64,000 nucleotides of DNA, taken from assembly GCF_003020585.1 (NCBI RefSeq), contig NZ_PXUE01000001.1, positions 992,001-1,056,000 of the forward strand. Direction: 5' to 3'. The stretch is from Chryseobacterium aurantiacum (lineage in GTDB: Bacteria > Bacteroidota > Bacteroidia > Flavobacteriales > Weeksellaceae). The first letter of the stretch is position 1, and each line of letters opens with the position of its first letter. Below are positions 1-64,000 of this stretch, one piece after another. The translations under genes and the position numbers were made by a program. The notes under the pieces were generated by a model. The model was given only the letters and a program-made list of their open reading frames with translations, was not told the DNA's origin and did no database searches.

Positions 1-214
1 CGAAAGTTTCAAGACCATAAAGGTAACCTACCAGTGCGCTTCCCCAAACACCTCCTCCTTCCTGTACAAATTCTATATACTGATTCCCGTGCTGATCCAG
101 AAGATCAGAAAATTCCTTGGCAGAAATATTCTCATGCAAGGCAATAAGTTTATCCCTGGATGCCTGCGAAAGAGAATCATCTCCCAGAATGGTATTGAGG
201 TCTTCAGTTTTCAT
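1..214 (-). CDS. Patatin-like phospholipase, N-terminal part (cut by window edge)
   Basis: An open frame runs leftward from an ATG at 214 and leaves the window after about 71 codons. Residues near the end read FVQEGGGVWGSALVGYLYGL. This is the glycine-rich oxyanion-hole motif (GGGxxG) that opens patatin domains, which use a Ser-Asp dyad to release fatty acids from lipids. The first 45 residues are a polar, probably helical leader. The nucleophile motif GxSxG would lie outside the window, so activity cannot be judged. It reads in the same direction as the CorA gene behind it, about 75 bases away. The family call rests on one motif. Confidence 0.6.
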   Translation of the reverse strand, partial: MKTEDLNTILGDDSLSQASRDKLIALHENISAKEFSDLLDQHGNQYIEFVQEGGGVWGSALVGYLYGLETF

Positions 215-288
215 GTATTTTGTTTTTGGTGGTGCTGAAAAATTAAGCTTTTCTATTTTTCAATGATATGAAATTGTATTTCAAGCTA

Positions 289-1188
289 TTACCATTGCTT
301 ACGTCGTACATAAATGAATGTACTGACAACAACGGTTAACATGACACCTATTGTGATGAAATAACCGTATTGATGATGAAGTTCGGGCATATTATCAAAG
401 TTCATCCCATATACTCCGGCAATAAAGGTTATCGGTAAGAAATAGACTGAGTAAATGGCTAAAACTTTCATTACCTGATTGGCTTTCTGATCAGAAAGAG
501 CTAAAAACATCGAAATAAGGTTGGTTATCTGTATATTCAAATGATCAAAATCTGCTACAACATCTTTATGTTTATCCTTTAAATCCACAATTTCAGAATC
601 CTGTAAATTCAAGAGCTTGAATTTGTCAATGGCATCACTGGAAATGATCAGCACACGGGAATTCAGTCCTGACTTTCGTTTTAGCTTATATAATCTTCGG
701 ATCTGGCTTGTATGATTGGTATTTTTAAGGAAAATCTCATTTTCAATATTGTCCATAGTCTCCAGCAGGCTTATAGATTCATCATCAAAGCTCTTCATGA
801 TGAGTATGGCAATCATCAGGGCAATTTTTTGAGGGGTAGCCTCTTCCTGTATTACCGAAAGCTTTTTTTTCGTTTCAGAAATGCTTCTGGTTTTCATCCT
901 GTGGATGGTAATAATGGTTTTATCCAGTATGAAAATTGCAATCTTTGTACTGATATCACTTATCGTATTCAGGTTTTTCCTTTCCAGTTCTGTACTTTCG
1001 CGGAGAAGGAAGAACTTTACATTTCCGTCTTCTTCATATTTCGGGAGGTGATTAGGGTCTATGGTATCTTCCAGAAGAAGATTGTTGATTTCGTATCTTT
1101 CATGAAGAAATTTTAGGTCTTCTGCAGTAGGAGCCTCTACATCTACCCATTCGCAGTGGGAGCTTCTGTATATCGTATCAATTGGCAT
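289..1188 (-). CDS. corA: CorA-family divalent cation transporter
   Basis: This 299-residue protein has the CorA plan: a long soluble, largely helical N-terminal domain (about 1-235), then two C-terminal membrane helices. The signature YGMNF sits at the end of the first helix, in VYGMNFDNMPELHHQYG, and the chain ends with a positively charged tail (YVRRKQW). CorA pentamers carry Mg2+ (and Co2+ or Ni2+) across the inner membrane, with GMN as selectivity filter. The ATG at 1188 gives a full-length protein. It is divergent from fabH. Which ion is carried cannot be told, although a Ni enzyme cluster lies 8 kb away. Confidence 0.9.
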   Translation of the reverse strand: MPIDTIYRSSHCEWVDVEAPTAEDLKFLHERYEINNLLLEDTIDPNHLPKYEEDGNVKFFLLRESTELERKNLNTISDISTKIAIFILDKTIITIHRMKTRSISETKKKLSVIQEEATPQKIALMIAILIMKSFDDESISLLETMDNIENEIFLKNTNHTSQIRRLYKLKRKSGLNSRVLIISSDAIDKFKLLNLQDSEIVDLKDKHKDVVADFDHLNIQITNLISMFLALSDQKANQVMKVLAIYSVYFLPITFIAGVYGMNFDNMPELHHQYGYFITIGVMLTVVVSTFIYVRRKQW

Positions 1189-1235
1189 AAAGTAAAAATA
1201 CTAATATTTTGAAAAAGTATGTGTTAAATAAGTTT

Positions 1236-1243
1236 TATCTTTG
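1236..1243 (+). promoter_or_regulatory. Probable -7 promoter element before fabH
   Basis: TATCTTTG matches the Bacteroidota -7 consensus TAnnTTTG exactly and ends 18 bases before the fabH ATG, implying a very short leader. A possible -33 TTG lies in TTTTG at 1207-1211, a slightly long spacing of 24. Confidence 0.5.
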
Positions 1244-1261
1244 CCAAAATTAAAAAACTAT

Positions 1262-2284
1262 ATGATTAAAAGTACAATAAAAGGAGTTGGATTTTATGTT
1301 CCAGATAATGTTGTTACAAATGATGATTTAGCAAAATTAATGACCACTAATGATGAATGGATTACGGAAAGGACTGGCATCAAGGAACGAAGACACAGAA
1401 AAAATAGAAATGATTCTCAGGAAACAGCAGCTTACCTGGGATTCAAAGCTTCTGAAAAGGCCCTTGAGAAAGCAGGTTTAACAGCTAAAGATATCGACTA
1501 CATTGTTTTTGCAACCCTATCTCCTGATTATTATTTTCCGGGATGTGGAGTATTGCTTCAGGATATGCTGGGATGTGATACCATTGGAGCCTTAGATGTA
1601 AGGAACCAGTGTTCAGGATTTGTATACTCTATGAGTGTTGCTAATGCGTTTATAAAATCAGGAACCTATAAAAATATCCTTGTTGTAGGAGCAGAAGTTC
1701 ATTCATTCGGATTGGATTTTTCTGATGAGGGAAGAGGGGTTTCCGTTATTTTCGGAGATGGAGCAGGAGCGGTTGTACTTTCTGCAACAGAAGATGAAAA
1801 TGCAGGAGATATTTTAGCCGTAAATATGCACTCTGAAGGTAAATATGCTGATGAACTTTGTACTCAGTTCCCAGGTTCTAAGTTTGGCTGGAGCGACAGA
1901 ATGAGAAAAGAACCGGAAAATGTAACCAATAAGGAAGTATATCCAATCATGAACGGAAACTTCGTATTTAAACATGCGGTAACAAGATTTCCGGAGACGA
2001 TGATGGAAGCTTTAAATAAGGCAGGGAAAACAGTTGAGGATCTTGACATGTTTATTCCACATCAGGCGAATCTTAGAATTGCTCAGTTTGTACAGCAGAA
2101 ATTTGGACTTCCAGATGATAAAATCTTTAATAATATTCAAAAATACGGAAACACAACGGCAGCTTCCATTCCAATTGCATTAAGTGAAGCCATTGAATTA
2201 GGCAAAATTAAAAGAGGAGATTTAGTCCTTCTTTCTGCCTTTGGAAGTGGGTTTACCTGGGGAAGTGTTCTTTTTGAATACTAA
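1262..2284 (+). CDS. fabH: 3-oxoacyl-ACP synthase III (FabH/KAS III family)
   Basis: The 340-residue protein has the FabH catalytic triad: C117 in DVRNQCSGF, H267 in FIPHQANLR and N297 in KYGNTTAAS. It normally condenses an acyl-CoA primer with malonyl-ACP to start fatty acid synthesis in the cytoplasm. The frame extends upstream to a TTG at 1241, but the ATG at 1262 (MIKSTIKGVGF) is preferred because it matches the usual FabH beginning and lies just behind the TATCTTTG element. Flavobacteria often carry several paralogues, some used for secondary lipids. No synthase partner gene is next to this one. Confidence 0.9.
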   Translation: MIKSTIKGVGFYVPDNVVTNDDLAKLMTTNDEWITERTGIKERRHRKNRNDSQETAAYLGFKASEKALEKAGLTAKDIDYIVFATLSPDYYFPGCGVLLQDMLGCDTIGALDVRNQCSGFVYSMSVANAFIKSGTYKNILVVGAEVHSFGLDFSDEGRGVSVIFGDGAGAVVLSATEDENAGDILAVNMHSEGKYADELCTQFPGSKFGWSDRMRKEPENVTNKEVYPIMNGNFVFKHAVTRFPETMMEALNKAGKTVEDLDMFIPHQANLRIAQFVQQKFGLPDDKIFNNIQKYGNTTAASIPIALSEAIELGKIKRGDLVLLSAFGSGFTWGSVLFEY

Positions 2285-2320
2285 TGGGAGCAGAAAAGAG
2301 CTATCAACAGGATACAACAT

Positions 2321-2352
2321 AAAAAAACCGCAGAACAATCTGCGGTTTTTTT
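2321..2352. terminator. Bidirectional terminator between fabH and the thioredoxin gene
   Basis: The stem CCGCAGA / TCTGCGG with a four-base loop is flanked by seven A on the left and seven T on the right. It can therefore serve both convergent genes, ending 37 bases after fabH and 19 bases from the other stop codon. Confidence 0.85.
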
Positions 2353-2370
2353 CATTTTATAGATTACCAA

Positions 2371-3531
2371 TTAAAGGCTTTTTAATAATTTCTCTGTATC
2401 AGAAGAATCCTCTCCTGAACTTTTTGCCAGTTCAATGGATTTTTCGGCCCACATTTTTGCATTTTTCTTGTCGCCCATTTTATTGTAAAGATTAGCCAGG
2501 GTATCTGTATTGGCAAAGTTCTGATCTTTCTTTACAGACTCTTGTGCCCAAGCTACTGCTTTTTCTAATGAAGACTTATTAGTGATGTTTTCAAAAAAGT
2601 TCCAGGCCAGTGAATTGAGCTCGCCGGAGCTTGCCGAAGAATAATCCTGATAGATTTCCAGAGCCAATTTTTCATAAGTAGGAATATCTTTGTTCTTTAA
2701 AGCTCTGCTGGCTTTCGCTCTTTTTAAAGCCTTTTCAGCATCTTCCTTACTCATTAATTTTTGAGTTTCTGTTATGAAGTAATTGTCATTCCAGGTTTTT
2801 GTATCTGCATTGTAAGCCTTTTTAGAAATAGTATTCAGTTTAATACTTTTGTCAAACTTTTCATACTTATCTTCCGGGAAAAATTTTACAATCTCATTCT
2901 TTTTTTGCTGAAAGATTCTATACAAAGGACTTTCTGTACTTTGCGTTCCTGCAAGAAGTATTTGAACATCATCCTGATCAAGCTCCTTTTTTTGTGCAAA
3001 ATAACGGTCCAGTACTTTGCCTGCAAATTCTGCATCGTTGTACATGGTAAGCCCGGCAAGATTTCTTAAAAATTCAGGATCTTTTTCTCCTTTTTCAAAC
3101 TGCTGTTTCAGGGAAGTAAGTCTTTTGTTTGGATCTTCAGCATCCTTTGCAAACTGAATGAAGTCTTTTTCTTCCACATATCCCAGTGTTCTGTGTACCG
3201 CTTCACCATTTCCATCAATGAATAGATAGGTAGGGAAAGCTTTTACATTATATTTCTTTGCAATATCTACTCCTTCACCTTTTTCCATGTCTATTTTAGC
3301 ATTGATAAAGTGAGAATTGTAGTAATCACCTACAGTCTTAAGTGGGAAAATATTTTTCACCATAAGTTTACATGGTCCACACCATGAAGCATAGGCATCT
3401 ATAAAGACTAATTTGTTTTCTTTTTTAGCCTTGGCAAGGACAGAGGCAAAGTTGCCCTCCTCGAATTTGATTCCCTGCGCCCAAGCAAGAGCACCTATAA
3501 ATAGAGAAGAAAGTATTGCTAATTTTTTCAT
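2371..3531 (-). CDS. Secreted thioredoxin-fold protein with helical C-terminal region
   Basis: This 386-residue protein begins with a signal peptide (MKKLAILSSLFIGALAWAQ, cleavage near residue 19). A thioredoxin domain follows at about 22-130 with the redox site ASWCGPCKL (C51, C54) and the cis-proline loop FPTYLF. The remaining 250 residues are helical. Close to the C-terminus is a TPR-like stretch (LYNKMGDKKNAKMWAEKSIE). It should act in the periplasm as a disulfide reductase or isomerase, with the C-terminal part binding a partner. Bacteroidota often have such long thioredoxin-TPR proteins, and substrates are unknown. Confidence 0.8.
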   Translation of the reverse strand: MKKLAILSSLFIGALAWAQGIKFEEGNFASVLAKAKKENKLVFIDAYASWCGPCKLMVKNIFPLKTVGDYYNSHFINAKIDMEKGEGVDIAKKYNVKAFPTYLFIDGNGEAVHRTLGYVEEKDFIQFAKDAEDPNKRLTSLKQQFEKGEKDPEFLRNLAGLTMYNDAEFAGKVLDRYFAQKKELDQDDVQILLAGTQSTESPLYRIFQQKKNEIVKFFPEDKYEKFDKSIKLNTISKKAYNADTKTWNDNYFITETQKLMSKEDAEKALKRAKASRALKNKDIPTYEKLALEIYQDYSSASSGELNSLAWNFFENITNKSSLEKAVAWAQESVKKDQNFANTDTLANLYNKMGDKKNAKMWAEKSIELAKSSGEDSSDTEKLLKSL

Positions 3532-3550
3532 AAAAACTTTTTATTCCCTG

Positions 3551-3558
3551 CAAATGTA
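3551..3558 (-). promoter_or_regulatory. Probable -7 element for the thioredoxin gene
   Basis: The minus strand reads TACATTTG (TAnnTTTG) 20 bases upstream of the ATG at 3531. No clear -33 TTG is visible at the usual spacing. Confidence 0.4.
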
Positions 3559-3752
3559 ATAAATATGATGACATTTAAGCAGTTCATATTGAAAATAATT
3601 ATCAATGAACTTTGTTTTTAATTATGGGTATAGGCTCATATGAAGGAAAATCATCTATTGTTTTAGACTTATTGTTAAAATTAATGTAAAACGCAATTTT
3701 AGTTAAATGATTAAATTTCAGAAGAATATTTCATTCAAAAGCAAAATATTGT

Positions 3753-3760
3753 TAATTTTG
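3753..3760 (+). promoter_or_regulatory. Probable -7 element for the TPR/AraC gene
   Basis: TAATTTTG (TAnnTTTG) lies 30 bases before the first ATG at 3790. The upstream -33 element is not obvious. Confidence 0.35.
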
Positions 3761-3789
3761 TAAAAAACAAAAAGACACCTCGTGAAAAA

Positions 3790-5451
3790 ATGATGAATTA
3801 TTATAGAATAATAATTTGTTTTTTTATGTCTAATAATCTACTGAGAATTTTGTTTTTGCTGATCACAGCAATCCCCATATTTGCCCAAAAAAAGAACAGC
3901 TTCGACCAAGCCTGTGAAAGAACTTCTTCCATCACTGCTTATAAGGATTTAAGCAAAGCCATCAAGACAGCAGACTCTCTCTATATGTCGGCACAAAAGC
4001 CGGAGGAGAAAGTAAAGAGTCTTTTTCTTTCCTCAGAACTTTATCACCATGCAGGAGAAATTAAAAAAGCAATATGCTATAGTGAAAATGCCCATTCACT
4101 TATCAATCAGATGGATGATGCTGAATGGATGGCCCGCGTAAGCAGATTATTGTCGAGACAATATAGACAGGTAGGGTTATACGAGAGAGCCAAAAAATAC
4201 ATATTTAAAGGACTCGAGGCTTCAAGACAAATTTCTGATTTTCAGAAAAGTAATGAAGTGGAAGGCTTGCTGAACCAGGAAATGGCTTTCTATGAAATGG
4301 AAATTGGAAACTATGCAAATGCTATAGAACATATTGAGCGTTCCTTAAAGAACTTTGAGAAAATAAACAGCCCAAATGAGGACCAAACCTTAGCGGCTTC
4401 CTATCAGTTATTGGGAGATGTTTATTTTAAGCTTAATGATTATGATGTTTCTGAAAGCTATTATAAAAAGGCTCAAGAATTAATTAAAGAGGGAAGCTGT
4501 ACCCTAGGGCTGGTTTATAACGGGCTGGGCGGAATTCGTCTGAAGCAGAAAAACTGGAAAGATGCACAACTCTATCTAAAAAAAGCAGAAAAAATAGCAG
4601 ATACTTCAAGAAGCCTGAAGCTTAAAAAAGCAGTATATTCTAATATCAATGATTATTATGAAGGAATGGGGGATAGCTACAGAGCTTCTTTATATGCTGT
4701 GAAATATGTAAGGGCGTATGATAGTATTGCTGCCCGTAATCAGGAATTTGTAGGGAAAAGCAGTGTTTTGGCCGGGAAAACAAGCAAAGGAAACAGACAA
4801 ATAAGTACAGCCAAGAATGCTGCCATTGTTATCTTGTTTGTTTCTCTGGTTGGCTTAATTATATTTTTCAGGACCAAGCAAAAAAAGCAACGTTCTAAAC
4901 TTAGGAATATTATAAGAACTCAGGTGAACATGATCAGCAGCCATAGAAGCCAGATTGTAAAACAGTCTGAACATTCTGAATTTTCAAATATATCTGTAGA
5001 GGAAATTGCCGAAAAAGACAGTGAAGCAGACAGAAAAAGAAATGACTCTCTGATGACCTCCGAAACAGAAACCAAGTTGCTTGAGCTTCTTGAAGGATTT
5101 GAAAAAGGAAATCTATATAATAATAAAGGAATGTCTCTTTCTTTTCTGGCAGGAGAGCTTAATACCAATACAAAATACCTTTCTTACGTGATCAATCAGC
5201 ACAAAAGTTCCGATTTTAAAACCTATATCAACCGATTAAGGATTAATTATATTGTAGACAAACTGATTAACGATGAAAAGTACAGGCAATATAAAATCAG
5301 CATCCTTGCTGATGAGTGCGGCTTCTCTTCACATAGTAAGTTTGCTGCTGTATTCAAGGCGGTTACTGATTTTTCACCGTCATCTTATATTAAATATCTG
5401 GATACTGAAAATCAAACAGGTAAAGGTGTTCATTTTCACGAAAATGATTAA
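3790..5451 (+). CDS. TPR sensor with membrane segment and AraC-type DNA-binding domain
   Basis: The 553-residue chain has a hydrophobic N-terminus ending IPIFAQ and a tetratricopeptide-rich region (about 60-330). One membrane helix follows near 343-362 (AAIVILFVSLVGLIIFF), then a basic stretch, and an AraC-type helix-turn-helix domain at about 420-540 (LSFLAGELNTNTKYLSYVIN, then SILADECGFSSHSKFAAVF). The architecture puts the TPRs in the periplasm and the DNA-binding domain in the cytoplasm, a one-component transmembrane regulator common in Flavobacteriia. An alternative ATG at 3826 gives a cleaner signal sequence. The target is unknown. Two palindromes overlap or follow its stop codon and may be operators. 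Confidence 0.8.
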   Translation: MMNYYRIIICFFMSNNLLRILFLLITAIPIFAQKKNSFDQACERTSSITAYKDLSKAIKTADSLYMSAQKPEEKVKSLFLSSELYHHAGEIKKAICYSENAHSLINQMDDAEWMARVSRLLSRQYRQVGLYERAKKYIFKGLEASRQISDFQKSNEVEGLLNQEMAFYEMEIGNYANAIEHIERSLKNFEKINSPNEDQTLAASYQLLGDVYFKLNDYDVSESYYKKAQELIKEGSCTLGLVYNGLGGIRLKQKNWKDAQLYLKKAEKIADTSRSLKLKKAVYSNINDYYEGMGDSYRASLYAVKYVRAYDSIAARNQEFVGKSSVLAGKTSKGNRQISTAKNAAIVILFVSLVGLIIFFRTKQKKQRSKLRNIIRTQVNMISSHRSQIVKQSEHSEFSNISVEEIAEKDSEADRKRNDSLMTSETETKLLELLEGFEKGNLYNNKGMSLSFLAGELNTNTKYLSYVINQHKSSDFKTYINRLRINYIVDKLINDEKYRQYKISILADECGFSSHSKFAAVFKAVTDFSPSSYIKYLDTENQTGKGVHFHEND

Positions 5452-5499
5452 AAAATAATAATTGTTTTCCTTCTATATTACCGCTTTTCGCGAAAATGG
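5431..5499. promoter_or_regulatory. Two similar short palindromes
   Basis: CATTTTCACGAAAATG (5431-5446) overlaps the end of the AraC-type gene. TTTTCGCGAAAA, extended to ...AAAATGG, recurs around 5486-5499, just ahead of the TATCTTTG at 5535. Two near-identical inverted repeats in front of a promoter look like a dimeric regulator site, but this is only a pattern. Confidence 0.3.
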
Positions 5500-5534
5500 A
5501 TAACCTATTATTTTACGTAATACCGTTGCTATCC

Positions 5535-5803
5535 TATCTTTGCGACAGTTTTACGGGAATGAATACAATCATCATGCAGCTCATTAATTTTATCTTCGAG
5601 GCTATTCTGTTTCTTCTGAAATAAAAGCAAAGATAAATTCTCAATATGCTACAAGCCAAACCATGAAACTTTAGATAGGGAACACGTGTCTATTTCGCAG
5701 TTATGAGATAATCACTGTTCCTCTTTTTATCTGCTAAAATTTCCCATTCTGAACAGGAATAAGGGTGATACAATATAATCGGGGTTGATTGCCCGGTTTT
5801 TTT
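5535..5803 (+). ncRNA. Candidate small transcript with its own promoter and terminator
   Basis: In the 400-base gap between the AraC-type gene and the small lipoprotein gene, a consensus -7 box TATCTTTG (5535-5542) is followed by about 250 bases. These end in a GC-rich hairpin (CGGG, loop, CCCG at 5780-5796) with seven T (5797-5803). The body has no long ORF, only a 21-codon one at its start. Possible internal pairing is seen between CTGTTCC (about 5717) and GAACAG (about 5752). It could be a structured small RNA or the mRNA of a tiny membrane peptide. I could not match it to a known RNA family. Confidence 0.35.
5559..5624 (+). CDS. Possible 21-residue hydrophobic peptide
   Basis: An ATG 16 bases after the TATCTTTG box opens a frame of 21 codons, closed by TAA. 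The peptide (starts MNTIIMQLINF, ends AILFLLK) is almost entirely hydrophobic with a terminal lysine, as in small membrane peptides or type I toxin peptides. No antisense promoter pairing with it was recognised. It may also be chance within a non-coding RNA. Confidence 0.25.
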   Translation: MNTIIMQLINFIFEAILFLLK

Positions 5804-5822
5804 CAGTCAAGTTTTTTTAAGT

Positions 5823-5851
5823 GCAAATCCACAGATCATCTGTGGATTTGC
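5823..5851 (-). terminator. Hairpin just after the small lipoprotein gene
   Basis: A 13-base perfect stem (GCAAATCCACAGA / TCTGTGGATTTGC) with a three-base loop lies three bases beyond the stop codon of the minus-strand gene. It lacks a T-run on the minus side, so it may protect the 3' end rather than terminate. Confidence 0.4.
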
Positions 5852-5854
5852 GAT

Positions 5855-6058
5855 TTATTTAGCTTTTGTACTGTCGGTTTTTGTTTTCGAAGTCTCTACG
5901 GGTGCCGGCTCAGAATTGGCCACAGCAGAGTCTCCCATTCTGTTTCTCAGAGAATCCTTATTGTGGGCATCCTTAAATGCCTCCCTTTTTTCTTTGTTTT
6001 GAGCACAGCTTCCAAGGAAAAGAAGTCCAAGAACTGCCCCGATCCATAGCTTTTTCAT
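5855..6058 (-). CDS. Small lipoprotein, Asp/Ser/Thr/Lys-rich
   Basis: This 67-residue protein has a lipobox-type signal (MKKLWIGAVLGLLFLGSC, Cys at 18) followed by a short polar, repeat-poor chain ending KTKTDSTKAK. It should be lipid-anchored at the cell envelope. The composition and the tail resemble the neighbour at 6274-6492, which ends MKTDSTSATSVK, so the two may be diverged duplicates. I do not recognise a family with a known function. Confidence 0.65.
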   Translation of the reverse strand: MKKLWIGAVLGLLFLGSCAQNKEKREAFKDAHNKDSLRNRMGDSAVANSEPAPVETSKTKTDSTKAK

Positions 6059-6087
6059 ACGAATACTTTTTAATGTTTGGTGTTAAT

Positions 6088-6095
6088 CAAATATA
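6088..6095 (-). promoter_or_regulatory. Probable -7 element for the small lipoprotein gene
   Basis: The minus strand reads TATATTTG (TAnnTTTG) about 30 bases upstream of the ATG at 6058. Confidence 0.4.
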
Positions 6096-6209
6096 GTGAT
6101 TTTTGTAAAAGATTAAAAGATCTTAGTGTTAAATTTCACTAGGAGTGGACTTTAGCTCATTTTCATTAGATATACAATTGTCATTTCACTTTAGTCAAAA
6201 CTTAAGATC

Positions 6210-6246
6210 AAAAAAAAAATCTGTAGCCATTTCATCTACAGATTTT
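6210..6246 (-). terminator. Terminator of the second small lipoprotein gene
   Basis: The stem ATCTGTAG / CTACAGAT with a nine-base loop is followed on the minus strand by a run of ten T (plus-strand A at 6210-6219). It ends transcription from the gene whose stop is at 6274. Confidence 0.8.
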
Positions 6247-6273
6247 CCATTTTTAAATTAAACGTGTGCAATT

Positions 6274-6492
6274 TTATTTAACAGAAGTAGCTGACGTAGA
6301 ATCTGTTTTCATCTTAGGGTTGTCAGGATTTGTCTTTTTTGTAGCCGTGGTATCAGTTGTAGCAGGCATTGCTTTTTGTGCCTTATCTACTGCAATTGAA
6401 TCATTGTTACTTGTTGACATTGACGACTCCTTGGTTCCACAGCTCACTGCAAATAATCCTACGCCGATAGCTGTTAGCAATAACTTTTTCAT
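6274..6492 (-). CDS. Small lipoprotein, Ser/Thr/Asp/Lys-rich
   Basis: This 72-residue protein starts with a lipoprotein signal (MKKLLLTAIGVGLFAVSC, Cys at 18) and continues with a low-complexity polar chain (SMSTSNNDSIAVDK, then TTDTTATKKTNPDNPK). No folded domain is evident. It resembles the 67-residue lipoprotein just upstream in composition and ending, and both are probably envelope lipoproteins. The strong terminator immediately downstream supports a real, separately transcribed gene. Confidence 0.65.
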   Translation of the reverse strand: MKKLLLTAIGVGLFAVSCGTKESSMSTSNNDSIAVDKAQKAMPATTDTTATKKTNPDNPKMKTDSTSATSVK

Positions 6493-6600
6493 ACTATTTT
6501 ATTTTGGGTGTAATTGTAAAAAAACAATAACCATTCCTAACAGGGGTCGGGAAGTTGTAAAATATAGGTAAAGTTTGTTAAAAGATGTTAGGTAATGGAT

Positions 6601-6696
6601 GTTAGAGTATTAGAGTATTAGAGTATTAGAGTATTAGAGTGTTAGAGTATTAGGGTATTAGGGTATTAGGGTATTAGGGTATTAGGGTATTAGAGT
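6601..6696. repeat. Twelve tandem copies of an 8-base unit
   Basis: The stretch resolves into 12 consecutive 8-mers of ATTAGAGT or ATTAGGGT, with two GTTAGAGT variants (units 1 and 6). GAG-type units lie on the left and GGG-type units on the right, as expected from slippage-driven spreading of variants. It lies between the small lipoprotein gene and the pruA terminator and encodes nothing. Confidence 0.9.
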
Positions 6697-6730
6697 GTGG
6701 TGGGAGTAAAGCTCTTTTCTGATTCCGACT

Positions 6731-6772
6731 AACTTTAAACTTTAAACCTTAAACTTTAAACCTTGAACCTTG
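6731..6772. repeat. Six tandem copies of a 7-base unit
   Basis: Six 7-mers, AACTTTA / AACCTTA / AACCTTG, run without interruption. This is a second, unrelated microsatellite 34 bases after the 8-base array. Confidence 0.85.
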
Positions 6773-6795
6773 CATTTTGAACCGTTTATTTTCAT

Positions 6796-6825
6796 AAAAA
6801 AGCCTCGAAACTTCAGTTTCGAGGC
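6796..6825 (-). terminator. Terminator of pruA
   Basis: The stem AGCCTCGAAAC / GTTTCGAGGCT closes a short loop and is followed by T5 on the minus strand, 55 bases beyond the pruA stop. Confidence 0.8.
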
Positions 6826-6880
6826 TGTATTGAAAGAACAGACAATCATTACTCATTGCCTATTACTTATTACTTATGAA

Positions 6881-8506
6881 TTACCCTAGGTAAGGATATT
6901 TGTAATCTTTTGGAGAAACAAAAGTTTCTTTTACGCTTCTTACAGAAGTCCATCTTAGAAGATTCATCTTAGAACCTGCTTTATCATTAGTTCCTGATGC
7001 TCTACCACCACCGAAAGGTTGTTGTCCTACTACAGCCCCTGTTGGTTTATCATTGATGTAGAAGTTTCCTGAAGCATTTTCTAAAGCTTTGTAAGCTTCA
7101 TTAATTGCATAACGATCTTGAGAGAACACAGAACCTGTCAATGAATAAGGAGAAGAAGAATCAACTACTTTAAGAGTCTCTTTCCAGTCCTTATCTTCAT
7201 AAACAAATACAGATAAGATTGGTCCGAAGATTTCCTCTACCATACTTTCATATTGAGAGTTTGTAGTTTCAATTACAGTTGGGTGTACAAACCATCCTTT
7301 AGAATCATCACATGTTCCACCAATAGCTACAGTAGCTTCACCTGATGCATTTGCTCTGTCGATATATCCTTTACATTTTTCGAAAGAATTTTTGTCGATT
7401 ACAGCATTTACGAAGTTAGAAGTATCTTCCGGAGAACCTACTTTAATAGTGCTCATCTGAGCCTCCATTACTTTCTTCACATCTGCCCAAAGAGATTTAG
7501 GAACATAAGCTCTGGAAGCAGCAGAACATTTTTGTCCTTGGTATTCAAAAGCACCTCTTACCAAAGCAGTAGCTACAGCTTCTACGTTAGCAGACGGGTG
7601 AGCAATGACAAAGTCTTTACCACCTGTTTCTCCAACAATTCTTGGATATGTTCTGTAGTTATGGATATTGTCACCAATCATTTTCCACATTCCCTGGAAT
7701 ACTTTTGTAGAACCTGTGAAGTGAAGACCAGCAAAGTCTCTGTGAGCCAATACTTTTTCAGCAGTATCTTTTCCATCTGTAAAGATCATGTTGATTACCC
7801 CTGCAGGAAGCCCCGCTTCAGTTAACACATCCATGATTACTTTAGCAGAATAAACCTGCTTGTCAGAAGGTTTCCAAACCACCACGTTTCCTAGCATTGC
7901 CATACAAGTAGGAAGGTTTCCTGAGATAGCCGTAAAGTTAAAAGGAGTTACTGCAAAGCAGAATCCCTCTAATGGTCTGTACTCTACACGGTTCCAGATT
8001 CCGTTGTCAGAAACCGGCTGCTCAGAATACATTTCTGTCATGAACTCTACGTTGAATCTTAAGAAGTCGATGAACTCACAAGCTGCATCAATTTCAGCCT
8101 GATGTACGTTTTTAGACTGTCCGATCATCGTTGCTGCATTGATAATATCTCTGTAAGGACCAGCTAATAGATCAGCTGCCTTTAAGAAAATAGCTGCACG
8201 TTGTTCCCAACCTAGGTTGTTCCAATCTTCTTTAGCTGCCAATGCCGCGTTGATAGCGTCATCCACATGCTGCATACCACCTTTGTAATAAAATCCGAAG
8301 TCATGAGCATGATCCTGTGGAGACTGAAGCTGTACTTTTTCGTCAGTTTTTACTTCCTTTCCGTTGATGATCATTGGAATTTCAACCTTTTCAGCCCACA
8401 TTTTTTTGTAGGTATTGATAAGGCTTTTAACTTCTGGAGATCCCGGTACATAAGAATTTACCGGCTCATTTACCGCTAATGGTACTTGCGAAATTGCTTT
8501 TGACAT
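6881..8506 (-). CDS. pruA: L-glutamate gamma-semialdehyde dehydrogenase (1-pyrroline-5-carboxylate dehydrogenase)
   Basis: This 541-residue aldehyde dehydrogenase matches the single-function PruA class. The catalytic Cys327 lies in YQGQKCSAASR and the general base Glu293 in IVGETGGKDFV. The C-terminal NDKPTGAVVGQQPFGGGRASG segment is typical of P5C dehydrogenases. It oxidises glutamate semialdehyde (from proline) to glutamate with NAD+ in the cytoplasm. There is no fused proline dehydrogenase and no putA nearby. It is a single-gene unit with its own -7 box (8553-8560) and terminator. Confidence 0.95.
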   Translation of the reverse strand: MSKAISQVPLAVNEPVNSYVPGSPEVKSLINTYKKMWAEKVEIPMIINGKEVKTDEKVQLQSPQDHAHDFGFYYKGGMQHVDDAINAALAAKEDWNNLGWEQRAAIFLKAADLLAGPYRDIINAATMIGQSKNVHQAEIDAACEFIDFLRFNVEFMTEMYSEQPVSDNGIWNRVEYRPLEGFCFAVTPFNFTAISGNLPTCMAMLGNVVVWKPSDKQVYSAKVIMDVLTEAGLPAGVINMIFTDGKDTAEKVLAHRDFAGLHFTGSTKVFQGMWKMIGDNIHNYRTYPRIVGETGGKDFVIAHPSANVEAVATALVRGAFEYQGQKCSAASRAYVPKSLWADVKKVMEAQMSTIKVGSPEDTSNFVNAVIDKNSFEKCKGYIDRANASGEATVAIGGTCDDSKGWFVHPTVIETTNSQYESMVEEIFGPILSVFVYEDKDWKETLKVVDSSSPYSLTGSVFSQDRYAINEAYKALENASGNFYINDKPTGAVVGQQPFGGGRASGTNDKAGSKMNLLRWTSVRSVKETFVSPKDYKYPYLG

Positions 8507-8552
8507 ATTACGTTTTATTATTTTTATTAAAATTAAATAAGTAAGTTGTATA

Positions 8553-8560
8553 CAAATTTA
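8553..8560 (-). promoter_or_regulatory. Probable -7 element for pruA; remainder of the 8507-8916 gap
   Basis: The minus strand reads TAAATTTG (TAnnTTTG) 46 bases upstream of the pruA ATG. The rest of the 410-base gap up to the gene at 8917 is very AT-rich. I see no ORF, hairpin or repeat in it. Confidence 0.4.
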
Positions 8561-8916
8561 CGATAATTATAAGGAAAGAAAAAAATACCGCCTGTTTTTA
8601 TGAAATAAACTTTTTTGTTAACCAATATGTGGTAAATATTATGTATTTGAGAATAAAAAGTAATAATTTTTTAGGGTTTTGTTTAATGTTTTGAATAAGA
8701 TAAAATAAAATTGAATAGAGTATAATGATGTGAATAGAGACAAAAAAATATTTGTCATAGTTCGCTTTTTCTTGTTAAATATTGTAAACAAGGATGTTAT
8801 GGGTAAATGTGAATTTTCATTAAAATTGCATTTGTTGCGATTTTGAACATTTTAAATAAATTTTTTGATAGCCCATCTTTTAAGATTACTCTAATTTTAC
8901 ATCATTATTAACAGGT

Positions 8917-9282
8917 ATGAAAAAAAGAGTCATATTTTTCTCTTTTGTATTATTTTTCTCAGCTTTATGTGTAAGTATTTTTGCACATAAAGGGAAAACT
9001 CAACCATACTCTGATGTCTTATCAAAAATCCATCTTCTTCAGCAAAAATCAGATCAGCAGACCCAACCTGAAATCTATAGTTTTTCAGATGCGCAGGATG
9101 CACAGGATTCCAATGATTGGGAGAAGGTAAAATTTGATTATTCAGTACTTGCAGAACAATGGCTAAACTATTTTTTTGCAGATTATTCTTATAATACTCA
9201 GGTTGCAGCTGTTCAAGGCGGTACCTATATTACAGCACCCAGATACATTCTGTATCATGCCCTGCAGATAGCAGGCTGCTAA
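8917..9282 (+). CDS. Secreted protein of unknown function
   Basis: This 121-residue protein has a clear signal peptide (MKKRVIFFSFVLFFSALCVSIFA, cleavage near 23). The chain after it is polar with several aromatics (LNYFFADYSYN, then YITAPRYILYHALQIAGC) and ends in a cysteine. I recognise no domain. It stands alone before the urease genes in the same direction, with 152 bases between it and ureA. It is probably periplasmic or exported. Confidence 0.6.
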   Translation: MKKRVIFFSFVLFFSALCVSIFAHKGKTQPYSDVLSKIHLLQQKSDQQTQPEIYSFSDAQDAQDSNDWEKVKFDYSVLAEQWLNYFFADYSYNTQVAAVQGGTYITAPRYILYHALQIAGC

Positions 9283-9434
9283 TCCTTTTTATGTTTTAAT
9301 GATGAATTGTGGTTTGTATTACTCATACAGATCCATGAAATTCATTTCTCAATTTTAAATTTCTGAACACTTCTTATTTGCCTTTACAACAAGGCAGACA
9401 AGATACTGTTTGCCCAATTTTAAATAAAAATATT

Positions 9435-9737
9435 ATGCACTTAACACCGAGAGAAACGGAGAAGCTTATGCTATTTCTGGCAGGAGAGCTTGCTCTAAAA
9501 AGAAAGGCAAGAGGCCTTAAACTAAACTATCCAGAATCTATAGCATTGATCAGCCATTTTTTGCTTGAAGGCGCAAGAGACGGAAAAAGAGTAGCTGAAC
9601 TGATGCAGGAGGGAGCCAATCTTCTTACTAAGGAAGATGTGATGCCGGGCGTGGCAGAAATGATCCACGATGTTCAGATAGAAGCCACTTTTCCTGATGG
9701 AACAAAGCTGGTAACCGTACACAACCCAATCCGTTAA
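9435..9737 (+). CDS. ureA: Urease gamma subunit
   Basis: This 100-residue protein, [14 protein letters not shown] to TVHNPIR, has the exact length and landmarks of bacterial UreA ([37 protein letters not shown]). It is the small structural subunit of the (abc)3 Ni urease. A longer in-frame start at 9378 exists, but the ATG at 9435, preceded by an A-rich tract, gives the canonical N-terminus. ureB follows after 12 bases. Confidence 0.95.
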
Positions 9738-9749
9738 TCCTTATTGATC

Positions 9750-10118
9750 ATGATACCAGGAGAAATTTTTGTAAAAGAAGGTACAATCATCTGCAATGAA
9801 GGCAGAGAAACTGTAAAAATAAAAGTAACAAACACAGGAGACCGTCCTATTCAGGTAGGTTCACACTTTCACTTTTTTGAAGTCAATAAAGCCATGAGCT
9901 TTGACCGCGAAAAAGCTTTCGGAAAGAGACTGAATATTGTAGCCAGTACTGCAGTTCGTTTCGAACCGGGAGAAGAAAAGGAAGTGGAACTTGTGGAAAT
10001 AGGAGGGACCAAAAAAGCAATAGGCTTCAATAACCTTGTTGATGGGCAGATAAATTCTGAAGAACAGAAAAAAATAAGCCTTGCAAAAATTGAAGAATTA
10101 AACTTTAAAAATCATTAA
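9750..10118 (+). CDS. ureB: Urease beta subunit
   Basis: This 122-residue protein starts at the ATG at 9750 ([11 protein letters not shown]); the TTG two codons upstream is less likely. The core [20 protein letters not shown] and the [16 protein letters not shown] segment are standard for UreB. It is the second structural subunit, packing between UreA and UreC. ureC follows after one base. Confidence 0.95.
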
Positions 10119-10119
10119 G

Positions 10120-11841
10120 ATGAGCTTACACGTAGACAGAAAACAATACGCAAATATACTGGGTCCAACAGCTGGAGATAAAATCAGACTGGGTGACACG
10201 GAAATCATCATTGAAATTGAAAAAGATTTCACCCATTACGGAGACGAAGCCGTTTTTGGAGGTGGAAAAACAGTTCGTGACGGGATGGGGCAAAATGTAA
10301 CGGCAAAAAGAGATGAAGGCGTTTTAGACCTTTGTATCACAGGAGCAGTAATCATTGACCACTGGGGAATCGTAAAAGGCGATATCGGAATTAAAGACGG
10401 TAAAATTGTAGGAATAGGAAAGGCGGGTAACCCTGATACAATGGATGGTGTATCTCCTAATATGATTATCGGAGCCTCAACCGAAGTTCACGGAGGAAAA
10501 GGATATATCGTAACAGCAGGAGGTATTGATACCCATATCCATTACATCTGCCCACAACAAATTGAAACCTCTTTGTATAGCGGAATTACTACAATGATTG
10601 GAGGAGGAACCGGCCCAAATGACGGAACTAATGCTACAACAGTTACTCCGGGTAAATTCAATATGCAGAAGATGCTTGAAGCAGCAGAAGAATATCCAAT
10701 GAATCTTGGTTTTTTCGGGAAAGGAAACTGTTCTGCAGAAGGGCCCATTGAAGAGCAGGTGGAAGCAGGTGCTTTAGGAGTGAAGATCCACGAAGACTGG
10801 GGAGCCACCCCTGCCACCATAGATACCGCATTAAAAGTGGCAGATAAATATGACGTTCAGGTGGCTATTCACACAGACACTTTAAATGAAGGAGGTTTCC
10901 TGGAAGACACCATGAGGGCAATCAACGGAAGAGTAATCCATACATTTCATACAGAAGGTGCTGGTGGGGGACATGCTCCTGATATCATAAAAGCAGCCAT
11001 GTATCCAAACGTACTACCTGCTTCTACCAACCCTACACGTCCTTACACCATCAATACCATTGATGAGCATTTGGATATGCTGATGGTTTGCCATCACCTG
11101 AGCAAGAATATTCCTGAAGATGTGGCATTCGCAGATTCACGTATTCGTCCTGAAACAATTGCTGCGGAGGATATTCTTCACGATATGGGAGTCTTCAGTA
11201 TTATGAGTTCAGACTCTCAGGCCATGGGAAGACCTGGTGAAGTTATCACAAGAACCTGGCAGACGGCCAGTAAAATGAAAGAACAGAGAGGGGATTTGGC
11301 AGAAGATAAAGATAGTGGAAACGACAACTATCGTGCAAAGAGATATGTTGCGAAATATACAATTAACCCCGCCATTGCACATGGTATTTCAGAATATGTA
11401 GGATCTCTTGAAGAAGGAAAATTAGCAGATTTGGTGATCTGGAAACCTGCATTGTTTGGAGTAAAACCTGAAATGATTGTAAAAGGAGGATTTGTAATTG
11501 CTGCTAAAATGGGAGACCCTAACGCATCTATTCCTACGCCGCAGCCAATTATCTACAGAAATATGTTTGGAGCCCACGGAAAAGCTAAGTTTGGTATTTG
11601 TGCCAATTTTGTTTCTCAGATTTCTATCGATAATGGAACCATTGCCTCTTACAAATTGGAAAAAATGATTCTTCCTGTAAAAAACTGTAGAAATATTTCT
11701 AAGGCAGACCTTATTCATAATGATAAAACTCCTTTAATAGAAGTAAATCCTGAAAACTATAAAGTAACGGTAGATGGTGAATATATCACTTGTGAACCTG
11801 CGGAAAAACTTCCCTTAACGCAGTTGTATTACTTGTTCTAG
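10120..11841 (+). CDS. ureC: Urease alpha (catalytic) subunit
   Basis: This 573-residue protein carries every Ni-site ligand at a constant +5 offset from Klebsiella numbering: H139 and H141 ([10 protein letters not shown]), carbamylated K222 ([11 protein letters not shown]), H251 (HTDTLNEGG), H277 ([12 protein letters not shown]) and D365 (SSDSQAMGR). The flap His is H325 (MVCHHLSKN). It hydrolyses urea to ammonia and carbamate in the cytoplasm. All residues needed for activity are present. A hairpin follows the stop at 11856-11884. Confidence 0.98.
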
Positions 11842-11855
11842 AACAAATCTGACTG

Positions 11856-11884
11856 ATCTTATAGGCTTCCAATGCCTATAAGAT
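11856..11884 (+). terminator. Hairpin between ureC and the outer-membrane gene
   Basis: A perfect 11-base stem ATCTTATAGGC / GCCTATAAGAT has a seven-base loop but only a weak TTATTC tail. It may act as a partial terminator or 3'-end stabiliser, lowering accessory-gene expression relative to ureABC. Confidence 0.5.
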
Positions 11885-11926
11885 TTATTCAAGAAAAATT
11901 TAAAATAATGATAGAATAAGTTTAGA

Positions 11927-12577
11927 ATGAAATATTTAAATAAAGCAGTTTTTTCTCTCACATTAGCAGGATTGTCTATGCTTTCAGGGAATGTAAACGC
12001 CCAGTTTCTGGGAGGACACAGGCTTAAAAGTGATGAAGACGGACCAAAAGGACAGTTTATGGTCTATGGTTCATTGGACTACTCTAAAGTTACCACCCCA
12101 TCCAGCAGCAGCAGTACTGTTTCCAGTGCACCGCTTGGAGTAGGGTACTTCATCAATAATAATGACCTTGTTGGAATCAATTATGCCTATTCTCAAAACT
12201 CTGTTAATCATGATGTTGTTTATAAGCAAAATGAAGCAGGAATTTGGTATAGTCCCTCATTAATGCTTGGGAAATATTTTGTGTTGATAGGACAAGTGGA
12301 TGCTCATTATGTTTGGGGACAGCAGGTGTCAGGAACAGCAGATTCTATGCAGAACTTTACAGGATTCCGTCTTCGTGCCTATCCTTTAATCGGGATATTG
12401 CTTGGAAGCGGCTGGGCACTGAAATTCAAATTTGCTGAGCTTTCTATGCTTCAAACCAAAGTAAAAGAGGTGGGCTGGACCAAAAGCTATGTGGCGGGAA
12501 TCAGTGGTTCAACATTCGGAGTAGGCATTTCTAAAAACTTTGACTTCAGAAAAAAATCGAGAAAAGATGATAATTAA
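11927..12577 (+). CDS. Outer-membrane beta-barrel-like protein inside the urease operon
   Basis: This 216-residue protein has a signal peptide (MKYLNKAVFSLTLAGLSML to VNAQ). Alternating hydrophobic strands follow (GQFMVYGSLDYSKV, LGVGYFINNNDLVGINYAYS, YFVLIGQVDAHYVWG) and it ends FGVGISKNFDF, a typical barrel terminal strand. It is not a known urease factor. Its end overlaps the ureE start by 11 bases, so it is translated as part of the accessory half of the operon. It could be a small pore or a porin-like protein; a role in urea or nickel entry is only inferred from position. Confidence 0.7.
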   Translation: MKYLNKAVFSLTLAGLSMLSGNVNAQFLGGHRLKSDEDGPKGQFMVYGSLDYSKVTTPSSSSSTVSSAPLGVGYFINNNDLVGINYAYSQNSVNHDVVYKQNEAGIWYSPSLMLGKYFVLIGQVDAHYVWGQQVSGTADSMQNFTGFRLRAYPLIGILLGSGWALKFKFAELSMLQTKVKEVGWTKSYVAGISGSTFGVGISKNFDFRKKSRKDDN

Positions 12578-13076
12578 TCAAACCATAGGCAACTTAACCG
12601 AAAATCCTTCAGAAAAAAACATAGATTATCTTGATCTGGAATGGTTTGAAACCACCAAAAGGATCCAACGCAAAAAAACCAGACAGGGAACTGATGTCGC
12701 CATCAAGTTTCTTAAGGAGGGGCAACGCCTGCGAGAAGGAGATATTCTTTTTGAAGATACAGAAAAAGTAATAGCCATTAATGTTCTGGAAACAGATGCT
12801 ATTGTAATGGAACCGGGTTCTCTATTAGAAATGGGAACGGTATGTTATGAAATAGGGAACAAGCATATTCCACTTTTTATTCAGGAGGATAAAGTGCTGC
12901 TTCCTTTTGAAATGCCCATGTTCAGATGGCTGGAGGCAAGTGGTTTCAAGCCTGAAAAACAATCCGTAAAGCTGTTGAATCTTCTTAAATCCAATGTAGA
13001 ACCTCACGGACATGGAAGTCTCGGATCAACCATCTTCACCAAAATCCTTAAAATGGCAGCCCCAAAAGATGAATAA
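12567..13076 (+). CDS. ureE: Urease accessory protein UreE (nickel metallochaperone)
   Basis: This 169-residue protein begins at the ATG at 12567 (MIINQTIGNL), overlapping the previous gene by 11 bases. It shows the UreE pattern: an N-terminal peptide-binding domain (LRGD-like loop GQRLREGDILFED) and a C-terminal metal-binding domain with VEPHGHGSLG. The long histidine tail of Klebsiella UreE is absent. It delivers Ni2+ to the UreG-UreF-UreD-apourease complex. Confidence 0.9.
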   Translation: MIINQTIGNLTENPSEKNIDYLDLEWFETTKRIQRKKTRQGTDVAIKFLKEGQRLREGDILFEDTEKVIAINVLETDAIVMEPGSLLEMGTVCYEIGNKHIPLFIQEDKVLLPFEMPMFRWLEASGFKPEKQSVKLLNLLKSNVEPHGHGSLGSTIFTKILKMAAPKDE

Positions 13077-13080
13077 TACT

Positions 13081-13770
13081 ATGAATATCAATTTTTTGTC
13101 AAGTCTGCTTCATCTTGCAGATCCTACACTTCCGATTGGAGGATATACACACTCCAACGGTCTGGAAACCTATGTACAGGAAAGAATTGTACATAATCTG
13201 GAAACCGCAAAGGAATTTGTGCAGAATATGCTTCAGTACAATCTTAAATTCAATGACGGAGCTTTTGTAAAACTGGCCTATAAAGCAGCAGAAAACGAAG
13301 ATTTACAATTATTGCTAAAGCTGGACAATGAATGTAATGCGATAAAATGTCCTAAAGAAATCCGCCAGGCCAGCCAAAAATTGGGTTTAAGACTGATCAA
13401 GATTTTTAAAAGAAGAGATAGCTTTCCCTTTATGGAGGCCTTTGAAAAAGCAATTCAGAATAAGGAGGCCAATTCTCATTACTGTATCGTGTTTGGAGTA
13501 TATGCTTATTTAATGAAAATACCCTTATACGAAGCATTGCTGGGCTTCTATTATACCTCTGTTGCCGGAATGATCACAAATGCTGTAAAACTAGTTCCTC
13601 TGGGACAGCTTGACGGGCAGGATATTTTGTTTTCCCTATATCCTGTAATGGAAAAAACAGTCTGGGAAACAATGGAACTAGACAGGGATATGGTAGGATT
13701 ATGCAATACTGCTTTTGATATCAGATGTATGCAGCATGAAAGACTTTATTCAAGGCTTTATATGTCATAG
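13081..13770 (+). CDS. ureF: Urease accessory protein UreF
   Basis: The protein begins MNINFLSSLLHLADPTLPIG and continues GGYTHSNGLETYVQE, the standard UreF opening, and keeps the helical body of about 229 residues. The ATG at 13081 is chosen; an ATG at 13069 that overlaps the ureE stop would add four residues. UreF bridges UreD and UreG in the maturation complex and gates GTP hydrolysis. Confidence 0.9.
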   Translation: MNINFLSSLLHLADPTLPIGGYTHSNGLETYVQERIVHNLETAKEFVQNMLQYNLKFNDGAFVKLAYKAAENEDLQLLLKLDNECNAIKCPKEIRQASQKLGLRLIKIFKRRDSFPFMEAFEKAIQNKEANSHYCIVFGVYAYLMKIPLYEALLGFYYTSVAGMITNAVKLVPLGQLDGQDILFSLYPVMEKTVWETMELDRDMVGLCNTAFDIRCMQHERLYSRLYMS

Positions 13771-14016
13771 AAAAGGTAAAAAGGAAGTAAAGGCAGGATG
13801 ACAAAAGAAAGGAGGGAAAGCGGGGGACCCCAATGAATATGAATGCTTCTAAGCCGAATGAAATGCCTTTGCACCTTTTACAATATTCTCAATTAATAAA
13901 AAATATACATGAAATAAGGTGCTCTTTGCTAAGCGAAACGCCCTTGCGATCGAAAAATATTCAAAATCAAAAAAAATTAGCGCCCATAGCGTTAAAAAAA
14001 ATAAAATTTAAAGAAA

Positions 14017-14655
14017 ATGGAAAATAGAAAATATATAAAAGTAGGGGTAGCAGGACCTGTAGGATCAGGAAAAACTGCACTACTAGAACGTTTAAGCAGA
14101 AAATTATTCGGGAAATATGATCTTGGAGTAATTACTAATGATATTTACACCAAAGAAGATGCAGAGTTTATGGCTAAAAATAGTCTTCTTCCCCACGACA
14201 GAATTATCGGAGTAGAAACAGGAGGCTGTCCCCACACTGCCATTCGTGAAGATGCAAGTATGAATCTTGAAGCAGTAGATGAGCTGGCTGAACGCTTTCC
14301 TGATATTGAGCTGGTTCTTATTGAGAGCGGTGGTGATAACCTTTCCGCAACATTCAGTCCCGATCTTGCAGACGTTACCATCTTTATCATTGACGTAGCA
14401 GAAGGAGAAAAAATTCCTAGAAAAGGAGGTCCGGGTATTACAAGATCAGACTTATTGATCATTAACAAGATTGACCTTGCCCCTTATGTGGGTGCGAGTC
14501 TGGAAGTAATGGAAAATGATGCCAGAAGAATGAGAAAAGGAAACCCATTTGTATTTACCAATCTTAAAACAGATGAAGGGCTGGATAAAGTAATCGGCTG
14601 GATTAAAAAATATGCCCTTTTAGAAGAAATTGAAGAACCGAACCTTGTAAGATAA
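14017..14655 (+). CDS. ureG: Urease accessory GTPase UreG
   Basis: This 212-residue SIMIBI GTPase has the P-loop GPVGSGKT (13-20), the Ni-binding CPH motif ([13 protein letters not shown]), the switch ESGGDNL and the base-specificity NKID ([13 protein letters not shown]). It couples GTP hydrolysis to Ni2+ transfer into urease. A gap of 246 bases separates it from ureF. The gap is purine-rich and holds a small TTAGCG/CGTTAA hairpin but no credible gene. ureD follows with no spacer. Confidence 0.95.
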
Positions 14656-15444
14656 ATGGATAGTCGTTTAAATATTATCGCGGGATTCAAGGGAGAGGAG
14701 TCATACGTGAAGGATCTTTATGTTTCACTTCCTTTCAGGGTTGTTTCTGTTGGACAACGAAAAAGCGATAAAAAACTATATCAGATGATAATGAGCTCTT
14801 CTCCCGGTATTTTGGATGGAGACCATTATCACCTTGATGTGGCCCTTGAAAAAGGAGCATCCCTTCAACTGCAGTCACAATCATATCAGAGGCTTTTCAA
14901 TATGAAGGATAAGGCACTTCAGGAACTGAATGTTACAATGGAGGATGAAACTTCCTTTGCCTATGTTCCTCATCCCATTGTTCCCCATGAAGATTCCAAT
15001 TTTAAAAGTAAAACGAATGTTCGGATCGGGGAAAACAGCCAGATCATTATGAGTGAGATTATTACCTGTGGAAGAAAACATTATGGAGAAGTTTTTAAGC
15101 TGAAACGTTTTCAAAATCTTATGGAAATCTACCATCAAAATAAATTGGTAGTGAAAGATAATGTGGTGATTCAGCCTGAAATAATTCCCATCAGCAGTAT
15201 TGGAAATCTGGAACAATATACCCACCAGGGAACCTTGATATTCTACAGCACAAAGGAAAATGTAGACAAGAATGGCTTAATAGAAAACATTGTGGAGGCT
15301 GCGGCAGTACACCTTGAAGAAATGGAGGTTGGCGTTTCTGCTATGGAAGATAATGGCTTTGTAGTAAGAGCTTTGGGACATGGAGGAGAATTGATGTATA
15401 ATTTCTTTCTTCATATTCAGGAATTGCTCTGGTCTTTGGAATAA
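14656..15444 (+). CDS. ureD: Urease accessory protein UreD (UreH)
   Basis: This 262-residue protein directly abuts the ureG stop codon. It has UreD hallmarks: YQMIMSSSPGILDGDHYHLD, a QLQSQSYQRLFNM strand, YVPHPIVPHEDSNF, and EIITCGRKHYGE. It is the scaffold that docks onto apo-urease and recruits UreF and UreG; a tunnel through it is thought to carry Ni. It completes the accessory set, as A, B, C, E, F, G and D are all present in this island. Confidence 0.93.
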   Translation: MDSRLNIIAGFKGEESYVKDLYVSLPFRVVSVGQRKSDKKLYQMIMSSSPGILDGDHYHLDVALEKGASLQLQSQSYQRLFNMKDKALQELNVTMEDETSFAYVPHPIVPHEDSNFKSKTNVRIGENSQIIMSEIITCGRKHYGEVFKLKRFQNLMEIYHQNKLVVKDNVVIQPEIIPISSIGNLEQYTHQGTLIFYSTKENVDKNGLIENIVEAAAVHLEEMEVGVSAMEDNGFVVRALGHGGELMYNFFLHIQELLWSLE

Positions 15445-15536
15445 AAAATTAAAATGATTCTTATGTGGGTTGAGAGTATAGTTGAATATAAAAAAACTGC
15501 AGATAGATCAGATAAAGTATTGAATTCAAGCATAGT

Positions 15537-15566
15537 CATCTGCGAAATCTCCAAAATCTGCGAGAA
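15537..15566. repeat. Copy of an interspersed ATCTGCG-type repeat
   Basis: The segment CATCTGCGAAATCTCC followed by AAAATCTGCGAGA is nearly the same as one at 41713-41742. Both lie in intergenic DNA, so this looks like an interspersed repeat of the genome. The remainder of the 15445-15635 gap shows nothing else. Confidence 0.5.
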
Positions 15567-15635
15567 AAATATTCAATAGAAAAAAGATTTACCCAAAACT
15601 TAACAAAGAATCAGTAATAACAGAATAAACAGAAA

Positions 15636-16337
15636 ATGGATAGTACAGTTTGGGCACTTCTTCTAAGTGCCGTTTCAATAAGTTTTATACATACAGCATC
15701 AGGACCGGACCATTACCTGCCGTTCATCGTGATCTCAAAATCCAAAAAATGGAGTGGAATGAAAACCGCGGTCTTAACCGTTGTTTGCGGGTTGGGGCAT
15801 GTATTAAGCTCTTTGGTTTTAGGATTTATCGGAGTATTTTTAGGATGGCAGCTTAATAAAATATCGTGGTTTCAGGATATCAGAGGTAATTTTTCAGGTT
15901 GGGCACTGCTCATCTTTGGAGGAGTTTATTTGGTGTATGGTTTGGTTCAGGCCATTAGAAATAAGCCTCATAAACACTTTGATGTAATGGGAGATGACGT
16001 GTATGTGTATGAGCATAATCACAGTGAAGTGGTAATGCCCCAAAAAAGAATAAAAGTAACACCACTTGTCCTTTTTATGATTTTTGTAATGGGGCCCAGT
16101 GAGCCTTTGATTCCCTTATTATTCTATTCCGGAGTAAAGCACTCCATGTCTGAAATAGCAGTACTTGTTACTTCCTTTACAGCCACTACGGTACTCACCA
16201 TGCTGGGTATGGTTCTTTTAGGACGCTATGGCTACTCAACACTATTCAATACCGAAAAACTTGAAAGATATATGGGAGTTGTCAGTGGAGCTGTGGTAAC
16301 GGTTTGCGGAGTCGGGATGGTGTTTCTGGGATGGTAA
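15636..16337 (+). CDS. UreH/NicO-like membrane protein, probable nickel permease
   Basis: This 233-residue protein has about six membrane helices. The first carries FIHTASGPDHYLPF, a histidine and a DH pair in a helix as in nickel/cobalt permeases. A histidine-containing loop (KHFDVMGDDVYVYEHNHSE, about 112-131) separates the halves, and MGPSEPLIPLLF begins the second half. Proteins of this type are found with urease genes and are thought to bring in Ni2+ for UreE/UreG. It reads in the same direction as the urease operon, 190 bases after ureD. The substrate is inferred from motif and place. Confidence 0.75.
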   Translation: MDSTVWALLLSAVSISFIHTASGPDHYLPFIVISKSKKWSGMKTAVLTVVCGLGHVLSSLVLGFIGVFLGWQLNKISWFQDIRGNFSGWALLIFGGVYLVYGLVQAIRNKPHKHFDVMGDDVYVYEHNHSEVVMPQKRIKVTPLVLFMIFVMGPSEPLIPLLFYSGVKHSMSEIAVLVTSFTATTVLTMLGMVLLGRYGYSTLFNTEKLERYMGVVSGAVVTVCGVGMVFLGW

Positions 16338-16463
16338 ATAGGTTAGAGTGTGGTAGGGTTTGAGAGTTGTAATGGGGTGGAAATTAATGACAATAATTTT
16401 CAACTATAACCTCCAACCTGAAATCTAATATCTCATTATATAAAATAGATTATACAAAAAACT

Positions 16464-17372
16464 ATGAACGAATTTTTAAAAAAAATACCCTTTATAGACA
16501 ATGTTTTAAAAGGAATCGGGCAGATTATGCTGCAGGAGAACAGATGGACCGGGCTTTTGTTTCTGATAGGAATTTTTATGGGAAGCTGGCAGGGAGGTGT
16601 TGCGGTATTGCTTTCAACGGCGGCCGGAACCTTTACAGCCATGAAACTGAGGTATGACCAATCCCAAATAGATGCCGGATTATATGGCTTCAGTGCAGCG
16701 CTGGTAGGTGTCGCATTATCTTTTGTATTTCAGGCAACTTTATTGATCTGGATTCTTATTGTGCTGGGTGGAGCTTTGGCAGCTATTATTCAACACTTCT
16801 TCATTCAAAAGAGAATTCCCGTATTTACTTTTCCTTTTATCATTATTACGTGGGTTTGTGTTTTTGCATTACATTCTTTCACGGAGATTCCTCCTTCTGC
16901 AGCCATTTCTGCAGCCACAGGACCTGTTGATTACGATGATTTTCTTACATGTACAAATGCCTTTGGGGAAGTCATATTCCAGGGAGGTGTCCTTTCGGGA
17001 GTCATTTTCTTTATTGCTGTTTTTATCAGTTCGCCACCTGCTGCTTTATATGGTTTTTTAGGAGCTATTTTGGGATCTTATGTATCTCATATGCACGGTG
17101 AGCCTATTGATAAAATACACATGGGACTTTTTGGGTTCAATGCTGTGCTTTCTGCCATCGTTTTTTCAGGATTTAAAAAGATAGACGGGGTTTGGGTTTT
17201 CATGGCTGTGGTATTAACGGTACTCATTGATGATTATCTGGTTGACAACAATACCTTGGGCGCAGTAGGCGGAGTACTTACTTTCCCGTTCGTAGCAGGA
17301 ACATGGATTACGCTCTTTGTTAAAAATATTTTGACACAGTTCAAGAAAACTGTTCCAAGGAAAAATTCATAA
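16464..17372 (+). CDS. Urea transporter (UT family)
   Basis: This 302-residue membrane protein has roughly ten hydrophobic segments and UT-family sequence. Two related halves each show the pattern LYGFSAALVGVAL (about 73-85) and LFGFNAVLSAIVF (about 217-229), and an FPF motif follows in each half (FTFPFIII, LTFPFVAGT). Such channels let urea pass the inner membrane down its gradient, feeding the urease just upstream. It sits 126 bases after the nickel permease gene and is followed by the TonB-dependent receptor. Confidence 0.88.
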   Translation: MNEFLKKIPFIDNVLKGIGQIMLQENRWTGLLFLIGIFMGSWQGGVAVLLSTAAGTFTAMKLRYDQSQIDAGLYGFSAALVGVALSFVFQATLLIWILIVLGGALAAIIQHFFIQKRIPVFTFPFIIITWVCVFALHSFTEIPPSAAISAATGPVDYDDFLTCTNAFGEVIFQGGVLSGVIFFIAVFISSPPAALYGFLGAILGSYVSHMHGEPIDKIHMGLFGFNAVLSAIVFSGFKKIDGVWVFMAVVLTVLIDDYLVDNNTLGAVGGVLTFPFVAGTWITLFVKNILTQFKKTVPRKNS

Positions 17373-17410
17373 GCCAAAAGATTAAAATTATATAAAAAAT
17401 TAACAAACTT

Positions 17411-17460
17411 AATGTACAATATCTCTAAAATGTATTTGAATCATACATGCATTGTACATT
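17411..17460. promoter_or_regulatory. 50-base inverted repeat before the TonB-dependent receptor
   Basis: AATGTACAAT (17411-17420) and ATTGTACATT (17451-17460) are exact inverse copies, and the interior adds a smaller ATGTAT / ATACAT pair. The element ends 17 bases before the receptor ATG. It could be an operator for a metal-responsive repressor or an RNA hairpin hiding the start. Confidence 0.45.
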
Positions 17461-17477
17461 TTCAAAAAAAGATTAAA

Positions 17478-19724
17478 ATGAAGATAACTAAAATAGCAGC
17501 AGTATTTCTGGTAATGGCATTCAGTGGTAAAGCAATGGCTCAGGAAACAGAAAAACAACTGTTAATAAAAGATGCAGATGACAAATTTCCCATTGCAGAT
17601 GCCCTGGTAAAATACGACCACGGAAATAGCCATACCCATACCGGAACAGACGGAACCTTTGCTGTTCCTGTTAAATCTCTTCCTGATACACTGGTGATCA
17701 GCCGTCAGGGATATGATGAGGTAAAATGGGTAGTTACCAATGATGAAGATAAAAGTAAGGTTATTTTTTTGCAGCATAAACCATTTCAGATCTCAGAAGT
17801 AGCCATTAATCACAGCTCATTTCTATCAGCAATTACCAAGGTTGACCTGAACAAGTTTCCGGTTAATTCAGCGCAGGATCTGTTGAGAAAAGTGCCTGGA
17901 TTATTCATTGCACAACATGCCGGAGGAGGAAAGGCAGAACAGCTTTTTTTAAGAGGATTTGATGCAGATCATGGTACAGATGTAAGTGTGAATGTAGACG
18001 GGATGCCTGTGAATATTGTTTCTCATGCCCATGGACAGGGATATTCTGATCTGCACTTCGTGATCCCGGAAACCGTAAATAATATTGACTTTGGAAAAGG
18101 GTCCTATTATATGGACAGAGGAGATTTTAATACGGCAGGATATGTCGATTTTCAAACCTATAACGGATTGAAAAATAGCATGATTAAGCTGGAGGGAGGT
18201 TCGTTTAATTCCAAAAGAGTACTGGGAATGTTCAATATTCTGCATGATGATTTGGGGAGGAAAAATGCCTATATCGCTGCAGAATACAACTATACAGACG
18301 GACCTTTTGATGTAAAACAGAACTTTAACAGAGTCAATATTTTCGGGAAATATAACCAATGGCTTACTGATAATGATTATTTCAATATTCAGTTTTCAAC
18401 ATTCAACTCTTCATGGAATGCGTCAGGACAGATTCCTGAACGTGCTGTAGACGAGGGGATTATTGGGAGATGGGGGAGCATAGATCCTACCGAAGGTGGG
18501 AAGACCTCCAGAACAAACCTCCAGATGAACTTTAAGCATATTATTTCTCCCTCTGAGCAGATAGATGCTATGGCATTTTATTCAAAATATAACTTCAACC
18601 TTTATTCCGATTTTACTTTCTATTTAAAAGATAAAGATCACGGAGATGAAATTCAGCAGACAGACGGAAGAAATATCTACGGTGCAGAAGTGAAGTATAT
18701 CAAAAGTTTCTCACTTCCCAACAGTTCACTCAACTGGACCTCAGGAATAGGGCTAAGAAATGATGATATCAATACATTGCAGCTTAATCATGTTTATCAC
18801 AGAGATGTATTGCTCAACAGAATGTCAGACGTAAACGGAACGGAAACCAACCTTCATGCCTACACAGGATTGGTTTGGAAAACAGGAAAATGGACAATCA
18901 ACCCGGCATTAAGAGTTGATCACTTTATTTTCAATATGCACAACCTTTTGGATGCAGAACAATTACCATCCGGACAATCTAAGGAAGCAACAAGGGTAAG
19001 TCCTAAACTAAACTTCTCCTATGCACAGAACGATAACGTAATGTGGTTCCTGAAAACAGGAATGGGCTTCCACTCCAATGATCTGAGAGTAGTGGTTCCG
19101 AATAAAAATGAAAATACTCTTCCTTATTCTATTGGGGCCGATTTTGGGGTAAGATTACATCCTTTCAAATCGCTTATTATTACTCCTGCCGTTTGGTATA
19201 TGGATCTGCAGCAGGAATTTGTATACGTAGGAGACGATGCTGTAGTTGAACCATCCGGAAAATCAAGACGATTTGGTGCCGATCTGGGAATTCGCTTCCA
19301 ACCGTTGGAAAACTTTTACCTGAATGCTGATATCAATTACTCCCACGGAAGATTCATTGAAGAAGAAAAAGGGCAGGATTATATTCCACTGGCACCGGTA
19401 GTGACCAGTACAGGATCTGTAAACTGGGACTTCCTGAACGGCTTTTCTTTAGGACTGCAATACCGTTATCTTGGAGAAAGACCGGCAGTGGAAGATAACA
19501 GCATCAAGACAAAGCCTTATTTTGTAAACGATCTGATGCTTTCCTACAACCGCCAGAAATGGGGAGCAAATATTCAGGTGAACAACCTTTTCAATGTGAA
19601 TTGGAATGAAGCTCAGTTTGCAACAGAAACCCAATTGAAAGGAGAAGCAGAACCTATCACAGATCTTACTTACACACCAGGAAGCCCGTTTGGGGTGAGA
19701 GTAGGCGTGTACTATAAGTTTTAG
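17478..19724 (+). CDS. TonB-dependent outer-membrane receptor
   Basis: This 748-residue protein, started at the ATG at 17478, has a signal peptide ending KAMAQ. A carboxypeptidase-regulatory-like beta domain follows (about 25-95). The plug (about 110-240) carries SAQDLLRKVPGLFI and LFLRGFDADHGTDVSVNVDG, then comes a 22-strand-type barrel ending FGVRVGVYYKF. It lacks the SusC signature and no SusD partner follows, so it is more like a metal or siderophore receptor. The plug region has a His-containing run, NIVSHAHGQGYSDLHF. Its place behind the urease, nickel-permease and urea-channel genes suggests nickel or a nickel chelate, but that is inference. Confidence 0.88.
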   Translation: MKITKIAAVFLVMAFSGKAMAQETEKQLLIKDADDKFPIADALVKYDHGNSHTHTGTDGTFAVPVKSLPDTLVISRQGYDEVKWVVTNDEDKSKVIFLQHKPFQISEVAINHSSFLSAITKVDLNKFPVNSAQDLLRKVPGLFIAQHAGGGKAEQLFLRGFDADHGTDVSVNVDGMPVNIVSHAHGQGYSDLHFVIPETVNNIDFGKGSYYMDRGDFNTAGYVDFQTYNGLKNSMIKLEGGSFNSKRVLGMFNILHDDLGRKNAYIAAEYNYTDGPFDVKQNFNRVNIFGKYNQWLTDNDYFNIQFSTFNSSWNASGQIPERAVDEGIIGRWGSIDPTEGGKTSRTNLQMNFKHIISPSEQIDAMAFYSKYNFNLYSDFTFYLKDKDHGDEIQQTDGRNIYGAEVKYIKSFSLPNSSLNWTSGIGLRNDDINTLQLNHVYHRDVLLNRMSDVNGTETNLHAYTGLVWKTGKWTINPALRVDHFIFNMHNLLDAEQLPSGQSKEATRVSPKLNFSYAQNDNVMWFLKTGMGFHSNDLRVVVPNKNENTLPYSIGADFGVRLHPFKSLIITPAVWYMDLQQEFVYVGDDAVVEPSGKSRRFGADLGIRFQPLENFYLNADINYSHGRFIEEEKGQDYIPLAPVVTSTGSVNWDFLNGFSLGLQYRYLGERPAVEDNSIKTKPYFVNDLMLSYNRQKWGANIQVNNLFNVNWNEAQFATETQLKGEAEPITDLTYTPGSPFGVRVGVYYKF

Positions 19725-19728
19725 GCAG

Positions 19729-19761
19729 AATGTCGGATGTATACTTTTTACATCCGACATT
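19729..19761 (+). terminator. Terminator after the TonB-dependent receptor
   Basis: A 13-base perfect stem AATGTCGGATGTA / TACATCCGACATT starts five bases after the receptor stop. There is no strong T tail, so it may be a 3' stabiliser as well as a terminator. Confidence 0.6.
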
Positions 19762-19795
19762 ACACAAAACAATCAACATATTCAATTTTCAGCAT

Positions 19796-19803
19796 TAAAT
19801 TTG
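19796..19803 (+). promoter_or_regulatory. Probable -7 element for the AraC gene
   Basis: TAAATTTG (TAnnTTTG) ends 16 bases before the ATG at 19820. No clear -33 TTG is visible. Confidence 0.4.
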
Positions 19804-19819
19804 TAACAATTAATTCATC

Positions 19820-20707
19820 ATGGAAGTATTATCCAATTTTCAATACAAAAAACTGTTTCTTCCGAATATCGCGGAGAAAATATTAGTCAATAATGCGGAT
19901 ATACAGCTTTATCGTATAGAGAATTATCTCAAAGGAATTCTAATGCCGGTAATTCCGTACCGAACAACTTTTAACTTTATTATTTTCGTTACCAAAGGGA
20001 AAATTAAACAGTATCTTGAAAACAAGGAATATCATGCTGAAAAAGGAGGAGTAATCTTTATTAAACAAGGAACAATAACGGCAACTGTAGAATTGTCAGA
20101 TGACATTGAAGGCTTTTTTCTTGCCTACGAAAATAATATTCTATCCGAACAGGAACTCCCCAAGCATAAAAGCAGTATTTTCTTTATGACGCCTTTCCTG
20201 AATCTGGATAGCCTTACTTATGGTACCATAACGCAGCTTCTCCTCATTATGGAACAGGAATTATGGCTCAGTAATCTTAACGTAAATGATGTGGTAGTCA
20301 CCATGCTTCACCTTATTCTGATCAAAATGCTGAGTACAGACTCAGATACCCATCACAAGTCTGCTACACGTCCCATGGAATTGTCTCTTCAGTTTCGGGA
20401 TCTTTTGTTCAAATATCATGTGGGAGAAAAGCGGGTGGCATACTATGCTGATAAACTATCTGTAACGGAAAGTTATCTGAATAAATGTGTAAAAAGCGTG
20501 ACGCAAAAATCACCAAAACAATGGATCAATGAGATTGATATCAATTACAGTAAGGCACTCCTTCATTCCAGTAAAGATATTGCAGAGATTGCTTATGAAC
20601 TGAATTTTCAGACTGCATCCCATTTTACCCAGCTATTCAAAAAAATTGCTGGCATTACCCCTAAAGAATATAGAACTCAGTTTTTGACAAATAGAGTTCC
20701 TAAGTAA
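19820..20707 (+). CDS. AraC-family transcriptional regulator
   Basis: In this 295-residue protein a cupin-like N-terminal part (about 1-170) is followed by two helix-turn-helix motifs (about 190-290): VAYYADKLSVTESYLNKCVK and DIAEIAYELNFQTASHFTQL, ending FKKIAGITPKEYR. This is the canonical AraC C-terminal layout. It lies directly after the TonB-dependent receptor in the same direction, with its own -7 box. It could sense the imported ligand and control the receptor, but no operator can be assigned. Confidence 0.88.
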   Translation: MEVLSNFQYKKLFLPNIAEKILVNNADIQLYRIENYLKGILMPVIPYRTTFNFIIFVTKGKIKQYLENKEYHAEKGGVIFIKQGTITATVELSDDIEGFFLAYENNILSEQELPKHKSSIFFMTPFLNLDSLTYGTITQLLLIMEQELWLSNLNVNDVVVTMLHLILIKMLSTDSDTHHKSATRPMELSLQFRDLLFKYHVGEKRVAYYADKLSVTESYLNKCVKSVTQKSPKQWINEIDINYSKALLHSSKDIAEIAYELNFQTASHFTQLFKKIAGITPKEYRTQFLTNRVPK

Positions 20708-20715
20708 ATAGAATG

Positions 20716-21825
20716 TTAAACTATCTTCTCGTTTTCCAGAATCTTAAGAACAAGCTTTTCCACTTTTGTCAGGTCGGCTTTTCCGTTGTTTTCTTCAATA
20801 ATTTCTAATTCGTCAAGATATTTTCTGATCGTATTGTTTTCATAAAGGTTGATAACCACGGGATGTACATAATATTTCCTGCAAACGGCAGTGGTATTTC
20901 CGAGATGTTCTGCAACAATATCCAATGCCTCTTTTACATTCTTTTTATATTGAGTATCACTTTCTGCATACCCAATCTCCTTAAAGGCAATCAAGGCACT
21001 CACTGTTCCGGACCATGTTCTGAAATCCTTGGCGGTAAAATCTTCACCACTTATTTCCTTGATGTAATCATTCACCATTCCGGAATCTACGGAATGTAGA
21101 TTTCCATCCTCATCAAAATATTGAAAAAGTTCCTTTCCGGGGATCTCTTTGCATTTTTGTACCAGTCTTGCCAATCTTTTGCTCCGAAGATCAATATGAT
21201 GCATGACTCCTTTCTTTCCTTTAAATGAAAATGTTATTTTTTGTCCCTTGATTTTTACATGCTTACCTTTTAATGTAGTAAGGCCAAAAGATCCGTATAG
21301 CTTTTCATAGACATTATTACCAATCCGGATATTGGTTTTTTGCAATAGGCTGACGATCAGGGCAAGTATCTTGCGCTTTTCAAAGCTCCTCAAGGCGAGG
21401 TCCTGTTCTATATGAAGTCGGATATCCGGGAGTGCATACCCAAACTGTAGCATTCTGTAGAATTTTGTGTGGTTTCTCAAAGCGCTCCACAAAGGATGAT
21501 AGCGATACTGCTTCCTTTGTTTTACATCAAAACCTGTGGCCTGAAGATGCCCGTTTTCCAACGCACAAATCCATACATTTTCCCATGCCGGGGGGATCAC
21601 CAGTTTATTAATTCTGGAGATTTCATCTTTCTCCTTTATTTTTTTACCATCCTTGTAATAAGAATACTTTTTACCGTTTTTTTTACGCGTAATTCCGGTA
21701 TTTTCTGCATCGGTGGTATATACGAGATGTACCGCCTTTGCAGAAGCTTCCGGATCCTTCATGATTTTCACAATCTTAGATGGCTTCAGGTGAGAGATCT
21801 TCTCTAAATCTGTATTCTCCTCCAT
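20716..21825 (-). CDS. DNA topoisomerase IB
   Basis: This 369-residue protein has the poxvirus-like type IB layout: an N-terminal DNA clamp (IPPAWENVWICALENGHLQA, QYRYHPLW) and a catalytic domain with RIGNNVYEKLYGSFGLTTLK, FKGKKGV, and CRKYYVHP holding the nucleophilic tyrosine (Y318 or Y319). It relaxes supercoils through a 3'-phosphotyrosine intermediate. Such genes are common but non-essential in soil bacteria and Bacteroidota. Its stop is nine bases from the convergent AraC gene. Confidence 0.93.
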   Translation of the reverse strand: MEENTDLEKISHLKPSKIVKIMKDPEASAKAVHLVYTTDAENTGITRKKNGKKYSYYKDGKKIKEKDEISRINKLVIPPAWENVWICALENGHLQATGFDVKQRKQYRYHPLWSALRNHTKFYRMLQFGYALPDIRLHIEQDLALRSFEKRKILALIVSLLQKTNIRIGNNVYEKLYGSFGLTTLKGKHVKIKGQKITFSFKGKKGVMHHIDLRSKRLARLVQKCKEIPGKELFQYFDEDGNLHSVDSGMVNDYIKEISGEDFTAKDFRTWSGTVSALIAFKEIGYAESDTQYKKNVKEALDIVAEHLGNTTAVCRKYYVHPVVINLYENNTIRKYLDELEIIEENNGKADLTKVEKLVLKILENEKIV

Positions 21826-21834
21826 AGAAAATGG

Positions 21835-22002
21835 TTAAGAGTTTTTACCCTTCGAAAAAATAAGTAAAAGAATCACTACTATTACACAGACTATGAGGAT
21901 TCCCCACCACATTCCTGCCTTAAAAATTGTTTCAACCGCTGTACAGCCTGTTAGGGTCAACAAGCTGAATATTGTTATACTGTAAAAGCTCCACTTTTTC
22001 AT
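21835..22002 (-). CDS. Small lipoprotein with a membrane helix
   Basis: This 55-residue protein is read from the ATG at 22002; a longer frame runs upstream, but this start gives a lipoprotein signal (MKKWSFYSITIFSLLTLTGC, Cys at 20). After a short linker comes a strongly hydrophobic segment (GILIVCVIVVILLLIF, about 33-48) and a basic end, SKGKNS. It would be a lipid-anchored envelope peptide with a second membrane contact. It lies nine bases upstream of the topoisomerase gene. Function unknown. Confidence 0.6.
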   Translation of the reverse strand: MKKWSFYSITIFSLLTLTGCTAVETIFKAGMWWGILIVCVIVVILLLIFSKGKNS

Positions 22003-22024
22003 AGCCTTATATTTTGTTGGTGTA

Positions 22025-22462
22025 TTAAACTCTGAGTTGATCGGCTTTCCAGTTTTTAATGGATCTCTTGATCTCGTCACCGGAAATATTTTCATGCAAC
22101 GCTTTGTATAAAAGCTCCTTAAATTCATCATCATACGTAAATCTTAACGCTGCAATCTGGTCAAATCTTAATTTTTCAACCGTCTCATCAGATCTTTTAT
22201 TGAAAATCTCAAAATATCGTTGCCTGAACTCAAGAATAACCATACGATTCTGAAGTCCTAGCGCATAATGCTGCCTAGTCATAAACGCAAGATAAAAAAG
22301 CAGAAAGATCACTATGGAAAACAAGCTCCAGATCAGTTTATTATCAGGATCATTCCCTATTTTGTAGATTCCAAATATTTCCAATATGATCAATAAAGGA
22401 AGATAGATAAAATGATGAGGTGGATAAAACTTCCTGTGATTTTTATAATTCTGCTGTTTCAT
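22025..22462 (-). CDS. DUF6526-like membrane protein
   Basis: This 145-residue protein starts MKQQNYKNHRKFYPPHHFIY. Two membrane helices follow (FIYLPLLIILEIFGIY, about 18-33, and LIWSLFSIVIFLLFYLAF, about 43-60), then a cytoplasmic helical tail (about 68-145). The NHxxxxPxxHF opening is what I associate with DUF6526 proteins of Bacteroidota and Bacilli; no function is known. It is probably co-transcribed with the small lipoprotein and topoisomerase genes. Confidence 0.65.
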   Translation of the reverse strand: MKQQNYKNHRKFYPPHHFIYLPLLIILEIFGIYKIGNDPDNKLIWSLFSIVIFLLFYLAFMTRQHYALGLQNRMVILEFRQRYFEIFNKRSDETVEKLRFDQIAALRFTYDDEFKELLYKALHENISGDEIKRSIKNWKADQLRV

Positions 22463-22817
22463 ATCGTAGAATACAGCAATAATCTTTCCAAAAGCTTATT
22501 GTTTTAATAATTAATTAGGTTTTATTTCATGAAATATGTTTGGTTATTTGTTTGATTTGCTGAAAATTTTAAAGTTTTAAAAGAAAAATAAAGAAATAGC
22601 ATGCAATAGAATATACTTGTTGCCATTTGTCATAAAACGCGTAGCATTTATATGAAAATTAGATCTGTGAGCCTCAAATTTTTTCAAATTCAATGATCAG
22701 GCTTACCAATTGATATCATTAATTGAGATGAATGAAAAAATAACAGATTATTAAGAAAAATAGGGCATTGATTTCACGCTCTGACTTCAAATTTTTCGTA
22801 ACTTTCGGTGTTTAAAA
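22463..22817. other. AT-rich intergenic gap between divergent genes
   Basis: This 355-base gap should hold the promoters of the DUF6526-like gene and of the peptidase gene. TAACTTTCG at 22799 is one base off TAnnTTTG and lies 19 bases before the peptidase ATG. I see no other ORF, repeat or hairpin. Confidence 0.3.
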
Positions 22818-24596
22818 ATGAAAAGAATGACTTCAAAGGAAAAAGTTGCTGCGCTTCGTGAAGAAATGCAGAAAAATAATGTTGATGCATTTATAGTATA
22901 TTCTGCAGATCCTCATATGAGTGAGTACCTTCCTGAAGAATGGCAGGAGAGAGCCTGGCTTTCAGGATTTTTAGGTTCTGCCGGTTTTGTGGTAATTACC
23001 AAAAATAAAGGCGGACTTTGGACAGACGGAAGATACTTTACACAGGCTGCCATTGAATTGGACGGTTCAGGAATAGACCTTTTCAAGGACGGACTAGAAG
23101 GAACGCCCAATTATATCGATTGGATTATTTCTGAAATTCCTGCCGGAGGTAAGGTGGCTGTAAATGCCTTAGCGGCTTCTAATGCCAATTGGGAAATGCT
23201 TTCTCAAAAATTTAATTCAAAAAATATTACCCTTGCTGATATCCCTCTTTTAAAGGAGGTTTGGAAAGAAAGAGGAACTCCATCCACTAACCCCATCTTT
23301 GTACACCCTGTAGAAAGAGCAGGTAAATCTGTGGCTGATAAACTTTCTGCTATCCGTCAGAAGATGGAAGAACAGGAAGCAACCGTTCATATCATCTCCA
23401 GTTTGGATGATGTAGCATGGACATCTAACCTGAGAGGAAGTGATGTACAAAGCAATCCAGTATTTTTAGGATACATTGTAATCACTAAGAATGACGCTGT
23501 TCTATTCACAGGTTTGGAAAAACTTGAAGTAGCAGCCAGAAAGCAAATGGATGATTCTTTCGTAAAAATGATGCCTTACGAAGAGTTCTATAACTATCTG
23601 AAAGAATTCAAAAATGAAAAAGTATTGGTTTCTCCAAACAGTAACCAGCAGATTTTTGAAACATTAAAGGCAGATAACCAATTTATTAAGGCTCCGGTTC
23701 CTGGAAACCTGATGAAAGCTCAGAAAAATGAGGTTGAACTGGAAGGTTTCAGAAAAGTAATGGTAAGAGACGGAGTAGCCATGGTAAAATTCCTTTACTG
23801 GCTTACCCACAATGCAGGAAAAGAAGCCATGAATGAATATTCCATCGGCGAAAAACTAAGAGGTTTCCGTGCTGCAGGGGAGAACTTTGTAGGAGAAAGC
23901 TTCGGTTCCATAATAGGGTATAAGGATAATGGTGCTATCATGCATTATTCTGCAAAAAAAGAAGGAAGTAAAGAGGTAACCAACGAGGAAACAATCCTTG
24001 TAGATTCAGGAGGTCAGTATCTTGAAGGAACTACAGATATTACAAGAACTTTTGCTTTGGGCACACCTTCTGAAGAGTTCAAAAGAAACTCTACATTGGT
24101 ATTGCAGGGCTTGATTCGCTTGTCAATGGTAAAATTCCCGAAAGGAACAAAAGGAGTACACTTAGATGCCATTGCAAGGCTTCCGCTATGGATGGAAGGG
24201 AAAGACTTCAACCACGGAACAGGACATGGTGTGGGAAGCTTCATGAACGTACATGAGGGACCACAAAGCATCAGAAAAGATCTGAATCCTCAGGACCTTC
24301 TTCCTGGGATGGTTTGTTCCAACGAACCTGGATATTACCTTGAAGGACAATATGGAATTCGTCATGAAAACCTTATTGCAGTGAAAGAAGCAGAGAAAAC
24401 AATTCATGGAACATTCTATGAATTTGAAACCCTGACGTTCTGCCCGTTCTTTAAGGATACTGTTGTAAAAGAAATTCTTTCAGAAACAGAAATCGAATGG
24501 TTGAACAGCTACCACAAAACTTGTGAGGAAAAAATAGGACCTCATTTGGAAGGAGAAGTTAAAGAATGGTTCTTACAGCTGGTAAGCCCGCTTTAA
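22818..24596 (+). CDS. Xaa-Pro aminopeptidase P family (M24B)
   Basis: At 592 residues this has the long aminopeptidase P form: two creatinase-like N-terminal domains (about 1-155 and 160-305) and a pita-bread catalytic domain. Dinuclear metal ligands are all present: D396 (LVDSGGQY), D407 (GTTDITRTF), H470 (HGTGHGVGS), E503 (CSNEPGYY) and E517 (IRHENLI). It removes an N-terminal residue before proline in peptides. No signal peptide, so cytoplasmic. It stands alone with a terminator behind it. Confidence 0.93.
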   Translation: MKRMTSKEKVAALREEMQKNNVDAFIVYSADPHMSEYLPEEWQERAWLSGFLGSAGFVVITKNKGGLWTDGRYFTQAAIELDGSGIDLFKDGLEGTPNYIDWIISEIPAGGKVAVNALAASNANWEMLSQKFNSKNITLADIPLLKEVWKERGTPSTNPIFVHPVERAGKSVADKLSAIRQKMEEQEATVHIISSLDDVAWTSNLRGSDVQSNPVFLGYIVITKNDAVLFTGLEKLEVAARKQMDDSFVKMMPYEEFYNYLKEFKNEKVLVSPNSNQQIFETLKADNQFIKAPVPGNLMKAQKNEVELEGFRKVMVRDGVAMVKFLYWLTHNAGKEAMNEYSIGEKLRGFRAAGENFVGESFGSIIGYKDNGAIMHYSAKKEGSKEVTNEETILVDSGGQYLEGTTDITRTFALGTPSEEFKRNSTLVLQGLIRLSMVKFPKGTKGVHLDAIARLPLWMEGKDFNHGTGHGVGSFMNVHEGPQSIRKDLNPQDLLPGMVCSNEPGYYLEGQYGIRHENLIAVKEAEKTIHGTFYEFETLTFCPFFKDTVVKEILSETEIEWLNSYHKTCEEKIGPHLEGEVKEWFLQLVSPL

Positions 24597-24684
24597 TGAT
24601 AAGGCATAAGATCAGAAATAAACATTAAACTCTGATATGGAGCCTGTCCCCTTAATTTAAACAAAATAATTGTTAGATAAGCTA

Positions 24685-24717
24685 AAGTCCTGTAAGTATT
24701 TCTTGCAGGGCTTTTTC
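24685..24717 (+). terminator. Terminator of the aminopeptidase gene
   Basis: AGTCCTGTAAG pairs with CTTGCAGGGCT (two G-U pairs) and is followed by T5. It lies about 90 bases beyond the stop codon. Confidence 0.65.
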
Positions 24718-24787
24718 ATTCATACAACCGTATTTTTACGGATAAAACTTTAGGGATTCCCCTGATGAAAGGAAACTACACTGTATT

Positions 24788-24883
24788 TATCTTTGTGACA
24801 ACAAAACATCATTCATATCTTCATACAATAACTTAGTAAATTCAAAACGGTTGATCATCCCACTCTGGGATGATTTTTTTTTA
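24788..24883 (+). promoter_or_regulatory. Promoter box followed by a terminator-like hairpin, before the Crp/Fnr gene
   Basis: TATCTTTG (24788-24795) is a consensus -7 element. About 60 bases later ATCATCCCA / TGGGATGAT forms a perfect 9-base stem with a CTC loop, followed by nine T. This is a textbook terminator, 31 bases before the Crp/Fnr ATG. It would stop a roughly 80-base leader unless read through, suggesting attenuation or a separate tiny RNA. Confidence 0.5.
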
Positions 24884-24914
24884 TTTATTTTCGCCGTATA
24901 AGAAATTTGAAATA

Positions 24915-25481
24915 ATGGTACATGATTTTTTTCGAAGCTTTAATCTATTTTCAGAAAGTGAGATTGAGGAGTTTTTACAACTTTTTGAGCTTAGAAAAGT
25001 AAATAAAAATGACTATTTCATCCACGAAGGCGAAAGGTGCAGGGAAGTAGCATTTATTAAGTCCGGTATCTTCCGTTCGTTTTATCTTTCCGATGATGGC
25101 AAGGATATGACCTACTGTTTCAGATTTCCTAATACAATGATGGCGGCGTATTCATCATTTATTTCGGGATCTCTCAGTAAAGAAAGCATGCAGGCCATTA
25201 ATGATGCAGAACTGTTGGTTCTCAAAAAAGAATCAATGGATGCCATTGTACAGGATGACCTTAACTGGACTAAATTTTTAAAAATCATTGCTGAGCAGGA
25301 ATACCTTGAGCTTGAGAATAGATTTTTCCAGCTTCAGAGAGACAGTGCCTCCCAACGCTATATAGCTCTTCTAAAAAACTATCCGGACTATATTCAAAAG
25401 ATTCCGTTACAGTATCTTGCATCCTATTTGGGTATTACCCAACGGCATTTAAGCCGTATCAGAAAGGAAATTTCTTTTTAG
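24915..25481 (+). CDS. Crp/Fnr-family transcriptional regulator
   Basis: This 188-residue protein starts at the ATG at 24915 (MVHDFFRSFNLF). It has a cyclic-nucleotide-binding-like domain (about 10-120; YFIHEGERCREVAFIKSGIF) and a C-terminal DNA-binding part whose recognition segment reads IPLQYLASYLGITQRHLSRI. No Fnr-type cysteine cluster is seen at the N-terminus. The saccharopine dehydrogenase-like and flavodoxin-fold genes that follow in the same direction may be targets. Confidence 0.85.
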   Translation: MVHDFFRSFNLFSESEIEEFLQLFELRKVNKNDYFIHEGERCREVAFIKSGIFRSFYLSDDGKDMTYCFRFPNTMMAAYSSFISGSLSKESMQAINDAELLVLKKESMDAIVQDDLNWTKFLKIIAEQEYLELENRFFQLQRDSASQRYIALLKNYPDYIQKIPLQYLASYLGITQRHLSRIRKEISF

Positions 25482-25514
25482 ACATTTGTCCTGTTTATTG
25501 GTTTTTCGGCTCTA

Positions 25515-25522
25515 TAATTTTG
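25515..25522 (+). promoter_or_regulatory. Probable -7 element for the 25535 operon
   Basis: TAATTTTG (TAnnTTTG) ends 12 bases before the ATG at 25535. TTG triplets lie upstream at 25498 and 25486, neither at the ideal spacing. Confidence 0.35.
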
Positions 25523-25534
25523 TAAAAAAAAGAT

Positions 25535-26557
25535 ATGGAGCATAATATTCTCATCATTGGAGGAAACGGAATGGTAGGCAAGACAATTGCACGTATATTA
25601 CAATCAAGAAACCCTCATGTAACTGTTTTTATTGGAGGAAGAAAAGGCGGGAAGTCCGATAGAGATCTGAAAATTGATGTAACCAATTCTGCTTCTTTTC
25701 AGGTTATTTCTGATAAAAAAATAAACCTGATTATTCTTTCAGTAAATGATAAGTCGGATCAGGTTCTGCAATATGCCATCAAGAATAATATTGATTATCT
25801 GGATATTACAAAACCCACGCCCGATCTGACAAAAGCCTATAAGATTGCAGAAAAAGCAGATGTAAACAGCAGAATTGTATTCAGTTCCGGCTGGATGGGT
25901 GGGATTGTGCCGGGGCTGGTTAATACAATTTCACAAGACGCAGACAGCATTCAGGAGGTGAAGCTCTTCGTATACTATTCTGTTAAAGATCTGGCAGGGG
26001 AAAGTTCTGCTCATTTTATGGCAGAAAATGTAGCGGTGCCTTTCCATGATTATAAAAACGATAAACCTGTTTCTATCCGACATTTTTTAGATACCGAAAC
26101 GTTTGATTTTTCCTTTGGAATCGGAAAAAGGAGTGCCTATAACTTTGATGTTCCCGATCTTTACATTCTCAATAAGATAGAAAGAGTTCCTAATGTAAGT
26201 GTAAAGATGACTTATAATTCTAAGTTTATTACCTGGCTGCTCGGCAGCTTTCAATATTTAAGGGTCTTTAATATCTTATCTTTAAAGGAAAGAAAAATGA
26301 TTTTCGGATCCAGTGGAAAGGGTGATCAGGCTGTCTTTGAAATTATTGTAAAAGATAAAAAAGGAAATAAGAAACTGAGCCTGCAAAGCACAAAGGGACA
26401 GGCTGAACTGACAGCCTTGTCTGCTGTTTTGCATACAGAGGAATTAATGAGAAATCCTCATGAAAGTAAGGTGTATTTCAGCCATCAATTGCACGAGCCA
26501 TTGTCATTACTGGCACAGCTTAATGCCTACGAAACAATTAACATCAACCTATCATAA
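25535..26557 (+). CDS. Saccharopine dehydrogenase-like NAD(P)-binding protein
   Basis: This 340-residue protein begins with a Rossmann fold: MEHNILIIGGNGMVGKTIAR has the GxGxxG-like GGNGMVG, followed by VFIGGRKGGKSDRDLKID. A central part with NIDYLDITKPTPD is as in saccharopine dehydrogenase-related oxidoreductases. The substrate is unknown; many of these act on unidentified carbonyl or amino compounds. Its stop shares one base with the start of the next gene (TAATG), so the two are translationally coupled. A Crp/Fnr regulator lies upstream. Confidence 0.75.
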   Translation: MEHNILIIGGNGMVGKTIARILQSRNPHVTVFIGGRKGGKSDRDLKIDVTNSASFQVISDKKINLIILSVNDKSDQVLQYAIKNNIDYLDITKPTPDLTKAYKIAEKADVNSRIVFSSGWMGGIVPGLVNTISQDADSIQEVKLFVYYSVKDLAGESSAHFMAENVAVPFHDYKNDKPVSIRHFLDTETFDFSFGIGKRSAYNFDVPDLYILNKIERVPNVSVKMTYNSKFITWLLGSFQYLRVFNILSLKERKMIFGSSGKGDQAVFEIIVKDKKGNKKLSLQSTKGQAELTALSAVLHTEELMRNPHESKVYFSHQLHEPLSLLAQLNAYETININLS

Positions 26558-27135
26558 TGAAAAAAATAGCCATTATCAACGGGCATCCCAATAAGGAATC
26601 TTTCAATTTTGGAATAGCTTCGGCTTACAAAGAAGGAGCCTTAAAATCAGATGCAGAAATCAAGGAAATCATTATTGCTGATCTCAATTTTAATCCTAAT
26701 CTACAGTTTGGTTATCAAAAAAGAATGGAACTGGAGCCTGACTTGGTAAAAGCATGGGAAATTATTAAGTGGGCAGATCATCTGGTTTGGGTACATCCGG
26801 TGTGGTGGGGAGGCTTGCCTGCCCTTATGAAAGGTTTTATAGATCGACTTTTTCTTCCAGGATTTGCTTATCAATACAGAGAAAATTCGGTGTGGTGGGA
26901 TCAACTTTTAAAAGAGAAAACCGCGCATATTATCACAACCCTAGATCAGCCGGGTTGGTATTACTGGCTTGTCTATGGAAAACCAAGTGTTAATCAGTTG
27001 AAAAAATCAACCTTAGAATTCTGTGGGGTAAAACCGGTAAAGGTGACTTATTTAGGAATTATCAGAAATTCTAAAGAAGAGCAACGTGTGAAATGGCTGG
27101 AAAAAGTGAGAAGATTGGGAAAAGGTTTGAAATAA
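26557..27135 (+). CDS. Flavodoxin-fold NAD(P)H oxidoreductase (quinone reductase type)
   Basis: This 192-residue protein opens MKKIAIINGHPNKESFNFGI, the FMN-phosphate loop of the NQO/KefF-like family. It continues with WADHLVWVHPVWWGGLPALM and KGFIDRLFLPGFAYQY, the usual flavin- and substrate-pocket segments. It should reduce quinones or similar acceptors with two electrons using NAD(P)H. It is coupled to the dehydrogenase gene in front, and the pair may detoxify or modify one compound. Confidence 0.85.
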   Translation: MKKIAIINGHPNKESFNFGIASAYKEGALKSDAEIKEIIIADLNFNPNLQFGYQKRMELEPDLVKAWEIIKWADHLVWVHPVWWGGLPALMKGFIDRLFLPGFAYQYRENSVWWDQLLKEKTAHIITTLDQPGWYYWLVYGKPSVNQLKKSTLEFCGVKPVKVTYLGIIRNSKEEQRVKWLEKVRRLGKGLK

Positions 27136-27167
27136 AAAACTCTTCACAGATGAGGTTGATCCAAAAT

Positions 27168-27227
27168 AAGTCCGAAATCCCTGCAATCTTACCTTACTAA
27201 AGTTGCAGGAATCGGACTTGCTTTTTT
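27168..27227. terminator. Terminator between convergent genes
   Basis: AAGTCCGA pairs with TCGGACTT, and inside it CCTGCAA pairs with TTGCAGG, giving a long hairpin followed by T6 on the plus strand. Its right edge touches the stop of the minus-strand gene. Confidence 0.75.
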
Positions 27228-27948
27228 ATAATCCTTTCTTTCCTTCTATCCAGTAAGCTTGTGATTTAATGCACTTCGGAGCTACATCCTTAGCCTTGAG
27301 GAATTTTCGGATCAATGACATTCTTTCTCCATTTCCGGTAAGATAAAAAATAACATCATTGTTGTATACCGCCTGTTTTTCTTCCTGTAGAAAGTCGCTT
27401 ATTGCTTCTATAATGCTCATCGTGTTGTTTTTAGGAGCATGGTAGCCATATAAACTAAGAGCTTCCAAGGCTGTTGGTTCTTCAAGCTCATGAAGACAAA
27501 TGTAGGAACAGGTAGATTTTTCTGCAGCCTCCTTAATAGAAAGCGAACTTCCCAATGAAGTTTCATCACCTATGGAGAAATGGATTTTAGCATTGGCATC
27601 AAAAAAACGCCTGCCTCTTGGTATCAATATTTTTATAGGATCTCCAATGGATAGACGGGTTACAAAATCACTTCCCACCGCATGGGTATCATGAAGATGA
27701 AATACAACATCGAAAGTACCTTCTTCTTTATTAAAATTGAAAGGAGAGTAATTGCGGAAATCGCGGTCGTTAATTCTTATTCCTATGGCATAGGCCGGTT
27801 CGAAGTGAATATCTTCTAAGTCTGTTGCAAAACGGACTCTACGAAGAGTATTGGAAATATTTTCTATGTGGACAACGGTGCAGGTTTTAAATTTTGAGGA
27901 CCAGACATTTTCTATCGTGTCATTGACCCATTTTGGTAAACTTGACAT
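27226..27948 (-). CDS. Siderophore-interacting protein-like FAD-dependent reductase
   Basis: This 240-residue protein has a flavin-binding barrel (about 15-115) with RNYSPFNFN (R65-Y67-S68), the RxYS/T motif that binds FAD. An NAD(P)H-binding half (about 120-235) contains SIGDETSLGSSLS and ends AYWIEGKKG. The AYW ending is typical of SIP/ViuB proteins, which release iron from Fe(III)-siderophores in the cytoplasm. It is divergent to nothing obvious; an AraC gene follows upstream on the same strand, a usual pairing for iron or redox genes. Confidence 0.8.
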   Translation of the reverse strand: MSSLPKWVNDTIENVWSSKFKTCTVVHIENISNTLRRVRFATDLEDIHFEPAYAIGIRINDRDFRNYSPFNFNKEEGTFDVVFHLHDTHAVGSDFVTRLSIGDPIKILIPRGRRFFDANAKIHFSIGDETSLGSSLSIKEAAEKSTCSYICLHELEEPTALEALSLYGYHAPKNNTMSIIEAISDFLQEEKQAVYNNDVIFYLTGNGERMSLIRKFLKAKDVAPKCIKSQAYWIEGKKGL

Positions 27949-28029
27949 AAATATTTTTATTGCAAAGGACGTTGCAAAATTGAAATATACCGATAGCCGT
28001 TTCAGGGAATTGATTGGACTATTCGTGGT

Positions 28030-28905
28030 TTATTGTTTGTTTTGTGTTTTCGTCCTAAACTCTGATGGTGAGATGCTTTCCAGTTTTGAAAATAAACGAC
28101 TGAAATAAGTATGATCACTGTATCCCAATTCATAGGCTATTTCTTTTACTGTAAGATGGGTAAAAGCCAGTAATCGTTTTGCCTCCATTAAAACTTCCTG
28201 ATGAATCCAATATTGTGCAGGTTTTCCCGTCACTTCACGAATAACCTCTGTAAGATAACCTCTTGAGATATTTAAAGCCTCTGCATATTCTGATGGACTT
28301 TTCAGGGTTTTAAATTCTTTTCTTACTAATATTTTAAAGGCTCTTGTCAGTTGTAGGGCTCTACTTTCACCGGATACTTCCGAATAGCTTTCACAAGAAT
28401 AAATAAAAGAAAACATTCCGGTAAGGGCATTAAGCAACGACTGGATAATTAAAGATCCCTCCTTGGAAGTAGTCAATGATTCATCGGAATAAGAAACATA
28501 GAGCAGATTGGCAATAATATTTAGTTTTTCAATCCAGCTTGTATCAACTGAGAGGGGTTGAATGGTTTCCAGAGATTCCTCAAATACAGAACGTACTGCA
28601 TCCGGAACGAGATCTGCTTTAATGGCTATAAACCATCCGTAAACATCCTCCATTAAAAGTCCCTGATGCACCTGTCCGGGTAATACACAGAAAATGGTAG
28701 GATCCTGTGCTTCCATCATATTAAAATCCACCATCATTCTTACATGCCCGCTTTCCATACAAGTGAAAATATAATGATTGTCACGATGTATCCCTTTATC
28801 CAAAAGCTTATATTCCGAACTATTGCTGCGTTTTTCCATTCTCTCAATAAAAAAAGAATGCTGGGAAATATCACTTAAATCGTAGGTTGGAATAGGCTGC
28901 TTCAT
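28030..28905 (-). CDS. AraC-family transcriptional regulator
   Basis: This 291-residue protein has an N-terminal sensor half (about 1-170) and a C-terminal AraC domain (about 190-285) with SEYAEALNISRGYLTEVIRE and VKEIAYELGYSDHTYFSRLF, ending FSKLESISPSEFR. It lies 81 bases upstream of the siderophore-interacting-protein-like gene in the same direction and is its likely regulator. Another gene of the same strand (LysE) lies 36 bases upstream. Confidence 0.88.
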   Translation of the reverse strand: MKQPIPTYDLSDISQHSFFIERMEKRSNSSEYKLLDKGIHRDNHYIFTCMESGHVRMMVDFNMMEAQDPTIFCVLPGQVHQGLLMEDVYGWFIAIKADLVPDAVRSVFEESLETIQPLSVDTSWIEKLNIIANLLYVSYSDESLTTSKEGSLIIQSLLNALTGMFSFIYSCESYSEVSGESRALQLTRAFKILVRKEFKTLKSPSEYAEALNISRGYLTEVIREVTGKPAQYWIHQEVLMEAKRLLAFTHLTVKEIAYELGYSDHTYFSRLFSKLESISPSEFRTKTQNKQ

Positions 28906-28941
28906 CTTTTTGAATGGATGTTGTAAAATTTAAAGTACCCG

Positions 28942-29577
28942 TTATTTAGCCTTTGAAAATGCCATCTTCACCGCAAGATAAGTCAGTACACTGGCCATAA
29001 ACCACTTTTGTACTTTAATCCAGATTGGGTTATGGGAAAAGAATAGTGCTACTCTTGCTGCCGTAAGAACAATCACAAAATTAACACTAAAGCTTACAAG
29101 CACCTGAACAACGCCGAGCTCCAGACTTTGAGTGAGTACAGAACCGTATTCGGGTTTGATAAATTGTGGGAAGAATGATAAATAAAAGACAGCCACCTTT
29201 GGATTGAGTACATTCGTTAAAAAGCCTACTGTAAAAAGTTTTTTAGGACCGTCATGGGAATTGCTTTGCTCAACATCAAAAATGTTTTTACTGTTGGGCT
29301 TAATGGCCTGATAAGCCAGATACAAAAGGTAAATTGTTCCTACCGCCTTAAGAACTGTATAGGCAAAAGGAACAGCCAAGAGAACAGCCGTTAAACCAAA
29401 TGATACCATAACAATATGAAACAAAAAGCCACATACCACCCCTGCTAATGAGATAAAACCTGACTTTTTTCCCTGGGTTATTGATTTTGAAATCAGATAA
29501 ATCATATTAGGTCCGGGGCTTATCACTAAAACAAGCGCTGCCAGAACAAAAAAGAAGAGTTCATGAAAGGGTATCAT
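28942..29577 (-). CDS. LysE/RhtB-family amino acid exporter
   Basis: This 211-residue membrane protein has about six hydrophobic segments and the N-terminal signature LVISPGPNMIYLISKSITQG, typical of the LysE/RhtB exporters. The KVAVFYLSFFPQFI segment in the fourth helix region is also family-typical. It exports amino acids or related metabolites; the substrate cannot be read from sequence. Confidence 0.9.
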   Translation of the reverse strand: MIPFHELFFFVLAALVLVISPGPNMIYLISKSITQGKKSGFISLAGVVCGFLFHIVMVSFGLTAVLLAVPFAYTVLKAVGTIYLLYLAYQAIKPNSKNIFDVEQSNSHDGPKKLFTVGFLTNVLNPKVAVFYLSFFPQFIKPEYGSVLTQSLELGVVQVLVSFSVNFVIVLTAARVALFFSHNPIWIKVQKWFMASVLTYLAVKMAFSKAK

Positions 29578-29755
29578 TTCAATTAATTTTTATACAAATG
29601 TCTCATTAATTAGAACAAGGAGCAATACTCTCATCAATAATTAATAAAAAATCAATAAAAAGAATATCTATTTTTCGGCTGTGAGAAATACCCATGATAA
29701 CATAATTATAGTGCTTAATGGATGGATGCTGATTCTTTCCATGATCTTATGTTTT

Positions 29756-29763
29756 TAATTTTG
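29756..29763 (+). promoter_or_regulatory. Probable -7 element for the XRE gene
   Basis: TAATTTTG (TAnnTTTG) lies about 65 bases before the ATG at 29828. The rest of the 250-base gap shows no other feature. Confidence 0.35.
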
Positions 29764-29827
29764 AAAAAGCTGTAAATTAGCCGTCAGAAATTAATTAAAA
29801 ATACCCTTTATCAGAATATATTAAACT

Positions 29828-30409
29828 ATGTCTAAGCTAAAAACTGCAAGAGAACAGAAGAATCTTACTCAGGAAGAATTGTCGGAGAAGTCAAAAATTT
29901 CTGTAAGAACAATTCAGCGGATAGAGGCAGGTACAGAGCCAAAAGGGCATACCTTAAGGGCTCTTGCACAGGCATTGGATATAGAAGAAAGCTTATTACA
30001 GGATATTGCAGCAACTCCCGAAATAGACGAAGTAACAGATGATAAGCAAATAACAGAGGTAGAAGAAGAGCAATCTGATATCAATTATTCCCGGATCAAA
30101 ATAATCAACCTTTCCTCACTGTTGTTCATTCTTTTGCCACCATTGAATATTCTTGTTCCGCTTCTTCTAATGTTTAAAATGAAGCAGAGAAATACCTTGG
30201 CCAGACAGATTATTTCAGTTCAGATGATATGGACGGTTATGGCACCAATTGTATTCATGTTGGGCATTTTTGTAAAGCTGGGGAGACAGTTTACATTGAT
30301 ACTGATGATCCTTATTGTGCTTTCCAATGTATTTATTATTCTTCGTAATGCAGCAGAAATTGATCGAAATAAAAAATTATATTACAGATTGAAATTCAGT
30401 ATGATATAA
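29828..30409 (+). CDS. XRE-type regulator with membrane-anchored C-terminus
   Basis: In this 193-residue protein, residues 3-57 form a Cro/C1 helix-turn-helix (LKTAREQKNLTQEELSEKSK, then ISVRTIQRIEAGTEPKG). An acidic linker (about 65-92) leads to three hydrophobic segments (LSSLLFILLPPLNILVPLLL, MIWTVMAPIVFMLGIF, LILMILIVLSNVFIIL). Membrane-tethered XRE proteins of this kind occur across Flavobacteriia, and the signal they sense is unknown. The serine hydrolase gene follows 87 bases downstream. Confidence 0.85.
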   Translation: MSKLKTAREQKNLTQEELSEKSKISVRTIQRIEAGTEPKGHTLRALAQALDIEESLLQDIAATPEIDEVTDDKQITEVEEEQSDINYSRIKIINLSSLLFILLPPLNILVPLLLMFKMKQRNTLARQIISVQMIWTVMAPIVFMLGIFVKLGRQFTLILMILIVLSNVFIILRNAAEIDRNKKLYYRLKFSMI

Positions 30410-30496
30410 ATATTGTCAGGGCATTGTCGGGTTTTTGTCGGGTTTGTTTTTAGTCAAAAAACACTTGGAAATATAATCTTTGTCAAAAAAATAACA

Positions 30497-31984
30497 ATGA
30501 CAAAGTCTGCTCAGTTGATTCCCTTTTTCTTTATTCTGTTTTTTTGTGGGGCTCATGCACAAATAGGAAAAACAGATCCTCTTTACAGAACCATTATGTC
30601 GAAAGACAGTTTGCTTTTTTCAGTGGGGTTTAATACCTGTAATATAAAACAGACAGAAACTCTGCTCGGTGATCAATTTGAATTTTATCATGATAAAGAT
30701 GGCTTTTCCGATAAAAGAAAATTCATGACCGACTTTAAAAATGGATTATGCAAAGATCCGGATACCTATCGAGCCAAAAGAGTTTTGGTAGATAAAACGA
30801 CTCAAATTTATCCACTATATAAAAACGGAAAAATTTATGCAGCCATTCAGAATGGTGATCATGTCTTTTATGAAAAAGAAAAAAATCAACCTGAAAAATT
30901 AGTTGGAGGAGCCAAGTTCACTAATCTCTGGACTTTGGAAAATGGAGACTGGAAGCTAACACGATCATTGAGCTTTGATCATCATGCCAAGGAAGCTAAT
31001 GATCTGAAAACAGTTTTTGAAAACGATCAGGAAATTGAAAACTGGCTAAAGGAAAATAAAATACCAACCCTTGGACTGGGAATTATTGAGGCCGGAGAAC
31101 TGAAACAAGTGAAGGTTTTTGGAGACATAAAAAAGAACGTTCCCGCACCTTATAATACCTATTTCAATGTAGCTTCCCTTACCAAACCTGTAACCGCAAT
31201 GGTTGCATTACGTCTCATAAGTTTGGGGAAATGGAAACTGGATGAACCTCTTGATCCCTATTGGACAGATCCGGATATTGCCAATGAACCGAGACATACA
31301 AAGCTGACGACCCGACTTATTCTGACCCATCAGACAGGATTTCCCAACTGGAGATGGATGAATGCTGACAAAAAACTGAATTTCCAGTTTGATCCGGGAA
31401 CAAAATATCAATACTCAGGAGAAGGTTTTGAATATCTTCGAAAAGCTCTGGAAAAGAAATTCAAGAAACCATTGGAACAACTTGCCCATGAGCTTATTTT
31501 TCAACCGATTAAAATGAATGATACCTATTATATCTGGGATAAAAATACGGATGAATCAAGGTTTGCCATTGGATATAATGAAAAGGGAGAACCTTACCCA
31601 ACAGAGAAGAATAAAACAGCCAATGCTGCCGATGATCTGCACACGACCATAGAGGATTATGGAAATTTTATGGTTAATGTTATGAAAGGAAGAGATCTGA
31701 AACCGGAAGTATTTCAGGAAATGATCAAAAAACAATCGAAAATAAAGGAAGATGTTTATTTCGGATTGGGCTTTTCAGTATATGATCTTGGAAATGGCGA
31801 CTATGCACTCTCTCATGGGGGAGCTGATAAAGGAACAAGATGTATTGCCTTTGTATTGCCAAAAACAGGAAAAGGAATTCTGATATTTACCAACGTGGAT
31901 GATGGCTATAAAGTATATGAAAAACTTGTTCTTCACTATCTGGGAAGTCAGGGAAAGAAAATTGTTGATATAGAAAACAGATAA
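30497..31984 (+). CDS. Secreted beta-lactamase-fold serine hydrolase with N-terminal DUF4440-like domain
   Basis: The 495-residue protein starts at the ATG at 30497 with a signal peptide (LIPFFFILFFCGAHAQ). An NTF2-like, DUF4440-type domain follows at about 30-160 (ETLLGDQFEFYHDKDGFSD, then WTLENGDWKLTRSLSFDHH). The rest (about 175-490) is the beta-lactamase/penicillin-binding family with ASLTKPV (nucleophile S227, K230) and YSGEGFEYLRKALE as the second catalytic motif. A terminal SHGGADKGTR stands in for KTG. Such proteins are usually esterases or peptidases of the periplasm rather than resistance enzymes; the substrate is unknown. Confidence 0.8.
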   Translation: MTKSAQLIPFFFILFFCGAHAQIGKTDPLYRTIMSKDSLLFSVGFNTCNIKQTETLLGDQFEFYHDKDGFSDKRKFMTDFKNGLCKDPDTYRAKRVLVDKTTQIYPLYKNGKIYAAIQNGDHVFYEKEKNQPEKLVGGAKFTNLWTLENGDWKLTRSLSFDHHAKEANDLKTVFENDQEIENWLKENKIPTLGLGIIEAGELKQVKVFGDIKKNVPAPYNTYFNVASLTKPVTAMVALRLISLGKWKLDEPLDPYWTDPDIANEPRHTKLTTRLILTHQTGFPNWRWMNADKKLNFQFDPGTKYQYSGEGFEYLRKALEKKFKKPLEQLAHELIFQPIKMNDTYYIWDKNTDESRFAIGYNEKGEPYPTEKNKTANAADDLHTTIEDYGNFMVNVMKGRDLKPEVFQEMIKKQSKIKEDVYFGLGFSVYDLGNGDYALSHGGADKGTRCIAFVLPKTGKGILIFTNVDDGYKVYEKLVLHYLGSQGKKIVDIENR

Positions 31985-32057
31985 CCATACACTACCAAAC
32001 TCAACCATAGAAGCTGTGGAATGTGTAAGGAAAGAAATACTATAAAATATCCAGATA

Positions 32058-32098
32058 AAAAATGTCTGCTTCTCAAATCGGGAAACAGACATTTTTTT
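32058..32098. terminator. Terminator between convergent genes
   Basis: AAAAATGTCTG pairs with CAGACATTTTT around a 17-base loop. It has A-rich and T-rich flanks on both sides and so serves the hydrolase gene and the opposing lipoprotein gene. Confidence 0.65.
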
Positions 32099-32123
32099 AT
32101 ATTTTATTTAAAGGCTGAGATTT

Positions 32124-32669
32124 TTACTTTACCTTTTCCAAAAGATATAGCTTGGCGCCTGAAAAAGCCAGTTTAGGGATCAGATTACCCTCCAGAACCA
32201 TAGTCTTGCTATTTACATCAATAACTGAAATATAATTATTGGAGTTGTATTCTATATAATTTTCTTTTTCCTTGGTTATAGGATTTTTTCCAAATTCTAG
32301 AGAATACTTTACCCAGTCTTCTTTGTCAGAACTGCAATGTACAGGCTTGAATTTGGATTTATTAGCCTTAAAAATAATCTGATCAAAACTCTCTGTACAG
32401 TCAGATGTAAATGAACCGTCAGGGTTCTGATCCTTAGAGAAATCTTCAAATGAACCACGATAAACGCCTACCACTTTCCAGGTTCCATCCAATCGGTCTT
32501 CATCTATTTTCCCTTTGGCCTTGCTTACAGCCCAGCTGATTCCGTTTACAGTTCCTTTTACCGCTTTATATCCTATGCTTACTGCCCCCGAAACTACTTT
32601 TGTAGCAGTTCTTACCACACAAGAATTTAAAACAAGAAGAGCAGACGCCAGAAATATTATTTTTTTCAT
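32124..32669 (-). CDS. Lipocalin-like lipoprotein
   Basis: This 181-residue protein has a lipobox signal (MKKIIFLASALLVLNSC, Cys at 17) and a hydrophobic-helical stretch (TATKVVSGAVSIGYKAVKGT). It then has a beta-rich domain, LDGTWKVVGVYRGSFED to LAFSGAKLYLLEKV, with the GTWKVV opening of small lipocalin-like Bacteroidota lipoproteins. It is likely anchored in the outer membrane facing the periplasm. Function unknown. Confidence 0.65.
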   Translation of the reverse strand: MKKIIFLASALLVLNSCVVRTATKVVSGAVSIGYKAVKGTVNGISWAVSKAKGKIDEDRLDGTWKVVGVYRGSFEDFSKDQNPDGSFTSDCTESFDQIIFKANKSKFKPVHCSSDKEDWVKYSLEFGKNPITKEKENYIEYNSNNYISVIDVNSKTMVLEGNLIPKLAFSGAKLYLLEKVK

Positions 32670-32941
32670 TTTGTCAAATTTTTTACGAAGATAATATTTT
32701 AAGATGAGTCTGATTCATAATACTGTTCTGTTGCACAAGTTGAAAAGGGGTAGATAGTAGGCTTGGAAGTCCAATCAGAGTATTGATGGAGATAGTGTAA
32801 ACGTTTGTTTATTAGTGGTTTTGATTCGAATTTATTAAGTGGTTTCAAAAAGTGCAGATATAACAATTTTTTTTAATATGTTCGTCTTTCAGGAATTTGA
32901 AAACTATTCATCACTCAATTATTACTATTTAAAAGATCTGT

Positions 32942-33664
32942 ATGCCGATAGCCTTTCTTTTTATTACCATAATTATAGTACTTGCTGTTCTCTTCTTTGG
33001 ATTTATCTCCGGATCAGGGCAAAAGGGAGCCTTTGTGGAGCCAGATTCCTTGGATGAACAAAGAGATCAGGTAACTATCCGAAAGCGGGAAGATTATTTC
33101 AGACGTATGAAAGCGCGGCAACGTACAATAAAGATTATTTTTCTTGCCTTTCTAGTTATTGTATTATCTTTTCCTTTTTTTCTGACTCTATTTGATACCT
33201 TGAGTTTTCACGGAAGATTAGATGCGGAAAGGTATAATGCACGAATGAGGGATAGCTACCTTTTGCTGGGAGGGATGACAGGATTGGGGATATTATTTTT
33301 TCTACTTATTTCCCGATTAATGAATAAAATGATACAAAATTACAGGAAAGTTATAGGGAGCCTGGATCAGAAACACTTCGAAAAAATGATTGAGGTAAAC
33401 CGGTCTATGAATATACTGGATAGTTTTATGCTTACCCCGCCTTTTATTATTGATGAATCAAGGTTATATGTATTTAAGCTGGGCAGGGTATTGGCTTTTC
33501 CCTGGGCAGATATTACAGATCTTAAGATTACAGGTGCTCCCCGAAGGGGATTTTTTGTGAAAATGAAAGTGTTGGGAAAGATTTATTTCTTTTCAATAGG
33601 AGACCGAACCATGATGAACATTCTTGAAGCAGAATGTGTACATCGTGGAATACCGGGATCCTAA
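32942..33664 (+). CDS. Membrane protein of unknown function
   Basis: This 240-residue protein has an N-terminal helix (IAFLFITIIIVLAVLFFGFI) and a charged cytoplasmic stretch (about 35-60). Two further helices follow (IIFLAFLVIVLSFPFFLTLF and LLLGGMTGLGILFFLLISRL), then a C-terminal soluble domain (about 140-240) with YVFKLGRVLAFPWADITDL. That last part resembles PH-like or YcxB-type membrane-linked domains, though I cannot be sure. It stands alone; the 270 bases before it show nothing clear. Confidence 0.5.
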   Translation: MPIAFLFITIIIVLAVLFFGFISGSGQKGAFVEPDSLDEQRDQVTIRKREDYFRRMKARQRTIKIIFLAFLVIVLSFPFFLTLFDTLSFHGRLDAERYNARMRDSYLLLGGMTGLGILFFLLISRLMNKMIQNYRKVIGSLDQKHFEKMIEVNRSMNILDSFMLTPPFIIDESRLYVFKLGRVLAFPWADITDLKITGAPRRGFFVKMKVLGKIYFFSIGDRTMMNILEAECVHRGIPGS

Positions 33665-33686
33665 TCAATTGGGTTTTATAATGAAT

Positions 33687-34422
33687 CTACTGTACCCAGC
33701 CGCGTATTTTTTCAAAACAGAAATCATAAAGAGTCTTATCGATGTTATTGTGATCATAGAGCAGAATGTTCTGTTCCGAAAGGCTCAATAACAAAGAAAT
33801 TTCATGCTTTTTGGACGTTATTCCCGGTTGAAAAATGCTGCTTTGAGACATAGCTTCTACATATTGTCGAAACTGCTCTTCGGTAAGTTTCTTATTTTTG
33901 GTGTGGGAAATCGTAGGTTGTGATGGGCCCGCTGAATATAATACATAGCGAACGCTGCCGTCTTTTTTGATTGTTATTTCTTCACTTTCCCAGTTATCGG
34001 AATTAACACGCCGAATAGAGAGTGAATCTGCTTTTTTTAAAATCAATTTTATGGTATTTTGCTTTGTTATCCAGTCGGGTAAGGTAGTCTAGACCGTGAT
34101 CTGCGTGGTCTTTTCTAAACGTTGCCTTTGAAAGATCAAGATTGCTATTAACAGAATCAGGCTTCAAGGAAACAACACCCTTTGTCAGCTGAAATGTTCC
34201 CTGAGCAAAATCCTTGGTGGTATAATCTCCCTGGTCATTTTGATGATACATACTGAATGTCTGGTCTTCATTTAGCCGTATTATTTCCGTATTGGCACAA
34301 CATCCATTTACTTTTGGAAGCATTTCCGACTGAATAATATAGGTTCCTGAAACCTGTTTCGCCTTGTTGCAGCTACTGAAAACTATAGCTGATAAAAGGG
34401 TAATGACTGCTAGTACTTTCAT
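33687..34422 (-). pseudogene. Lipoprotein gene broken by a frameshift at an A7 run
   Basis: Reading starts at the ATG at 34422 with a lipoprotein signal (MKVLAVITLLSAIVFSSC, Cys at 18) and a lipocalin-like domain, to AKYHKIDFKKS. There it shifts frame and stops at 34003. The other frame continues at the same point as KKADSLSIRRVNSDNWESEE and runs to a stop at 33687 with protein-like sequence but no ATG of its own. Removing one A from the seven at about 34034-34040 joins the two into one protein of about 245 residues. It could be a true pseudogene, slippage-rescued, or a sequencing error. Confidence 0.6.
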
Positions 34423-34443
34423 TGGATTTTGTGTTGGTTGTAT

Positions 34444-34875
34444 TTAATTTTTAGCCGGAGGGGTTTCTACTTTTTCAAAGGTATAGGTAAGATGGTAATA
34501 TATTTTGCTCTCCTGATAGGTCTTCCCCATAGGTTTTACCTCTTCACCCATTAATAACCTCTTCTTTTCAATCTGATTTTTTTTGTATTTTTTTAAAGTA
34601 GGCAGAAGATAAGATACCTGTGTCGTTTTACCTTGCTCATTATCATTAATAAACAACCATTCATCAGATTTTTTATTGAAATAGCAAGCTAAATGACCAC
34701 CCATTTTTTTCGGTCCTGAATACTTGAGCTTGAATCCTTTTTGAGTTAAAAGACGATCTGTATTTACCCCATTAGACATGATGTCATACCAAATCTCAGA
34801 AGATGTCAACGTTTGTGCCGATGACAGGAAAATACCTGTAGTAAGGGCTATAAAGATCAATATTTTTTGATTCAT
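34444..34875 (-). CDS. Secreted protein of unknown function
   Basis: This 143-residue protein has a signal peptide (MNQKILIFIALTTGIFLSSAQ). A compact mature domain follows with GFKLKYSGPKKMGGHLACYF and KSDEWLFINDNEQGKTTQVS, and it ends in a Pro/Ala tail. No family recognised. It lies in a minus-strand run of small envelope proteins, 21 bases upstream of the frameshifted lipoprotein gene. Confidence 0.6.
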   Translation of the reverse strand: MNQKILIFIALTTGIFLSSAQTLTSSEIWYDIMSNGVNTDRLLTQKGFKLKYSGPKKMGGHLACYFNKKSDEWLFINDNEQGKTTQVSYLLPTLKKYKKNQIEKKRLLMGEEVKPMGKTYQESKIYYHLTYTFEKVETPPAKN

Positions 34876-34995
34876 TTCTTCATTTCAAAATATAAATATT
34901 AATAAAGGAAAATCCATGGATTTTCAAATAACTTAAACGTCCTTTTTATTAAAAAAGCTATTGCTAAATATTAAAAAATAACCATAATTTCTCTT

Positions 34996-35837
34996 TCAAT
35001 TTGCTTTTTCTTTTCTAAGCAGTTTTCCGGAAGGGCTGAAAAAATAATCAATACCATTCTTCAAAAATTGGATCTCCTCACCGGTAAAAAGCTGTTCAGA
35101 ATATTCGGCAGGGATTATTGTTTTTAGCTTAAAGTCCGAGAGACCATATAATCCGTTTTTCTGAATAATAACAGAAGTATCGGTAAGGGTAACAAGTTCC
35201 GTATCGTTTAATTCTACAATGTATTTTCCTTTTTCATCAATTACACCCCATTGGTCTCCAACCCTGACGAGAGCGTGATACCGATTCTTACTTTTTACAA
35301 GATAAAAACTATAAATTTCATCGTACTGAAACGGAACAAGGGTCTTGTTATCTAGGTCTATTATTCCTTTTTTTCCATTCTTTTTAGCAGCAATAAGATT
35401 GCTGTACATGGGGTCAAGAGTTTCATATTCTATAGGAATCAAGATTTCATTTTTATCATTTACAATTCCGGTCAGATCATTTTTGAAAACCATTACAAAC
35501 CCATTGGTGAGGCCAATCATGCTGTAGTTATTCTCAAAATTGATGATCCATTCTCCCTTTCTGTTGAGGAGGCCATACTTTTCAGTGCCGGGAACATGTT
35601 CTTCCTTTCTTCTTCCTGACTCATCATATTCATGTTCAGCCCTGGAAACCAGATAATAACCGTCTGTATTATTGGAAGCACTACAAAACTGTGGTGGGAC
35701 CACATTGGTTCCATCCGCAAGATAATAGCCAATATATCCTTTTTTCTGTCACTTACAGGAAACAGATCAGGATACTTTTGTGCAAATACCAAAAAGTATG
35801 GAAAGGATAAAAGTATCGAAATTATCGTTTTTCTCAT
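34996..35837 (-). pseudogene. WG-repeat secreted protein gene broken at an A6 run
   Basis: The start (ATG 35837, MRKTIISILLSFPYFLVFAQ) is a signal peptide and reads to VSDRKKD. The frame then changes at A6 (35750-35755) and would end at 35517. In the other frame the protein continues RKKGYIGYYLADGTNVVPPQ and holds several WG-type repeats (KYGLLNRKGEWIINFEN, TGIVNDKNEILIPIEYE, QWGVIDEKGKYIVEL, LYGLSDFKLKTIIPAEY) down to the stop at 34996. One extra A restores a protein of about 280 residues. WG-repeat proteins form short beta-solenoids; the role is unknown. A sequencing error is possible. Confidence 0.7.
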
Positions 35838-35878
35838 CATATTGTTAAGCATTTGTCACTTCTTAAATGTACACAATA

Positions 35879-35907
35879 TTGTTTTGATTCTATTCATCCT
35901 ATTTTTG
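35879..35907 (+). promoter_or_regulatory. Promoter for the TPR protein gene
   Basis: TTG (35879-35881), an 18-base spacer and TATTTTTG (35900-35907) match the Bacteroidota -33/-7 pattern, 27 bases before the ATG at 35934. Confidence 0.55.
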
Positions 35908-35933
35908 TACTTTTAAAAATAAGATTAATAATA

Positions 35934-36734
35934 ATGAAAGCCATACTCACCTGCATCCTTTTTACATGTACTGCAAACACTGTATTTTCACAGGTGAATA
36001 ATACGAGAAAGAAAATAGACAGCGTTGCACGGGCCAATCCGTTGTATCATAACTATAGGATAGATGAGCTTCGGACAGGCCTAAGATATCTGATAAGAGA
36101 TGAACCTTACAAGTCTGACCCCACTTTAATACAATATACCTCTAACCTTAAGGATAAGCTGGAAAGAACCAATATTGCCAACTATATTGAGGAACTGCGT
36201 TATTTTGCAGACCTGAAGATTGATAAAAGGTACAAAGATAATTTTGATGAGGAAATTGCGAATATCAACCATACAGCATCCCATGCTCTGGCAGACGTAT
36301 TTCTTGGAAAAAAGGACTATGGGCAGGCAGAAAAGTATTTCCTAAAGGCACTTGTAGAACATCAGTTATTCAGTGTAAGTGGAACCACTGTAGAAAAAGA
36401 CTCCCACAGAATTGAATATGATCTGGTGAAAGTATACCAAAATCTGGGACGAAAAGATGAGGCTTATGGCTATCTTTTGGCCCTGATCAATTCCCAGTGG
36501 AATTATGAATTAGGTGAAAAGGGGATCATAGCCATGGCAGAGAATGATGATAAAAAAAAGCTGAAAAGAGATATTGATAAAGCCTTGAAAACCTTTGTAG
36601 CACGTCCCGATTACTTCCTAGAGTTTACTTTCAGGGGGAAGAAAATTCTCTTTTGGAATGCATTGTCTTTGAATAAAGAATATTTTTCAAAAAACATCAT
36701 GAAAACAGAATTTTATAAATCATTGAATTTCTAG
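35934..36734 (+). CDS. Secreted TPR-containing protein
   Basis: This 266-residue protein starts at the ATG at 35934 with a signal peptide (MKAILTCILFTCTANTVFSQ). It is helical, with tetratricopeptide-like pairs (ALADVFLGKKDYGQAEKYFL and LVKVYQNLGRKDEAYGYLLA, about 115-185). Likely a periplasmic scaffold. It heads a plus-strand run with a small lipoprotein and a serine hydrolase, the first spaced by 39 bases and the second by two. No known function. Confidence 0.6.
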   Translation: MKAILTCILFTCTANTVFSQVNNTRKKIDSVARANPLYHNYRIDELRTGLRYLIRDEPYKSDPTLIQYTSNLKDKLERTNIANYIEELRYFADLKIDKRYKDNFDEEIANINHTASHALADVFLGKKDYGQAEKYFLKALVEHQLFSVSGTTVEKDSHRIEYDLVKVYQNLGRKDEAYGYLLALINSQWNYELGEKGIIAMAENDDKKKLKRDIDKALKTFVARPDYFLEFTFRGKKILFWNALSLNKEYFSKNIMKTEFYKSLNF

Positions 36735-36773
36735 GTTTTAGATGAGGTTTGAAAATAAAAAACGATACACCTG

Positions 36774-37199
36774 ATGAAAATATCTTCTTTTGTAATCCTG
36801 TTGCTCCTTGTATGTTCCTGTGCCTCAAAAGTGGTAAGGATAGCCACTGCCGAAGATAAAGCCAATTTTGGAATCACTAGGCCCACCAAGGCCTTGTTCT
36901 TTGTGGAAAATGAAAATATTAAAGCTTCAGAAGACTGTATCAGTGATCATAAGAAAATCGCAGACAGGCTCTATGCAGAATTCAATGGTGCCACAGAAAA
37001 GATAATGATTGGCAGAACCAATGCAAAGACGTTCAAATTCTCCAATGGAAAGATAACATGGTTTGTGGACGTACGAAATTTTCCTAAGCGTACTGCGATG
37101 ATTTTATTTGACGGAGAAAATAAACCCATCATTGAATATACTCCCAAAAAGTATGAGTCCTTGGTGAGAAAATATCATAACCTAAAAAACAATAATTAA
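36774..37199 (+). CDS. Lipoprotein of unknown function
   Basis: This 141-residue protein has a lipobox signal (MKISSFVILLLLVCSCAS, Cys at 16) and a small mature domain with KASEDCISDHKKIADRLYAE and KFSNGKITWFVDVRNFPKR. Only two bases separate it from the serine hydrolase gene, so they are probably one operon. I recognise no family. Confidence 0.6.
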   Translation: MKISSFVILLLLVCSCASKVVRIATAEDKANFGITRPTKALFFVENENIKASEDCISDHKKIADRLYAEFNGATEKIMIGRTNAKTFKFSNGKITWFVDVRNFPKRTAMILFDGENKPIIEYTPKKYESLVRKYHNLKNNN

Positions 37200-37201
37200 T
37201 A

Positions 37202-38281
37202 ATGAAAAAGTACGGTCTACTTTTCTGTCTATTTTATATTCCTGTTCATTTTTCTGCGCAGGCAAAAACAGCGTATTCTGATTCTAACCGAAAAGAAACC
37301 CCAAAAGAATTTAAAGAATCTGTAAACAAGTTAGATAAGTTAATGAAATCTGCTTATACAGAAGGCATATTTAACGGGAATGTCTTGGTTTCAAAAAACA
37401 ATAAGATCATTTATAAGGCTTCACTTGGATTTTCGGATGCCGGAAAGACCAATCCATTAACAGAGGAATACAGATTTCATTTAGGTTCCATTACTAAAGA
37501 GTTTAGCGCAGCTGCCTTGCTTCAATTAGAAGAACAGGGAAAGTTGAAGCTTTCTGATCATGTTTCTAAGTTTATTCCTGAACTTCCCGGTTGGGCAGAT
37601 GAAGTAACCATCAAAGACCTATTGCAATATACAAGCGGAATTCCCAATGTAAACTGGAAAACAATTAAAAATGATAAGGATATTTTCAACGATTTAATGT
37701 TGGTCAATAAGTTGACATTTGTACCAGGTACAGAGTATGATTATAACAATAACAATCTTTTTTTGAGACAGTTTATTATTGAGCATTTAACAGGGATGCC
37801 TTATAAAACCTATATCAAAAAGTTTGTATTCCAGCCTTTGCAAATGAATGCTTCCATAATGACCCCCATTGCAGATGAAAAAAACATTGCCCAAGGATTT
37901 AACAGTCAATTAGTACCGGATAAAGAAGAATTGCCTATTACCGGTGGTACCTATACAACAACAGTGGACTTGTTGAAATGGGCAGATGGGCTGCATTTTC
38001 AGAAAGTAGTCGACAAAAACTCAGTATATGAACTGGGTCAAAGTTTTAATATTGCGGATAGCCAGTCAGCATTGGGGAATGTGAAATTTGAGGAAGGAAA
38101 ATTAAAAGAACATTTCCACGATGGAAGAGCAGGTAGTTTTGAAGCCACCTTGTTTTCGGATGTTGAAAATAAAATAACAATCATTTTGTTAAGCAATAAT
38201 TACAGCGGAAAACTTCCGGAGATCTCGGAAGCGATATATGGTATTTTAAAAGATAAAAACGGTAGTTCTTTACAACAATAA
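37202..38281 (+). CDS. Secreted beta-lactamase-fold serine hydrolase
   Basis: This 359-residue protein has a signal peptide (MKKYGLLFCLFYIPVHFSAQ). The class C/esterase-type catalytic motifs are SITK (S96, K99) in HLGSITKEFSAA and YNN in EYDYNNNNLFLRQF. The late segment HFHDGRAGSFEATLF sits where KTG would be. It most resembles periplasmic D-aminopeptidase or esterase relatives of beta-lactamases; resistance activity is not implied. It is the second such enzyme in 7 kb and lacks the DUF4440-like domain of the first. Confidence 0.8.
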   Translation: MKKYGLLFCLFYIPVHFSAQAKTAYSDSNRKETPKEFKESVNKLDKLMKSAYTEGIFNGNVLVSKNNKIIYKASLGFSDAGKTNPLTEEYRFHLGSITKEFSAAALLQLEEQGKLKLSDHVSKFIPELPGWADEVTIKDLLQYTSGIPNVNWKTIKNDKDIFNDLMLVNKLTFVPGTEYDYNNNNLFLRQFIIEHLTGMPYKTYIKKFVFQPLQMNASIMTPIADEKNIAQGFNSQLVPDKEELPITGGTYTTTVDLLKWADGLHFQKVVDKNSVYELGQSFNIADSQSALGNVKFEEGKLKEHFHDGRAGSFEATLFSDVENKITIILLSNNYSGKLPEISEAIYGILKDKNGSSLQQ

Positions 38282-38297
38282 ATTAAAGCAAAAGATT

Positions 38298-38335
38298 AAA
38301 AAAGCTCCTCAATAGTATTCTTGAGGAGCTTTTTT
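38298..38335. terminator. Bidirectional terminator
   Basis: AAAAAAGCTCCTCAA pairs with TTGAGGAGCTTTTTT around a short loop, with A and T runs built into the stem. It separates the serine hydrolase gene from the convergent GTPase operon. Confidence 0.85.
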
Positions 38336-38361
38336 ATAGCAATTGTATGCACTTACAGAAC

Positions 38362-39600
38362 TTATATATTTGTAAATACAGCAGAATATTCTTTTGGCAT
38401 CCACATACAACACAGGATGAGAACACCAATTAATAGAAGGGTTAGTATCAATGTTGCAATCTTAAACCCATCCGGCCTGAATTCTTTTTTTTCGTGATTT
38501 CCGCCAGAACTGTAGAATTCCGAAACGCTCTTTCCGTAAGGTCGGGTTTCCATAGAACCTCCCTGAGGCCTTACATTGGAGGATAGGGTAGTAAGAGAGT
38601 CTATATTCTTGTTTTGATTGATGATGTGGGCAAATGACCTTTTATTTTCCTGATGTCTTTTTTGGGCTGCTTCTACCTTTCCATCGGACGTAAGACTTTT
38701 GATTACTTCATCAATCTTTCCTGAATATTGATCGTATTCCTTTTTGATGATTTCAATTCCGTTTTTGGATTCCTTTATTTTAGTTCCATTTTCCTGATGT
38801 CGTTTCTCATTCTGTGCAATCTGTCTGTTGAGATCTTCAAGCAGTTTTGCTTTTTCATCCTTTAGGTTCTCCTTTTCTCTTTCAAAATCAGCAAGGGTAT
38901 TTTTAACAATTCTGATTCTTTCTTCATGAAGATGCTCCAGTTCCTTTTTAAAACCATTCACATCTACAATCTTGAAAATTCCTTTTTGTCTTACAAACTC
39001 TCCAATCTCATGGCTTTGGGTAAAGAAAATTGTATCATACCCATTCAGAAGGTCAATGGCCTGACTAAAGAAGCTTTGTAATTGGGTAGGGTTGGTTTCG
39101 CAATAAACCACAAGATAGCTGTTGCTGGACTGCGTAAAACTAAGGTCATCAATTTCACGGAGGTTAAATCCTATCTTATCAAAATCCTTAGGTTTATGGA
39201 TGGAAAACTGATCAGAATGATTGACCGTAATAACGCTGTCTGAAAGGTTGTTTTTTTCAAGATGATCCTGAAACTCATTCAAGGTATTAATGATAAGACT
39301 TTCTGAAGCCACTTTTCCAACGAAAAGTAACCCTGACCCTATAAACGTACCGCCTCTGTCGGAATTTTGCTCCTTGGCAAACGTATAAACAGAGTAGGAG
39401 ATAAGGTTGCTTCCACCGGCATAATCCTTTCGTATAGAATAAATACTGGTTTGAGGGAATAGCTTAATGGCATCTGTTTTCAAGTCAAATGTCCGGATCT
39501 CCTTGGCTATAGCCTTATTTCCACCCAGAAAAAAAGATTGCCGAAAGCCATTCGGGTTCCCGAATGTACCAAATGCAGAGAAAAAATAAGTAGTGTCCAT
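38362..39600 (-). CDS. Third gene of GTPase unit: globular domain, coiled coil and C-terminal membrane anchor
   Basis: This 412-residue protein starts MDTTYFFSAFGTFGNPNGFR. A mixed alpha/beta domain of about 210 residues follows, then a charged coiled coil (about 215-320; REKENLKDEKAKLLEDL), a Gly/Ser-rich linker and a single membrane helix (about 380-400, IATLILTLLLIGVLILCCMW). The N-terminal FGTFGNPNGFRQSF motif recalls the GTPase-associated N-terminal domains described with TRAFAC GTPases in conflict systems, but I cannot confirm it. Its ATG shares one base with the GTPase stop (TAATG), so the two are translated together. No catalytic residues are recognised. Confidence 0.6.
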   Translation of the reverse strand: MDTTYFFSAFGTFGNPNGFRQSFFLGGNKAIAKEIRTFDLKTDAIKLFPQTSIYSIRKDYAGGSNLISYSVYTFAKEQNSDRGGTFIGSGLLFVGKVASESLIINTLNEFQDHLEKNNLSDSVITVNHSDQFSIHKPKDFDKIGFNLREIDDLSFTQSSNSYLVVYCETNPTQLQSFFSQAIDLLNGYDTIFFTQSHEIGEFVRQKGIFKIVDVNGFKKELEHLHEERIRIVKNTLADFEREKENLKDEKAKLLEDLNRQIAQNEKRHQENGTKIKESKNGIEIIKKEYDQYSGKIDEVIKSLTSDGKVEAAQKRHQENKRSFAHIINQNKNIDSLTTLSSNVRPQGGSMETRPYGKSVSEFYSSGGNHEKKEFRPDGFKIATLILTLLLIGVLILCCMWMPKEYSAVFTNI

Positions 39601-40526
39601 TAATTTGTAAAACTAAATTTTAAACGTTCCCAAAATGTTCCTTCATAATCCAGATCATACCCAACAATGCTTCTGTACAGCCATTTGGAGAGGACTTCCG
39701 CTGTGGATAGGTTTAGCAGACTAATTCTTTCGCTTCCTGTTGCATTTTGCACACTTCCCACGGTGTAATAGGTTTTGCTTAGGCCATACGTGTCAATGCG
39801 CTGTGAAGTCATTGGCAGATGATCAGAAATGAAGCTGTCAAGGGCTTCTGCACTTTCTACATCCATTCTTCCGGACTTATCCCACTTGGAAATCACAAGG
39901 ATGGCATTCACGGATTTTAAGTTTTTACCCTTTCTTTCCAATTCATCCAGAAATTCATTGATTAAGGAGTCATCCTTATAGGCAGATTCATAGCTGGTAA
40001 CAATAATAAATGTAAGCGGAATATTGGCATTAAGAAAGGTCTCTATACTGCTATGGTAGCTTCCTCCTCTCCTGATGTCTTTATGGTTTTCTCCCGAAGT
40101 TTCCAGAAAGGTAAGGTCTATCGGAACCACTCTTTTTGATCTGTTATTGGGTTCAAAAACAAGATCCAGACGGGTAACCTGATCCCTTGTAGTTCTGTTG
40201 GGAAGAACTCCCTGCCTTATATTTTCAAAGAAATCAGAGAGAAGTACATTGGCTTCCTTAGAGTTTGGGGTCCCAAGTTTGGGTCTCAGCACGCCGGCAT
40301 AGGATCTGAGATAATACAGCATAGAAGAAAGAATAACCGATTTTCCTGATTCTGCAGTTCCAAAGAAGAACACAAAGTTGCTTTCCTTATTTTTGAGATC
40401 ATTGGAGATAGTCTTGGCAATAGGAACAAAATCTTGCGGGGTATCATTCTGAAATTCAAAGGAAAGGGGCTTTAAGGCTTCTTCAGTTTCAAAAGACAAA
40501 GGTTTTAAATTTTCATTGGTTTCCAT
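39600..40526 (-). CDS. Unusual TRAFAC-like P-loop GTPase
   Basis: This 308-residue protein has Walker A GTAESGKS (56-63), a switch-like DLTFLETSGE (137-146; Glu-Thr-Ser-Gly in place of the usual DxxG) and SKWD (213-216) in the position of NKxD. The N-terminus repeats LKPLSFE twice (7-13 and 18-24). No membrane segment. The altered G3 and G4 motifs and the flanking membrane proteins resemble the GTPases of prokaryotic three-part systems rather than translation factors. It is coupled to the gene after it and spaced six bases from the one before. Confidence 0.7.
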   Translation of the reverse strand: METNENLKPLSFETEEALKPLSFEFQNDTPQDFVPIAKTISNDLKNKESNFVFFFGTAESGKSVILSSMLYYLRSYAGVLRPKLGTPNSKEANVLLSDFFENIRQGVLPNRTTRDQVTRLDLVFEPNNRSKRVVPIDLTFLETSGENHKDIRRGGSYHSSIETFLNANIPLTFIIVTSYESAYKDDSLINEFLDELERKGKNLKSVNAILVISKWDKSGRMDVESAEALDSFISDHLPMTSQRIDTYGLSKTYYTVGSVQNATGSERISLLNLSTAEVLSKWLYRSIVGYDLDYEGTFWERLKFSFTN

Positions 40527-40532
40527 GGCTTA

Positions 40533-41561
40533 TTAGTTATTAGGGATGATCGTTTTACCGCTTCTTTTATTGTTAAATACACTTCTGCCATTGCTTCCAT
40601 TGTAATTTCCGGAATCTGTAACCAATAAAATAATGATAACGATTACAAAATCAAGTAAAATACAGCCTGCCAGTACCACAAACTGATACATTCCAAAGTT
40701 TTTAATGGCATGTTCAAAGGCAAAACCAATTTTTCCAACCTGCTGGGTCTGTGAAACCATGGGTTCAAAGTGAATTTTTTCATTTCCAAGAATAGTCTGT
40801 GCTCTGCTGCCTAGTTTATTATAATCAGAAAGAGCTTCATCAATTAATCCTTGCGATAGTTCATCCTTTTCTTTCTTTGATAAAAGAAGCAGATCCTGAA
40901 TGCTTTTGTTCCATTTGGCTGATGCATTGTTGATGCTCGTTTGCAATGCTTTTTCACCAGGGGCAAGATCAGAAATAATATTATCAATCTGTTTCCCCAT
41001 TCTTTCAGAAAGATCTTCGTAGTCATCACCAACGGGGGTCAGTAAATCGATCTTTTGATTGGTGAGTTTTTCTATATCCTTGATCAATAGCTGGGCACGC
41101 GTTCCGATTCCTTTATTCCCCGGATCTTTGATCTGTTCCATTAGCTGTTTTTTCTTGGTCTCGATGTCCTGAGTGGTTGCTTTAGTATATTTATAGCTTA
41201 ATTTTGATTCTACATCGTTGTCAAGAGCCGTGAAATTTTTATTGATATCGCGAAGTTCATCCGTATAGATATCAGTTTTCATAAACCTTGTATACAGGGC
41301 ATTGAAGTTCGCAATGAAGCAGAAAGAGGCAATAAACACGTAGATTCCCACAAGGCTTCCTGTAGGTTTTCCCTCCAGTTTGGCATTTCTCAGCATCCAG
41401 CACAGAAAGAGAAGCAATAATGATAAAACTAAGGCTATGACAAAGGATGCCGGACCAAAAATCTGCTGAAGCCCAACCCAGGTTTGGTAAAAGCTTACGC
41501 TGATCAGTAGTAATGCAAGAATTCCCAAAAAGAGATCTGCAGGAGTCGTTTTTTTATTCAT
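40533..41561 (-). CDS. First gene of GTPase unit: membrane protein with long helical periplasmic or cytoplasmic region
   Basis: This 342-residue protein is read from the ATG at 41561 (MNKKTTPADLFLG); an ATG at 41633 would add 24 residues. Three N-terminal helices (LFLGILALLLISVSFYQ, FVIALVLSLLLLFLCWML, LVGIYVFIASFCFIANF) precede a helical, coiled-coil-prone stretch (about 100-280; DIETKKKQLMEQIKDP). A last membrane helix (FVVLAGCILLDFVIVIIILL) comes near the C-terminus. It is probably the membrane platform for the GTPase encoded next. No known family. Confidence 0.6.
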   Translation of the reverse strand: MNKKTTPADLFLGILALLLISVSFYQTWVGLQQIFGPASFVIALVLSLLLLFLCWMLRNAKLEGKPTGSLVGIYVFIASFCFIANFNALYTRFMKTDIYTDELRDINKNFTALDNDVESKLSYKYTKATTQDIETKKKQLMEQIKDPGNKGIGTRAQLLIKDIEKLTNQKIDLLTPVGDDYEDLSERMGKQIDNIISDLAPGEKALQTSINNASAKWNKSIQDLLLLSKKEKDELSQGLIDEALSDYNKLGSRAQTILGNEKIHFEPMVSQTQQVGKIGFAFEHAIKNFGMYQFVVLAGCILLDFVIVIIILLVTDSGNYNGSNGRSVFNNKRSGKTIIPNN

Positions 41562-41712
41562 AATATAGTCGTTGTTTGTTGAACTAAAGCTTATAAAAAC
41601 ATCTTGTTTTATAATGCTCGAAACTACAAACATCGAGGAGAAGAAAATTACGGGAAACCGTAAGTTGTTGATTTCCTATTCTTTATTGAATTAGTGGATT
41701 TCATGATTAATA

Positions 41713-41805
41713 AATCTGCGATATCTCCTTGATCTGCGTGAGCAAAAAATAATAATGTTTCCTTAGATTTTTACTCTCTCGCAGATTGTGCAGATTAAGC
41801 AGATT
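41713..41805. repeat. Interspersed ATCTGCG repeat forming an inverted pair
   Basis: AATCTGCGATATCTCC with ATCTGCGTGAG (41713-41742) is close to the copy at 15537-15566. ATCTGCGTGAG also pairs with CTCTCGCAGAT at 41775-41785 (one mismatch), giving a stem. It lies in the gap before the GTPase unit, which otherwise shows nothing. Confidence 0.5.
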
Positions 41806-41874
41806 AGGAAAATATAGATGTGTAAAAAAAATACTGTATAGAGTGTAGGTGAAAACGTGTATTCATAAAGAAAA

Positions 41875-41898
41875 ATGGACACTTAAAAAAGTGTCCAT
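41875..41898 (-). terminator. Terminator of the glycerol acyltransferase gene
   Basis: ATGGACACTT / AAGTGTCCAT forms a perfect 10-base stem. On the minus strand it is followed by a T-rich tail, 34 bases beyond the stop. Confidence 0.65.
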
Positions 41899-41931
41899 CA
41901 ATATTTGTATTAGTCTGAGAAAATGTTTTTC

Positions 41932-43071
41932 TTAAAACTGGTTTTCTTCCAATTTTCTTTTATTAATCAGCGGATTGGCATACATGGTAAGGAAATACTC
42001 TTTAGAAATAGCATCAGAAGAGGAGATACGCATCTCAAGTCTTCGGATAAACAATTGTTTTTCCTGTTCTGTATATTGAGAAGCATACATATCTGTATTG
42101 TGAATCAGATCGTAGGCTATATATTTGGTAGGCCAAAGCTTATAATTCTTTATAATTGAATCATCAATAACCTGTGCAATAGCCTGTAGCTGCTTATTTT
42201 TATTCTCAACATTAGCTGCTATATCATCTAATTCTTTATCGATTACATGGCCGGCATGAATATGAATTCGCTTCTTTTGTCCTAATATTCCGCTCAGCAT
42301 GGTCATGAAATCTTCATTTTTACCCTTAATGTATTCCTCATCTCTATGCTGTGCTAAAAGCTGAGGCATTTTTAGAGAATCTGTAGGGTCATACTCATAG
42401 GAAATGGATATAGGAACAATCTTGAGTGCCTTAAAATAATCGGTCAGCGACTGATCTCCGGATGCCATGGCAAGCATTTTCAAAACTCCTTGCTGAGTAG
42501 CATCATTACCGTTTTTGGTACGGCCCTCACGTTGGGCAATCCATACAGAGCGGTTTTCATGATGCAGTTGCTGATCAATGTATTCTGACATGTTCTGCGA
42601 ACTTTTAAGCTGTTCACGAAGAGATAATCCTCTTTGAACTAAAAAATTACGGTTCAGTTTAGCCAGTACATTTAGAAAATTTCTTTTCACAAGGTTGTCA
42701 CCAATAGCTGAAGCCGTCATAATATGGCCACTTTCCAACAGAACCAGATTAAGTAATGACGTATCCAGTACAATATCCCTGTGATTCGAAATGAAAAGGT
42801 AGGGAGTGTTTTTGTCAAGTTGATCAAAACCTGAAGTCGTTAAGCCCTCAGAACTCTTGGCAAGAATCTGACGGATGGTGTGTGCCACAAAATGATGCTG
42901 AAAATCACTGATAGAATGAACCTCTTTGAACTGTTCCAGCCAAACCTGTTCGTCTACCCCTGGAAAAGTAAAGCTCATCAGCGCTTTCATCATAGGATCT
43001 CGGGCTATACTTCCTAGTGCTTCATTCACTTCATGATCATGGAAATACCGGATTTCATCAAACTTTGACAT
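41932..43071 (-). CDS. Glycerol-phosphate acyltransferase family protein
   Basis: This 379-residue protein has acyltransferase motif I as SNHRDIVLDTSLLN (about residues 94-107, HX5D rather than the usual HX4D) and a later REGRTKNGND (about 180-189) like the PlsB EGxRSR block. It is close to the 1-acylglycerol/glycerol acyltransferases of Flavobacteriia. It transfers acyl groups to a glycerol phosphate in membrane lipid synthesis. It is convergent to nothing, has its own terminator, and is separated from the lipid-synthase operon by 730 bases of repeat DNA, so a functional link is only possible. Confidence 0.8.
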   Translation of the reverse strand: MSKFDEIRYFHDHEVNEALGSIARDPMMKALMSFTFPGVDEQVWLEQFKEVHSISDFQHHFVAHTIRQILAKSSEGLTTSGFDQLDKNTPYLFISNHRDIVLDTSLLNLVLLESGHIMTASAIGDNLVKRNFLNVLAKLNRNFLVQRGLSLREQLKSSQNMSEYIDQQLHHENRSVWIAQREGRTKNGNDATQQGVLKMLAMASGDQSLTDYFKALKIVPISISYEYDPTDSLKMPQLLAQHRDEEYIKGKNEDFMTMLSGILGQKKRIHIHAGHVIDKELDDIAANVENKNKQLQAIAQVIDDSIIKNYKLWPTKYIAYDLIHNTDMYASQYTEQEKQLFIRRLEMRISSSDAISKEYFLTMYANPLINKRKLEENQF

Positions 43072-43224
43072 GCAATTATTTAAAAATTAAAACTTTTTGC
43101 AAAAGAACGAAAATTTATCTGGGGATAGGGCATAAAGGATGTTAAAGTATTATGAATGGCGTAGAACTTAGAGAAATCATCTGCAGAATTTGATGAAATG
43201 TACCATGTACTTGGTTAGAGATAA

Positions 43225-43424
43225 CCACAAAAGTCACAAAAGCTGATTATTTAAAACACTTTAGTTCACGTAAGTTAGTTTAAAATCATACTATATAGGA
43301 AAGTTCACATAAGAAGAAAATCAAATATTTTCAAAAGCTAAAGTGTACTTATTATGCGTAATGCTTGTCACTTCAATAACTTAAGTGTTTAAATCTTTTG
43401 TGACTTTTGTGGTGAATTATCGAA
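43225..43424. repeat. Palindromic repeat element, copy 1
   Basis: The ends are an exact 18-base inverted repeat: CCACAAAAGTCACAAAAG (43225-43242) and its reverse complement (43395-43412). Just inside, AAACACTTTAGTT pairs with AACTTAAGTGTTT (one mismatch). The body holds no ORF. It is about 190 bases long, and 177 of them recur in copy 2. The form is that of a MITE-like or REP-like mobile repeat. Confidence 0.75.
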
Positions 43425-43460
43425 AAAAATAATTGTAAGCAGAAAAGCCATAAAAGGTTT

Positions 43461-43638
43461 TATTTAAAACACTTTAGTTCACTTAAGTTAGTTTAAAATC
43501 ATACTATATAGGAAAGTTCACATAAGAAGAAAATCAAAGATTTTCACAAGCTAAAGTGTACTTATTATGCGTAATGCTTATCACTTATAATAACTTAAGT
43601 GTTTAAATCTTTTGTGACTTTTGTGGTGAATTATCGAA
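43461..43638. repeat. Palindromic repeat element, copy 2
   Basis: About 177 bases repeat copy 1 with roughly five base changes and one 1-base insertion (offset 213 to 214). The left arm (AGAAAAGCCATAAAAG) is decayed while the right arm (CTTTTGTGACTTTTGTGG) is intact. The two are in direct tandem between the acyltransferase gene and the end of the lipid-synthase operon. The rest of the 730-base gap has no supported gene. Confidence 0.8.
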
Positions 43639-43801
43639 TGGATTTGATGCTATTCTTTTTCCTTAATTCAGTTACAGGCTTATACAGATGGGAAGCATTT
43701 ATTTCTCCTATTTTTTTAGAAATAGAAGCCACTGAAAATAAAACAGAGTCTGTAATGGTACATGAATTTATATTAAAGATATAGGATGTATAAAAAATAA
43801 A

Positions 43802-44353
43802 CTATGCGTTTAAATCTACAGCCACAGCTTGCGTTCGTCTACACATCCACCTCCTCAATCTCCACACCGGCAAATACACAAAAATCACAGATAAAATCCC
43901 AGCCAGTACACCCACCACCACAGCCATTGCCGTAGCATCCAGCTTATAATCCTTTGAGAAATTATACTGTCCTAAGAAAAGCATAGATAGTACGAGAGAA
44001 CAGGTAATGATTCCATGCAGAATACTCAGCTTGGTCATTAACCTTTTAATATTCAACTGTTCATCTACCGTAAACTCTATGACGCCTTGTCCGGCGGCAT
44101 CGGTTACTCTTTTGAGGATGTCAATGGTAAGGACAACAGGTAGAAATAAGGCCATAGGTAAGGTAAGACGAGCTAAATTCTGTTCCCCTGAAAAGAAATG
44201 GGTGTATCCCAATTCCTTGAAGCTTGCATAGGCGATAATGAAATTGAAAAATACATTCGGGAGGACATAGTAAATTGTCCGCTTCATGAGAAAGCGTTTG
44301 AGGGTGGTTTTTTTGAGCTTTTTGGGCGGCTTCGGCTTAAATTTCAATTTCAT
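43802..44353 (-). CDS. Small polytopic membrane protein, last gene of the lipid-synthase operon
   Basis: The ATG at 44353 overlaps the stop of the gene before it (ATGA) and gives 183 residues (MKLKFKPKPPKKLKKT). A longer frame upstream is less likely because of that overlap. A strongly basic start precedes about four membrane helices (VFFNFIIAYASF, LTLPMALFLPVVLTIDIL, LHGIITCSLVLSMLFLG, AMAVVVGVLAGILSVIFVYL) and a basic end. No family recognised. As the terminal member of the operon it could export or anchor the lipid product; this is inferred from position. Confidence 0.65.
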   Translation of the reverse strand: MKLKFKPKPPKKLKKTTLKRFLMKRTIYYVLPNVFFNFIIAYASFKELGYTHFFSGEQNLARLTLPMALFLPVVLTIDILKRVTDAAGQGVIEFTVDEQLNIKRLMTKLSILHGIITCSLVLSMLFLGQYNFSKDYKLDATAMAVVVGVLAGILSVIFVYLPVWRLRRWMCRRTQAVAVDLNA

Positions 44354-45603
44354 ACGGAGGCGGTCATAAGCGCGATGGCTTTCTCTTTTATAGTGGCGGC
44401 TTCCGCTTTGGGCAGGAAGTCTTCGTTGGACAAAAATATAAAATCCATCTGATGGTTGTAGGTACTCGTTGTCAAAGTGTTGGAGTTCAGCCATGGGAAT
44501 GCTACCGTTGGGCTGAAGATGGTTTCAACACTGAAGTTGTTGTAATCTCTTGGAATATTGATTTTACCCATATTGGAGAGGGTCACATCATGCCCGCCAT
44601 TACTGGATTTCATCATGGAGATCATACGGTCAACAATCGGGTGCATCTGTTCACCCATCCATAGAAGTTCTCTGGCTTCCATTTTTTCTATTTTCTGGAG
44701 AAGATCACTTTTAATCTGTCGGGCATTGTTGATCAGATCAGAGCTTCCTTTTTTTAAAGAAAGATCAACCGTTGGAGCAAAGGCAAATAAATGATCCTGC
44801 TTGATTTCTGGAATGAAATGACGAACATCTACCGGACTGATGACCTTACCCTTAGCGTCAGCTCCTTTTACTTCCTGAAATGCCTGCATGAATGCTGCAC
44901 AAAGTAAAGCATGTATAGAAACTCCGTTGGCCTTACATCTCTCAGTGATTTTTGAGGTAGTTTCAGGATCAAGTTTTCGGTGAAGCACATAATCTTTTCC
45001 TAGGTTTCTTTTTTTACTTTTTCGTTGGAGAAGAAAGAAGAACCTTGCAAAAAGGAGATATAGACTGGCTTTGTATTTCTTACTTTTTACGTTGAAATTC
45101 GGGGGTAGAAAATCATTGACTGAAGAGAACGCCTGATAAGGCTGCAGCTCAAAAGAGGGATTGTCCAGAAGCTGGAGAAGTTCCTGAATCAGAGTGACTC
45201 CTGTTGTTCCGTCAGAGATGCAGTGAGGGATTGCCCAAAAAATTTCAGAAATGTTTTCTCCTTTCACCCAAACTACTCGGGCAAGAGGTTGCTTTTTATC
45301 TTCAAACAGAACTTTCCATTCTTTTTGAGATTCCAGAAGCCAGTCCTGATCCGTTTTTCTTTCCACAATTCGGAGTGGGATAGGAGCCATTTCCTTTTCT
45401 TCTATAAAAAAAGGATATTTTTCAGTCTTGGTATCTATAACAGCTCTTAGTAATGGGTGTTTTTGCTGGATTTTTTCCAGAGCAGTCTTAAAGTTCTTCT
45501 CCGGAAGTTCTCCTTTTATTCTAGCGGCAAATACACAGTTTACGGGTGTTTCGGGATCTACATACATGATCCTTTCCACCATCATTAGTTTTCTTTTGAT
45601 CAT
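44350..45603 (-). CDS. Condensation-domain-superfamily acyltransferase (second of two)
   Basis: This 417-residue protein is in the CoA-dependent acyltransferase fold of NRPS condensation, PapA and alcohol acyltransferases. The active-site motif is H127-x3-D131 in IPHCISDGTTG, and a C-terminal VTLSNMGKINIP segment matches the fold. It has no carrier or adenylation domain. It probably transfers an acyl group from ACP or CoA to a hydroxyl of the sugar or lipid product. Four bases overlap (ATGA) with the related gene before it, with which it shares overall layout. Confidence 0.75.
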   Translation of the reverse strand: MIKRKLMMVERIMYVDPETPVNCVFAARIKGELPEKNFKTALEKIQQKHPLLRAVIDTKTEKYPFFIEEKEMAPIPLRIVERKTDQDWLLESQKEWKVLFEDKKQPLARVVWVKGENISEIFWAIPHCISDGTTGVTLIQELLQLLDNPSFELQPYQAFSSVNDFLPPNFNVKSKKYKASLYLLFARFFFLLQRKSKKRNLGKDYVLHRKLDPETTSKITERCKANGVSIHALLCAAFMQAFQEVKGADAKGKVISPVDVRHFIPEIKQDHLFAFAPTVDLSLKKGSSDLINNARQIKSDLLQKIEKMEARELLWMGEQMHPIVDRMISMMKSSNGGHDVTLSNMGKINIPRDYNNFSVETIFSPTVAFPWLNSNTLTTSTYNHQMDFIFLSNEDFLPKAEAATIKEKAIALMTASV

Positions 45604-46883
45604 GATACGGCTATATATTCCAATTGTACTTTAATGATCTGCATCACCTCGTCACGAATGGCCATGGCGTCGGTATAGGGTAAATATCCTTCACTTCCTA
45701 CAAAGGAAAAATCCATTTTTCCACGATAAGTAGAAATAACCAGCGTAGTTGTATTGCCCAATGGCCCAATAACAGACGGACTGAAAATGGTATCCACTGT
45801 AAACTCTTTATATTCATGAGGAATCTGAATGCGTCCCAGATTGGAAAACATGCAGTCGTTGGAAGATTTCCCGTTCTTTAACAGCTTTGTGAAATTAGTT
45901 AAAGCATCATGTCCGGATTCCATCACCATCATGGTAATATAAGGATTGAGCTTGGAAGTTTTACGTTCTACGGACGTTTGCATGGAGCGCAGGTTTTCCA
46001 GAAAGCTCATTTTTTCGTTGGAAGAAATTACAATCATTAATCCGAAGGCGAAGATATGGTCATTCTTGATCTGGGTTGCAAAGCGTCTGATGTCTACCGG
46101 ACAGGAAATTTTATTAAATGCGGATGAACCTTTTACCTTTTTAAATGCCTGAAGTAAAGCTGCACTTAAAAACGTGTTAACGGTCACTTCATTGGACTTG
46201 CAGTAGGAAATCAATTGTTGGCTTACTTTTTCATCTACTTTCCAATGGATCAGATAATCGTCCTGACGATCGACAGCTTTCTTGCCTACAGGAATGTATT
46301 TGATGGCTGTAGCTGTTAATCTGCCAATAAAACGGGCCTTCAGCTTTTGTCTGCGGCTGTTTAAAATATGGGAAGGAACTACATCCTGAATTCCCATGAT
46401 AGGCTGCTCTGCCCCAATATCTGCGGAAGGATTATCCAACACTTTTAAAAACTCATGAAGAAAAGCCATTGCAGAACCACCATCACATAAACAATGATGG
46501 AACGCAAATAGCATATCGGAAACTCCTTCTCCTTTGATCCATACAAAACGGATAAGGGGAAGTTTTTGATAATCAAATAGGGTATGCCATTCTCTTTTGG
46601 ATTCTTCCTGCCAATGATCTTCTCCTTTTCTAACCACAATACGAATGGGGATGGAAAGGGATTTCTCCGGAACATCAAACCAAGGGATATCTTTCTCATC
46701 ATGATTGATAAGAGCTCTTAACCAAGGGTGCTTGTTCTGAATTTGAACCAAAGCCTGCTGGATATCCTTTAATGCAAAGGTACCTCTCAGTCTGAAAGGA
46801 ATGACCGCGTTAAAAGGTTCTGTTCCGTCCCCTAATAACATGCGTTCCCCAAATAACAATCTTCTTTTTATAGGTTGATTCAT
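45600..46883 (-). CDS. Condensation-domain-superfamily acyltransferase (first of two)
   Basis: This 427-residue protein is a paralogue of the next gene: both start with a KRxLxxxERxx segment, then KHPWLRALIN. The motif HHCLCDGG has H130 and D134. The late CMFSNLGRIQIPHEYKEF corresponds to the DFGWG-side region of condensation folds. Three bases separate it from the glycosyltransferase gene. Two acyltransferases beside two glycosyltransferase units suggest acylation of two sites on the glycosylated product. Confidence 0.75.
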   Translation of the reverse strand: MNQPIKRRLLFGERMLLGDGTEPFNAVIPFRLRGTFALKDIQQALVQIQNKHPWLRALINHDEKDIPWFDVPEKSLSIPIRIVVRKGEDHWQEESKREWHTLFDYQKLPLIRFVWIKGEGVSDMLFAFHHCLCDGGSAMAFLHEFLKVLDNPSADIGAEQPIMGIQDVVPSHILNSRRQKLKARFIGRLTATAIKYIPVGKKAVDRQDDYLIHWKVDEKVSQQLISYCKSNEVTVNTFLSAALLQAFKKVKGSSAFNKISCPVDIRRFATQIKNDHIFAFGLMIVISSNEKMSFLENLRSMQTSVERKTSKLNPYITMMVMESGHDALTNFTKLLKNGKSSNDCMFSNLGRIQIPHEYKEFTVDTIFSPSVIGPLGNTTTLVISTYRGKMDFSFVGSEGYLPYTDAMAIRDEVMQIIKVQLEYIAVS

Positions 46884-46886
46884 AGG

Positions 46887-49289
46887 CTACACAGAAGCTA
46901 ATGTTGAATGTTCATGTACAAAATTTTCTAACAGTTCTACCGCTTTGTCATTTCCTCCGGCAAGCGTGAATGTATTGCGGACTTCCTGAGCGGCGACTCT
47001 GTATTTTGGATTTTCCAATAATTCAAAAACCGTTTCACGAAGAGCATCTACACGCAGTCTTTTGTATCGGATGCTGATTCCGCAGCCTGCCTGCTCAATT
47101 AATTTTGCAATATGAAAATGATCGTAAGCAATAGGCGTGATTAACATCGGTAATCCATTACGGAATGTATCATTAACGGTATTGAAACCACCGTGGCAGA
47201 TCACCATATCCATTTGCTGCATCACTGCGGATTGAGGGACGAAGCTGTTTACAATAAAATTATCCGGCCATTCTTCAAAGATTTCCGGTGGAGTAGCGGC
47301 AATGACGGTAACCGGTTGGTCAGCAAACGCTGCAATAATTTTTTCAAAGAAAGCTTTTCTGATGTCTACCAATAGTGTTCCCAGAGATACAAAGATCTTT
47401 GGAGTGGTAGAAGCGTTCAGTTTATCCCAGTCAAATGGGGCATCATTTGGACGTCCTTTTACCGGACCTACAAATTTCATATGAGAAGGAACGGTTTCAA
47501 ATCCGGCAAAGGCTTGTGAGGTAAACACCATATTCAGTTTATGAGAATGGATATAAATTCCTTCCTCATGAATTCCTACTTCTTTTTGCAGATCTTTGAT
47601 GAGGTTTTGCTGCCATTCCCAGATTTTAGGGGCACTTTTTTCGGTATCTCCCATTACGTCTGGTGGAACTGGGGTTGTCGTTACACAAGGAATATTATGT
47701 TTGTGGGCAAATAAAGCTCCTCCGAAAGTAATACAGTCATTCACAATTACATCCGGCATCCAGCTTTCTGTCAGTCTGGTTAATCCCGGCATCATCATTT
47801 TAGCGAAAGGAACATAGGTTTCTTCCAGTGCCAGTTTCATTACTTCAGGTCCGGAGCATGCAGGTCCGTCATCCTGTCTTTTTAAAATACGGGCAATTTC
47901 TTCCTGATACGGAATAAGGTCTTCTTCAGGGTAGAAATAAGAACCTCCTTCAGGAATATGTTTACTGTCTAAAGGAGTAATCCCGAACCATTTTACTTCA
48001 TGGCCACGGGCAATCAGGCTTGCTCCAACACTTAACGTAGGACTCACATGTCCGAAAAACGGAGGAATAACGAATAAAAATTTAGCCGGTTTTTCAGGTT
48101 TTGACGCCTTTGATATAGCCTGTTCCAATAGGTTGGCTGCTGTAGCCGCACCGCCTGCTTCTACAAACGACTGACCTACTTTCTTGGCCGCTTCTTTGTA
48201 GCTTGGATTATTTAAAATCTGTTGTACAGCTTCTCTGAGATGATTGGCTTTAAATCTATTGAAATTAAGACGCTCACCCGCTTCTGTACGCACCACACGT
48301 CCTGCCACGTGTGACTGGTCGTACGCAATAGGAATCACAACCAAAGGAATACCATTGGATAATGTTTCGGAAACTGTATTATGGCCACCGTGGCAAACCA
48401 CGCCATCAAGATGAGGTAAGAGATCCAATTGAGGAACCTGCTGGTACACCATAAAGTTATCGGGCCATTGCTCAAAAAGCTGTGGATCTGAAACCACTAC
48501 AACCGTTAAATCTTCATCCTTAAATGCATCCACTACCTTTTGGAAGAATGCCTTTTTATGATCATGATCGAAAGTGGTTCCGATGCTTACCAGAATCTTT
48601 TTATTGGTGGCGCCTTTTAACCGGTCCCAATCAAATTCACAGGAGATACGACGCTCTGTAAGAACGGGGCCTGTAAATTGGTACTGAGACGGCAGATCTT
48701 CCATTTCACCAAAGAAATAAGTAGAGGTTAAGACAAGGGTTAAAAGGTCAGAAGTAGCAAGTGAACGTTTTTCATTCACTCCCAACTCTTCCTGTAATGC
48801 AACAATTTGATTCACTTCCCATTCGTGTACCTTGGGCAGCTCATTCATGATTTTGATGGCAGCCGGAGCGGTAACGGAAGTGGCATACGGGATTCCTAAT
48901 GCTTTCGCAGCAACAGGAGCCGCAAATAGTTGGTGATCACCAATAATCAAATCGGGTTGATATGTTTTTAATAAAGCAACAATCCCCTTATAGCAATGTC
49001 TGTTCAACGGGATAAGAACCTCTTCGTAAAGGAACTTAACACTGTCGATTCCGTACACTACTTTTTTGGATATAATATCAAGGTATTGTTCGCTTTCTTT
49101 CTTTTCTTCGTCAGTCTGATCGTATTGGATCAGTAATAATTTTCCTCCCTCTGGAAGTTTAGCCTCTAAAGTAGGGTCAAGGCTGATCCAGGCTACTTCA
49201 TGTCCTCTTTCCAACAGAGTAGCACCGATGCTTAGGGTAGGGTTGACATGTCCTGTCAATGGTGGAACTATAAATGCAAATTTAGCCAT
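46887..49289 (-). CDS. Tandem family-1 glycosyltransferase (two complete units in one chain)
   Basis: At 800 residues this is two MGT/UGT-type GT-B enzymes joined with an offset of almost exactly 400. Unit 1 (1-390) starts FAFIVPPLTGHVNPTLSIGA with catalytic-type H14, and has the nucleotide-sugar site CHGGHNTVSETLSNGIPL (299-316). Unit 2 (402-790) starts FLFVIPPFFGHVSPTLSVGA with H414 and has CHGGFNTVNDTFRNGLPM (698-715). Both look intact. Such enzymes put sugars on lipids or polyketides. Two fused units may add two sugars in turn. It overlaps the hydrolase gene before it by eight bases. Confidence 0.88.
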   Translation of the reverse strand: MAKFAFIVPPLTGHVNPTLSIGATLLERGHEVAWISLDPTLEAKLPEGGKLLLIQYDQTDEEKKESEQYLDIISKKVVYGIDSVKFLYEEVLIPLNRHCYKGIVALLKTYQPDLIIGDHQLFAAPVAAKALGIPYATSVTAPAAIKIMNELPKVHEWEVNQIVALQEELGVNEKRSLATSDLLTLVLTSTYFFGEMEDLPSQYQFTGPVLTERRISCEFDWDRLKGATNKKILVSIGTTFDHDHKKAFFQKVVDAFKDEDLTVVVVSDPQLFEQWPDNFMVYQQVPQLDLLPHLDGVVCHGGHNTVSETLSNGIPLVVIPIAYDQSHVAGRVVRTEAGERLNFNRFKANHLREAVQQILNNPSYKEAAKKVGQSFVEAGGAATAANLLEQAISKASKPEKPAKFLFVIPPFFGHVSPTLSVGASLIARGHEVKWFGITPLDSKHIPEGGSYFYPEEDLIPYQEEIARILKRQDDGPACSGPEVMKLALEETYVPFAKMMMPGLTRLTESWMPDVIVNDCITFGGALFAHKHNIPCVTTTPVPPDVMGDTEKSAPKIWEWQQNLIKDLQKEVGIHEEGIYIHSHKLNMVFTSQAFAGFETVPSHMKFVGPVKGRPNDAPFDWDKLNASTTPKIFVSLGTLLVDIRKAFFEKIIAAFADQPVTVIAATPPEIFEEWPDNFIVNSFVPQSAVMQQMDMVICHGGFNTVNDTFRNGLPMLITPIAYDHFHIAKLIEQAGCGISIRYKRLRVDALRETVFELLENPKYRVAAQEVRNTFTLAGGNDKAVELLENFVHEHSTLASV

Positions 49290-50064
49290 GGTTCTTCGTT
49301 AAGATATTAGATAAAAACTGAGCGATCGTTTCCGCTATCAGATTAGGTTCCTGAATCGGAATATTGTGATCGCCGGGGATTAATTCAAGTTCGGACGAGC
49401 CTATTTGAGACTGCAGCCACTCTCCTGTAGGTCTGCAGTTGGACTCAGCACCGTAAAGCAATAATGTGGAAGCCTTCAATTCATTGAAATTAGCTTCATC
49501 AAGGAAATGCTTTTCCTTGATCATATCTGCCTTGATGCTGGTCTGGTTAAACAGAAATTCATACATACGATGGTTCTTTTCCATTTGTCTTTTACCCATC
49601 TGTACTTTGGTGGTGTCTGTAAAATTAGCGACGTAATGCTCAAGAAATTCTTTGCTGTACTCATCAATGATGTTACGGGCTTTTTCGTCCTGAGGATCCG
49701 GTGCTTCCATCACAACGAGCTGATTCACGCGGTCAGGGTATTCCAAAGCTGTTTTCAGGGCAATAAGACCTCCGAAGCTATAGCCTACAAGGTGTACTTT
49801 TTCCAGTTGAAGGTGATCTATTAAACCCATCAGATCGGATGACATGTTGTCAAGGTCGTATCCATCCAAAAAGCGTTCACTCATACCGTGACTTTTCAGA
49901 TCATACATCACCACATGGAAATGCTTGGCCAGCACAGGGGCAATATTAAAATAATAAATGGATAGGTTACTGAACATACCGTGGATGAGTACCACGGTTT
50001 GTTCGGCTCCTTTGTTGAGTTCCTGTATATGAACTTGTCTGTTATTGACAGTGATTATTGGCAT
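49282..50064 (-). CDS. Alpha/beta hydrolase, possible chain-release thioesterase
   Basis: This 260-residue protein has LIHGMFSNLS for the oxyanion loop, nucleophile S96 in VGYSFGG and base H233 in PGDHNIPI. The acid position is GAESNC (E207 or a nearby residue in place of the usual Asp). No signal peptide. In the operon it lies between the discrete ACP, which it overlaps by 10 bases, and the glycosyltransferase. It is a good candidate to release or transfer the acyl chain from ACP. Other esterase roles are not excluded. Confidence 0.7.
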   Translation of the reverse strand: MPIITVNNRQVHIQELNKGAEQTVVLIHGMFSNLSIYYFNIAPVLAKHFHVVMYDLKSHGMSERFLDGYDLDNMSSDLMGLIDHLQLEKVHLVGYSFGGLIALKTALEYPDRVNQLVVMEAPDPQDEKARNIIDEYSKEFLEHYVANFTDTTKVQMGKRQMEKNHRMYEFLFNQTSIKADMIKEKHFLDEANFNELKASTLLLYGAESNCRPTGEWLQSQIGSSELELIPGDHNIPIQEPNLIAETIAQFLSNILTKNHG

Positions 50065-50327
50065 TCGTAGATATAATTGATGATCATACTAAGGTCAAGA
50101 TTGATCAGCTGGTCAAGATCCATAGAAGACAGCCAACCTGTAAAGTCGATCTGATCGCCAAAATGCGCCTTGATCTTTTCAGAGAAAGAGACAATCTCGA
50201 TGCTGTCCATTTCAAGATCTTTGGTGAATGAACTTTCAGGAGTAATATCCATTTCTTCTACAAATTCAGCACCTATCACTTCAGTAATAAAACCTTTTAA
50301 TAAAGTAAAAAGTTCTTCGTGGTTCAT
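50055..50327 (-). CDS. Discrete acyl carrier protein
   Basis: This 90-residue protein, from the ATG at 50327 (MNHEELFTLLKGF), has the phosphopantetheine site EMDSIEIVSF with S42. An in-frame ATG at 50354 overlaps the end of the previous gene and would add nine residues. The rest is an acidic four-helix ACP. It differs from the two ACPs inside the large synthase (LSIDSIKR), so it may be loaded with a different acyl group, for example as donor for the acyltransferases or as an off-loading carrier. The gene overlaps the hydrolase gene. Confidence 0.85.
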   Translation of the reverse strand: MNHEELFTLLKGFITEVIGAEFVEEMDITPESSFTKDLEMDSIEIVSFSEKIKAHFGDQIDFTGWLSSMDLDQLINLDLSMIINYIYECQ

Positions 50328-50341
50328 TTTTAATGTTGCGT

Positions 50342-53300
50342 TTACAGTGTCCATCCGATAATATAATTTTTATGTTTAATAGTTTTGATTTCAATGTTGT
50401 TGATCCACAAGTGATCATCTTTTATAAGTTCGACTTCAAAGGCTTTAGGGTTTCCTTTGAGCCCTGTTCCGAGGAACTTTCCGTAGGCTTCCTTGGCTAC
50501 CCAGAAACGGGTGGTCCATTCTGCCTGATCTCTGTCTTTTAATAAGGCTAATTCTTTGTCGGTAAATACCATGTCATAGAATCCTGAACTGCGCTCTTCC
50601 ATCAGTTCCATATCAATTCCTACAGATTTTCCATATCTCGCGATTCCCACGGCTTCTTTTCCTTTGTGAGCCAAAGAAATATGGATGTCTTCTGTAAAAT
50701 CACTGATGAGGTAAGGTTTCCCCACTTCATCGGAACGGATTTCAAAGGTGATCGGGAAGCAGGCATGATTTTTTTCCTGACGAAGAAGATTTCTTACGGC
50801 ATCTTTCACGGCCACACGGCTTACCATCCAGTTTTTCTTTTTGTTGGGTAATAACTGCTGGTGATGCTGTTTTTCTGTTTGATTGAAATATCTTTTCAGG
50901 ATAAAATCCCATGAAGCTACTCTGGTGTAAGCCTGATGGAAGAAGAAAACTTCAGGAGCAATCTCTTCAGAAAGGCGGTTGTGCAATGGTGACATGGAAA
51001 CATTCCATAAAGGAGCGTCAATTTCAAGTCTTCTGTTTTGCCAGCCGGTGATGGCACACCAAACTTTTCCGTCTCTTTTCAGGATGATATCTGCGATGGC
51101 AAATTCATCATTAAGCTCGGTCAGCATACAGGTACATTCAAAAATACCTTCCTGATCATGCATATCTCCGAAGAATTCAATATCTCTGATTTTCACAGGG
51201 AATGCAATACGGTCCTTCACCAAAGTAAGCTGAAGCCAAAGCCCGAATAGTTGTCCTGCATTATCAAGCAAGGAACCTTTACCACCGTTTCCTTTTATTT
51301 TTCCGATGATTCCTTTGTCTCCAACAGCTGAAACTTCAGTAATTCCCTGATATTTTTCTCCGTGGAACATGTGCATGTCATAGATTTCTTCAGGGGTTCT
51401 TTCGATGGGTAAAAGATTACCGATGGAAAGGTTGAAAACTGGTGTAGGAACAGCTGAAGATTTCAATACAACTTCTGCGTTGACAAAGTTTTCAATATCC
51501 AAATAGGCGTGGTTTGAGGAACGCCATTCACCTTGTACTGTTTTTTCAAAAGGTTTGGCTACATTCATCCATTGGAATACACTTACATTCATGATTTTAT
51601 GAACCAGTGTTCCAGGGATTTCTGCTTCTGCGATTTCTGCAAGCTGCTCAAAAATCATGGTCATTGGAATAACTGGTTCCATATCTGCCACATGTGCCCA
51701 ACCTTTTGGCTGTCTCAATAAGCTGTGATCAATAAGGTAAGGATGACTTTCTAAGGTCACATACATCTCTTTAGAGAAAGTTGTGCTTCTCGGTACTTTT
51801 GGAACAACCTGTGTTGCCGGAGCATGAGCGGGACGTTGAATGGTGGTTTCCGGACGATTCTGGAATAAAGTAAGGACTTCTTCCTGCATACGGATCATAT
51901 CCGCCACATTGTCCTGAAATGCCTGTACCAGGGGGTGACCGCTTTTTGTGGCAATAGCTGAAGCTGTTGCTGTATATTGTTTTGGCGTATCAAAAGATTG
52001 AGCCAAAGCTTTTACTTCTTTAAAATTACGGATAATAGGAGAGCCTAATTCAAGCTTAATGCCTTTTCCTGATGGCTTTCTCGAATGATTTTGAATCTCC
52101 AGAAAATCAAGAGCAATTGTTTTTCCTTCTACAAATAATGAAGCGACTACACGTTGTAACTGAGCCAGGGCAGAACGAGTAGGAACACTGGAAGCAATGG
52201 TACTGAAAGCTTTCCCCTTCAATGTATCATCAATAAATCCGATAAGACCGCCAGTTCCGACTTGAATGAAGACTCTGGCGCCTTCTTCGTATAATTTATC
52301 CGTAAGTTCACGAAAACGAACAGGCTGTACCAAATGCTCGGCACTTAGTTTTCTGATCGCTGCCTGATCTGCAGGATAAGGTTCTAAAGTTGTAGCAGAC
52401 CATAATGGTATTTTTGTCTGCTGGAACTGTGCTTTTTCCATACCCGCAAGGATCACATCTAGTTTATCAGCGATAAAAGGGGAGTGGAATCCGGACTGGA
52501 ACGGTAATACCTGATGGAAGATCTGCTTTGATTTTAATAAAGGAACCAATTCATCCAATGCTGCATTGCTTCCGCAAAGAATCACCTGATTAGGGCAATT
52601 GTCATTGGAAACATAGAGGTTTGCAATTTCTGCAATAAAAGGTTTTATCACCTCAATTCCGGCTCCTATGGCAATGAACTTGGAATCTTTTAATTCAAAA
52701 GTTTCAGGATTCAGTACGTCAATTAAAGCTTTTACAGAGTTGGCTTCCGCTAATTCTGAAGAGTAACCGGCCAACCATTCTCCTAAACTGTGTCCTGCAT
52801 TCATATCAGGAATAATTCCCAATTTTTTCAGTGAATTATCAAGGATACTACAGTTGTTGAAGATATTTAAGGCATCTGTTAAAAGTCCTTCTCCTTCAGT
52901 TTCTATAGTTGCTGATAATCCAAAATAACGGCTTACCGTTTCTACTTCACCTTTTGCCAGACCATCTAAGCCTGGGAATACAAAGGCTACTTTACCACCA
53001 TCTTTTAATAATGGGGCAGAGGTGTACCAGATATCCTGTTTGTTTTTCCAGATGATATTTTTGGAAACAATTTTAATTGCTTTTTCTATTCTTGCTGGTG
53101 TCGGGTCAAATAGGGCAACCCTGAAATGTCCTTCACCAATGGTTGTTTCATTATTTTGTAATGCTGAAAGCAGTTCTTCATGCGTAGGTCTCGCGAGGAT
53201 TAATACATGGTCTTTTTTCGGCATATCATAGCCTTCCAGAACAACATGTGCATTAATTCCTCCAAATCCGAAAGCATTTACAGCGGCTACTTTTGGAAGC

Positions 53301-54601
53301 CCTGTCTTCGACCAGTTTTGGGCATCCTGTACAGGTTCAAACCTTGTGTTTTTCATATCCGAAGTCGGATTCTCACAATATAAGGTTGGAGGTAGGGTAT
53401 CGTGGTGTAATGCAAGACAGGTTTTAATTAATCCAGCGATTCCTGCAGCCGGCATGGCATGTCCGATATTGGACTTTACAGACCCAATTCCGGCAACCGG
53501 AGCAGTTTCTTCTTTTCCGAAGAACTGGGCTAAGGTCTGAAGTTCCGTTTTGTCTCCAAGCGGAGTTCCGGTACCATGAGCTTCAAGGTAGCCCACTTTA
53601 TTTTTGTCTAAATCTGCATTGATCCAGGCTTGTTCTAAAGCTTTTAACTGACCTTTTACGGATGGGCTCATCACGCTGGTTCCATTACCATCACTGCTTA
53701 CGCCCACTCCTTTAATGACAGCGTAAATTTTATCCTGTTCGCGAACGGCATCTTCCAGTCTTTTTAGTACTACGAAACCACAACCTTCACCAATCAACAA
53801 ACCATCAGCATCCATGCTGAACGGCTTGATCTGCTCTTGTCGGGACATGGCTCCCAACTGGGCAAAAATACTCCAGAAAGCAGCATTCTGTCCTGTGTGT
53901 ACACCTCCGGCAATCATGATATCGGAACGGCCTCTCTGAAGCTCCTGTACAGCATGATCTACAGCAATTAGAGCGCTGGCACAAGCTGCATCTACGGTAA
54001 AGGCAACACCTCCCAGGTCAAAGCGGTTGGCTACCAATGAAGCCACCAGATTGGGAATGAGTCCCATGGCGGTATCGGCAGCAAAACGTCCTTTACGTTC
54101 CTGAAAAGCATGCTTTACTTTTTCAATATCGGCAGAAGATACCTGAGGCAACAATTCCTGCAATAATGAGGAAATCTGTTCTCCGGTTCTTACAATTTCG
54201 ATGGCACGGGTAGCTCCAGGACCGGTATAGTTTCCTTTACCGATAATAATTCCTGTTTTTTCAAGGGAAATATTTTTTTGAAATACTCCGGCATCTTCCA
54301 ATGCTTTCTGAACTAAATCAAGGGTTAATAAATGGTCTGGTTCTGTTCCTTGAACAGCAAGAGGTAAAATTCCAAATGCTGTGGGATCAAATTCATAGTC
54401 AGGGATAAACCCGCCTCGTTTACAATAGAAACGATCGACAGGGTTGGTGGCATCACTAAAGTGTACCGGATCTATCCTGTCTGCCGGAGCAGGTTGGGTA
54501 GAGTCTACTTTATTGACAATATTCTGCCAAAAAGTATTGGCATCTTGTGCCCCCGGAAAGACACAAGATAGGCCAATTACAGCAACATCCGTTTTTTTCA
54601 T
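50342..54601 (-). CDS. Pfa-type lipid synthase, second chain: KS-AT-DH-phosphopantetheinyl transferase
   Basis: This 1419-residue protein has a ketosynthase (1-460) with C207 (DAACASAL), H342 (EAHGTGTPLGD) and H381 (NIGHAMPAAG). An acyltransferase-like domain (535-830) has S605 (AGHSLGEW) and H706, but reads FPGLDG where FPGQGSQ is expected and lacks the usual extender-binding Arg. A double-hotdog dehydratase (943-1190) has H953 in HPYLIDHS and D1113 in LLDNAGQLFG. A Sfp-like phosphopantetheinyl transferase (1260-1419) has GIDMELMEERS and WVAKEAYGKFLG. The C-terminal domain would activate the cluster's own ACPs. This corresponds to PfaB/PfaC with PfaE fused on. It is 19 bases behind the first chain. 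Confidence 0.88.
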   Translation of the reverse strand: MKKTDVAVIGLSCVFPGAQDANTFWQNIVNKVDSTQPAPADRIDPVHFSDATNPVDRFYCKRGGFIPDYEFDPTAFGILPLAVQGTEPDHLLTLDLVQKALEDAGVFQKNISLEKTGIIIGKGNYTGPGATRAIEIVRTGEQISSLLQELLPQVSSADIEKVKHAFQERKGRFAADTAMGLIPNLVASLVANRFDLGGVAFTVDAACASALIAVDHAVQELQRGRSDIMIAGGVHTGQNAAFWSIFAQLGAMSRQEQIKPFSMDADGLLIGEGCGFVVLKRLEDAVREQDKIYAVIKGVGVSSDGNGTSVMSPSVKGQLKALEQAWINADLDKNKVGYLEAHGTGTPLGDKTELQTLAQFFGKEETAPVAGIGSVKSNIGHAMPAAGIAGLIKTCLALHHDTLPPTLYCENPTSDMKNTRFEPVQDAQNWSKTGLPKVAAVNAFGFGGINAHVVLEGYDMPKKDHVLILARPTHEELLSALQNNETTIGEGHFRVALFDPTPARIEKAIKIVSKNIIWKNKQDIWYTSAPLLKDGGKVAFVFPGLDGLAKGEVETVSRYFGLSATIETEGEGLLTDALNIFNNCSILDNSLKKLGIIPDMNAGHSLGEWLAGYSSELAEANSVKALIDVLNPETFELKDSKFIAIGAGIEVIKPFIAEIANLYVSNDNCPNQVILCGSNAALDELVPLLKSKQIFHQVLPFQSGFHSPFIADKLDVILAGMEKAQFQQTKIPLWSATTLEPYPADQAAIRKLSAEHLVQPVRFRELTDKLYEEGARVFIQVGTGGLIGFIDDTLKGKAFSTIASSVPTRSALAQLQRVVASLFVEGKTIALDFLEIQNHSRKPSGKGIKLELGSPIIRNFKEVKALAQSFDTPKQYTATASAIATKSGHPLVQAFQDNVADMIRMQEEVLTLFQNRPETTIQRPAHAPATQVVPKVPRSTTFSKEMYVTLESHPYLIDHSLLRQPKGWAHVADMEPVIPMTMIFEQLAEIAEAEIPGTLVHKIMNVSVFQWMNVAKPFEKTVQGEWRSSNHAYLDIENFVNAEVVLKSSAVPTPVFNLSIGNLLPIERTPEEIYDMHMFHGEKYQGITEVSAVGDKGIIGKIKGNGGKGSLLDNAGQLFGLWLQLTLVKDRIAFPVKIRDIEFFGDMHDQEGIFECTCMLTELNDEFAIADIILKRDGKVWCAITGWQNRRLEIDAPLWNVSMSPLHNRLSEEIAPEVFFFHQAYTRVASWDFILKRYFNQTEKQHHQQLLPNKKKNWMVSRVAVKDAVRNLLRQEKNHACFPITFEIRSDEVGKPYLISDFTEDIHISLAHKGKEAVGIARYGKSVGIDMELMEERSSGFYDMVFTDKELALLKDRDQAEWTTRFWVAKEAYGKFLGTGLKGNPKAFEVELIKDDHLWINNIEIKTIKHKNYIIGWTL

Positions 54602-54620
54602 ACTTATTTTGTACAGAGGT

Positions 54621-57600
54621 TTACCAATTGTTTCCTGACATGATCAGCACCTGGCTTTCAGTTCCGTATTTTATCTCGTTAAGGAAGATTTCCTTTCCTT
54701 CATCCAATGGAATTAGGGAAATACCTCTACGTTCATATTCTGTTTCAAGGGTTGATGAAACCATTCCGGCACCTTTCCAGGGTCCCCAGTTGATGGAAAT
54801 CACTTTCCCTTTTAATTTTTTGTTTAAAGCATTGGCATAATCATCCAATACACTGTTGGCTGCAGCATAATCCGTCTGACCTTTATTGCCATATACGGAT
54901 GCTATACTTGAAAACAATACTACAAATTGACAATCTGTACGAAGTTGCTCAGCCAGTACACGTAGGGGCTTCACTTTGGTATCAAATACACGTCCGAAAG
55001 AGGATGTTGTCTTTTGCTTGAACAGTTTATCCTCTAAAAGACCTGCTCCATGAATAACTCCGTCCAAACGATTGTACTTTTCATAGATACTGCTGATCAG
55101 ATGGCTTAAGCTTTCTTCGTCACAAAGATCTAATGATTGATAAATGATGGTGTTTCCAAGCGCTTCCATATCACGTATTGTGCGTAGAATCTGATTGTTT
55201 TTGAAGATTTTTGTTGTTTCTTTTTCTATTTCAGCAGGAGAAGTGAATTTTCCGGATTTGATCAGAAATGCTCTGATTTCCTCTTTTGTTTTCATTCCTT
55301 CGAGTTCTTTTGCCGGAACTTCATTTCTTGGATCCGCAGATCTTCCTACCAGAATATAAGTACATGGATAGGCTTCAGACATGTGTTTTGCCAATTCTGC
55401 CGTGATTCCCTGTGCACCTCCCAATACCAAGACCACTGATTTCTGATCTAATTGAATGTGAGCTTCATTTAAACTTGTTGACAAAGGTGAGGGGATAATG
55501 TCTACTCTGTGTCTTTTTTCGTTTTTATAGATTACTTCAGCAGGTTTATCATTCGTCAATATTTCCTTTAAAGTAATTTCAGCGATGTGGTCTACTTCCT
55601 GAGGTGTACTTAAACTGATTAATCTGCAAGTGGTATGGTCAAATTCTCTTGCTAAGCTTTTGAAAAGCCCCGGATATCCTTGGTGATGACGTAATATGCG
55701 GGCATCCGTTACTTCCTGAAGATGGGCCGTAATATCAGAGATTAAATATACCCATTTTGCTTTGTCAAAATCCAGTTTTTTAATCAAATCAACATGATCA
55801 ATAATGCTTGGTTTATCTGTTGATGAGAATAAATCTAACATAATTAATCCGTCAAAATTTGAAAGATCCTTTTCCGTATCTACCAATTCTACGATGGCTC
55901 CATGTTTTTCCAGTTCGCTTTTGATCGCTGAGGTTTGCTTGTTTTCATCCTGAGTAATGGCAAAATGTTTTCCTTGCAAAACTTCAGTATTTTGTACTAA
56001 AGAAGCGTCTGTGGGAGTGATATCAAAACGAAGTCTTGATAGCCCATTATTTGTAGGCTCAGGAGTAGTGATTTCCTTTACTTCATCTTTTTTTTCGTTG
56101 GCTTCACCGCTCATTTCACTGATCCAGCTTGCTAATCCACGAAGTGTTTTAATCGCTGCCAGTTTTTCCATGACATCATCAGCTTGTTCAAGGTTCTCTC
56201 CAAAACCGATCTTGTTTTTAAGATCTGCTATGATCTCCATACGTTTGATGGAATCGATACTAAGATCTGCTTCTAAATCTAAGTCTAACCCTAGCATCTC
56301 TTTTGGATAGCCTGTTTTTTCACTTACGATATTCAGAATGGCATTTTGAAGATCTTCTAGTGATAATGCTGATGAAGTTTTTGGTTTTGAAGCTGTTGTT
56401 TCAGCTGTTGCTCCCTTTTTTTCAGGAGTTGTTGTCGGCTCTGCACCCGAAAATTCTGTAAGCCACGAAACCAATCCACTTAGGGTTTTTATCCCTGCTA
56501 ATTGTTCCATAACGGTGTCTTCGCTGGCATTGCCGTTGGATAATGTTCCCAATTCATTACGAAGAGTTCCGATGATCTCAACTCTTTTGATAGAGTCAAT
56601 ACTCAGGTCAGCTTCAAGATCCATTTCCATGCCCAGCATTTCCTGTGGATATCCTGTTTTATCGCTTACCACCTGTAATAATAATGATTTAATATCTCTT
56701 GTTGGAGATGGTTTCACAGCAACTGCAGAAGCAGCTACGGCAACTGTTCTTTCCTGATAAACGGGTTGTACAGGAATAGTACGTTCCGGAGCAGGAGCCT
56801 GCATTGGGGTGTTATAGACAGGCATTGGGTTTACCTGAGGATTCTGTCCCATAAAGGAAAGCATCACATCACGCTGTGCCTGTATCATTAATTTCATACT
56901 GTTCAAATATTCCTGCAACATACGTTCTGCTGTAGATAAGCTTTCCGGTGCAGGGGGCTGGGTATTATTAGTAAAATTGTTCATGGAAATAGGGGTTAAA
57001 ATGGGTAGTGCACCATTGGCAGGCAGTGTGCCTGTTGTCGGATGTGCAGCTTGTCCGTTAACACGCCAAATGGCGGGGCTTTTCTTGTAAAGTTCAGGCT
57101 GATTGATGTCTATAAGCTGAACACTTCGGCCATCGAAAAGTTTTTCAATATTGAAGATGCGCCCTGTTCCTAAATATTGAGCCAGCATGCAAAGCAAATG
57201 GGTAAATTTATTACGGCTGTTGTCTTCAACATATAAGGTCAACTGATCTTTTTCAATGCACGATTTTGCCAGTCCGGTAAGAACTTTTCCGGGACCTACT
57301 TCAATAAAGATTCTTGCTCCATCGTTATACATCGCTTGCATTTGCTCCACGAATCTTACGGGCTGTACCAAATGATCAGTCAGTCTTTCTTTGATTTCTG
57401 ATGGGCTCGACGGATATACCTCTGCTGTCGTATTAGACCATACAGGGATCTGCATTTCCTGAAAAGGAACGTCTTTTAATACATCAGCATATAGACCTTT
57501 GGATTTTGCCAAGAGAGGGCTGTGGAATGCACAGGCAACTTCAAGTTTCTTAGCAGAAATGCCCTCTTGTTTAAGGACTTCCAAGAGTTTGTTAATTGCC

Positions 57601-60600
57601 ACTGTACTTCCTGCAATAACACATTGAGCAGGAGCATTGAAGTTAACGGGATAGCATCCTTCTACGTTAGCAATAATCGGCTGTAAACGTTCATGGGTAG
57701 CACTTGCTGCCAACATAGAACCCGGATCTCCGCCTTCTACTGAATCTAAAATAGACTGGGCTCTCTGGATACTTAAATCTACCAATTGATCCTCTCCAAA
57801 TACACCTGCAAAACATAAAGCAGGTAATTCACCATAGCTATGACCTGCCAGCATGTCCGGAATAATTCCTAATGTTTCTAAGAATTTGGCTAATGCCAGA
57901 TCAACAATTCCTAAAAGAGGTTGTGCTAAACGGGTATCCTTAATGGTTTCCTTTTGCTGCTTTAAATCAGCCTCATTAAAAGTTTTTGATGGGAAAACTA
58001 CTTTTTCAAGTTCAGGATAGTCATCAATAAGCTTACGCATGGCCGGAAAAACGACAAATAAGTCACGGGCCATATTGATTCTCTGGCTCCCTTGTCCCGG
58101 GAATGTGAATGCTACTTTTCCTTCTTTTTTATTAACGGTGAAAGTATCTTTAGTCTCTATTCCAAGCAATACTAATTCTAACTTCATCATCAGATCCTCA
58201 GCGGTATCAGCAACAATACTGAACTGAATTGATTTTTCTGAGCTGATGCTTAAACTGTAAGCAATATCTTTTAATGGAATGCCATCATTAATTTCCAATA
58301 AAGCTTTGATCTGACTTGATTGTCCTTTGGCTTCTTCATAAGTATCCCCACGGAATACAAATAGTTCTGAAGGCCATGACTGCATCGCAATAGAATCATC
58401 TTGTTTTGGGTGGTTGGCAATGACCGTATGGAAGTTTGTTCCTCCAAATCCAAAGGCACTGATTCCTGCATAACGGTTCTTTTCAGTCCATAATCCTGTT
58501 TCTGAATGAAAAGAGAAAGGACTGGTTTGTGCGTTGTAATAAGCATTAGGTTTTTGTAGGTGAAGGGTTGGAGGCTTTACACCATGGTAAACTGCCAGGG
58601 AAGCCTTGATTAAACCAGCCAGTCCTGCAGCACACTTGGTATGCCCAATCTGGGTCTTCACAGAACCTAAATGAGTCTGCCCCGGTAAAGCACCAGAACG
58701 GCTGAATAGATTCGTTAAAGCGCTTAGTTCTGTTTTGTCTCCAACAACAGTTCCTGTACCGTGAGCTTCTACCAATCCTACAGATGCAGCACTGATTCCG
58801 GCTTGGGTATAAGCGCGTTCAAGAGCTCTTACCTGGCCAATTTTTCTAGGGGCCGTCAATCCAAGGGCTTTACCATCACTGGATCCGCCAACTCCTTTGA
58901 TCACCGAGTAAATACGGTCACCATCATTGATGGCATCTTCATATCTTTTTAAAATAAGGATGGCAATCCCTTCTCCAAGGGCGATCCCGTCTGCATCACT
59001 ATCAAATGTTGCACATCTTCCTTTTCTGGAAAGTGCGTGGGTACTTGAAAACATAAGGTAATCATTGATTCCGTTATGTAAATCTGCTCCACCGGCAAGA
59101 ACCATATCTGATTTGCCCAGCACGAGCTCCTGGCATGCCAGGTCAATTGCTGCCAAAGAAGATGCACAAGCTGCATCTACAGTAAAGTTTCTTCCTCCAA
59201 GATCCAGACGATTCGTAATCCTACCTGCGATTACGTTGGCTAAGATACCCGGGAATGAGTCTTCTGTGGTATGGGGGAATGCTTCCTTTACTTCTTCATG
59301 AAGTTCACCAAAAACTTGCTTATAATATCCTCTGAAACTATAGCTGTTAGCAAGGTCATTACCTCCTTCAGCACCTATAATTACAGAAATGTTGTCTCTG
59401 TTGATATGCTTTTCACCGTATCCGGCATCTTCCATTGCCCGTTTTGCAACCAATAATGTTAACAATTGGGTAGGTTCAATGGCCGCAAGGGATTGTGGTG
59501 GAATTCCGAACGCCAGTGGATCAAAATCTATTTTCGGGATGAATCCGCCCCATTTGGAATGGGAAACATCCGGTCCGTCTGAGTCTGGATTGTAATAAAG
59601 CTCCTTGCTCCATCTTTCATCCGGAACTTCTGTCACACTGTCTTTTCCAAGAATGATATTCCTCCAGAATTCTTCAAGATTTTTAGCTCCCGGGAAAATA
59701 CATTCCATTCCGACAATAGCAATGTCCAATGGTTTTTCGCTTGATACCGGCTCTTCCGATAATGTAGCATTTTGTATATAATTGTAATTATTTATGCTGA
59801 CATTCTGGTGAAGTTCTTCAAGGGAAAGAACTTTATTGTGCATTGTTGCAATCTGTCCTATCATGTACATTCCAAGGTCAAGCTGATTATCTTTTGGGAT
59901 GTTAACCAATTGATCTCCTTGGCGCTCTATACCTTTAGCAGCAATTCTTAAACGCCCTACGTTTAGTTTTTCCAATTGCTCCCATACTTCTTTCTTATCT
60001 GCTCCGGCTGCTAAAAGCTTAGCTTTTTCGGTATTGAAATGATGTGCAAAAGCTGTATTTAAACAACGGGTTTCGTGCCCGGGTGCTGTTTCTAATAAAA
60101 CGGTATCCTTGGCCTGCATAGCCTGTAGCTGGAACTCTTCCTGAATAGCACCGGTTTGTACGGCTTCCTGAGTATAGAGATAAGCAGTACCCATTAGTAC
60201 TCCTACTTTTACCCCTCTGGCAGCCAATGGAGCAGCCATAATAGAAACAAAAGCGGTTGAGAAGTCATTATGGATTCCACCTGCAAAAAATACACTGATA
60301 TTTTCCGGATGGTCTTCTTTTAAGATTCGTTCAATTTGCTTTTCCCAAAGAACCATGCTGGATAATGGACCCACATGGCCACCACATTCACGACCCTCAA
60401 AAATAAAATTTCTGGCTCCTTCTTTGAGGAAAATATCGAGTAGGGCAGGAGATGGAACGTGCAAGAATGTCTTTATTCCTGCTTTTTCAAATATTTTGGC
60501 CTGAGCTGGTCTTCCTCCGGCAATCAGAACTACAGGCGGTTTTGCTTCAAGAATGTATGAGGTTTGTTCTTCTCTTAATTCCTGAGGAGCAAATCCTAAA

Positions 60601-61661
60601 ATACCCACCCCCCATGTTTTGTTTCCTGCAAGCTCTTTAGTTTCCATTACTAAGGATTTTGCGGAATTACCTTTTAGTAGTGATAATGCTACAAAAGGCA
60701 AGGCTCCTGCTTCTGCTACGGCATTGGCAAATGAGGGAACGTCGCTTACACGGGTCATTGGTCCTTGTGCAATTGGATATTTTAGACCAAGTTCTTGAGC
60801 CAGAGGATTATTTTGGTCAATCACCTGAAGAGCTTTTGCTTGTTTTAAGTGGCCATACATGGCTTCCTTAAAGGCAAAAGTCATTTTTTTCAGCGTTTTG
60901 AATTCTTCATATAGATCTACGGCCAACGAAATATCTTGCCCCATAGGGATATAGCTTTTGCTAATGTCAAGACCTGTAAAGTATTCCTTAAGTTCTTCAC
61001 CATTGATATTCTCAGCCAGCACAGGAGAGTTAGGCCTCACAAGTACACGATGGTTAGCAATGATTTTAGTTTCTGTCCCATTCAGTTTTGAACATACATC
61101 TTTGATATCCTTAGGAACAGAGCTTTCCGGAAATAAGGCAAGCTGACTGTCCAAAACAATACCTGTTGCACCCAAGGCTTTTACAGCAGCAGCAGTGTGG
61201 AGTCCTATTCCTCCTTGTACCCATACTGGAATGCTTTGAATTTCTTTGATAATGCGCTGAAATAGTACAAATGTAGATTCATAGCCAATCTGGCCTCCTG
61301 CTTCATTTCCTTTGATAATAATTCCTTGCGCTCCGGATTGTTCAGCTTGTAGGGCTTCTTCCAGACTGCTTACCTGATAAATTAAGGTAAGGTTTGGGTT
61401 CTGGGCCATCAACATTCCTGCTGGAAGAATCGCAAAGGTCACTTTCTCAGGAATCTGAAGCAATGTAAGTTTTTCGTTAGAAATATAGATACCACAAGAC
61501 GGTATATCTAATTGGGCAAGTCGACATAAGGCTTCCTCGGCAGGCGCCAATTCGTGTCCCAAACTTAGAACGGGAAAGATACCTGCCTGATGCAATTTAG
61601 GCATAAGGTTGACATCCGGCCTTTCAAAAGGCGTTAGTCCAATAATGGTTAAGTTTTTCAT
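54621..61661 (-). CDS. Pfa-type lipid synthase, first chain: two NMO-like domains-KS-AT-ACP-ACP-KR
   Basis: The 2346 residues hold, in order: two nitronate-monooxygenase-like TIM barrels (1-250 and 285-560) like the PfaD enoyl reductase; KS (644-1085; C832, H967, H1007); AT (1183-1480; FPGQGSQ, S1275 in GHSYGE, H1380); a Pro/Ala-rich linker; ACP1 (S1690) and ACP2 (S1804), both LSIDSIKR; and a ketoreductase (about 1880-2346; GGAQGIT at 2081, Y2265, N2269). KS-AT-ACP-KR is the PfaA order. The first barrel reads GNEAGGQIG where the second keeps GRECGGHVG, so only the second has the catalytic-type His. With its partner it can do full reductive cycles. Confidence 0.9.
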   Translation of the reverse strand: MKNLTIIGLTPFERPDVNLMPKLHQAGIFPVLSLGHELAPAEEALCRLAQLDIPSCGIYISNEKLTLLQIPEKVTFAILPAGMLMAQNPNLTLIYQVSSLEEALQAEQSGAQGIIIKGNEAGGQIGYESTFVLFQRIIKEIQSIPVWVQGGIGLHTAAAVKALGATGIVLDSQLALFPESSVPKDIKDVCSKLNGTETKIIANHRVLVRPNSPVLAENINGEELKEYFTGLDISKSYIPMGQDISLAVDLYEEFKTLKKMTFAFKEAMYGHLKQAKALQVIDQNNPLAQELGLKYPIAQGPMTRVSDVPSFANAVAEAGALPFVALSLLKGNSAKSLVMETKELAGNKTWGVGILGFAPQELREEQTSYILEAKPPVVLIAGGRPAQAKIFEKAGIKTFLHVPSPALLDIFLKEGARNFIFEGRECGGHVGPLSSMVLWEKQIERILKEDHPENISVFFAGGIHNDFSTAFVSIMAAPLAARGVKVGVLMGTAYLYTQEAVQTGAIQEEFQLQAMQAKDTVLLETAPGHETRCLNTAFAHHFNTEKAKLLAAGADKKEVWEQLEKLNVGRLRIAAKGIERQGDQLVNIPKDNQLDLGMYMIGQIATMHNKVLSLEELHQNVSINNYNYIQNATLSEEPVSSEKPLDIAIVGMECIFPGAKNLEEFWRNIILGKDSVTEVPDERWSKELYYNPDSDGPDVSHSKWGGFIPKIDFDPLAFGIPPQSLAAIEPTQLLTLLVAKRAMEDAGYGEKHINRDNISVIIGAEGGNDLANSYSFRGYYKQVFGELHEEVKEAFPHTTEDSFPGILANVIAGRITNRLDLGGRNFTVDAACASSLAAIDLACQELVLGKSDMVLAGGADLHNGINDYLMFSSTHALSRKGRCATFDSDADGIALGEGIAILILKRYEDAINDGDRIYSVIKGVGGSSDGKALGLTAPRKIGQVRALERAYTQAGISAASVGLVEAHGTGTVVGDKTELSALTNLFSRSGALPGQTHLGSVKTQIGHTKCAAGLAGLIKASLAVYHGVKPPTLHLQKPNAYYNAQTSPFSFHSETGLWTEKNRYAGISAFGFGGTNFHTVIANHPKQDDSIAMQSWPSELFVFRGDTYEEAKGQSSQIKALLEINDGIPLKDIAYSLSISSEKSIQFSIVADTAEDLMMKLELVLLGIETKDTFTVNKKEGKVAFTFPGQGSQRINMARDLFVVFPAMRKLIDDYPELEKVVFPSKTFNEADLKQQKETIKDTRLAQPLLGIVDLALAKFLETLGIIPDMLAGHSYGELPALCFAGVFGEDQLVDLSIQRAQSILDSVEGGDPGSMLAASATHERLQPIIANVEGCYPVNFNAPAQCVIAGSTVAINKLLEVLKQEGISAKKLEVACAFHSPLLAKSKGLYADVLKDVPFQEMQIPVWSNTTAEVYPSSPSEIKERLTDHLVQPVRFVEQMQAMYNDGARIFIEVGPGKVLTGLAKSCIEKDQLTLYVEDNSRNKFTHLLCMLAQYLGTGRIFNIEKLFDGRSVQLIDINQPELYKKSPAIWRVNGQAAHPTTGTLPANGALPILTPISMNNFTNNTQPPAPESLSTAERMLQEYLNSMKLMIQAQRDVMLSFMGQNPQVNPMPVYNTPMQAPAPERTIPVQPVYQERTVAVAASAVAVKPSPTRDIKSLLLQVVSDKTGYPQEMLGMEMDLEADLSIDSIKRVEIIGTLRNELGTLSNGNASEDTVMEQLAGIKTLSGLVSWLTEFSGAEPTTTPEKKGATAETTASKPKTSSALSLEDLQNAILNIVSEKTGYPKEMLGLDLDLEADLSIDSIKRMEIIADLKNKIGFGENLEQADDVMEKLAAIKTLRGLASWISEMSGEANEKKDEVKEITTPEPTNNGLSRLRFDITPTDASLVQNTEVLQGKHFAITQDENKQTSAIKSELEKHGAIVELVDTEKDLSNFDGLIMLDLFSSTDKPSIIDHVDLIKKLDFDKAKWVYLISDITAHLQEVTDARILRHHQGYPGLFKSLAREFDHTTCRLISLSTPQEVDHIAEITLKEILTNDKPAEVIYKNEKRHRVDIIPSPLSTSLNEAHIQLDQKSVVLVLGGAQGITAELAKHMSEAYPCTYILVGRSADPRNEVPAKELEGMKTKEEIRAFLIKSGKFTSPAEIEKETTKIFKNNQILRTIRDMEALGNTIIYQSLDLCDEESLSHLISSIYEKYNRLDGVIHGAGLLEDKLFKQKTTSSFGRVFDTKVKPLRVLAEQLRTDCQFVVLFSSIASVYGNKGQTDYAAANSVLDDYANALNKKLKGKVISINWGPWKGAGMVSSTLETEYERRGISLIPLDEGKEIFLNEIKYGTESQVLIMSGNNW

Positions 61662-61736
61662 GGCGTGATATGTTAGTAAGAAACTTCATAAAAATTCATA
61701 ACTCTTTGAATTAAAGAGCAATGTTCTCTTATGAAA

Positions 61737-61886
61737 TCATAAAATTGGTTTTATTGTATTGTTAATTATAAAGATTTTTTGTTGATTATTTATCAACAAG
61801 TTTAGATCGTCTCTATAATTGCTAGAGATAAAGATGTAATCCGGCTTTTCAAAAGGCATTAGCCTAGTAAGGGTCAAGTTTTTCAT
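61737..61886 (-). CDS. 49-codon ORF whose start duplicates the synthase start
   Basis: From an ATG at 61886 the minus strand encodes MKNLTLTRLMPFEKPDY and goes on to end TIKPIL. The first 16 residues match the start of the 2346-residue synthase (MKNLTIIGLTPFERPDV) at 11 positions, and the DNA match covers about 50 bases including the bases around the ATG. The ORF then diverges across a short inverted repeat (TCTCTA / TAGAGA). It lies in the likely leader of the operon, 75 bases before the synthase ATG. It could be the remnant of a deleted paralogue, or a leader peptide. Confidence 0.5.
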   Translation of the reverse strand: MKNLTLTRLMPFEKPDYIFISSNYRDDLNLLINNQQKIFIINNTIKPIL

Positions 61887-62452
61887 TGCATTTAGTGTTA
61901 AAATATTAATATGTTATTTTATTACAAAACATTAATACAATAGCTATAATTGCTTATTATTTGTTATGAATGAATAAAAATAATAAAATTATAATATATC
62001 TTTAACCATAAATGAAATTTAATAATGATTTTTTAACAAAAAAATATTGATTGTTCAAATGCTATTAAAGTATGTGATTTATTTTCTTATTCATTGTAAA
62101 CATGCCGGCACAATCTGTGTAATTATAATTATAACTAATTATAGTTAAAGAAATGTTAAGCAAAGATAGGAATAAAAAATAAAATATTTCAAAAAGTAGA
62201 GATTTGTTTTTTTTATATTACGAAAAGATAACATAAATAATTACCCTTTAAAATCCATAAAAAATGGATGCTGTAAATTGGAAAAAATGATTATCAAATT
62301 TGTATTAAATTGATTTATATGGTATTATTAACCATTGTGGGAATTATTTCACTTTCTCAATGGTGAATTGTTCTTCGCTAAGGAGTGAATTAAAAAAGAG
62401 GTAACTTTATGAAAGAGTATTGAAATTATTAAGGAAATATGAAATTCGAGCA
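61887..62452. other. Long AT-rich region upstream of the lipid-synthase operon
   Basis: Apart from the promoter at 62161-62194 this stretch holds no ORF of note. It is extremely AT-rich with short mirror-like runs around 62120-62150 (TAATTATAATTATAACTAATTATAG). Such DNA often binds nucleoid proteins or silencers, but no specific site is seen. Confidence 0.3.
62161..62194 (-). promoter_or_regulatory. Promoter of the lipid-synthase operon
   Basis: The minus strand reads TTTTG (62194-62190), a 21-base spacer, and TATCTTTG (62168-62161), matching both parts of the Bacteroidota promoter. It is the only consensus -7 box found on this strand between the synthase ATG and the glutaminase gene. Transcription from it would give a leader of about 490 bases containing the 49-codon ORF. 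Confidence 0.55.
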
Positions 62453-62478
62453 TAAAAAAAGCAGCGAAAAGCTGCTTT
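62453..62478 (-). terminator. Terminator of the glutaminase gene
   Basis: AAAGCAGC / GCTGCTTT closes a five-base loop and is followed by T7 on the minus strand, about 110 bases beyond the glutaminase stop. Confidence 0.7.
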
Positions 62479-62589
62479 AATTTATAAAAAACGTTAAAAA
62501 ATAATCATATTATGGAGTTTCCACGAGGGAATTGGTTGATCCAAATAAGTTAATTTTCCGGTGTTGAATATTTAATGGAGTAAGTGAAA

Positions 62590-63603
62590 TTAAAAAATAC
62601 TCAGATTATACTGTTTTACAAGGTCTAAAATCATATGATATCCCGCCAATGAATTTCCATGTTGATCTAATGCCGGACTGAATACTCCGATACCCATTTT
62701 TCCAGGAACACTTACTGTAATTCCGCCGCCAACTCCGGACTTGCTCGGAAGGCCTACTGTTCTTGAATATTCTCCACTGAATTCGTACATTCCTGCAGTC
62801 AGCATTTGGGATTCTATCAGTTTGGCAATTTCTGAATTTTTATAGGTAGAGTCTCCATCGAAGCGAACGCATTGATTGGCAAAGAAATATCCGATTTTAG
62901 CCAGATCTTCTGCGGTTAGTTCAATGGAACATTGCTTAAAATAGTTATCCAGTTGATCTTCATTTCCGGAAATCAGGCCATTGTTTTTCATCAGATAGAA
63001 CATTCCACGGTTACGATGCCCTGTAGATTTTTCGGATTCATAAACAGACTTGCTGTAATCGATGGTAGAGTTCTTGGTAATATATCGAACCATATCCAGA
63101 ATCTTAAGGAAAGGTTTTTCTCCATCTCCGGAGATGAGAGAAGTGGTAAGGATTGCTCCTGCATTCATCATCGGATTAAGTGGTTTTCCTGTTGTTTCTA
63201 GGTTTGAAAAGTGATTAAAAGGTCTGTCAGAACCAAAATAACCCATTTTATCAAAAACATTGGCTTCACCTTTTTCGTTTACGGCAACCATTAATGCAAT
63301 GATCTTGGAGATACTCTGCATAGTGAATTTCTTTTGAACATCACCGGAATTAAAGACTTTACCATTTTTATCTACTACTGAAAAAGCAATTGCTTTAGCA
63401 TCCATTTTCCCCAATTCAGGAATATAGTCGGCAACTTTGCCCTGCGTGTAATATGTTCTGTTTTTTTCCAGAATACTACTTAAGGTTTTTTCAGAAATTG
63501 TTGAAATATCTGCTGCTTTTTGGGCATATATTACCGTATTTAGAGATAAAAACCCTGCAATAAGAATTCCTTTTGCAGAAAATAAAAAGCTATTTTTTTT
63601 CAT
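62590..63603 (-). CDS. glsA: Secreted glutaminase
   Basis: This 337-residue protein has an N-terminal signal sequence (GILIAGFLSLNTVIYAQ) and a serine-dependent glutaminase domain (about 45-335). The SISK nucleophile motif (S97, K100) lies in KKFTMQSISKI. Family-typical NPMMNAGAI, YSRTVGLPSKSGVGGGI and MGIGVFSPALDQHGNS follow. It converts glutamine to glutamate and ammonia. Most bacterial GlsA proteins are cytoplasmic; the signal peptide places this one in the periplasm or outside, as in some secreted amidohydrolases of Chryseobacterium. Confidence 0.9.
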   Translation of the reverse strand: MKKNSFLFSAKGILIAGFLSLNTVIYAQKAADISTISEKTLSSILEKNRTYYTQGKVADYIPELGKMDAKAIAFSVVDKNGKVFNSGDVQKKFTMQSISKIIALMVAVNEKGEANVFDKMGYFGSDRPFNHFSNLETTGKPLNPMMNAGAILTTSLISGDGEKPFLKILDMVRYITKNSTIDYSKSVYESEKSTGHRNRGMFYLMKNNGLISGNEDQLDNYFKQCSIELTAEDLAKIGYFFANQCVRFDGDSTYKNSEIAKLIESQMLTAGMYEFSGEYSRTVGLPSKSGVGGGITVSVPGKMGIGVFSPALDQHGNSLAGYHMILDLVKQYNLSIF

Positions 63604-63657
63604 GTAGAATGTTTTCGAATAAAAGTTTAATGATAAGCTTCGAAAAACAAAGATAAG

Positions 63658-63665
63658 ATATTTCT
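63658..63665 (-). promoter_or_regulatory. Probable -7 element for the glutaminase gene
   Basis: The minus strand reads TATCTTTG, a consensus -7 box, 54 bases upstream of the glutaminase ATG. Confidence 0.45.
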
Positions 63666-63698
63666 AATTTTTGTGGAGAATTCTTCTTAACCTGAAAT

Positions 63699-64000
63699 TT
63701 ATTTTACTAATTCAAAATCTTTGTAGAACAATCTTCCATGTAGTTCAAGCATATGGGTTTGGTTATTTTCTATTTTGCCATCCACAGTATTGATATAATA
63801 AAGAGTATGTTTTTTATTGATAATGATATTTCTATCTTTTTGTGTAAGGTTTTTAACTATTTTGAGTTTATCATTCTTTTTAAAATTACCCATCAGTAAG
63901 ATCTGTTCAGAGAAATTTCCCACATGAAAGATTGCCGGTGTGTCTTTGGAAAGTATTTCTATTTTTTTTATCAAGTTCTTGCAGTATTCCAGTTCCTGAT
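63699..64000 (-). CDS. 3' part of an unidentified gene, cut by the window edge
   Basis: The frame is open from the right edge (QELEYCKNLIKKIEIL) to a stop at 63699, so at least 99 C-terminal residues are present and no start is visible inside the window. An internal TTG would give a 91-residue version, but the open frame upstream argues for truncation. The sequence is Lys/Asn/Ile-rich with short beta-type segments (NIIINKKHTLYYINTVDGKI). No family recognised. Confidence 0.5.
   Translation of the reverse strand, partial: QELEYCKNLIKKIEILSKDTPAIFHVGNFSEQILLMGNFKKNDKLKIVKNLTQKDRNIIINKKHTLYYINTVDGKIENNQTHMLELHGRLFYKDFELVK

What the first reader, a model, noticed from the sequence alone, without database searches (positions are those of the whole stretch)
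43802..61661. An 18-kb operon that looks like a glycolipid factory built on a two-chain Pfa-type synthase
Eight minus-strand genes, nearly all overlapping or within 20 bases of each other, encode a reductive megasynthase pair, a discrete ACP, an alpha/beta hydrolase, a fused double glycosyltransferase, two HxxxD acyltransferases and a membrane protein. The domain set supports making a reduced long acyl chain, releasing it, glycosylating it and acylating the sugar. Heterocyst glycolipid and PUFA synthases share the KS-AT-ACP-KR core (established), but I know of no described product for this gene set. Two sugars and two acyl groups per molecule is inferred from gene counts.
Basis: partly seen in the sequence, partly recalled or inferred. 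Interest (0 to 1): 0.88.

Follow-up and report, generated by a model that had tools for sequence, protein, structure and literature searches.

The report
Uncharacterised glycolipid assembly-line operon
Eight tightly packed genes in a Chryseobacterium-like bacterium, recognisable in the same order in 77 of the 80 closest related loci examined, encode a long-chain acyl synthase with sugar-attaching and acyl-attaching enzymes and are predicted to make a sugar lipid of still unknown structure.

Summary
The operon is real. Eight minus-strand genes (43802-61661) overlap or lie within 19 bases of each other. All are recognisable in this order in 77 of 80 named Bacteroidota loci, the best 80 of 172 found. 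The synthase is not canonical Pfa. Its nearest relative found with a known product type is the Ars (Type P) phenolic-lipid synthase: gene 1 is 35% identical to the Beijerinckia ArsA-type protein from residue 115 on, and the end of gene 2 matches its DH-PPTase. KS1 groups with that protein; KS2 weakly with PfaC. The type III PKSs of ars are absent; a second KS-AT and a free ACP are present instead. Two Streptomyces plasmids carry the same five-gene core with one glycosyltransferase and a methyltransferase. I predict an acylated diglycosyl long-chain lipid. It is probably Shulse and Allen's 'Type N' (2011), and antiSMASH apparently flagged it as hglE-KS in C. herbae. Ten searches of open-licence papers showed no product.

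The parts
61737..61886 (-). leader mini-ORF (49 aa here, 52 aa in 20 relatives) whose first 16 codons nearly copy the first 16 codons of gene 1
54621..61661 (-). gene 1, 2346 aa: two FabK/PfaD-type reductase domains, KS1, AT1, ACP, ACP, KR
60852..61661 (-). first reductase-like domain, probably inactive: the His site is replaced in 78 of 80 loci (Gln here)
59811..60803 (-). second reductase domain (PF03060, nearest solved relatives FabK), His kept in 80 of 80 loci
58242..59726 (-). KS1, active-site Cys-His-His intact, groups with ArsA-type proteins
57255..58109 (-). AT1: Ser and the FabD-type malonate Arg in 80 of 80 loci, His in 79 of 80 by pattern
56142..56699 (-). two tandem ACP domains (approximate limits), DSIKR motif twice in 80 of 80 loci
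54774..55436 (-). KR domain
50342..54601 (-). gene 2, 1419 aa: KS2, AT2, dehydratase, PPTase
53210..54592 (-). KS2, Cys-His-His intact, weakly with PfaC KS
52202..53014 (-). AT2: Ser and His present, but no Arg at the malonate site and GQG changed to GLD
50957..51814 (-). dehydratase (PS-DH type) region, homologous to the DH of the Beijerinckia DH-PPTase
50357..50854 (-). PPTase domain with the hShxH motif reported for Types M-T
50055..50354 (-). discrete ACP, 99 aa
49282..50064 (-). alpha/beta hydrolase, 260 aa, predicted chain release
46887..49289 (-). fused double glycosyltransferase: first half 48099-49289, second half 46887-48098
45600..46883 (-). PapA5-like acyltransferase 1 (HHCLCDG)
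44350..45603 (-). PapA5-like acyltransferase 2 (HCISDG)
43802..44353 (-). membrane protein predicted as four helices, 183 aa (corrected start)

Best explanation
The eight genes at 43802-61661 encode an Ars-related type I acyl synthase, an ACP, a hydrolase, a double glycosyltransferase, two PapA5-like acyltransferases and a membrane protein, and together they are predicted to build a saturated long-chain lipid that is released, likely given two sugars and then acylated. Step 1 (inferred from domains): the PPTase at the end of gene 2 arms the ACPs. Step 2 (inferred by homology to the Ars, Type P, synthase): KS1, malonyl-specific AT1, KR and the second reductase domain of gene 1 work with the dehydratase of gene 2 to elongate and reduce the chain iteratively. 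Step 3 (inferred): where ars hands its chain to type III PKSs, the KS2-AT2 half of gene 2 and the free ACP take over; AT2 lacks the malonate-binding Arg, so it likely moves the finished acyl chain instead of malonate, and a last condensation left at the hydroxyl or keto stage could leave the attachment point for the sugar. Step 4 (inferred): the alpha/beta hydrolase releases the chain, the first glycosyltransferase half adds the first sugar and the second half the second. Step 5 (inferred): the acyltransferases esterify sugar hydroxyls. The role of the membrane protein is unknown. Shown directly: gene order and its conservation, domain content, catalytic residues and homologies. No chemical step was tested.
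For: Order: all genes recognisable in 77 of 80 loci, the best 80 of 172. Gene 1 versus the Beijerinckia ArsA-type protein: 35% identity from residue 115 on, 94% of the query covered. Gene 2 residues 941-1417 versus its DH-PPTase: 27%. KS tree: KS1 in one group with the ArsA-type pair (98/94), KS2 with PfaC-type KS (93/79). AT1 Arg in 80 of 80 loci; AT2 Arg in none of 79 loci readable. The same five-gene core is on two Streptomyces plasmids. Two relatives fuse the hydrolase to a glycosyltransferase, which couples release to glycosylation. The only solved relative of acyltransferase 2, and the better of two for acyltransferase 1, is PapA5, an acyl-to-hydroxyl transferase (its reaction recalled). 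C. herbae pc1-10, whose genome carries the operon (L038), has three glycolipids by thin-layer chromatography (PMC10459008 passages).
Against: No lipid has been tied to the operon. The C. herbae glycolipids were seen by stain only and may come from other genes. The sequences of A. vinelandii ArsA and ArsD were not compared; the link runs through Beijerinckia, which Shulse and Allen class as Type P but say has not been found to make phenolic lipids. The glycosyltransferases are closest to YjiC/OleD-like enzymes that also glycosylate phenols and macrolides (recalled), so the acceptor is not fixed. Gene 2's own N-half has no ketoreductase, so the oxidation state after KS2 is open. KS2's tie to PfaC is weak and long branches meet there; the tree used a simple model, and one Bacteroidota PfaA-like row (G190) fell outside the PfaA side. 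No transporter is among the eight genes. Acyltransferase and glycosyltransferase numbers vary among relatives, so no fixed product formula follows.
Confidence: 0.55

Rival explanations
1. The product is a phenolic or pyrone glycolipid: KS2 adds unreduced acetate units to the finished chain, a ring forms, and the glycosyltransferases attach sugars to the ring hydroxyls.
For: The nearest system found with a known product type makes phenolic lipids. The glycosyltransferase family commonly uses phenols (substrate range recalled). The Streptomyces version has a methyltransferase next to the glycosyltransferase.
Against: No type III PKS and no separate cyclase recognised among the eight genes. The only dehydratase-fold domain found in the pair is needed for chain reduction. 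AT2 lacks the malonate Arg, which argues against repeated malonyl loading by gene 2 itself.
Confidence: 0.2
2. The synthase supplies acyl groups to a sugar core: the two glycosyltransferases make a disaccharide and the PapA-like enzymes transfer synthase-made chains from the free ACP onto it, giving a polyacyl sugar without a glycosidic lipid tail.
For: PapA5 is the only solved relative of acyltransferase 2 and the better of two for acyltransferase 1; transfer of ACP-bound chains by PapA5 is recalled, not from a call. Acyltransferase number varies 2-3.
Against: The Streptomyces core keeps synthase, hydrolase and one glycosyltransferase with no acyltransferase annotated beside it, so acyltransferases seem not to be needed for the core reaction.
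Confidence: 0.15
3. The synthase makes a PUFA-like or plain fatty acid for membrane phospholipids and the other genes serve something else.
For: Gene 1 passes the PfaA model cut-off.
Against: The genes stay together in 77 of 80 loci; two ACPs, no chain-length factor and the other PPTase motif; hydrolase-glycosyltransferase fusions.
Confidence: 0.06

Closest known systems
Ars (ArsA/ArsD) synthase of alkylresorcinol/alkylpyrone biosynthesis (Shulse-Allen Type P; compared through Beijerinckia indica pBIND02 and Methylosinus sp. C49, not through A. vinelandii itself)
   Same: Reductase domains + KS-AT-ACP-KR in one chain; DH-PPTase in the other; KS1 in the same group; first reductase His lost and second kept in both.
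   Different: The Beijerinckia cluster has two type III PKS genes between the two chains and no KS-AT on the DH-PPTase protein; here a second KS-AT, a free ACP, a hydrolase, two glycosyltransferases and two acyltransferases.
Streptomyces plasmid cluster (NBC_01243, NBC_00984; no product found)
   Same: Gene 1 (40%), gene 2 (36%), ACP, hydrolase, one glycosyltransferase in the same order.
   Different: One glycosyltransferase, a SAM methyltransferase next to it, no acyltransferase and no membrane protein annotated beside it.
Secondary lipid synthase Type N (Chitinophaga pinensis, Chryseobacterium gleum; PMC3098273)
   Same: Genus Chryseobacterium, adjacent PPTase, P1b' motif and no P0 motif.
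   Different: Its figure is not held and C. gleum was not retrieved by name, so identity is probable, not shown; product unknown there too; sugar and acyl genes not mentioned in the sections read ('glycosyl' occurs nowhere in the main text).
Canonical Pfa synthases (EPA/DHA; Types A, B, D)
   Same: PfaA model over cut-off for gene 1; KS1 and KS2 fall on the PfaA and PfaC sides of the tree.
   Different: Two ACPs instead of 4-6, no CLF, other PPTase motif, reductase fused to gene 1.
Heterocyst glycolipid (hgl) synthase, Type F
   Same: Long chain plus sugar, as a way of working.
   Different: Type F has KS-CLF-AT in HglC and no DH; here no CLF and a DH; no named hgl sequence was compared.
PapA5 and MGT/YjiC/OleD glycosyltransferases
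   Same: HxxxDG acyltransferase family and GT1 MGT family by sequence.
   Different: Substrates unknown here; the glycosyltransferase is a tandem fusion.

Membership tests
Shulse-Allen Types M-T (incl. N) secondary lipid synthases | PPTase next to the synthase, P1b' motif hShxH instead of P1b | tested here: met
   ISLAH in the window; hShxH in 80 of 80 loci, P1b in 0 of 80 (definition)
Shulse-Allen Types M-T (incl. N) secondary lipid synthases | no P0 motif hRxhLS | tested here: met
   absent in the window and in 78 of 80 loci; 2 loci, and Beijerinckia, match my loose pattern
Type N proper | same cluster as in C. gleum ATCC 35910 and Chitinophaga pinensis | not tested
   neither genome was retrieved by name; the figure with domains is not held
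Ars (Type P) phenolic lipid system | ArsA-like chain with N-terminal reductases, KS, AT, ACP, KR | tested here: met
   35% from residue 115 on against the Beijerinckia protein; KS1 in the same 14-row group, 98/94, a three-way fork
Ars (Type P) phenolic lipid system | ArsD-like DH-PPTase | tested here: met
   as the C-terminal half of gene 2, 27% against the Beijerinckia protein
Ars (Type P) phenolic lipid system | type III PKSs in the operon | tested here: not met
   none among the eight genes
Canonical Pfa (EPA/DHA) synthase | PfaA model TIGR02813 over cut-off | tested here: met
   1054.6 against 1010.1; canonical reference 2170.4
Canonical Pfa (EPA/DHA) synthase | 4-6 tandem ACPs and KS-CLF in PfaC | tested here: not met
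   two ACPs; one KS and an AT in gene 2
Heterocyst glycolipid synthase (Type F) | HglC KS-CLF-AT and no DH | tested here: not met
   no CLF and a DH present (definition)
Heterocyst glycolipid synthase (Type F) | KS clusters with HglE | not tested
   no named HglE was among the records fetched; one cyanobacterial row of unknown product grouped with an enediyne PKS
PapA5-type acyltransferases | HxxxDG active site and PapA5 as nearest solved relative | tested here: met
MGT/GT1 glycosyltransferases | MGT model TIGR01426 over cut-off, N-terminal His and HGG motif in both halves | tested here: met
   390.4 for both halves summed against 260, halves not scored apart; His in 79 of 79 loci for each half; HGG by pattern in 72 of 79 loci (first half) and 79 of 79 (second half)
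Glycolipid biosynthesis | a glycolipid is lost when the operon is removed | not testable with these tools
   needs a mutant

The most novel reading that the evidence does not exclude
A cross-phylum family of glycolipid pathways in which an Ars-type fatty acid synthase lacks the type III PKS head-builders and instead carries a second KS-AT on the DH-PPTase chain, with a dedicated free ACP, giving a new class of acylated diglycosyl long-chain lipids in Chryseobacterium, Flavobacterium, Sphingobacterium, Pedobacter and Mucilaginibacter and a one-sugar, methylated form in Streptomyces; the same lipid could account for the surfactants of Sphingobacterium detergens, which carries the operon.
Probability: 0.35. 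Interest if true: 0.75.

Novelty: new variant of a known kind. Interest (0 to 1): 0.55.

Why it matters
If right, genera common in soil, plants and water (recalled) make an undescribed sugar lipid, and the genes to remove are named. It would assign a product to a synthase type listed as uncharacterised in 2011. It also gives a natural comparison, ars with a type III PKS against this with KS2-AT2, for how iterative synthases hand off a finished chain. A carrier already studied for its surfactants, S. detergens, makes the test direct.

Tried and rejected
Canonical PUFA synthase: rejected on ACP number, missing CLF, PPTase motif and model score. Heterocyst glycolipid synthase: rejected on domain make-up; no named HglE was compared. 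Ars phenolic lipid operon: rejected because no type III PKS is present. GC shift (seven genes 0.40-0.43, ACP 0.36; upstream 0.30, downstream 0.36) as a sign of recent transfer: the same direction holds in all eight relatives examined in that call, so not used. A Bacteroidota-type promoter (TTG-N17-23-TAnnTTTG, recalled) was not found in the 420 bases upstream of gene 1 in the window, though matches appear in other loci, mostly L034-L062; left open. Rfam on 43000-63000: no match at gathering threshold. Glycolipid identity of S. detergens surfactant: one review passage says fraction A is phospholipid and fraction B a polar lipid mixture (PMC7956807), another paper calls it glycolipid (PMC8009627); unresolved. 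A 2026 paper on PUFA-synthase hybrids held no mention of Bacteroidota or Chryseobacterium (PMC13291983, term search). My first motif count for AT1 used a wrong spacing and found none; recounted. The first alignment used a wrong ORF as FabD; the right FabD was read by eye. The first ER1 counts were unreliable; redone by alignment. A row I named 'hglElike' is only a cyanobacterial PKS of unknown product, and 'ArsA' there is my label for the Type P-like proteins of Beijerinckia and Methylosinus. The structure models could not be compared with libraries.
Full report
Observation. Eight minus-strand genes run from 61661 down to 43802 with gaps of +19, -13, -10, -8, +3, -4 and -4 bases. The last gene, listed as 230 aa, is more likely 183 aa: in relatives it starts at the ATG that overlaps the previous stop by four bases. 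Upstream lies a glutaminase gene and downstream a PlsC-type acyltransferase gene; neither is treated as part of the operon.

Domains. Gene 1 (2346 aa) has two nitronate-monooxygenase/FabK-type domains, KS, AT, two ACPs and KR; gene 2 (1419 aa) has KS, AT and a PPTase by Pfam. The dehydratase of gene 2 is below threshold in the window but is called as PS-DH in the Streptomyces homologue of gene 2 and in the Beijerinckia and Methylosinus proteins that align with its C-terminal half; a model of this region has long helices and strands in a pattern that would suit a double hot-dog (mean pLDDT 74; not compared with a library). The remaining genes are an ACP, an alpha/beta hydrolase, a tandem MGT glycosyltransferase and two acyltransferases. 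PapA5 is the better of two solved relatives for the first acyltransferase and the only one for the second. The last gene is predicted as four helices (mean pLDDT 78).

Distribution and order. A genome scan found 172 relatives of gene 2 and kept the best 80: Chryseobacterium 44, Pedobacter 21, Sphingobacterium 7, Mucilaginibacter 5, Flavobacterium 2, one unnamed Sphingobacteriaceae. All further counts are on these 80; the other 92 were not seen. In 77 of 80 every gene is recognisable and in order; L023 and L051 are cut by contig ends, and L075 lacks a recognisable membrane gene. The two glycosyltransferases are one fused protein in 52 loci (all Chryseobacterium, Flavobacterium or Sphingobacterium), two genes in 27 (Pedobacter, Mucilaginibacter and the unnamed one), and unreadable in L051. 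Five loci (L048, L049, L065, L067, L081) have three full acyltransferases; in L078 and L083 the first acyltransferase is in two pieces, and in L027 the membrane gene is. Within the genus 21 of 36 genomes, this one included, carry a full-length gene 2, and none of 23 from other families of the order; in a sample of the class 2 of 395, this one included. In a phylum sample of 296 genomes searched with the PfaA model, four, this one included, had both a gene-1-like (698-710 bits) and a gene-2-like (373-389 bits) match. The operon is therefore patchy.

Catalytic residues, counted in the 80 loci. KS1 Cys and both His in 80 of 80; KS2 Cys and first His in 80 of 80, second His in 79 of 80 by pattern. 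AT1 keeps Ser and the Arg that in FabD holds the malonate carboxylate (role recalled) in 80 of 80, and its His in 79 of 80 by pattern. AT2 keeps Ser and His in 79 of 80 each by pattern but has no Arg at that site in any of the 79 loci that could be read, and its GQG is GLD in 79 of 80. The second reductase domain has its His in 80 of 80; the first has another residue there in 78 of 80. ACP serines are kept in 80 of 80. Both glycosyltransferase halves keep the N-terminal His in 79 of 79; the HGG pattern was found in 72 of 79 loci for the first half and 79 of 79 for the second. HxxxDG is in 78 of 79 second acyltransferases and in 84 of 86 first-type frames, the frames counting the broken pieces.

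What the synthase is. tblastn of 72,556 plasmid records found gene 1 relatives covering at least 80% of the query in five records. In Beijerinckia indica pBIND02, from a strain that Shulse and Allen class with Azotobacter vinelandii as Type P, a 2674-aa protein matches gene 1 at 35% from residue 115 on, followed by two type III PKS-like genes (annotated as KAS III C-terminal domain proteins) and a 629-aa DH-PPTase that matches gene 2 residues 941-1417 at 27%. That the two middle genes are type III PKSs is read from the ars gene order, not tested. A. vinelandii ArsA makes C23-C25 fatty acids and ArsD is described as a PPTase (PMC4824345, passages); their sequences were not fetched. Shulse and Allen add that this Beijerinckia has not been found to make phenolic lipids. 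Methylosinus sp. C49 has a like layout with one such middle gene. So gene 2 looks like a DH-PPTase joined to a KS-AT. On Streptomyces plasmids NBC_01243 and NBC_00984 gene 1 (40%), gene 2 (36%), ACP, hydrolase and glycosyltransferase follow in the same order, then a methyltransferase. In a search seeded with the Streptomyces gene 2 the 120 hits listed, out of 3999, all carry KS, AT and PPTase domains, and those named are nearly all Streptomyces. The single Streptomyces glycosyltransferase is closer to the first half (33.8%) than the second (28.7%), and the halves are 37.5% alike, which suggests duplication from one ancestral enzyme. Two relatives of unnamed origin fuse the hydrolase to a glycosyltransferase.

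KS tree (44 rows). KS1 with Streptomyces KS1 100/99; these with the ArsA-type pair and a Rhodobacteraceae row 98/94, a three-way fork; all within a PfaA-side group 90/78. KS2 with Streptomyces KS2 100/99, with PfaC-type KS 93/79. The two deeper supports are weak, long branches meet there, the Streptomyces KS2 rows have unusual composition, and one Bacteroidota PfaA-like row (G190) fell outside. The model was LG+G4 without mixture. References were a Persicobacter cluster laid out like Type D, Streptomyces, Rhodococcus and Embleya PfaA-like proteins, an enediyne PKS, modular PKSs and the genome's FabF. No named HglE was among them. PfaA-model scores fall in line: Persicobacter 2170, Streptomyces NBC_00503 1993, Rhodococcus 1706, Embleya 1193, Beijerinckia 1156, window 1055, Streptomyces plasmid 899, enediyne 509; cut-off 1010. 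Gene 2 scores 461, its best model but under the cut-off. The PPTase motif hShxH, which Shulse and Allen give for Types M-T, is in 80 of 80 loci and the A-L motif in none.

What is in print. Shulse and Allen (PMC3098273; section 5 part 1, sections 6, 7, 8 and passages read) list Type N from Chitinophaga pinensis and Chryseobacterium gleum with no known product. Their domain figure is not held and C. gleum was not retrieved by name, so I call the identity probable. In C. herbae pc1-10 (PMC10459008, passages) antiSMASH region 2.2 'hglE-KS, T1PKS, terpene' at 495,527-554,653, with no similar known cluster, covers our L038 (512,548-536,777 of that strain's NODE_2; matching region 2.2 to NODE_2 is my inference from the number 2); the same paper reports three glycolipids without naming them in the passage seen. 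Searches: in open-licence papers only; some of the ten were aimed at relatives (ars, Frankia, S. detergens), and no product for this gene set was seen in the listings or passages.

Mechanism. I commit to an Ars-like saturated chain that is passed to KS2-AT2 and the free ACP, released by the hydrolase, glycosylated twice and acylated. Order, domains, residues and homology are shown; every chemical step is inferred. The main rival is a phenolic or pyrone head made by KS2.

Leader mini-gene. At 61737-61886, 225 bases upstream of gene 1, lies a 49-codon ORF whose first 48 bases match the first 48 bases of gene 1 at 41 positions, against a maximum of 28 in 500 shuffles by two-base blocks. In 20 loci it is an ORF of exactly 52 codons. 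Differences by codon position are 0.095, 0.076, 0.247 for codons 1-16 and 0.312, 0.323, 0.419 for codons 17-52 (gene 1: 0.03, 0.017, 0.193 and 0.202, 0.105, 0.378); mean dN and dS are 0.119 and 0.572 for codons 1-16 and 0.408 and 1.004 for codons 17-52. It thus appears to be under selection, more clearly in its first part, where copying from gene 1 could also keep it alike. A copy of at least 33 of 48 matches is present in 26 of 77 loci that could be tested, all 26 Chryseobacterium. A protein search of the genome found only the ORF itself; the next places, gene 1's own start (E 0.43) and one other (E 0.49), are at chance level. A regulatory leader peptide is my guess.

Noticed in passing
window 61737-61886, minus strand; about 224-259 bases before gene 1 in 26 Chryseobacterium loci: A leader mini-ORF (49 aa here, exactly 52 aa in 20 loci) begins with a near copy of the first 16 codons of the synthase gene and shows a coding signal; function unknown, possibly regulatory.
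   Followed up: partly
window 60852-61661 (first reductase domain of gene 1): A tandem reductase pair in which the first copy has lost the catalytic His in 78 of 80 loci while the second keeps it in 80 of 80; the same holds in the Beijerinckia, Methylosinus and Streptomyces proteins, so an apparently inactive partner domain has been kept across phyla.
   Followed up: partly
P0189, P0190: Proteins that fuse the operon's alpha/beta hydrolase to a glycosyltransferase; source organism not named.
   Followed up: no
L127 (Rhodobacteraceae bacterium SC52 plasmid): A related synthase with a citrate-synthase-like protein, a TauD-type oxygenase, a methyltransferase and an AT-DH-PPTase protein; another unassigned cluster.
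   Followed up: no
L052 (Sphingobacterium detergens): The operon is in a species studied for its surfactants, whose polar lipid fraction was not tied to genes in the passages read.
   Followed up: partly
window 10120-13770: Urease alpha-subunit and UreF genes, part of what looks like a urease cluster.
   Followed up: no
window 43802-61661: Seven of the eight genes are 0.40-0.43 GC (ACP 0.36) against 0.30-0.37 around, and all eight relatives examined show the same direction.
   Followed up: partly
L078 and L083: The first acyltransferase gene is in two frames in these two Pedobacter loci.
   Followed up: no
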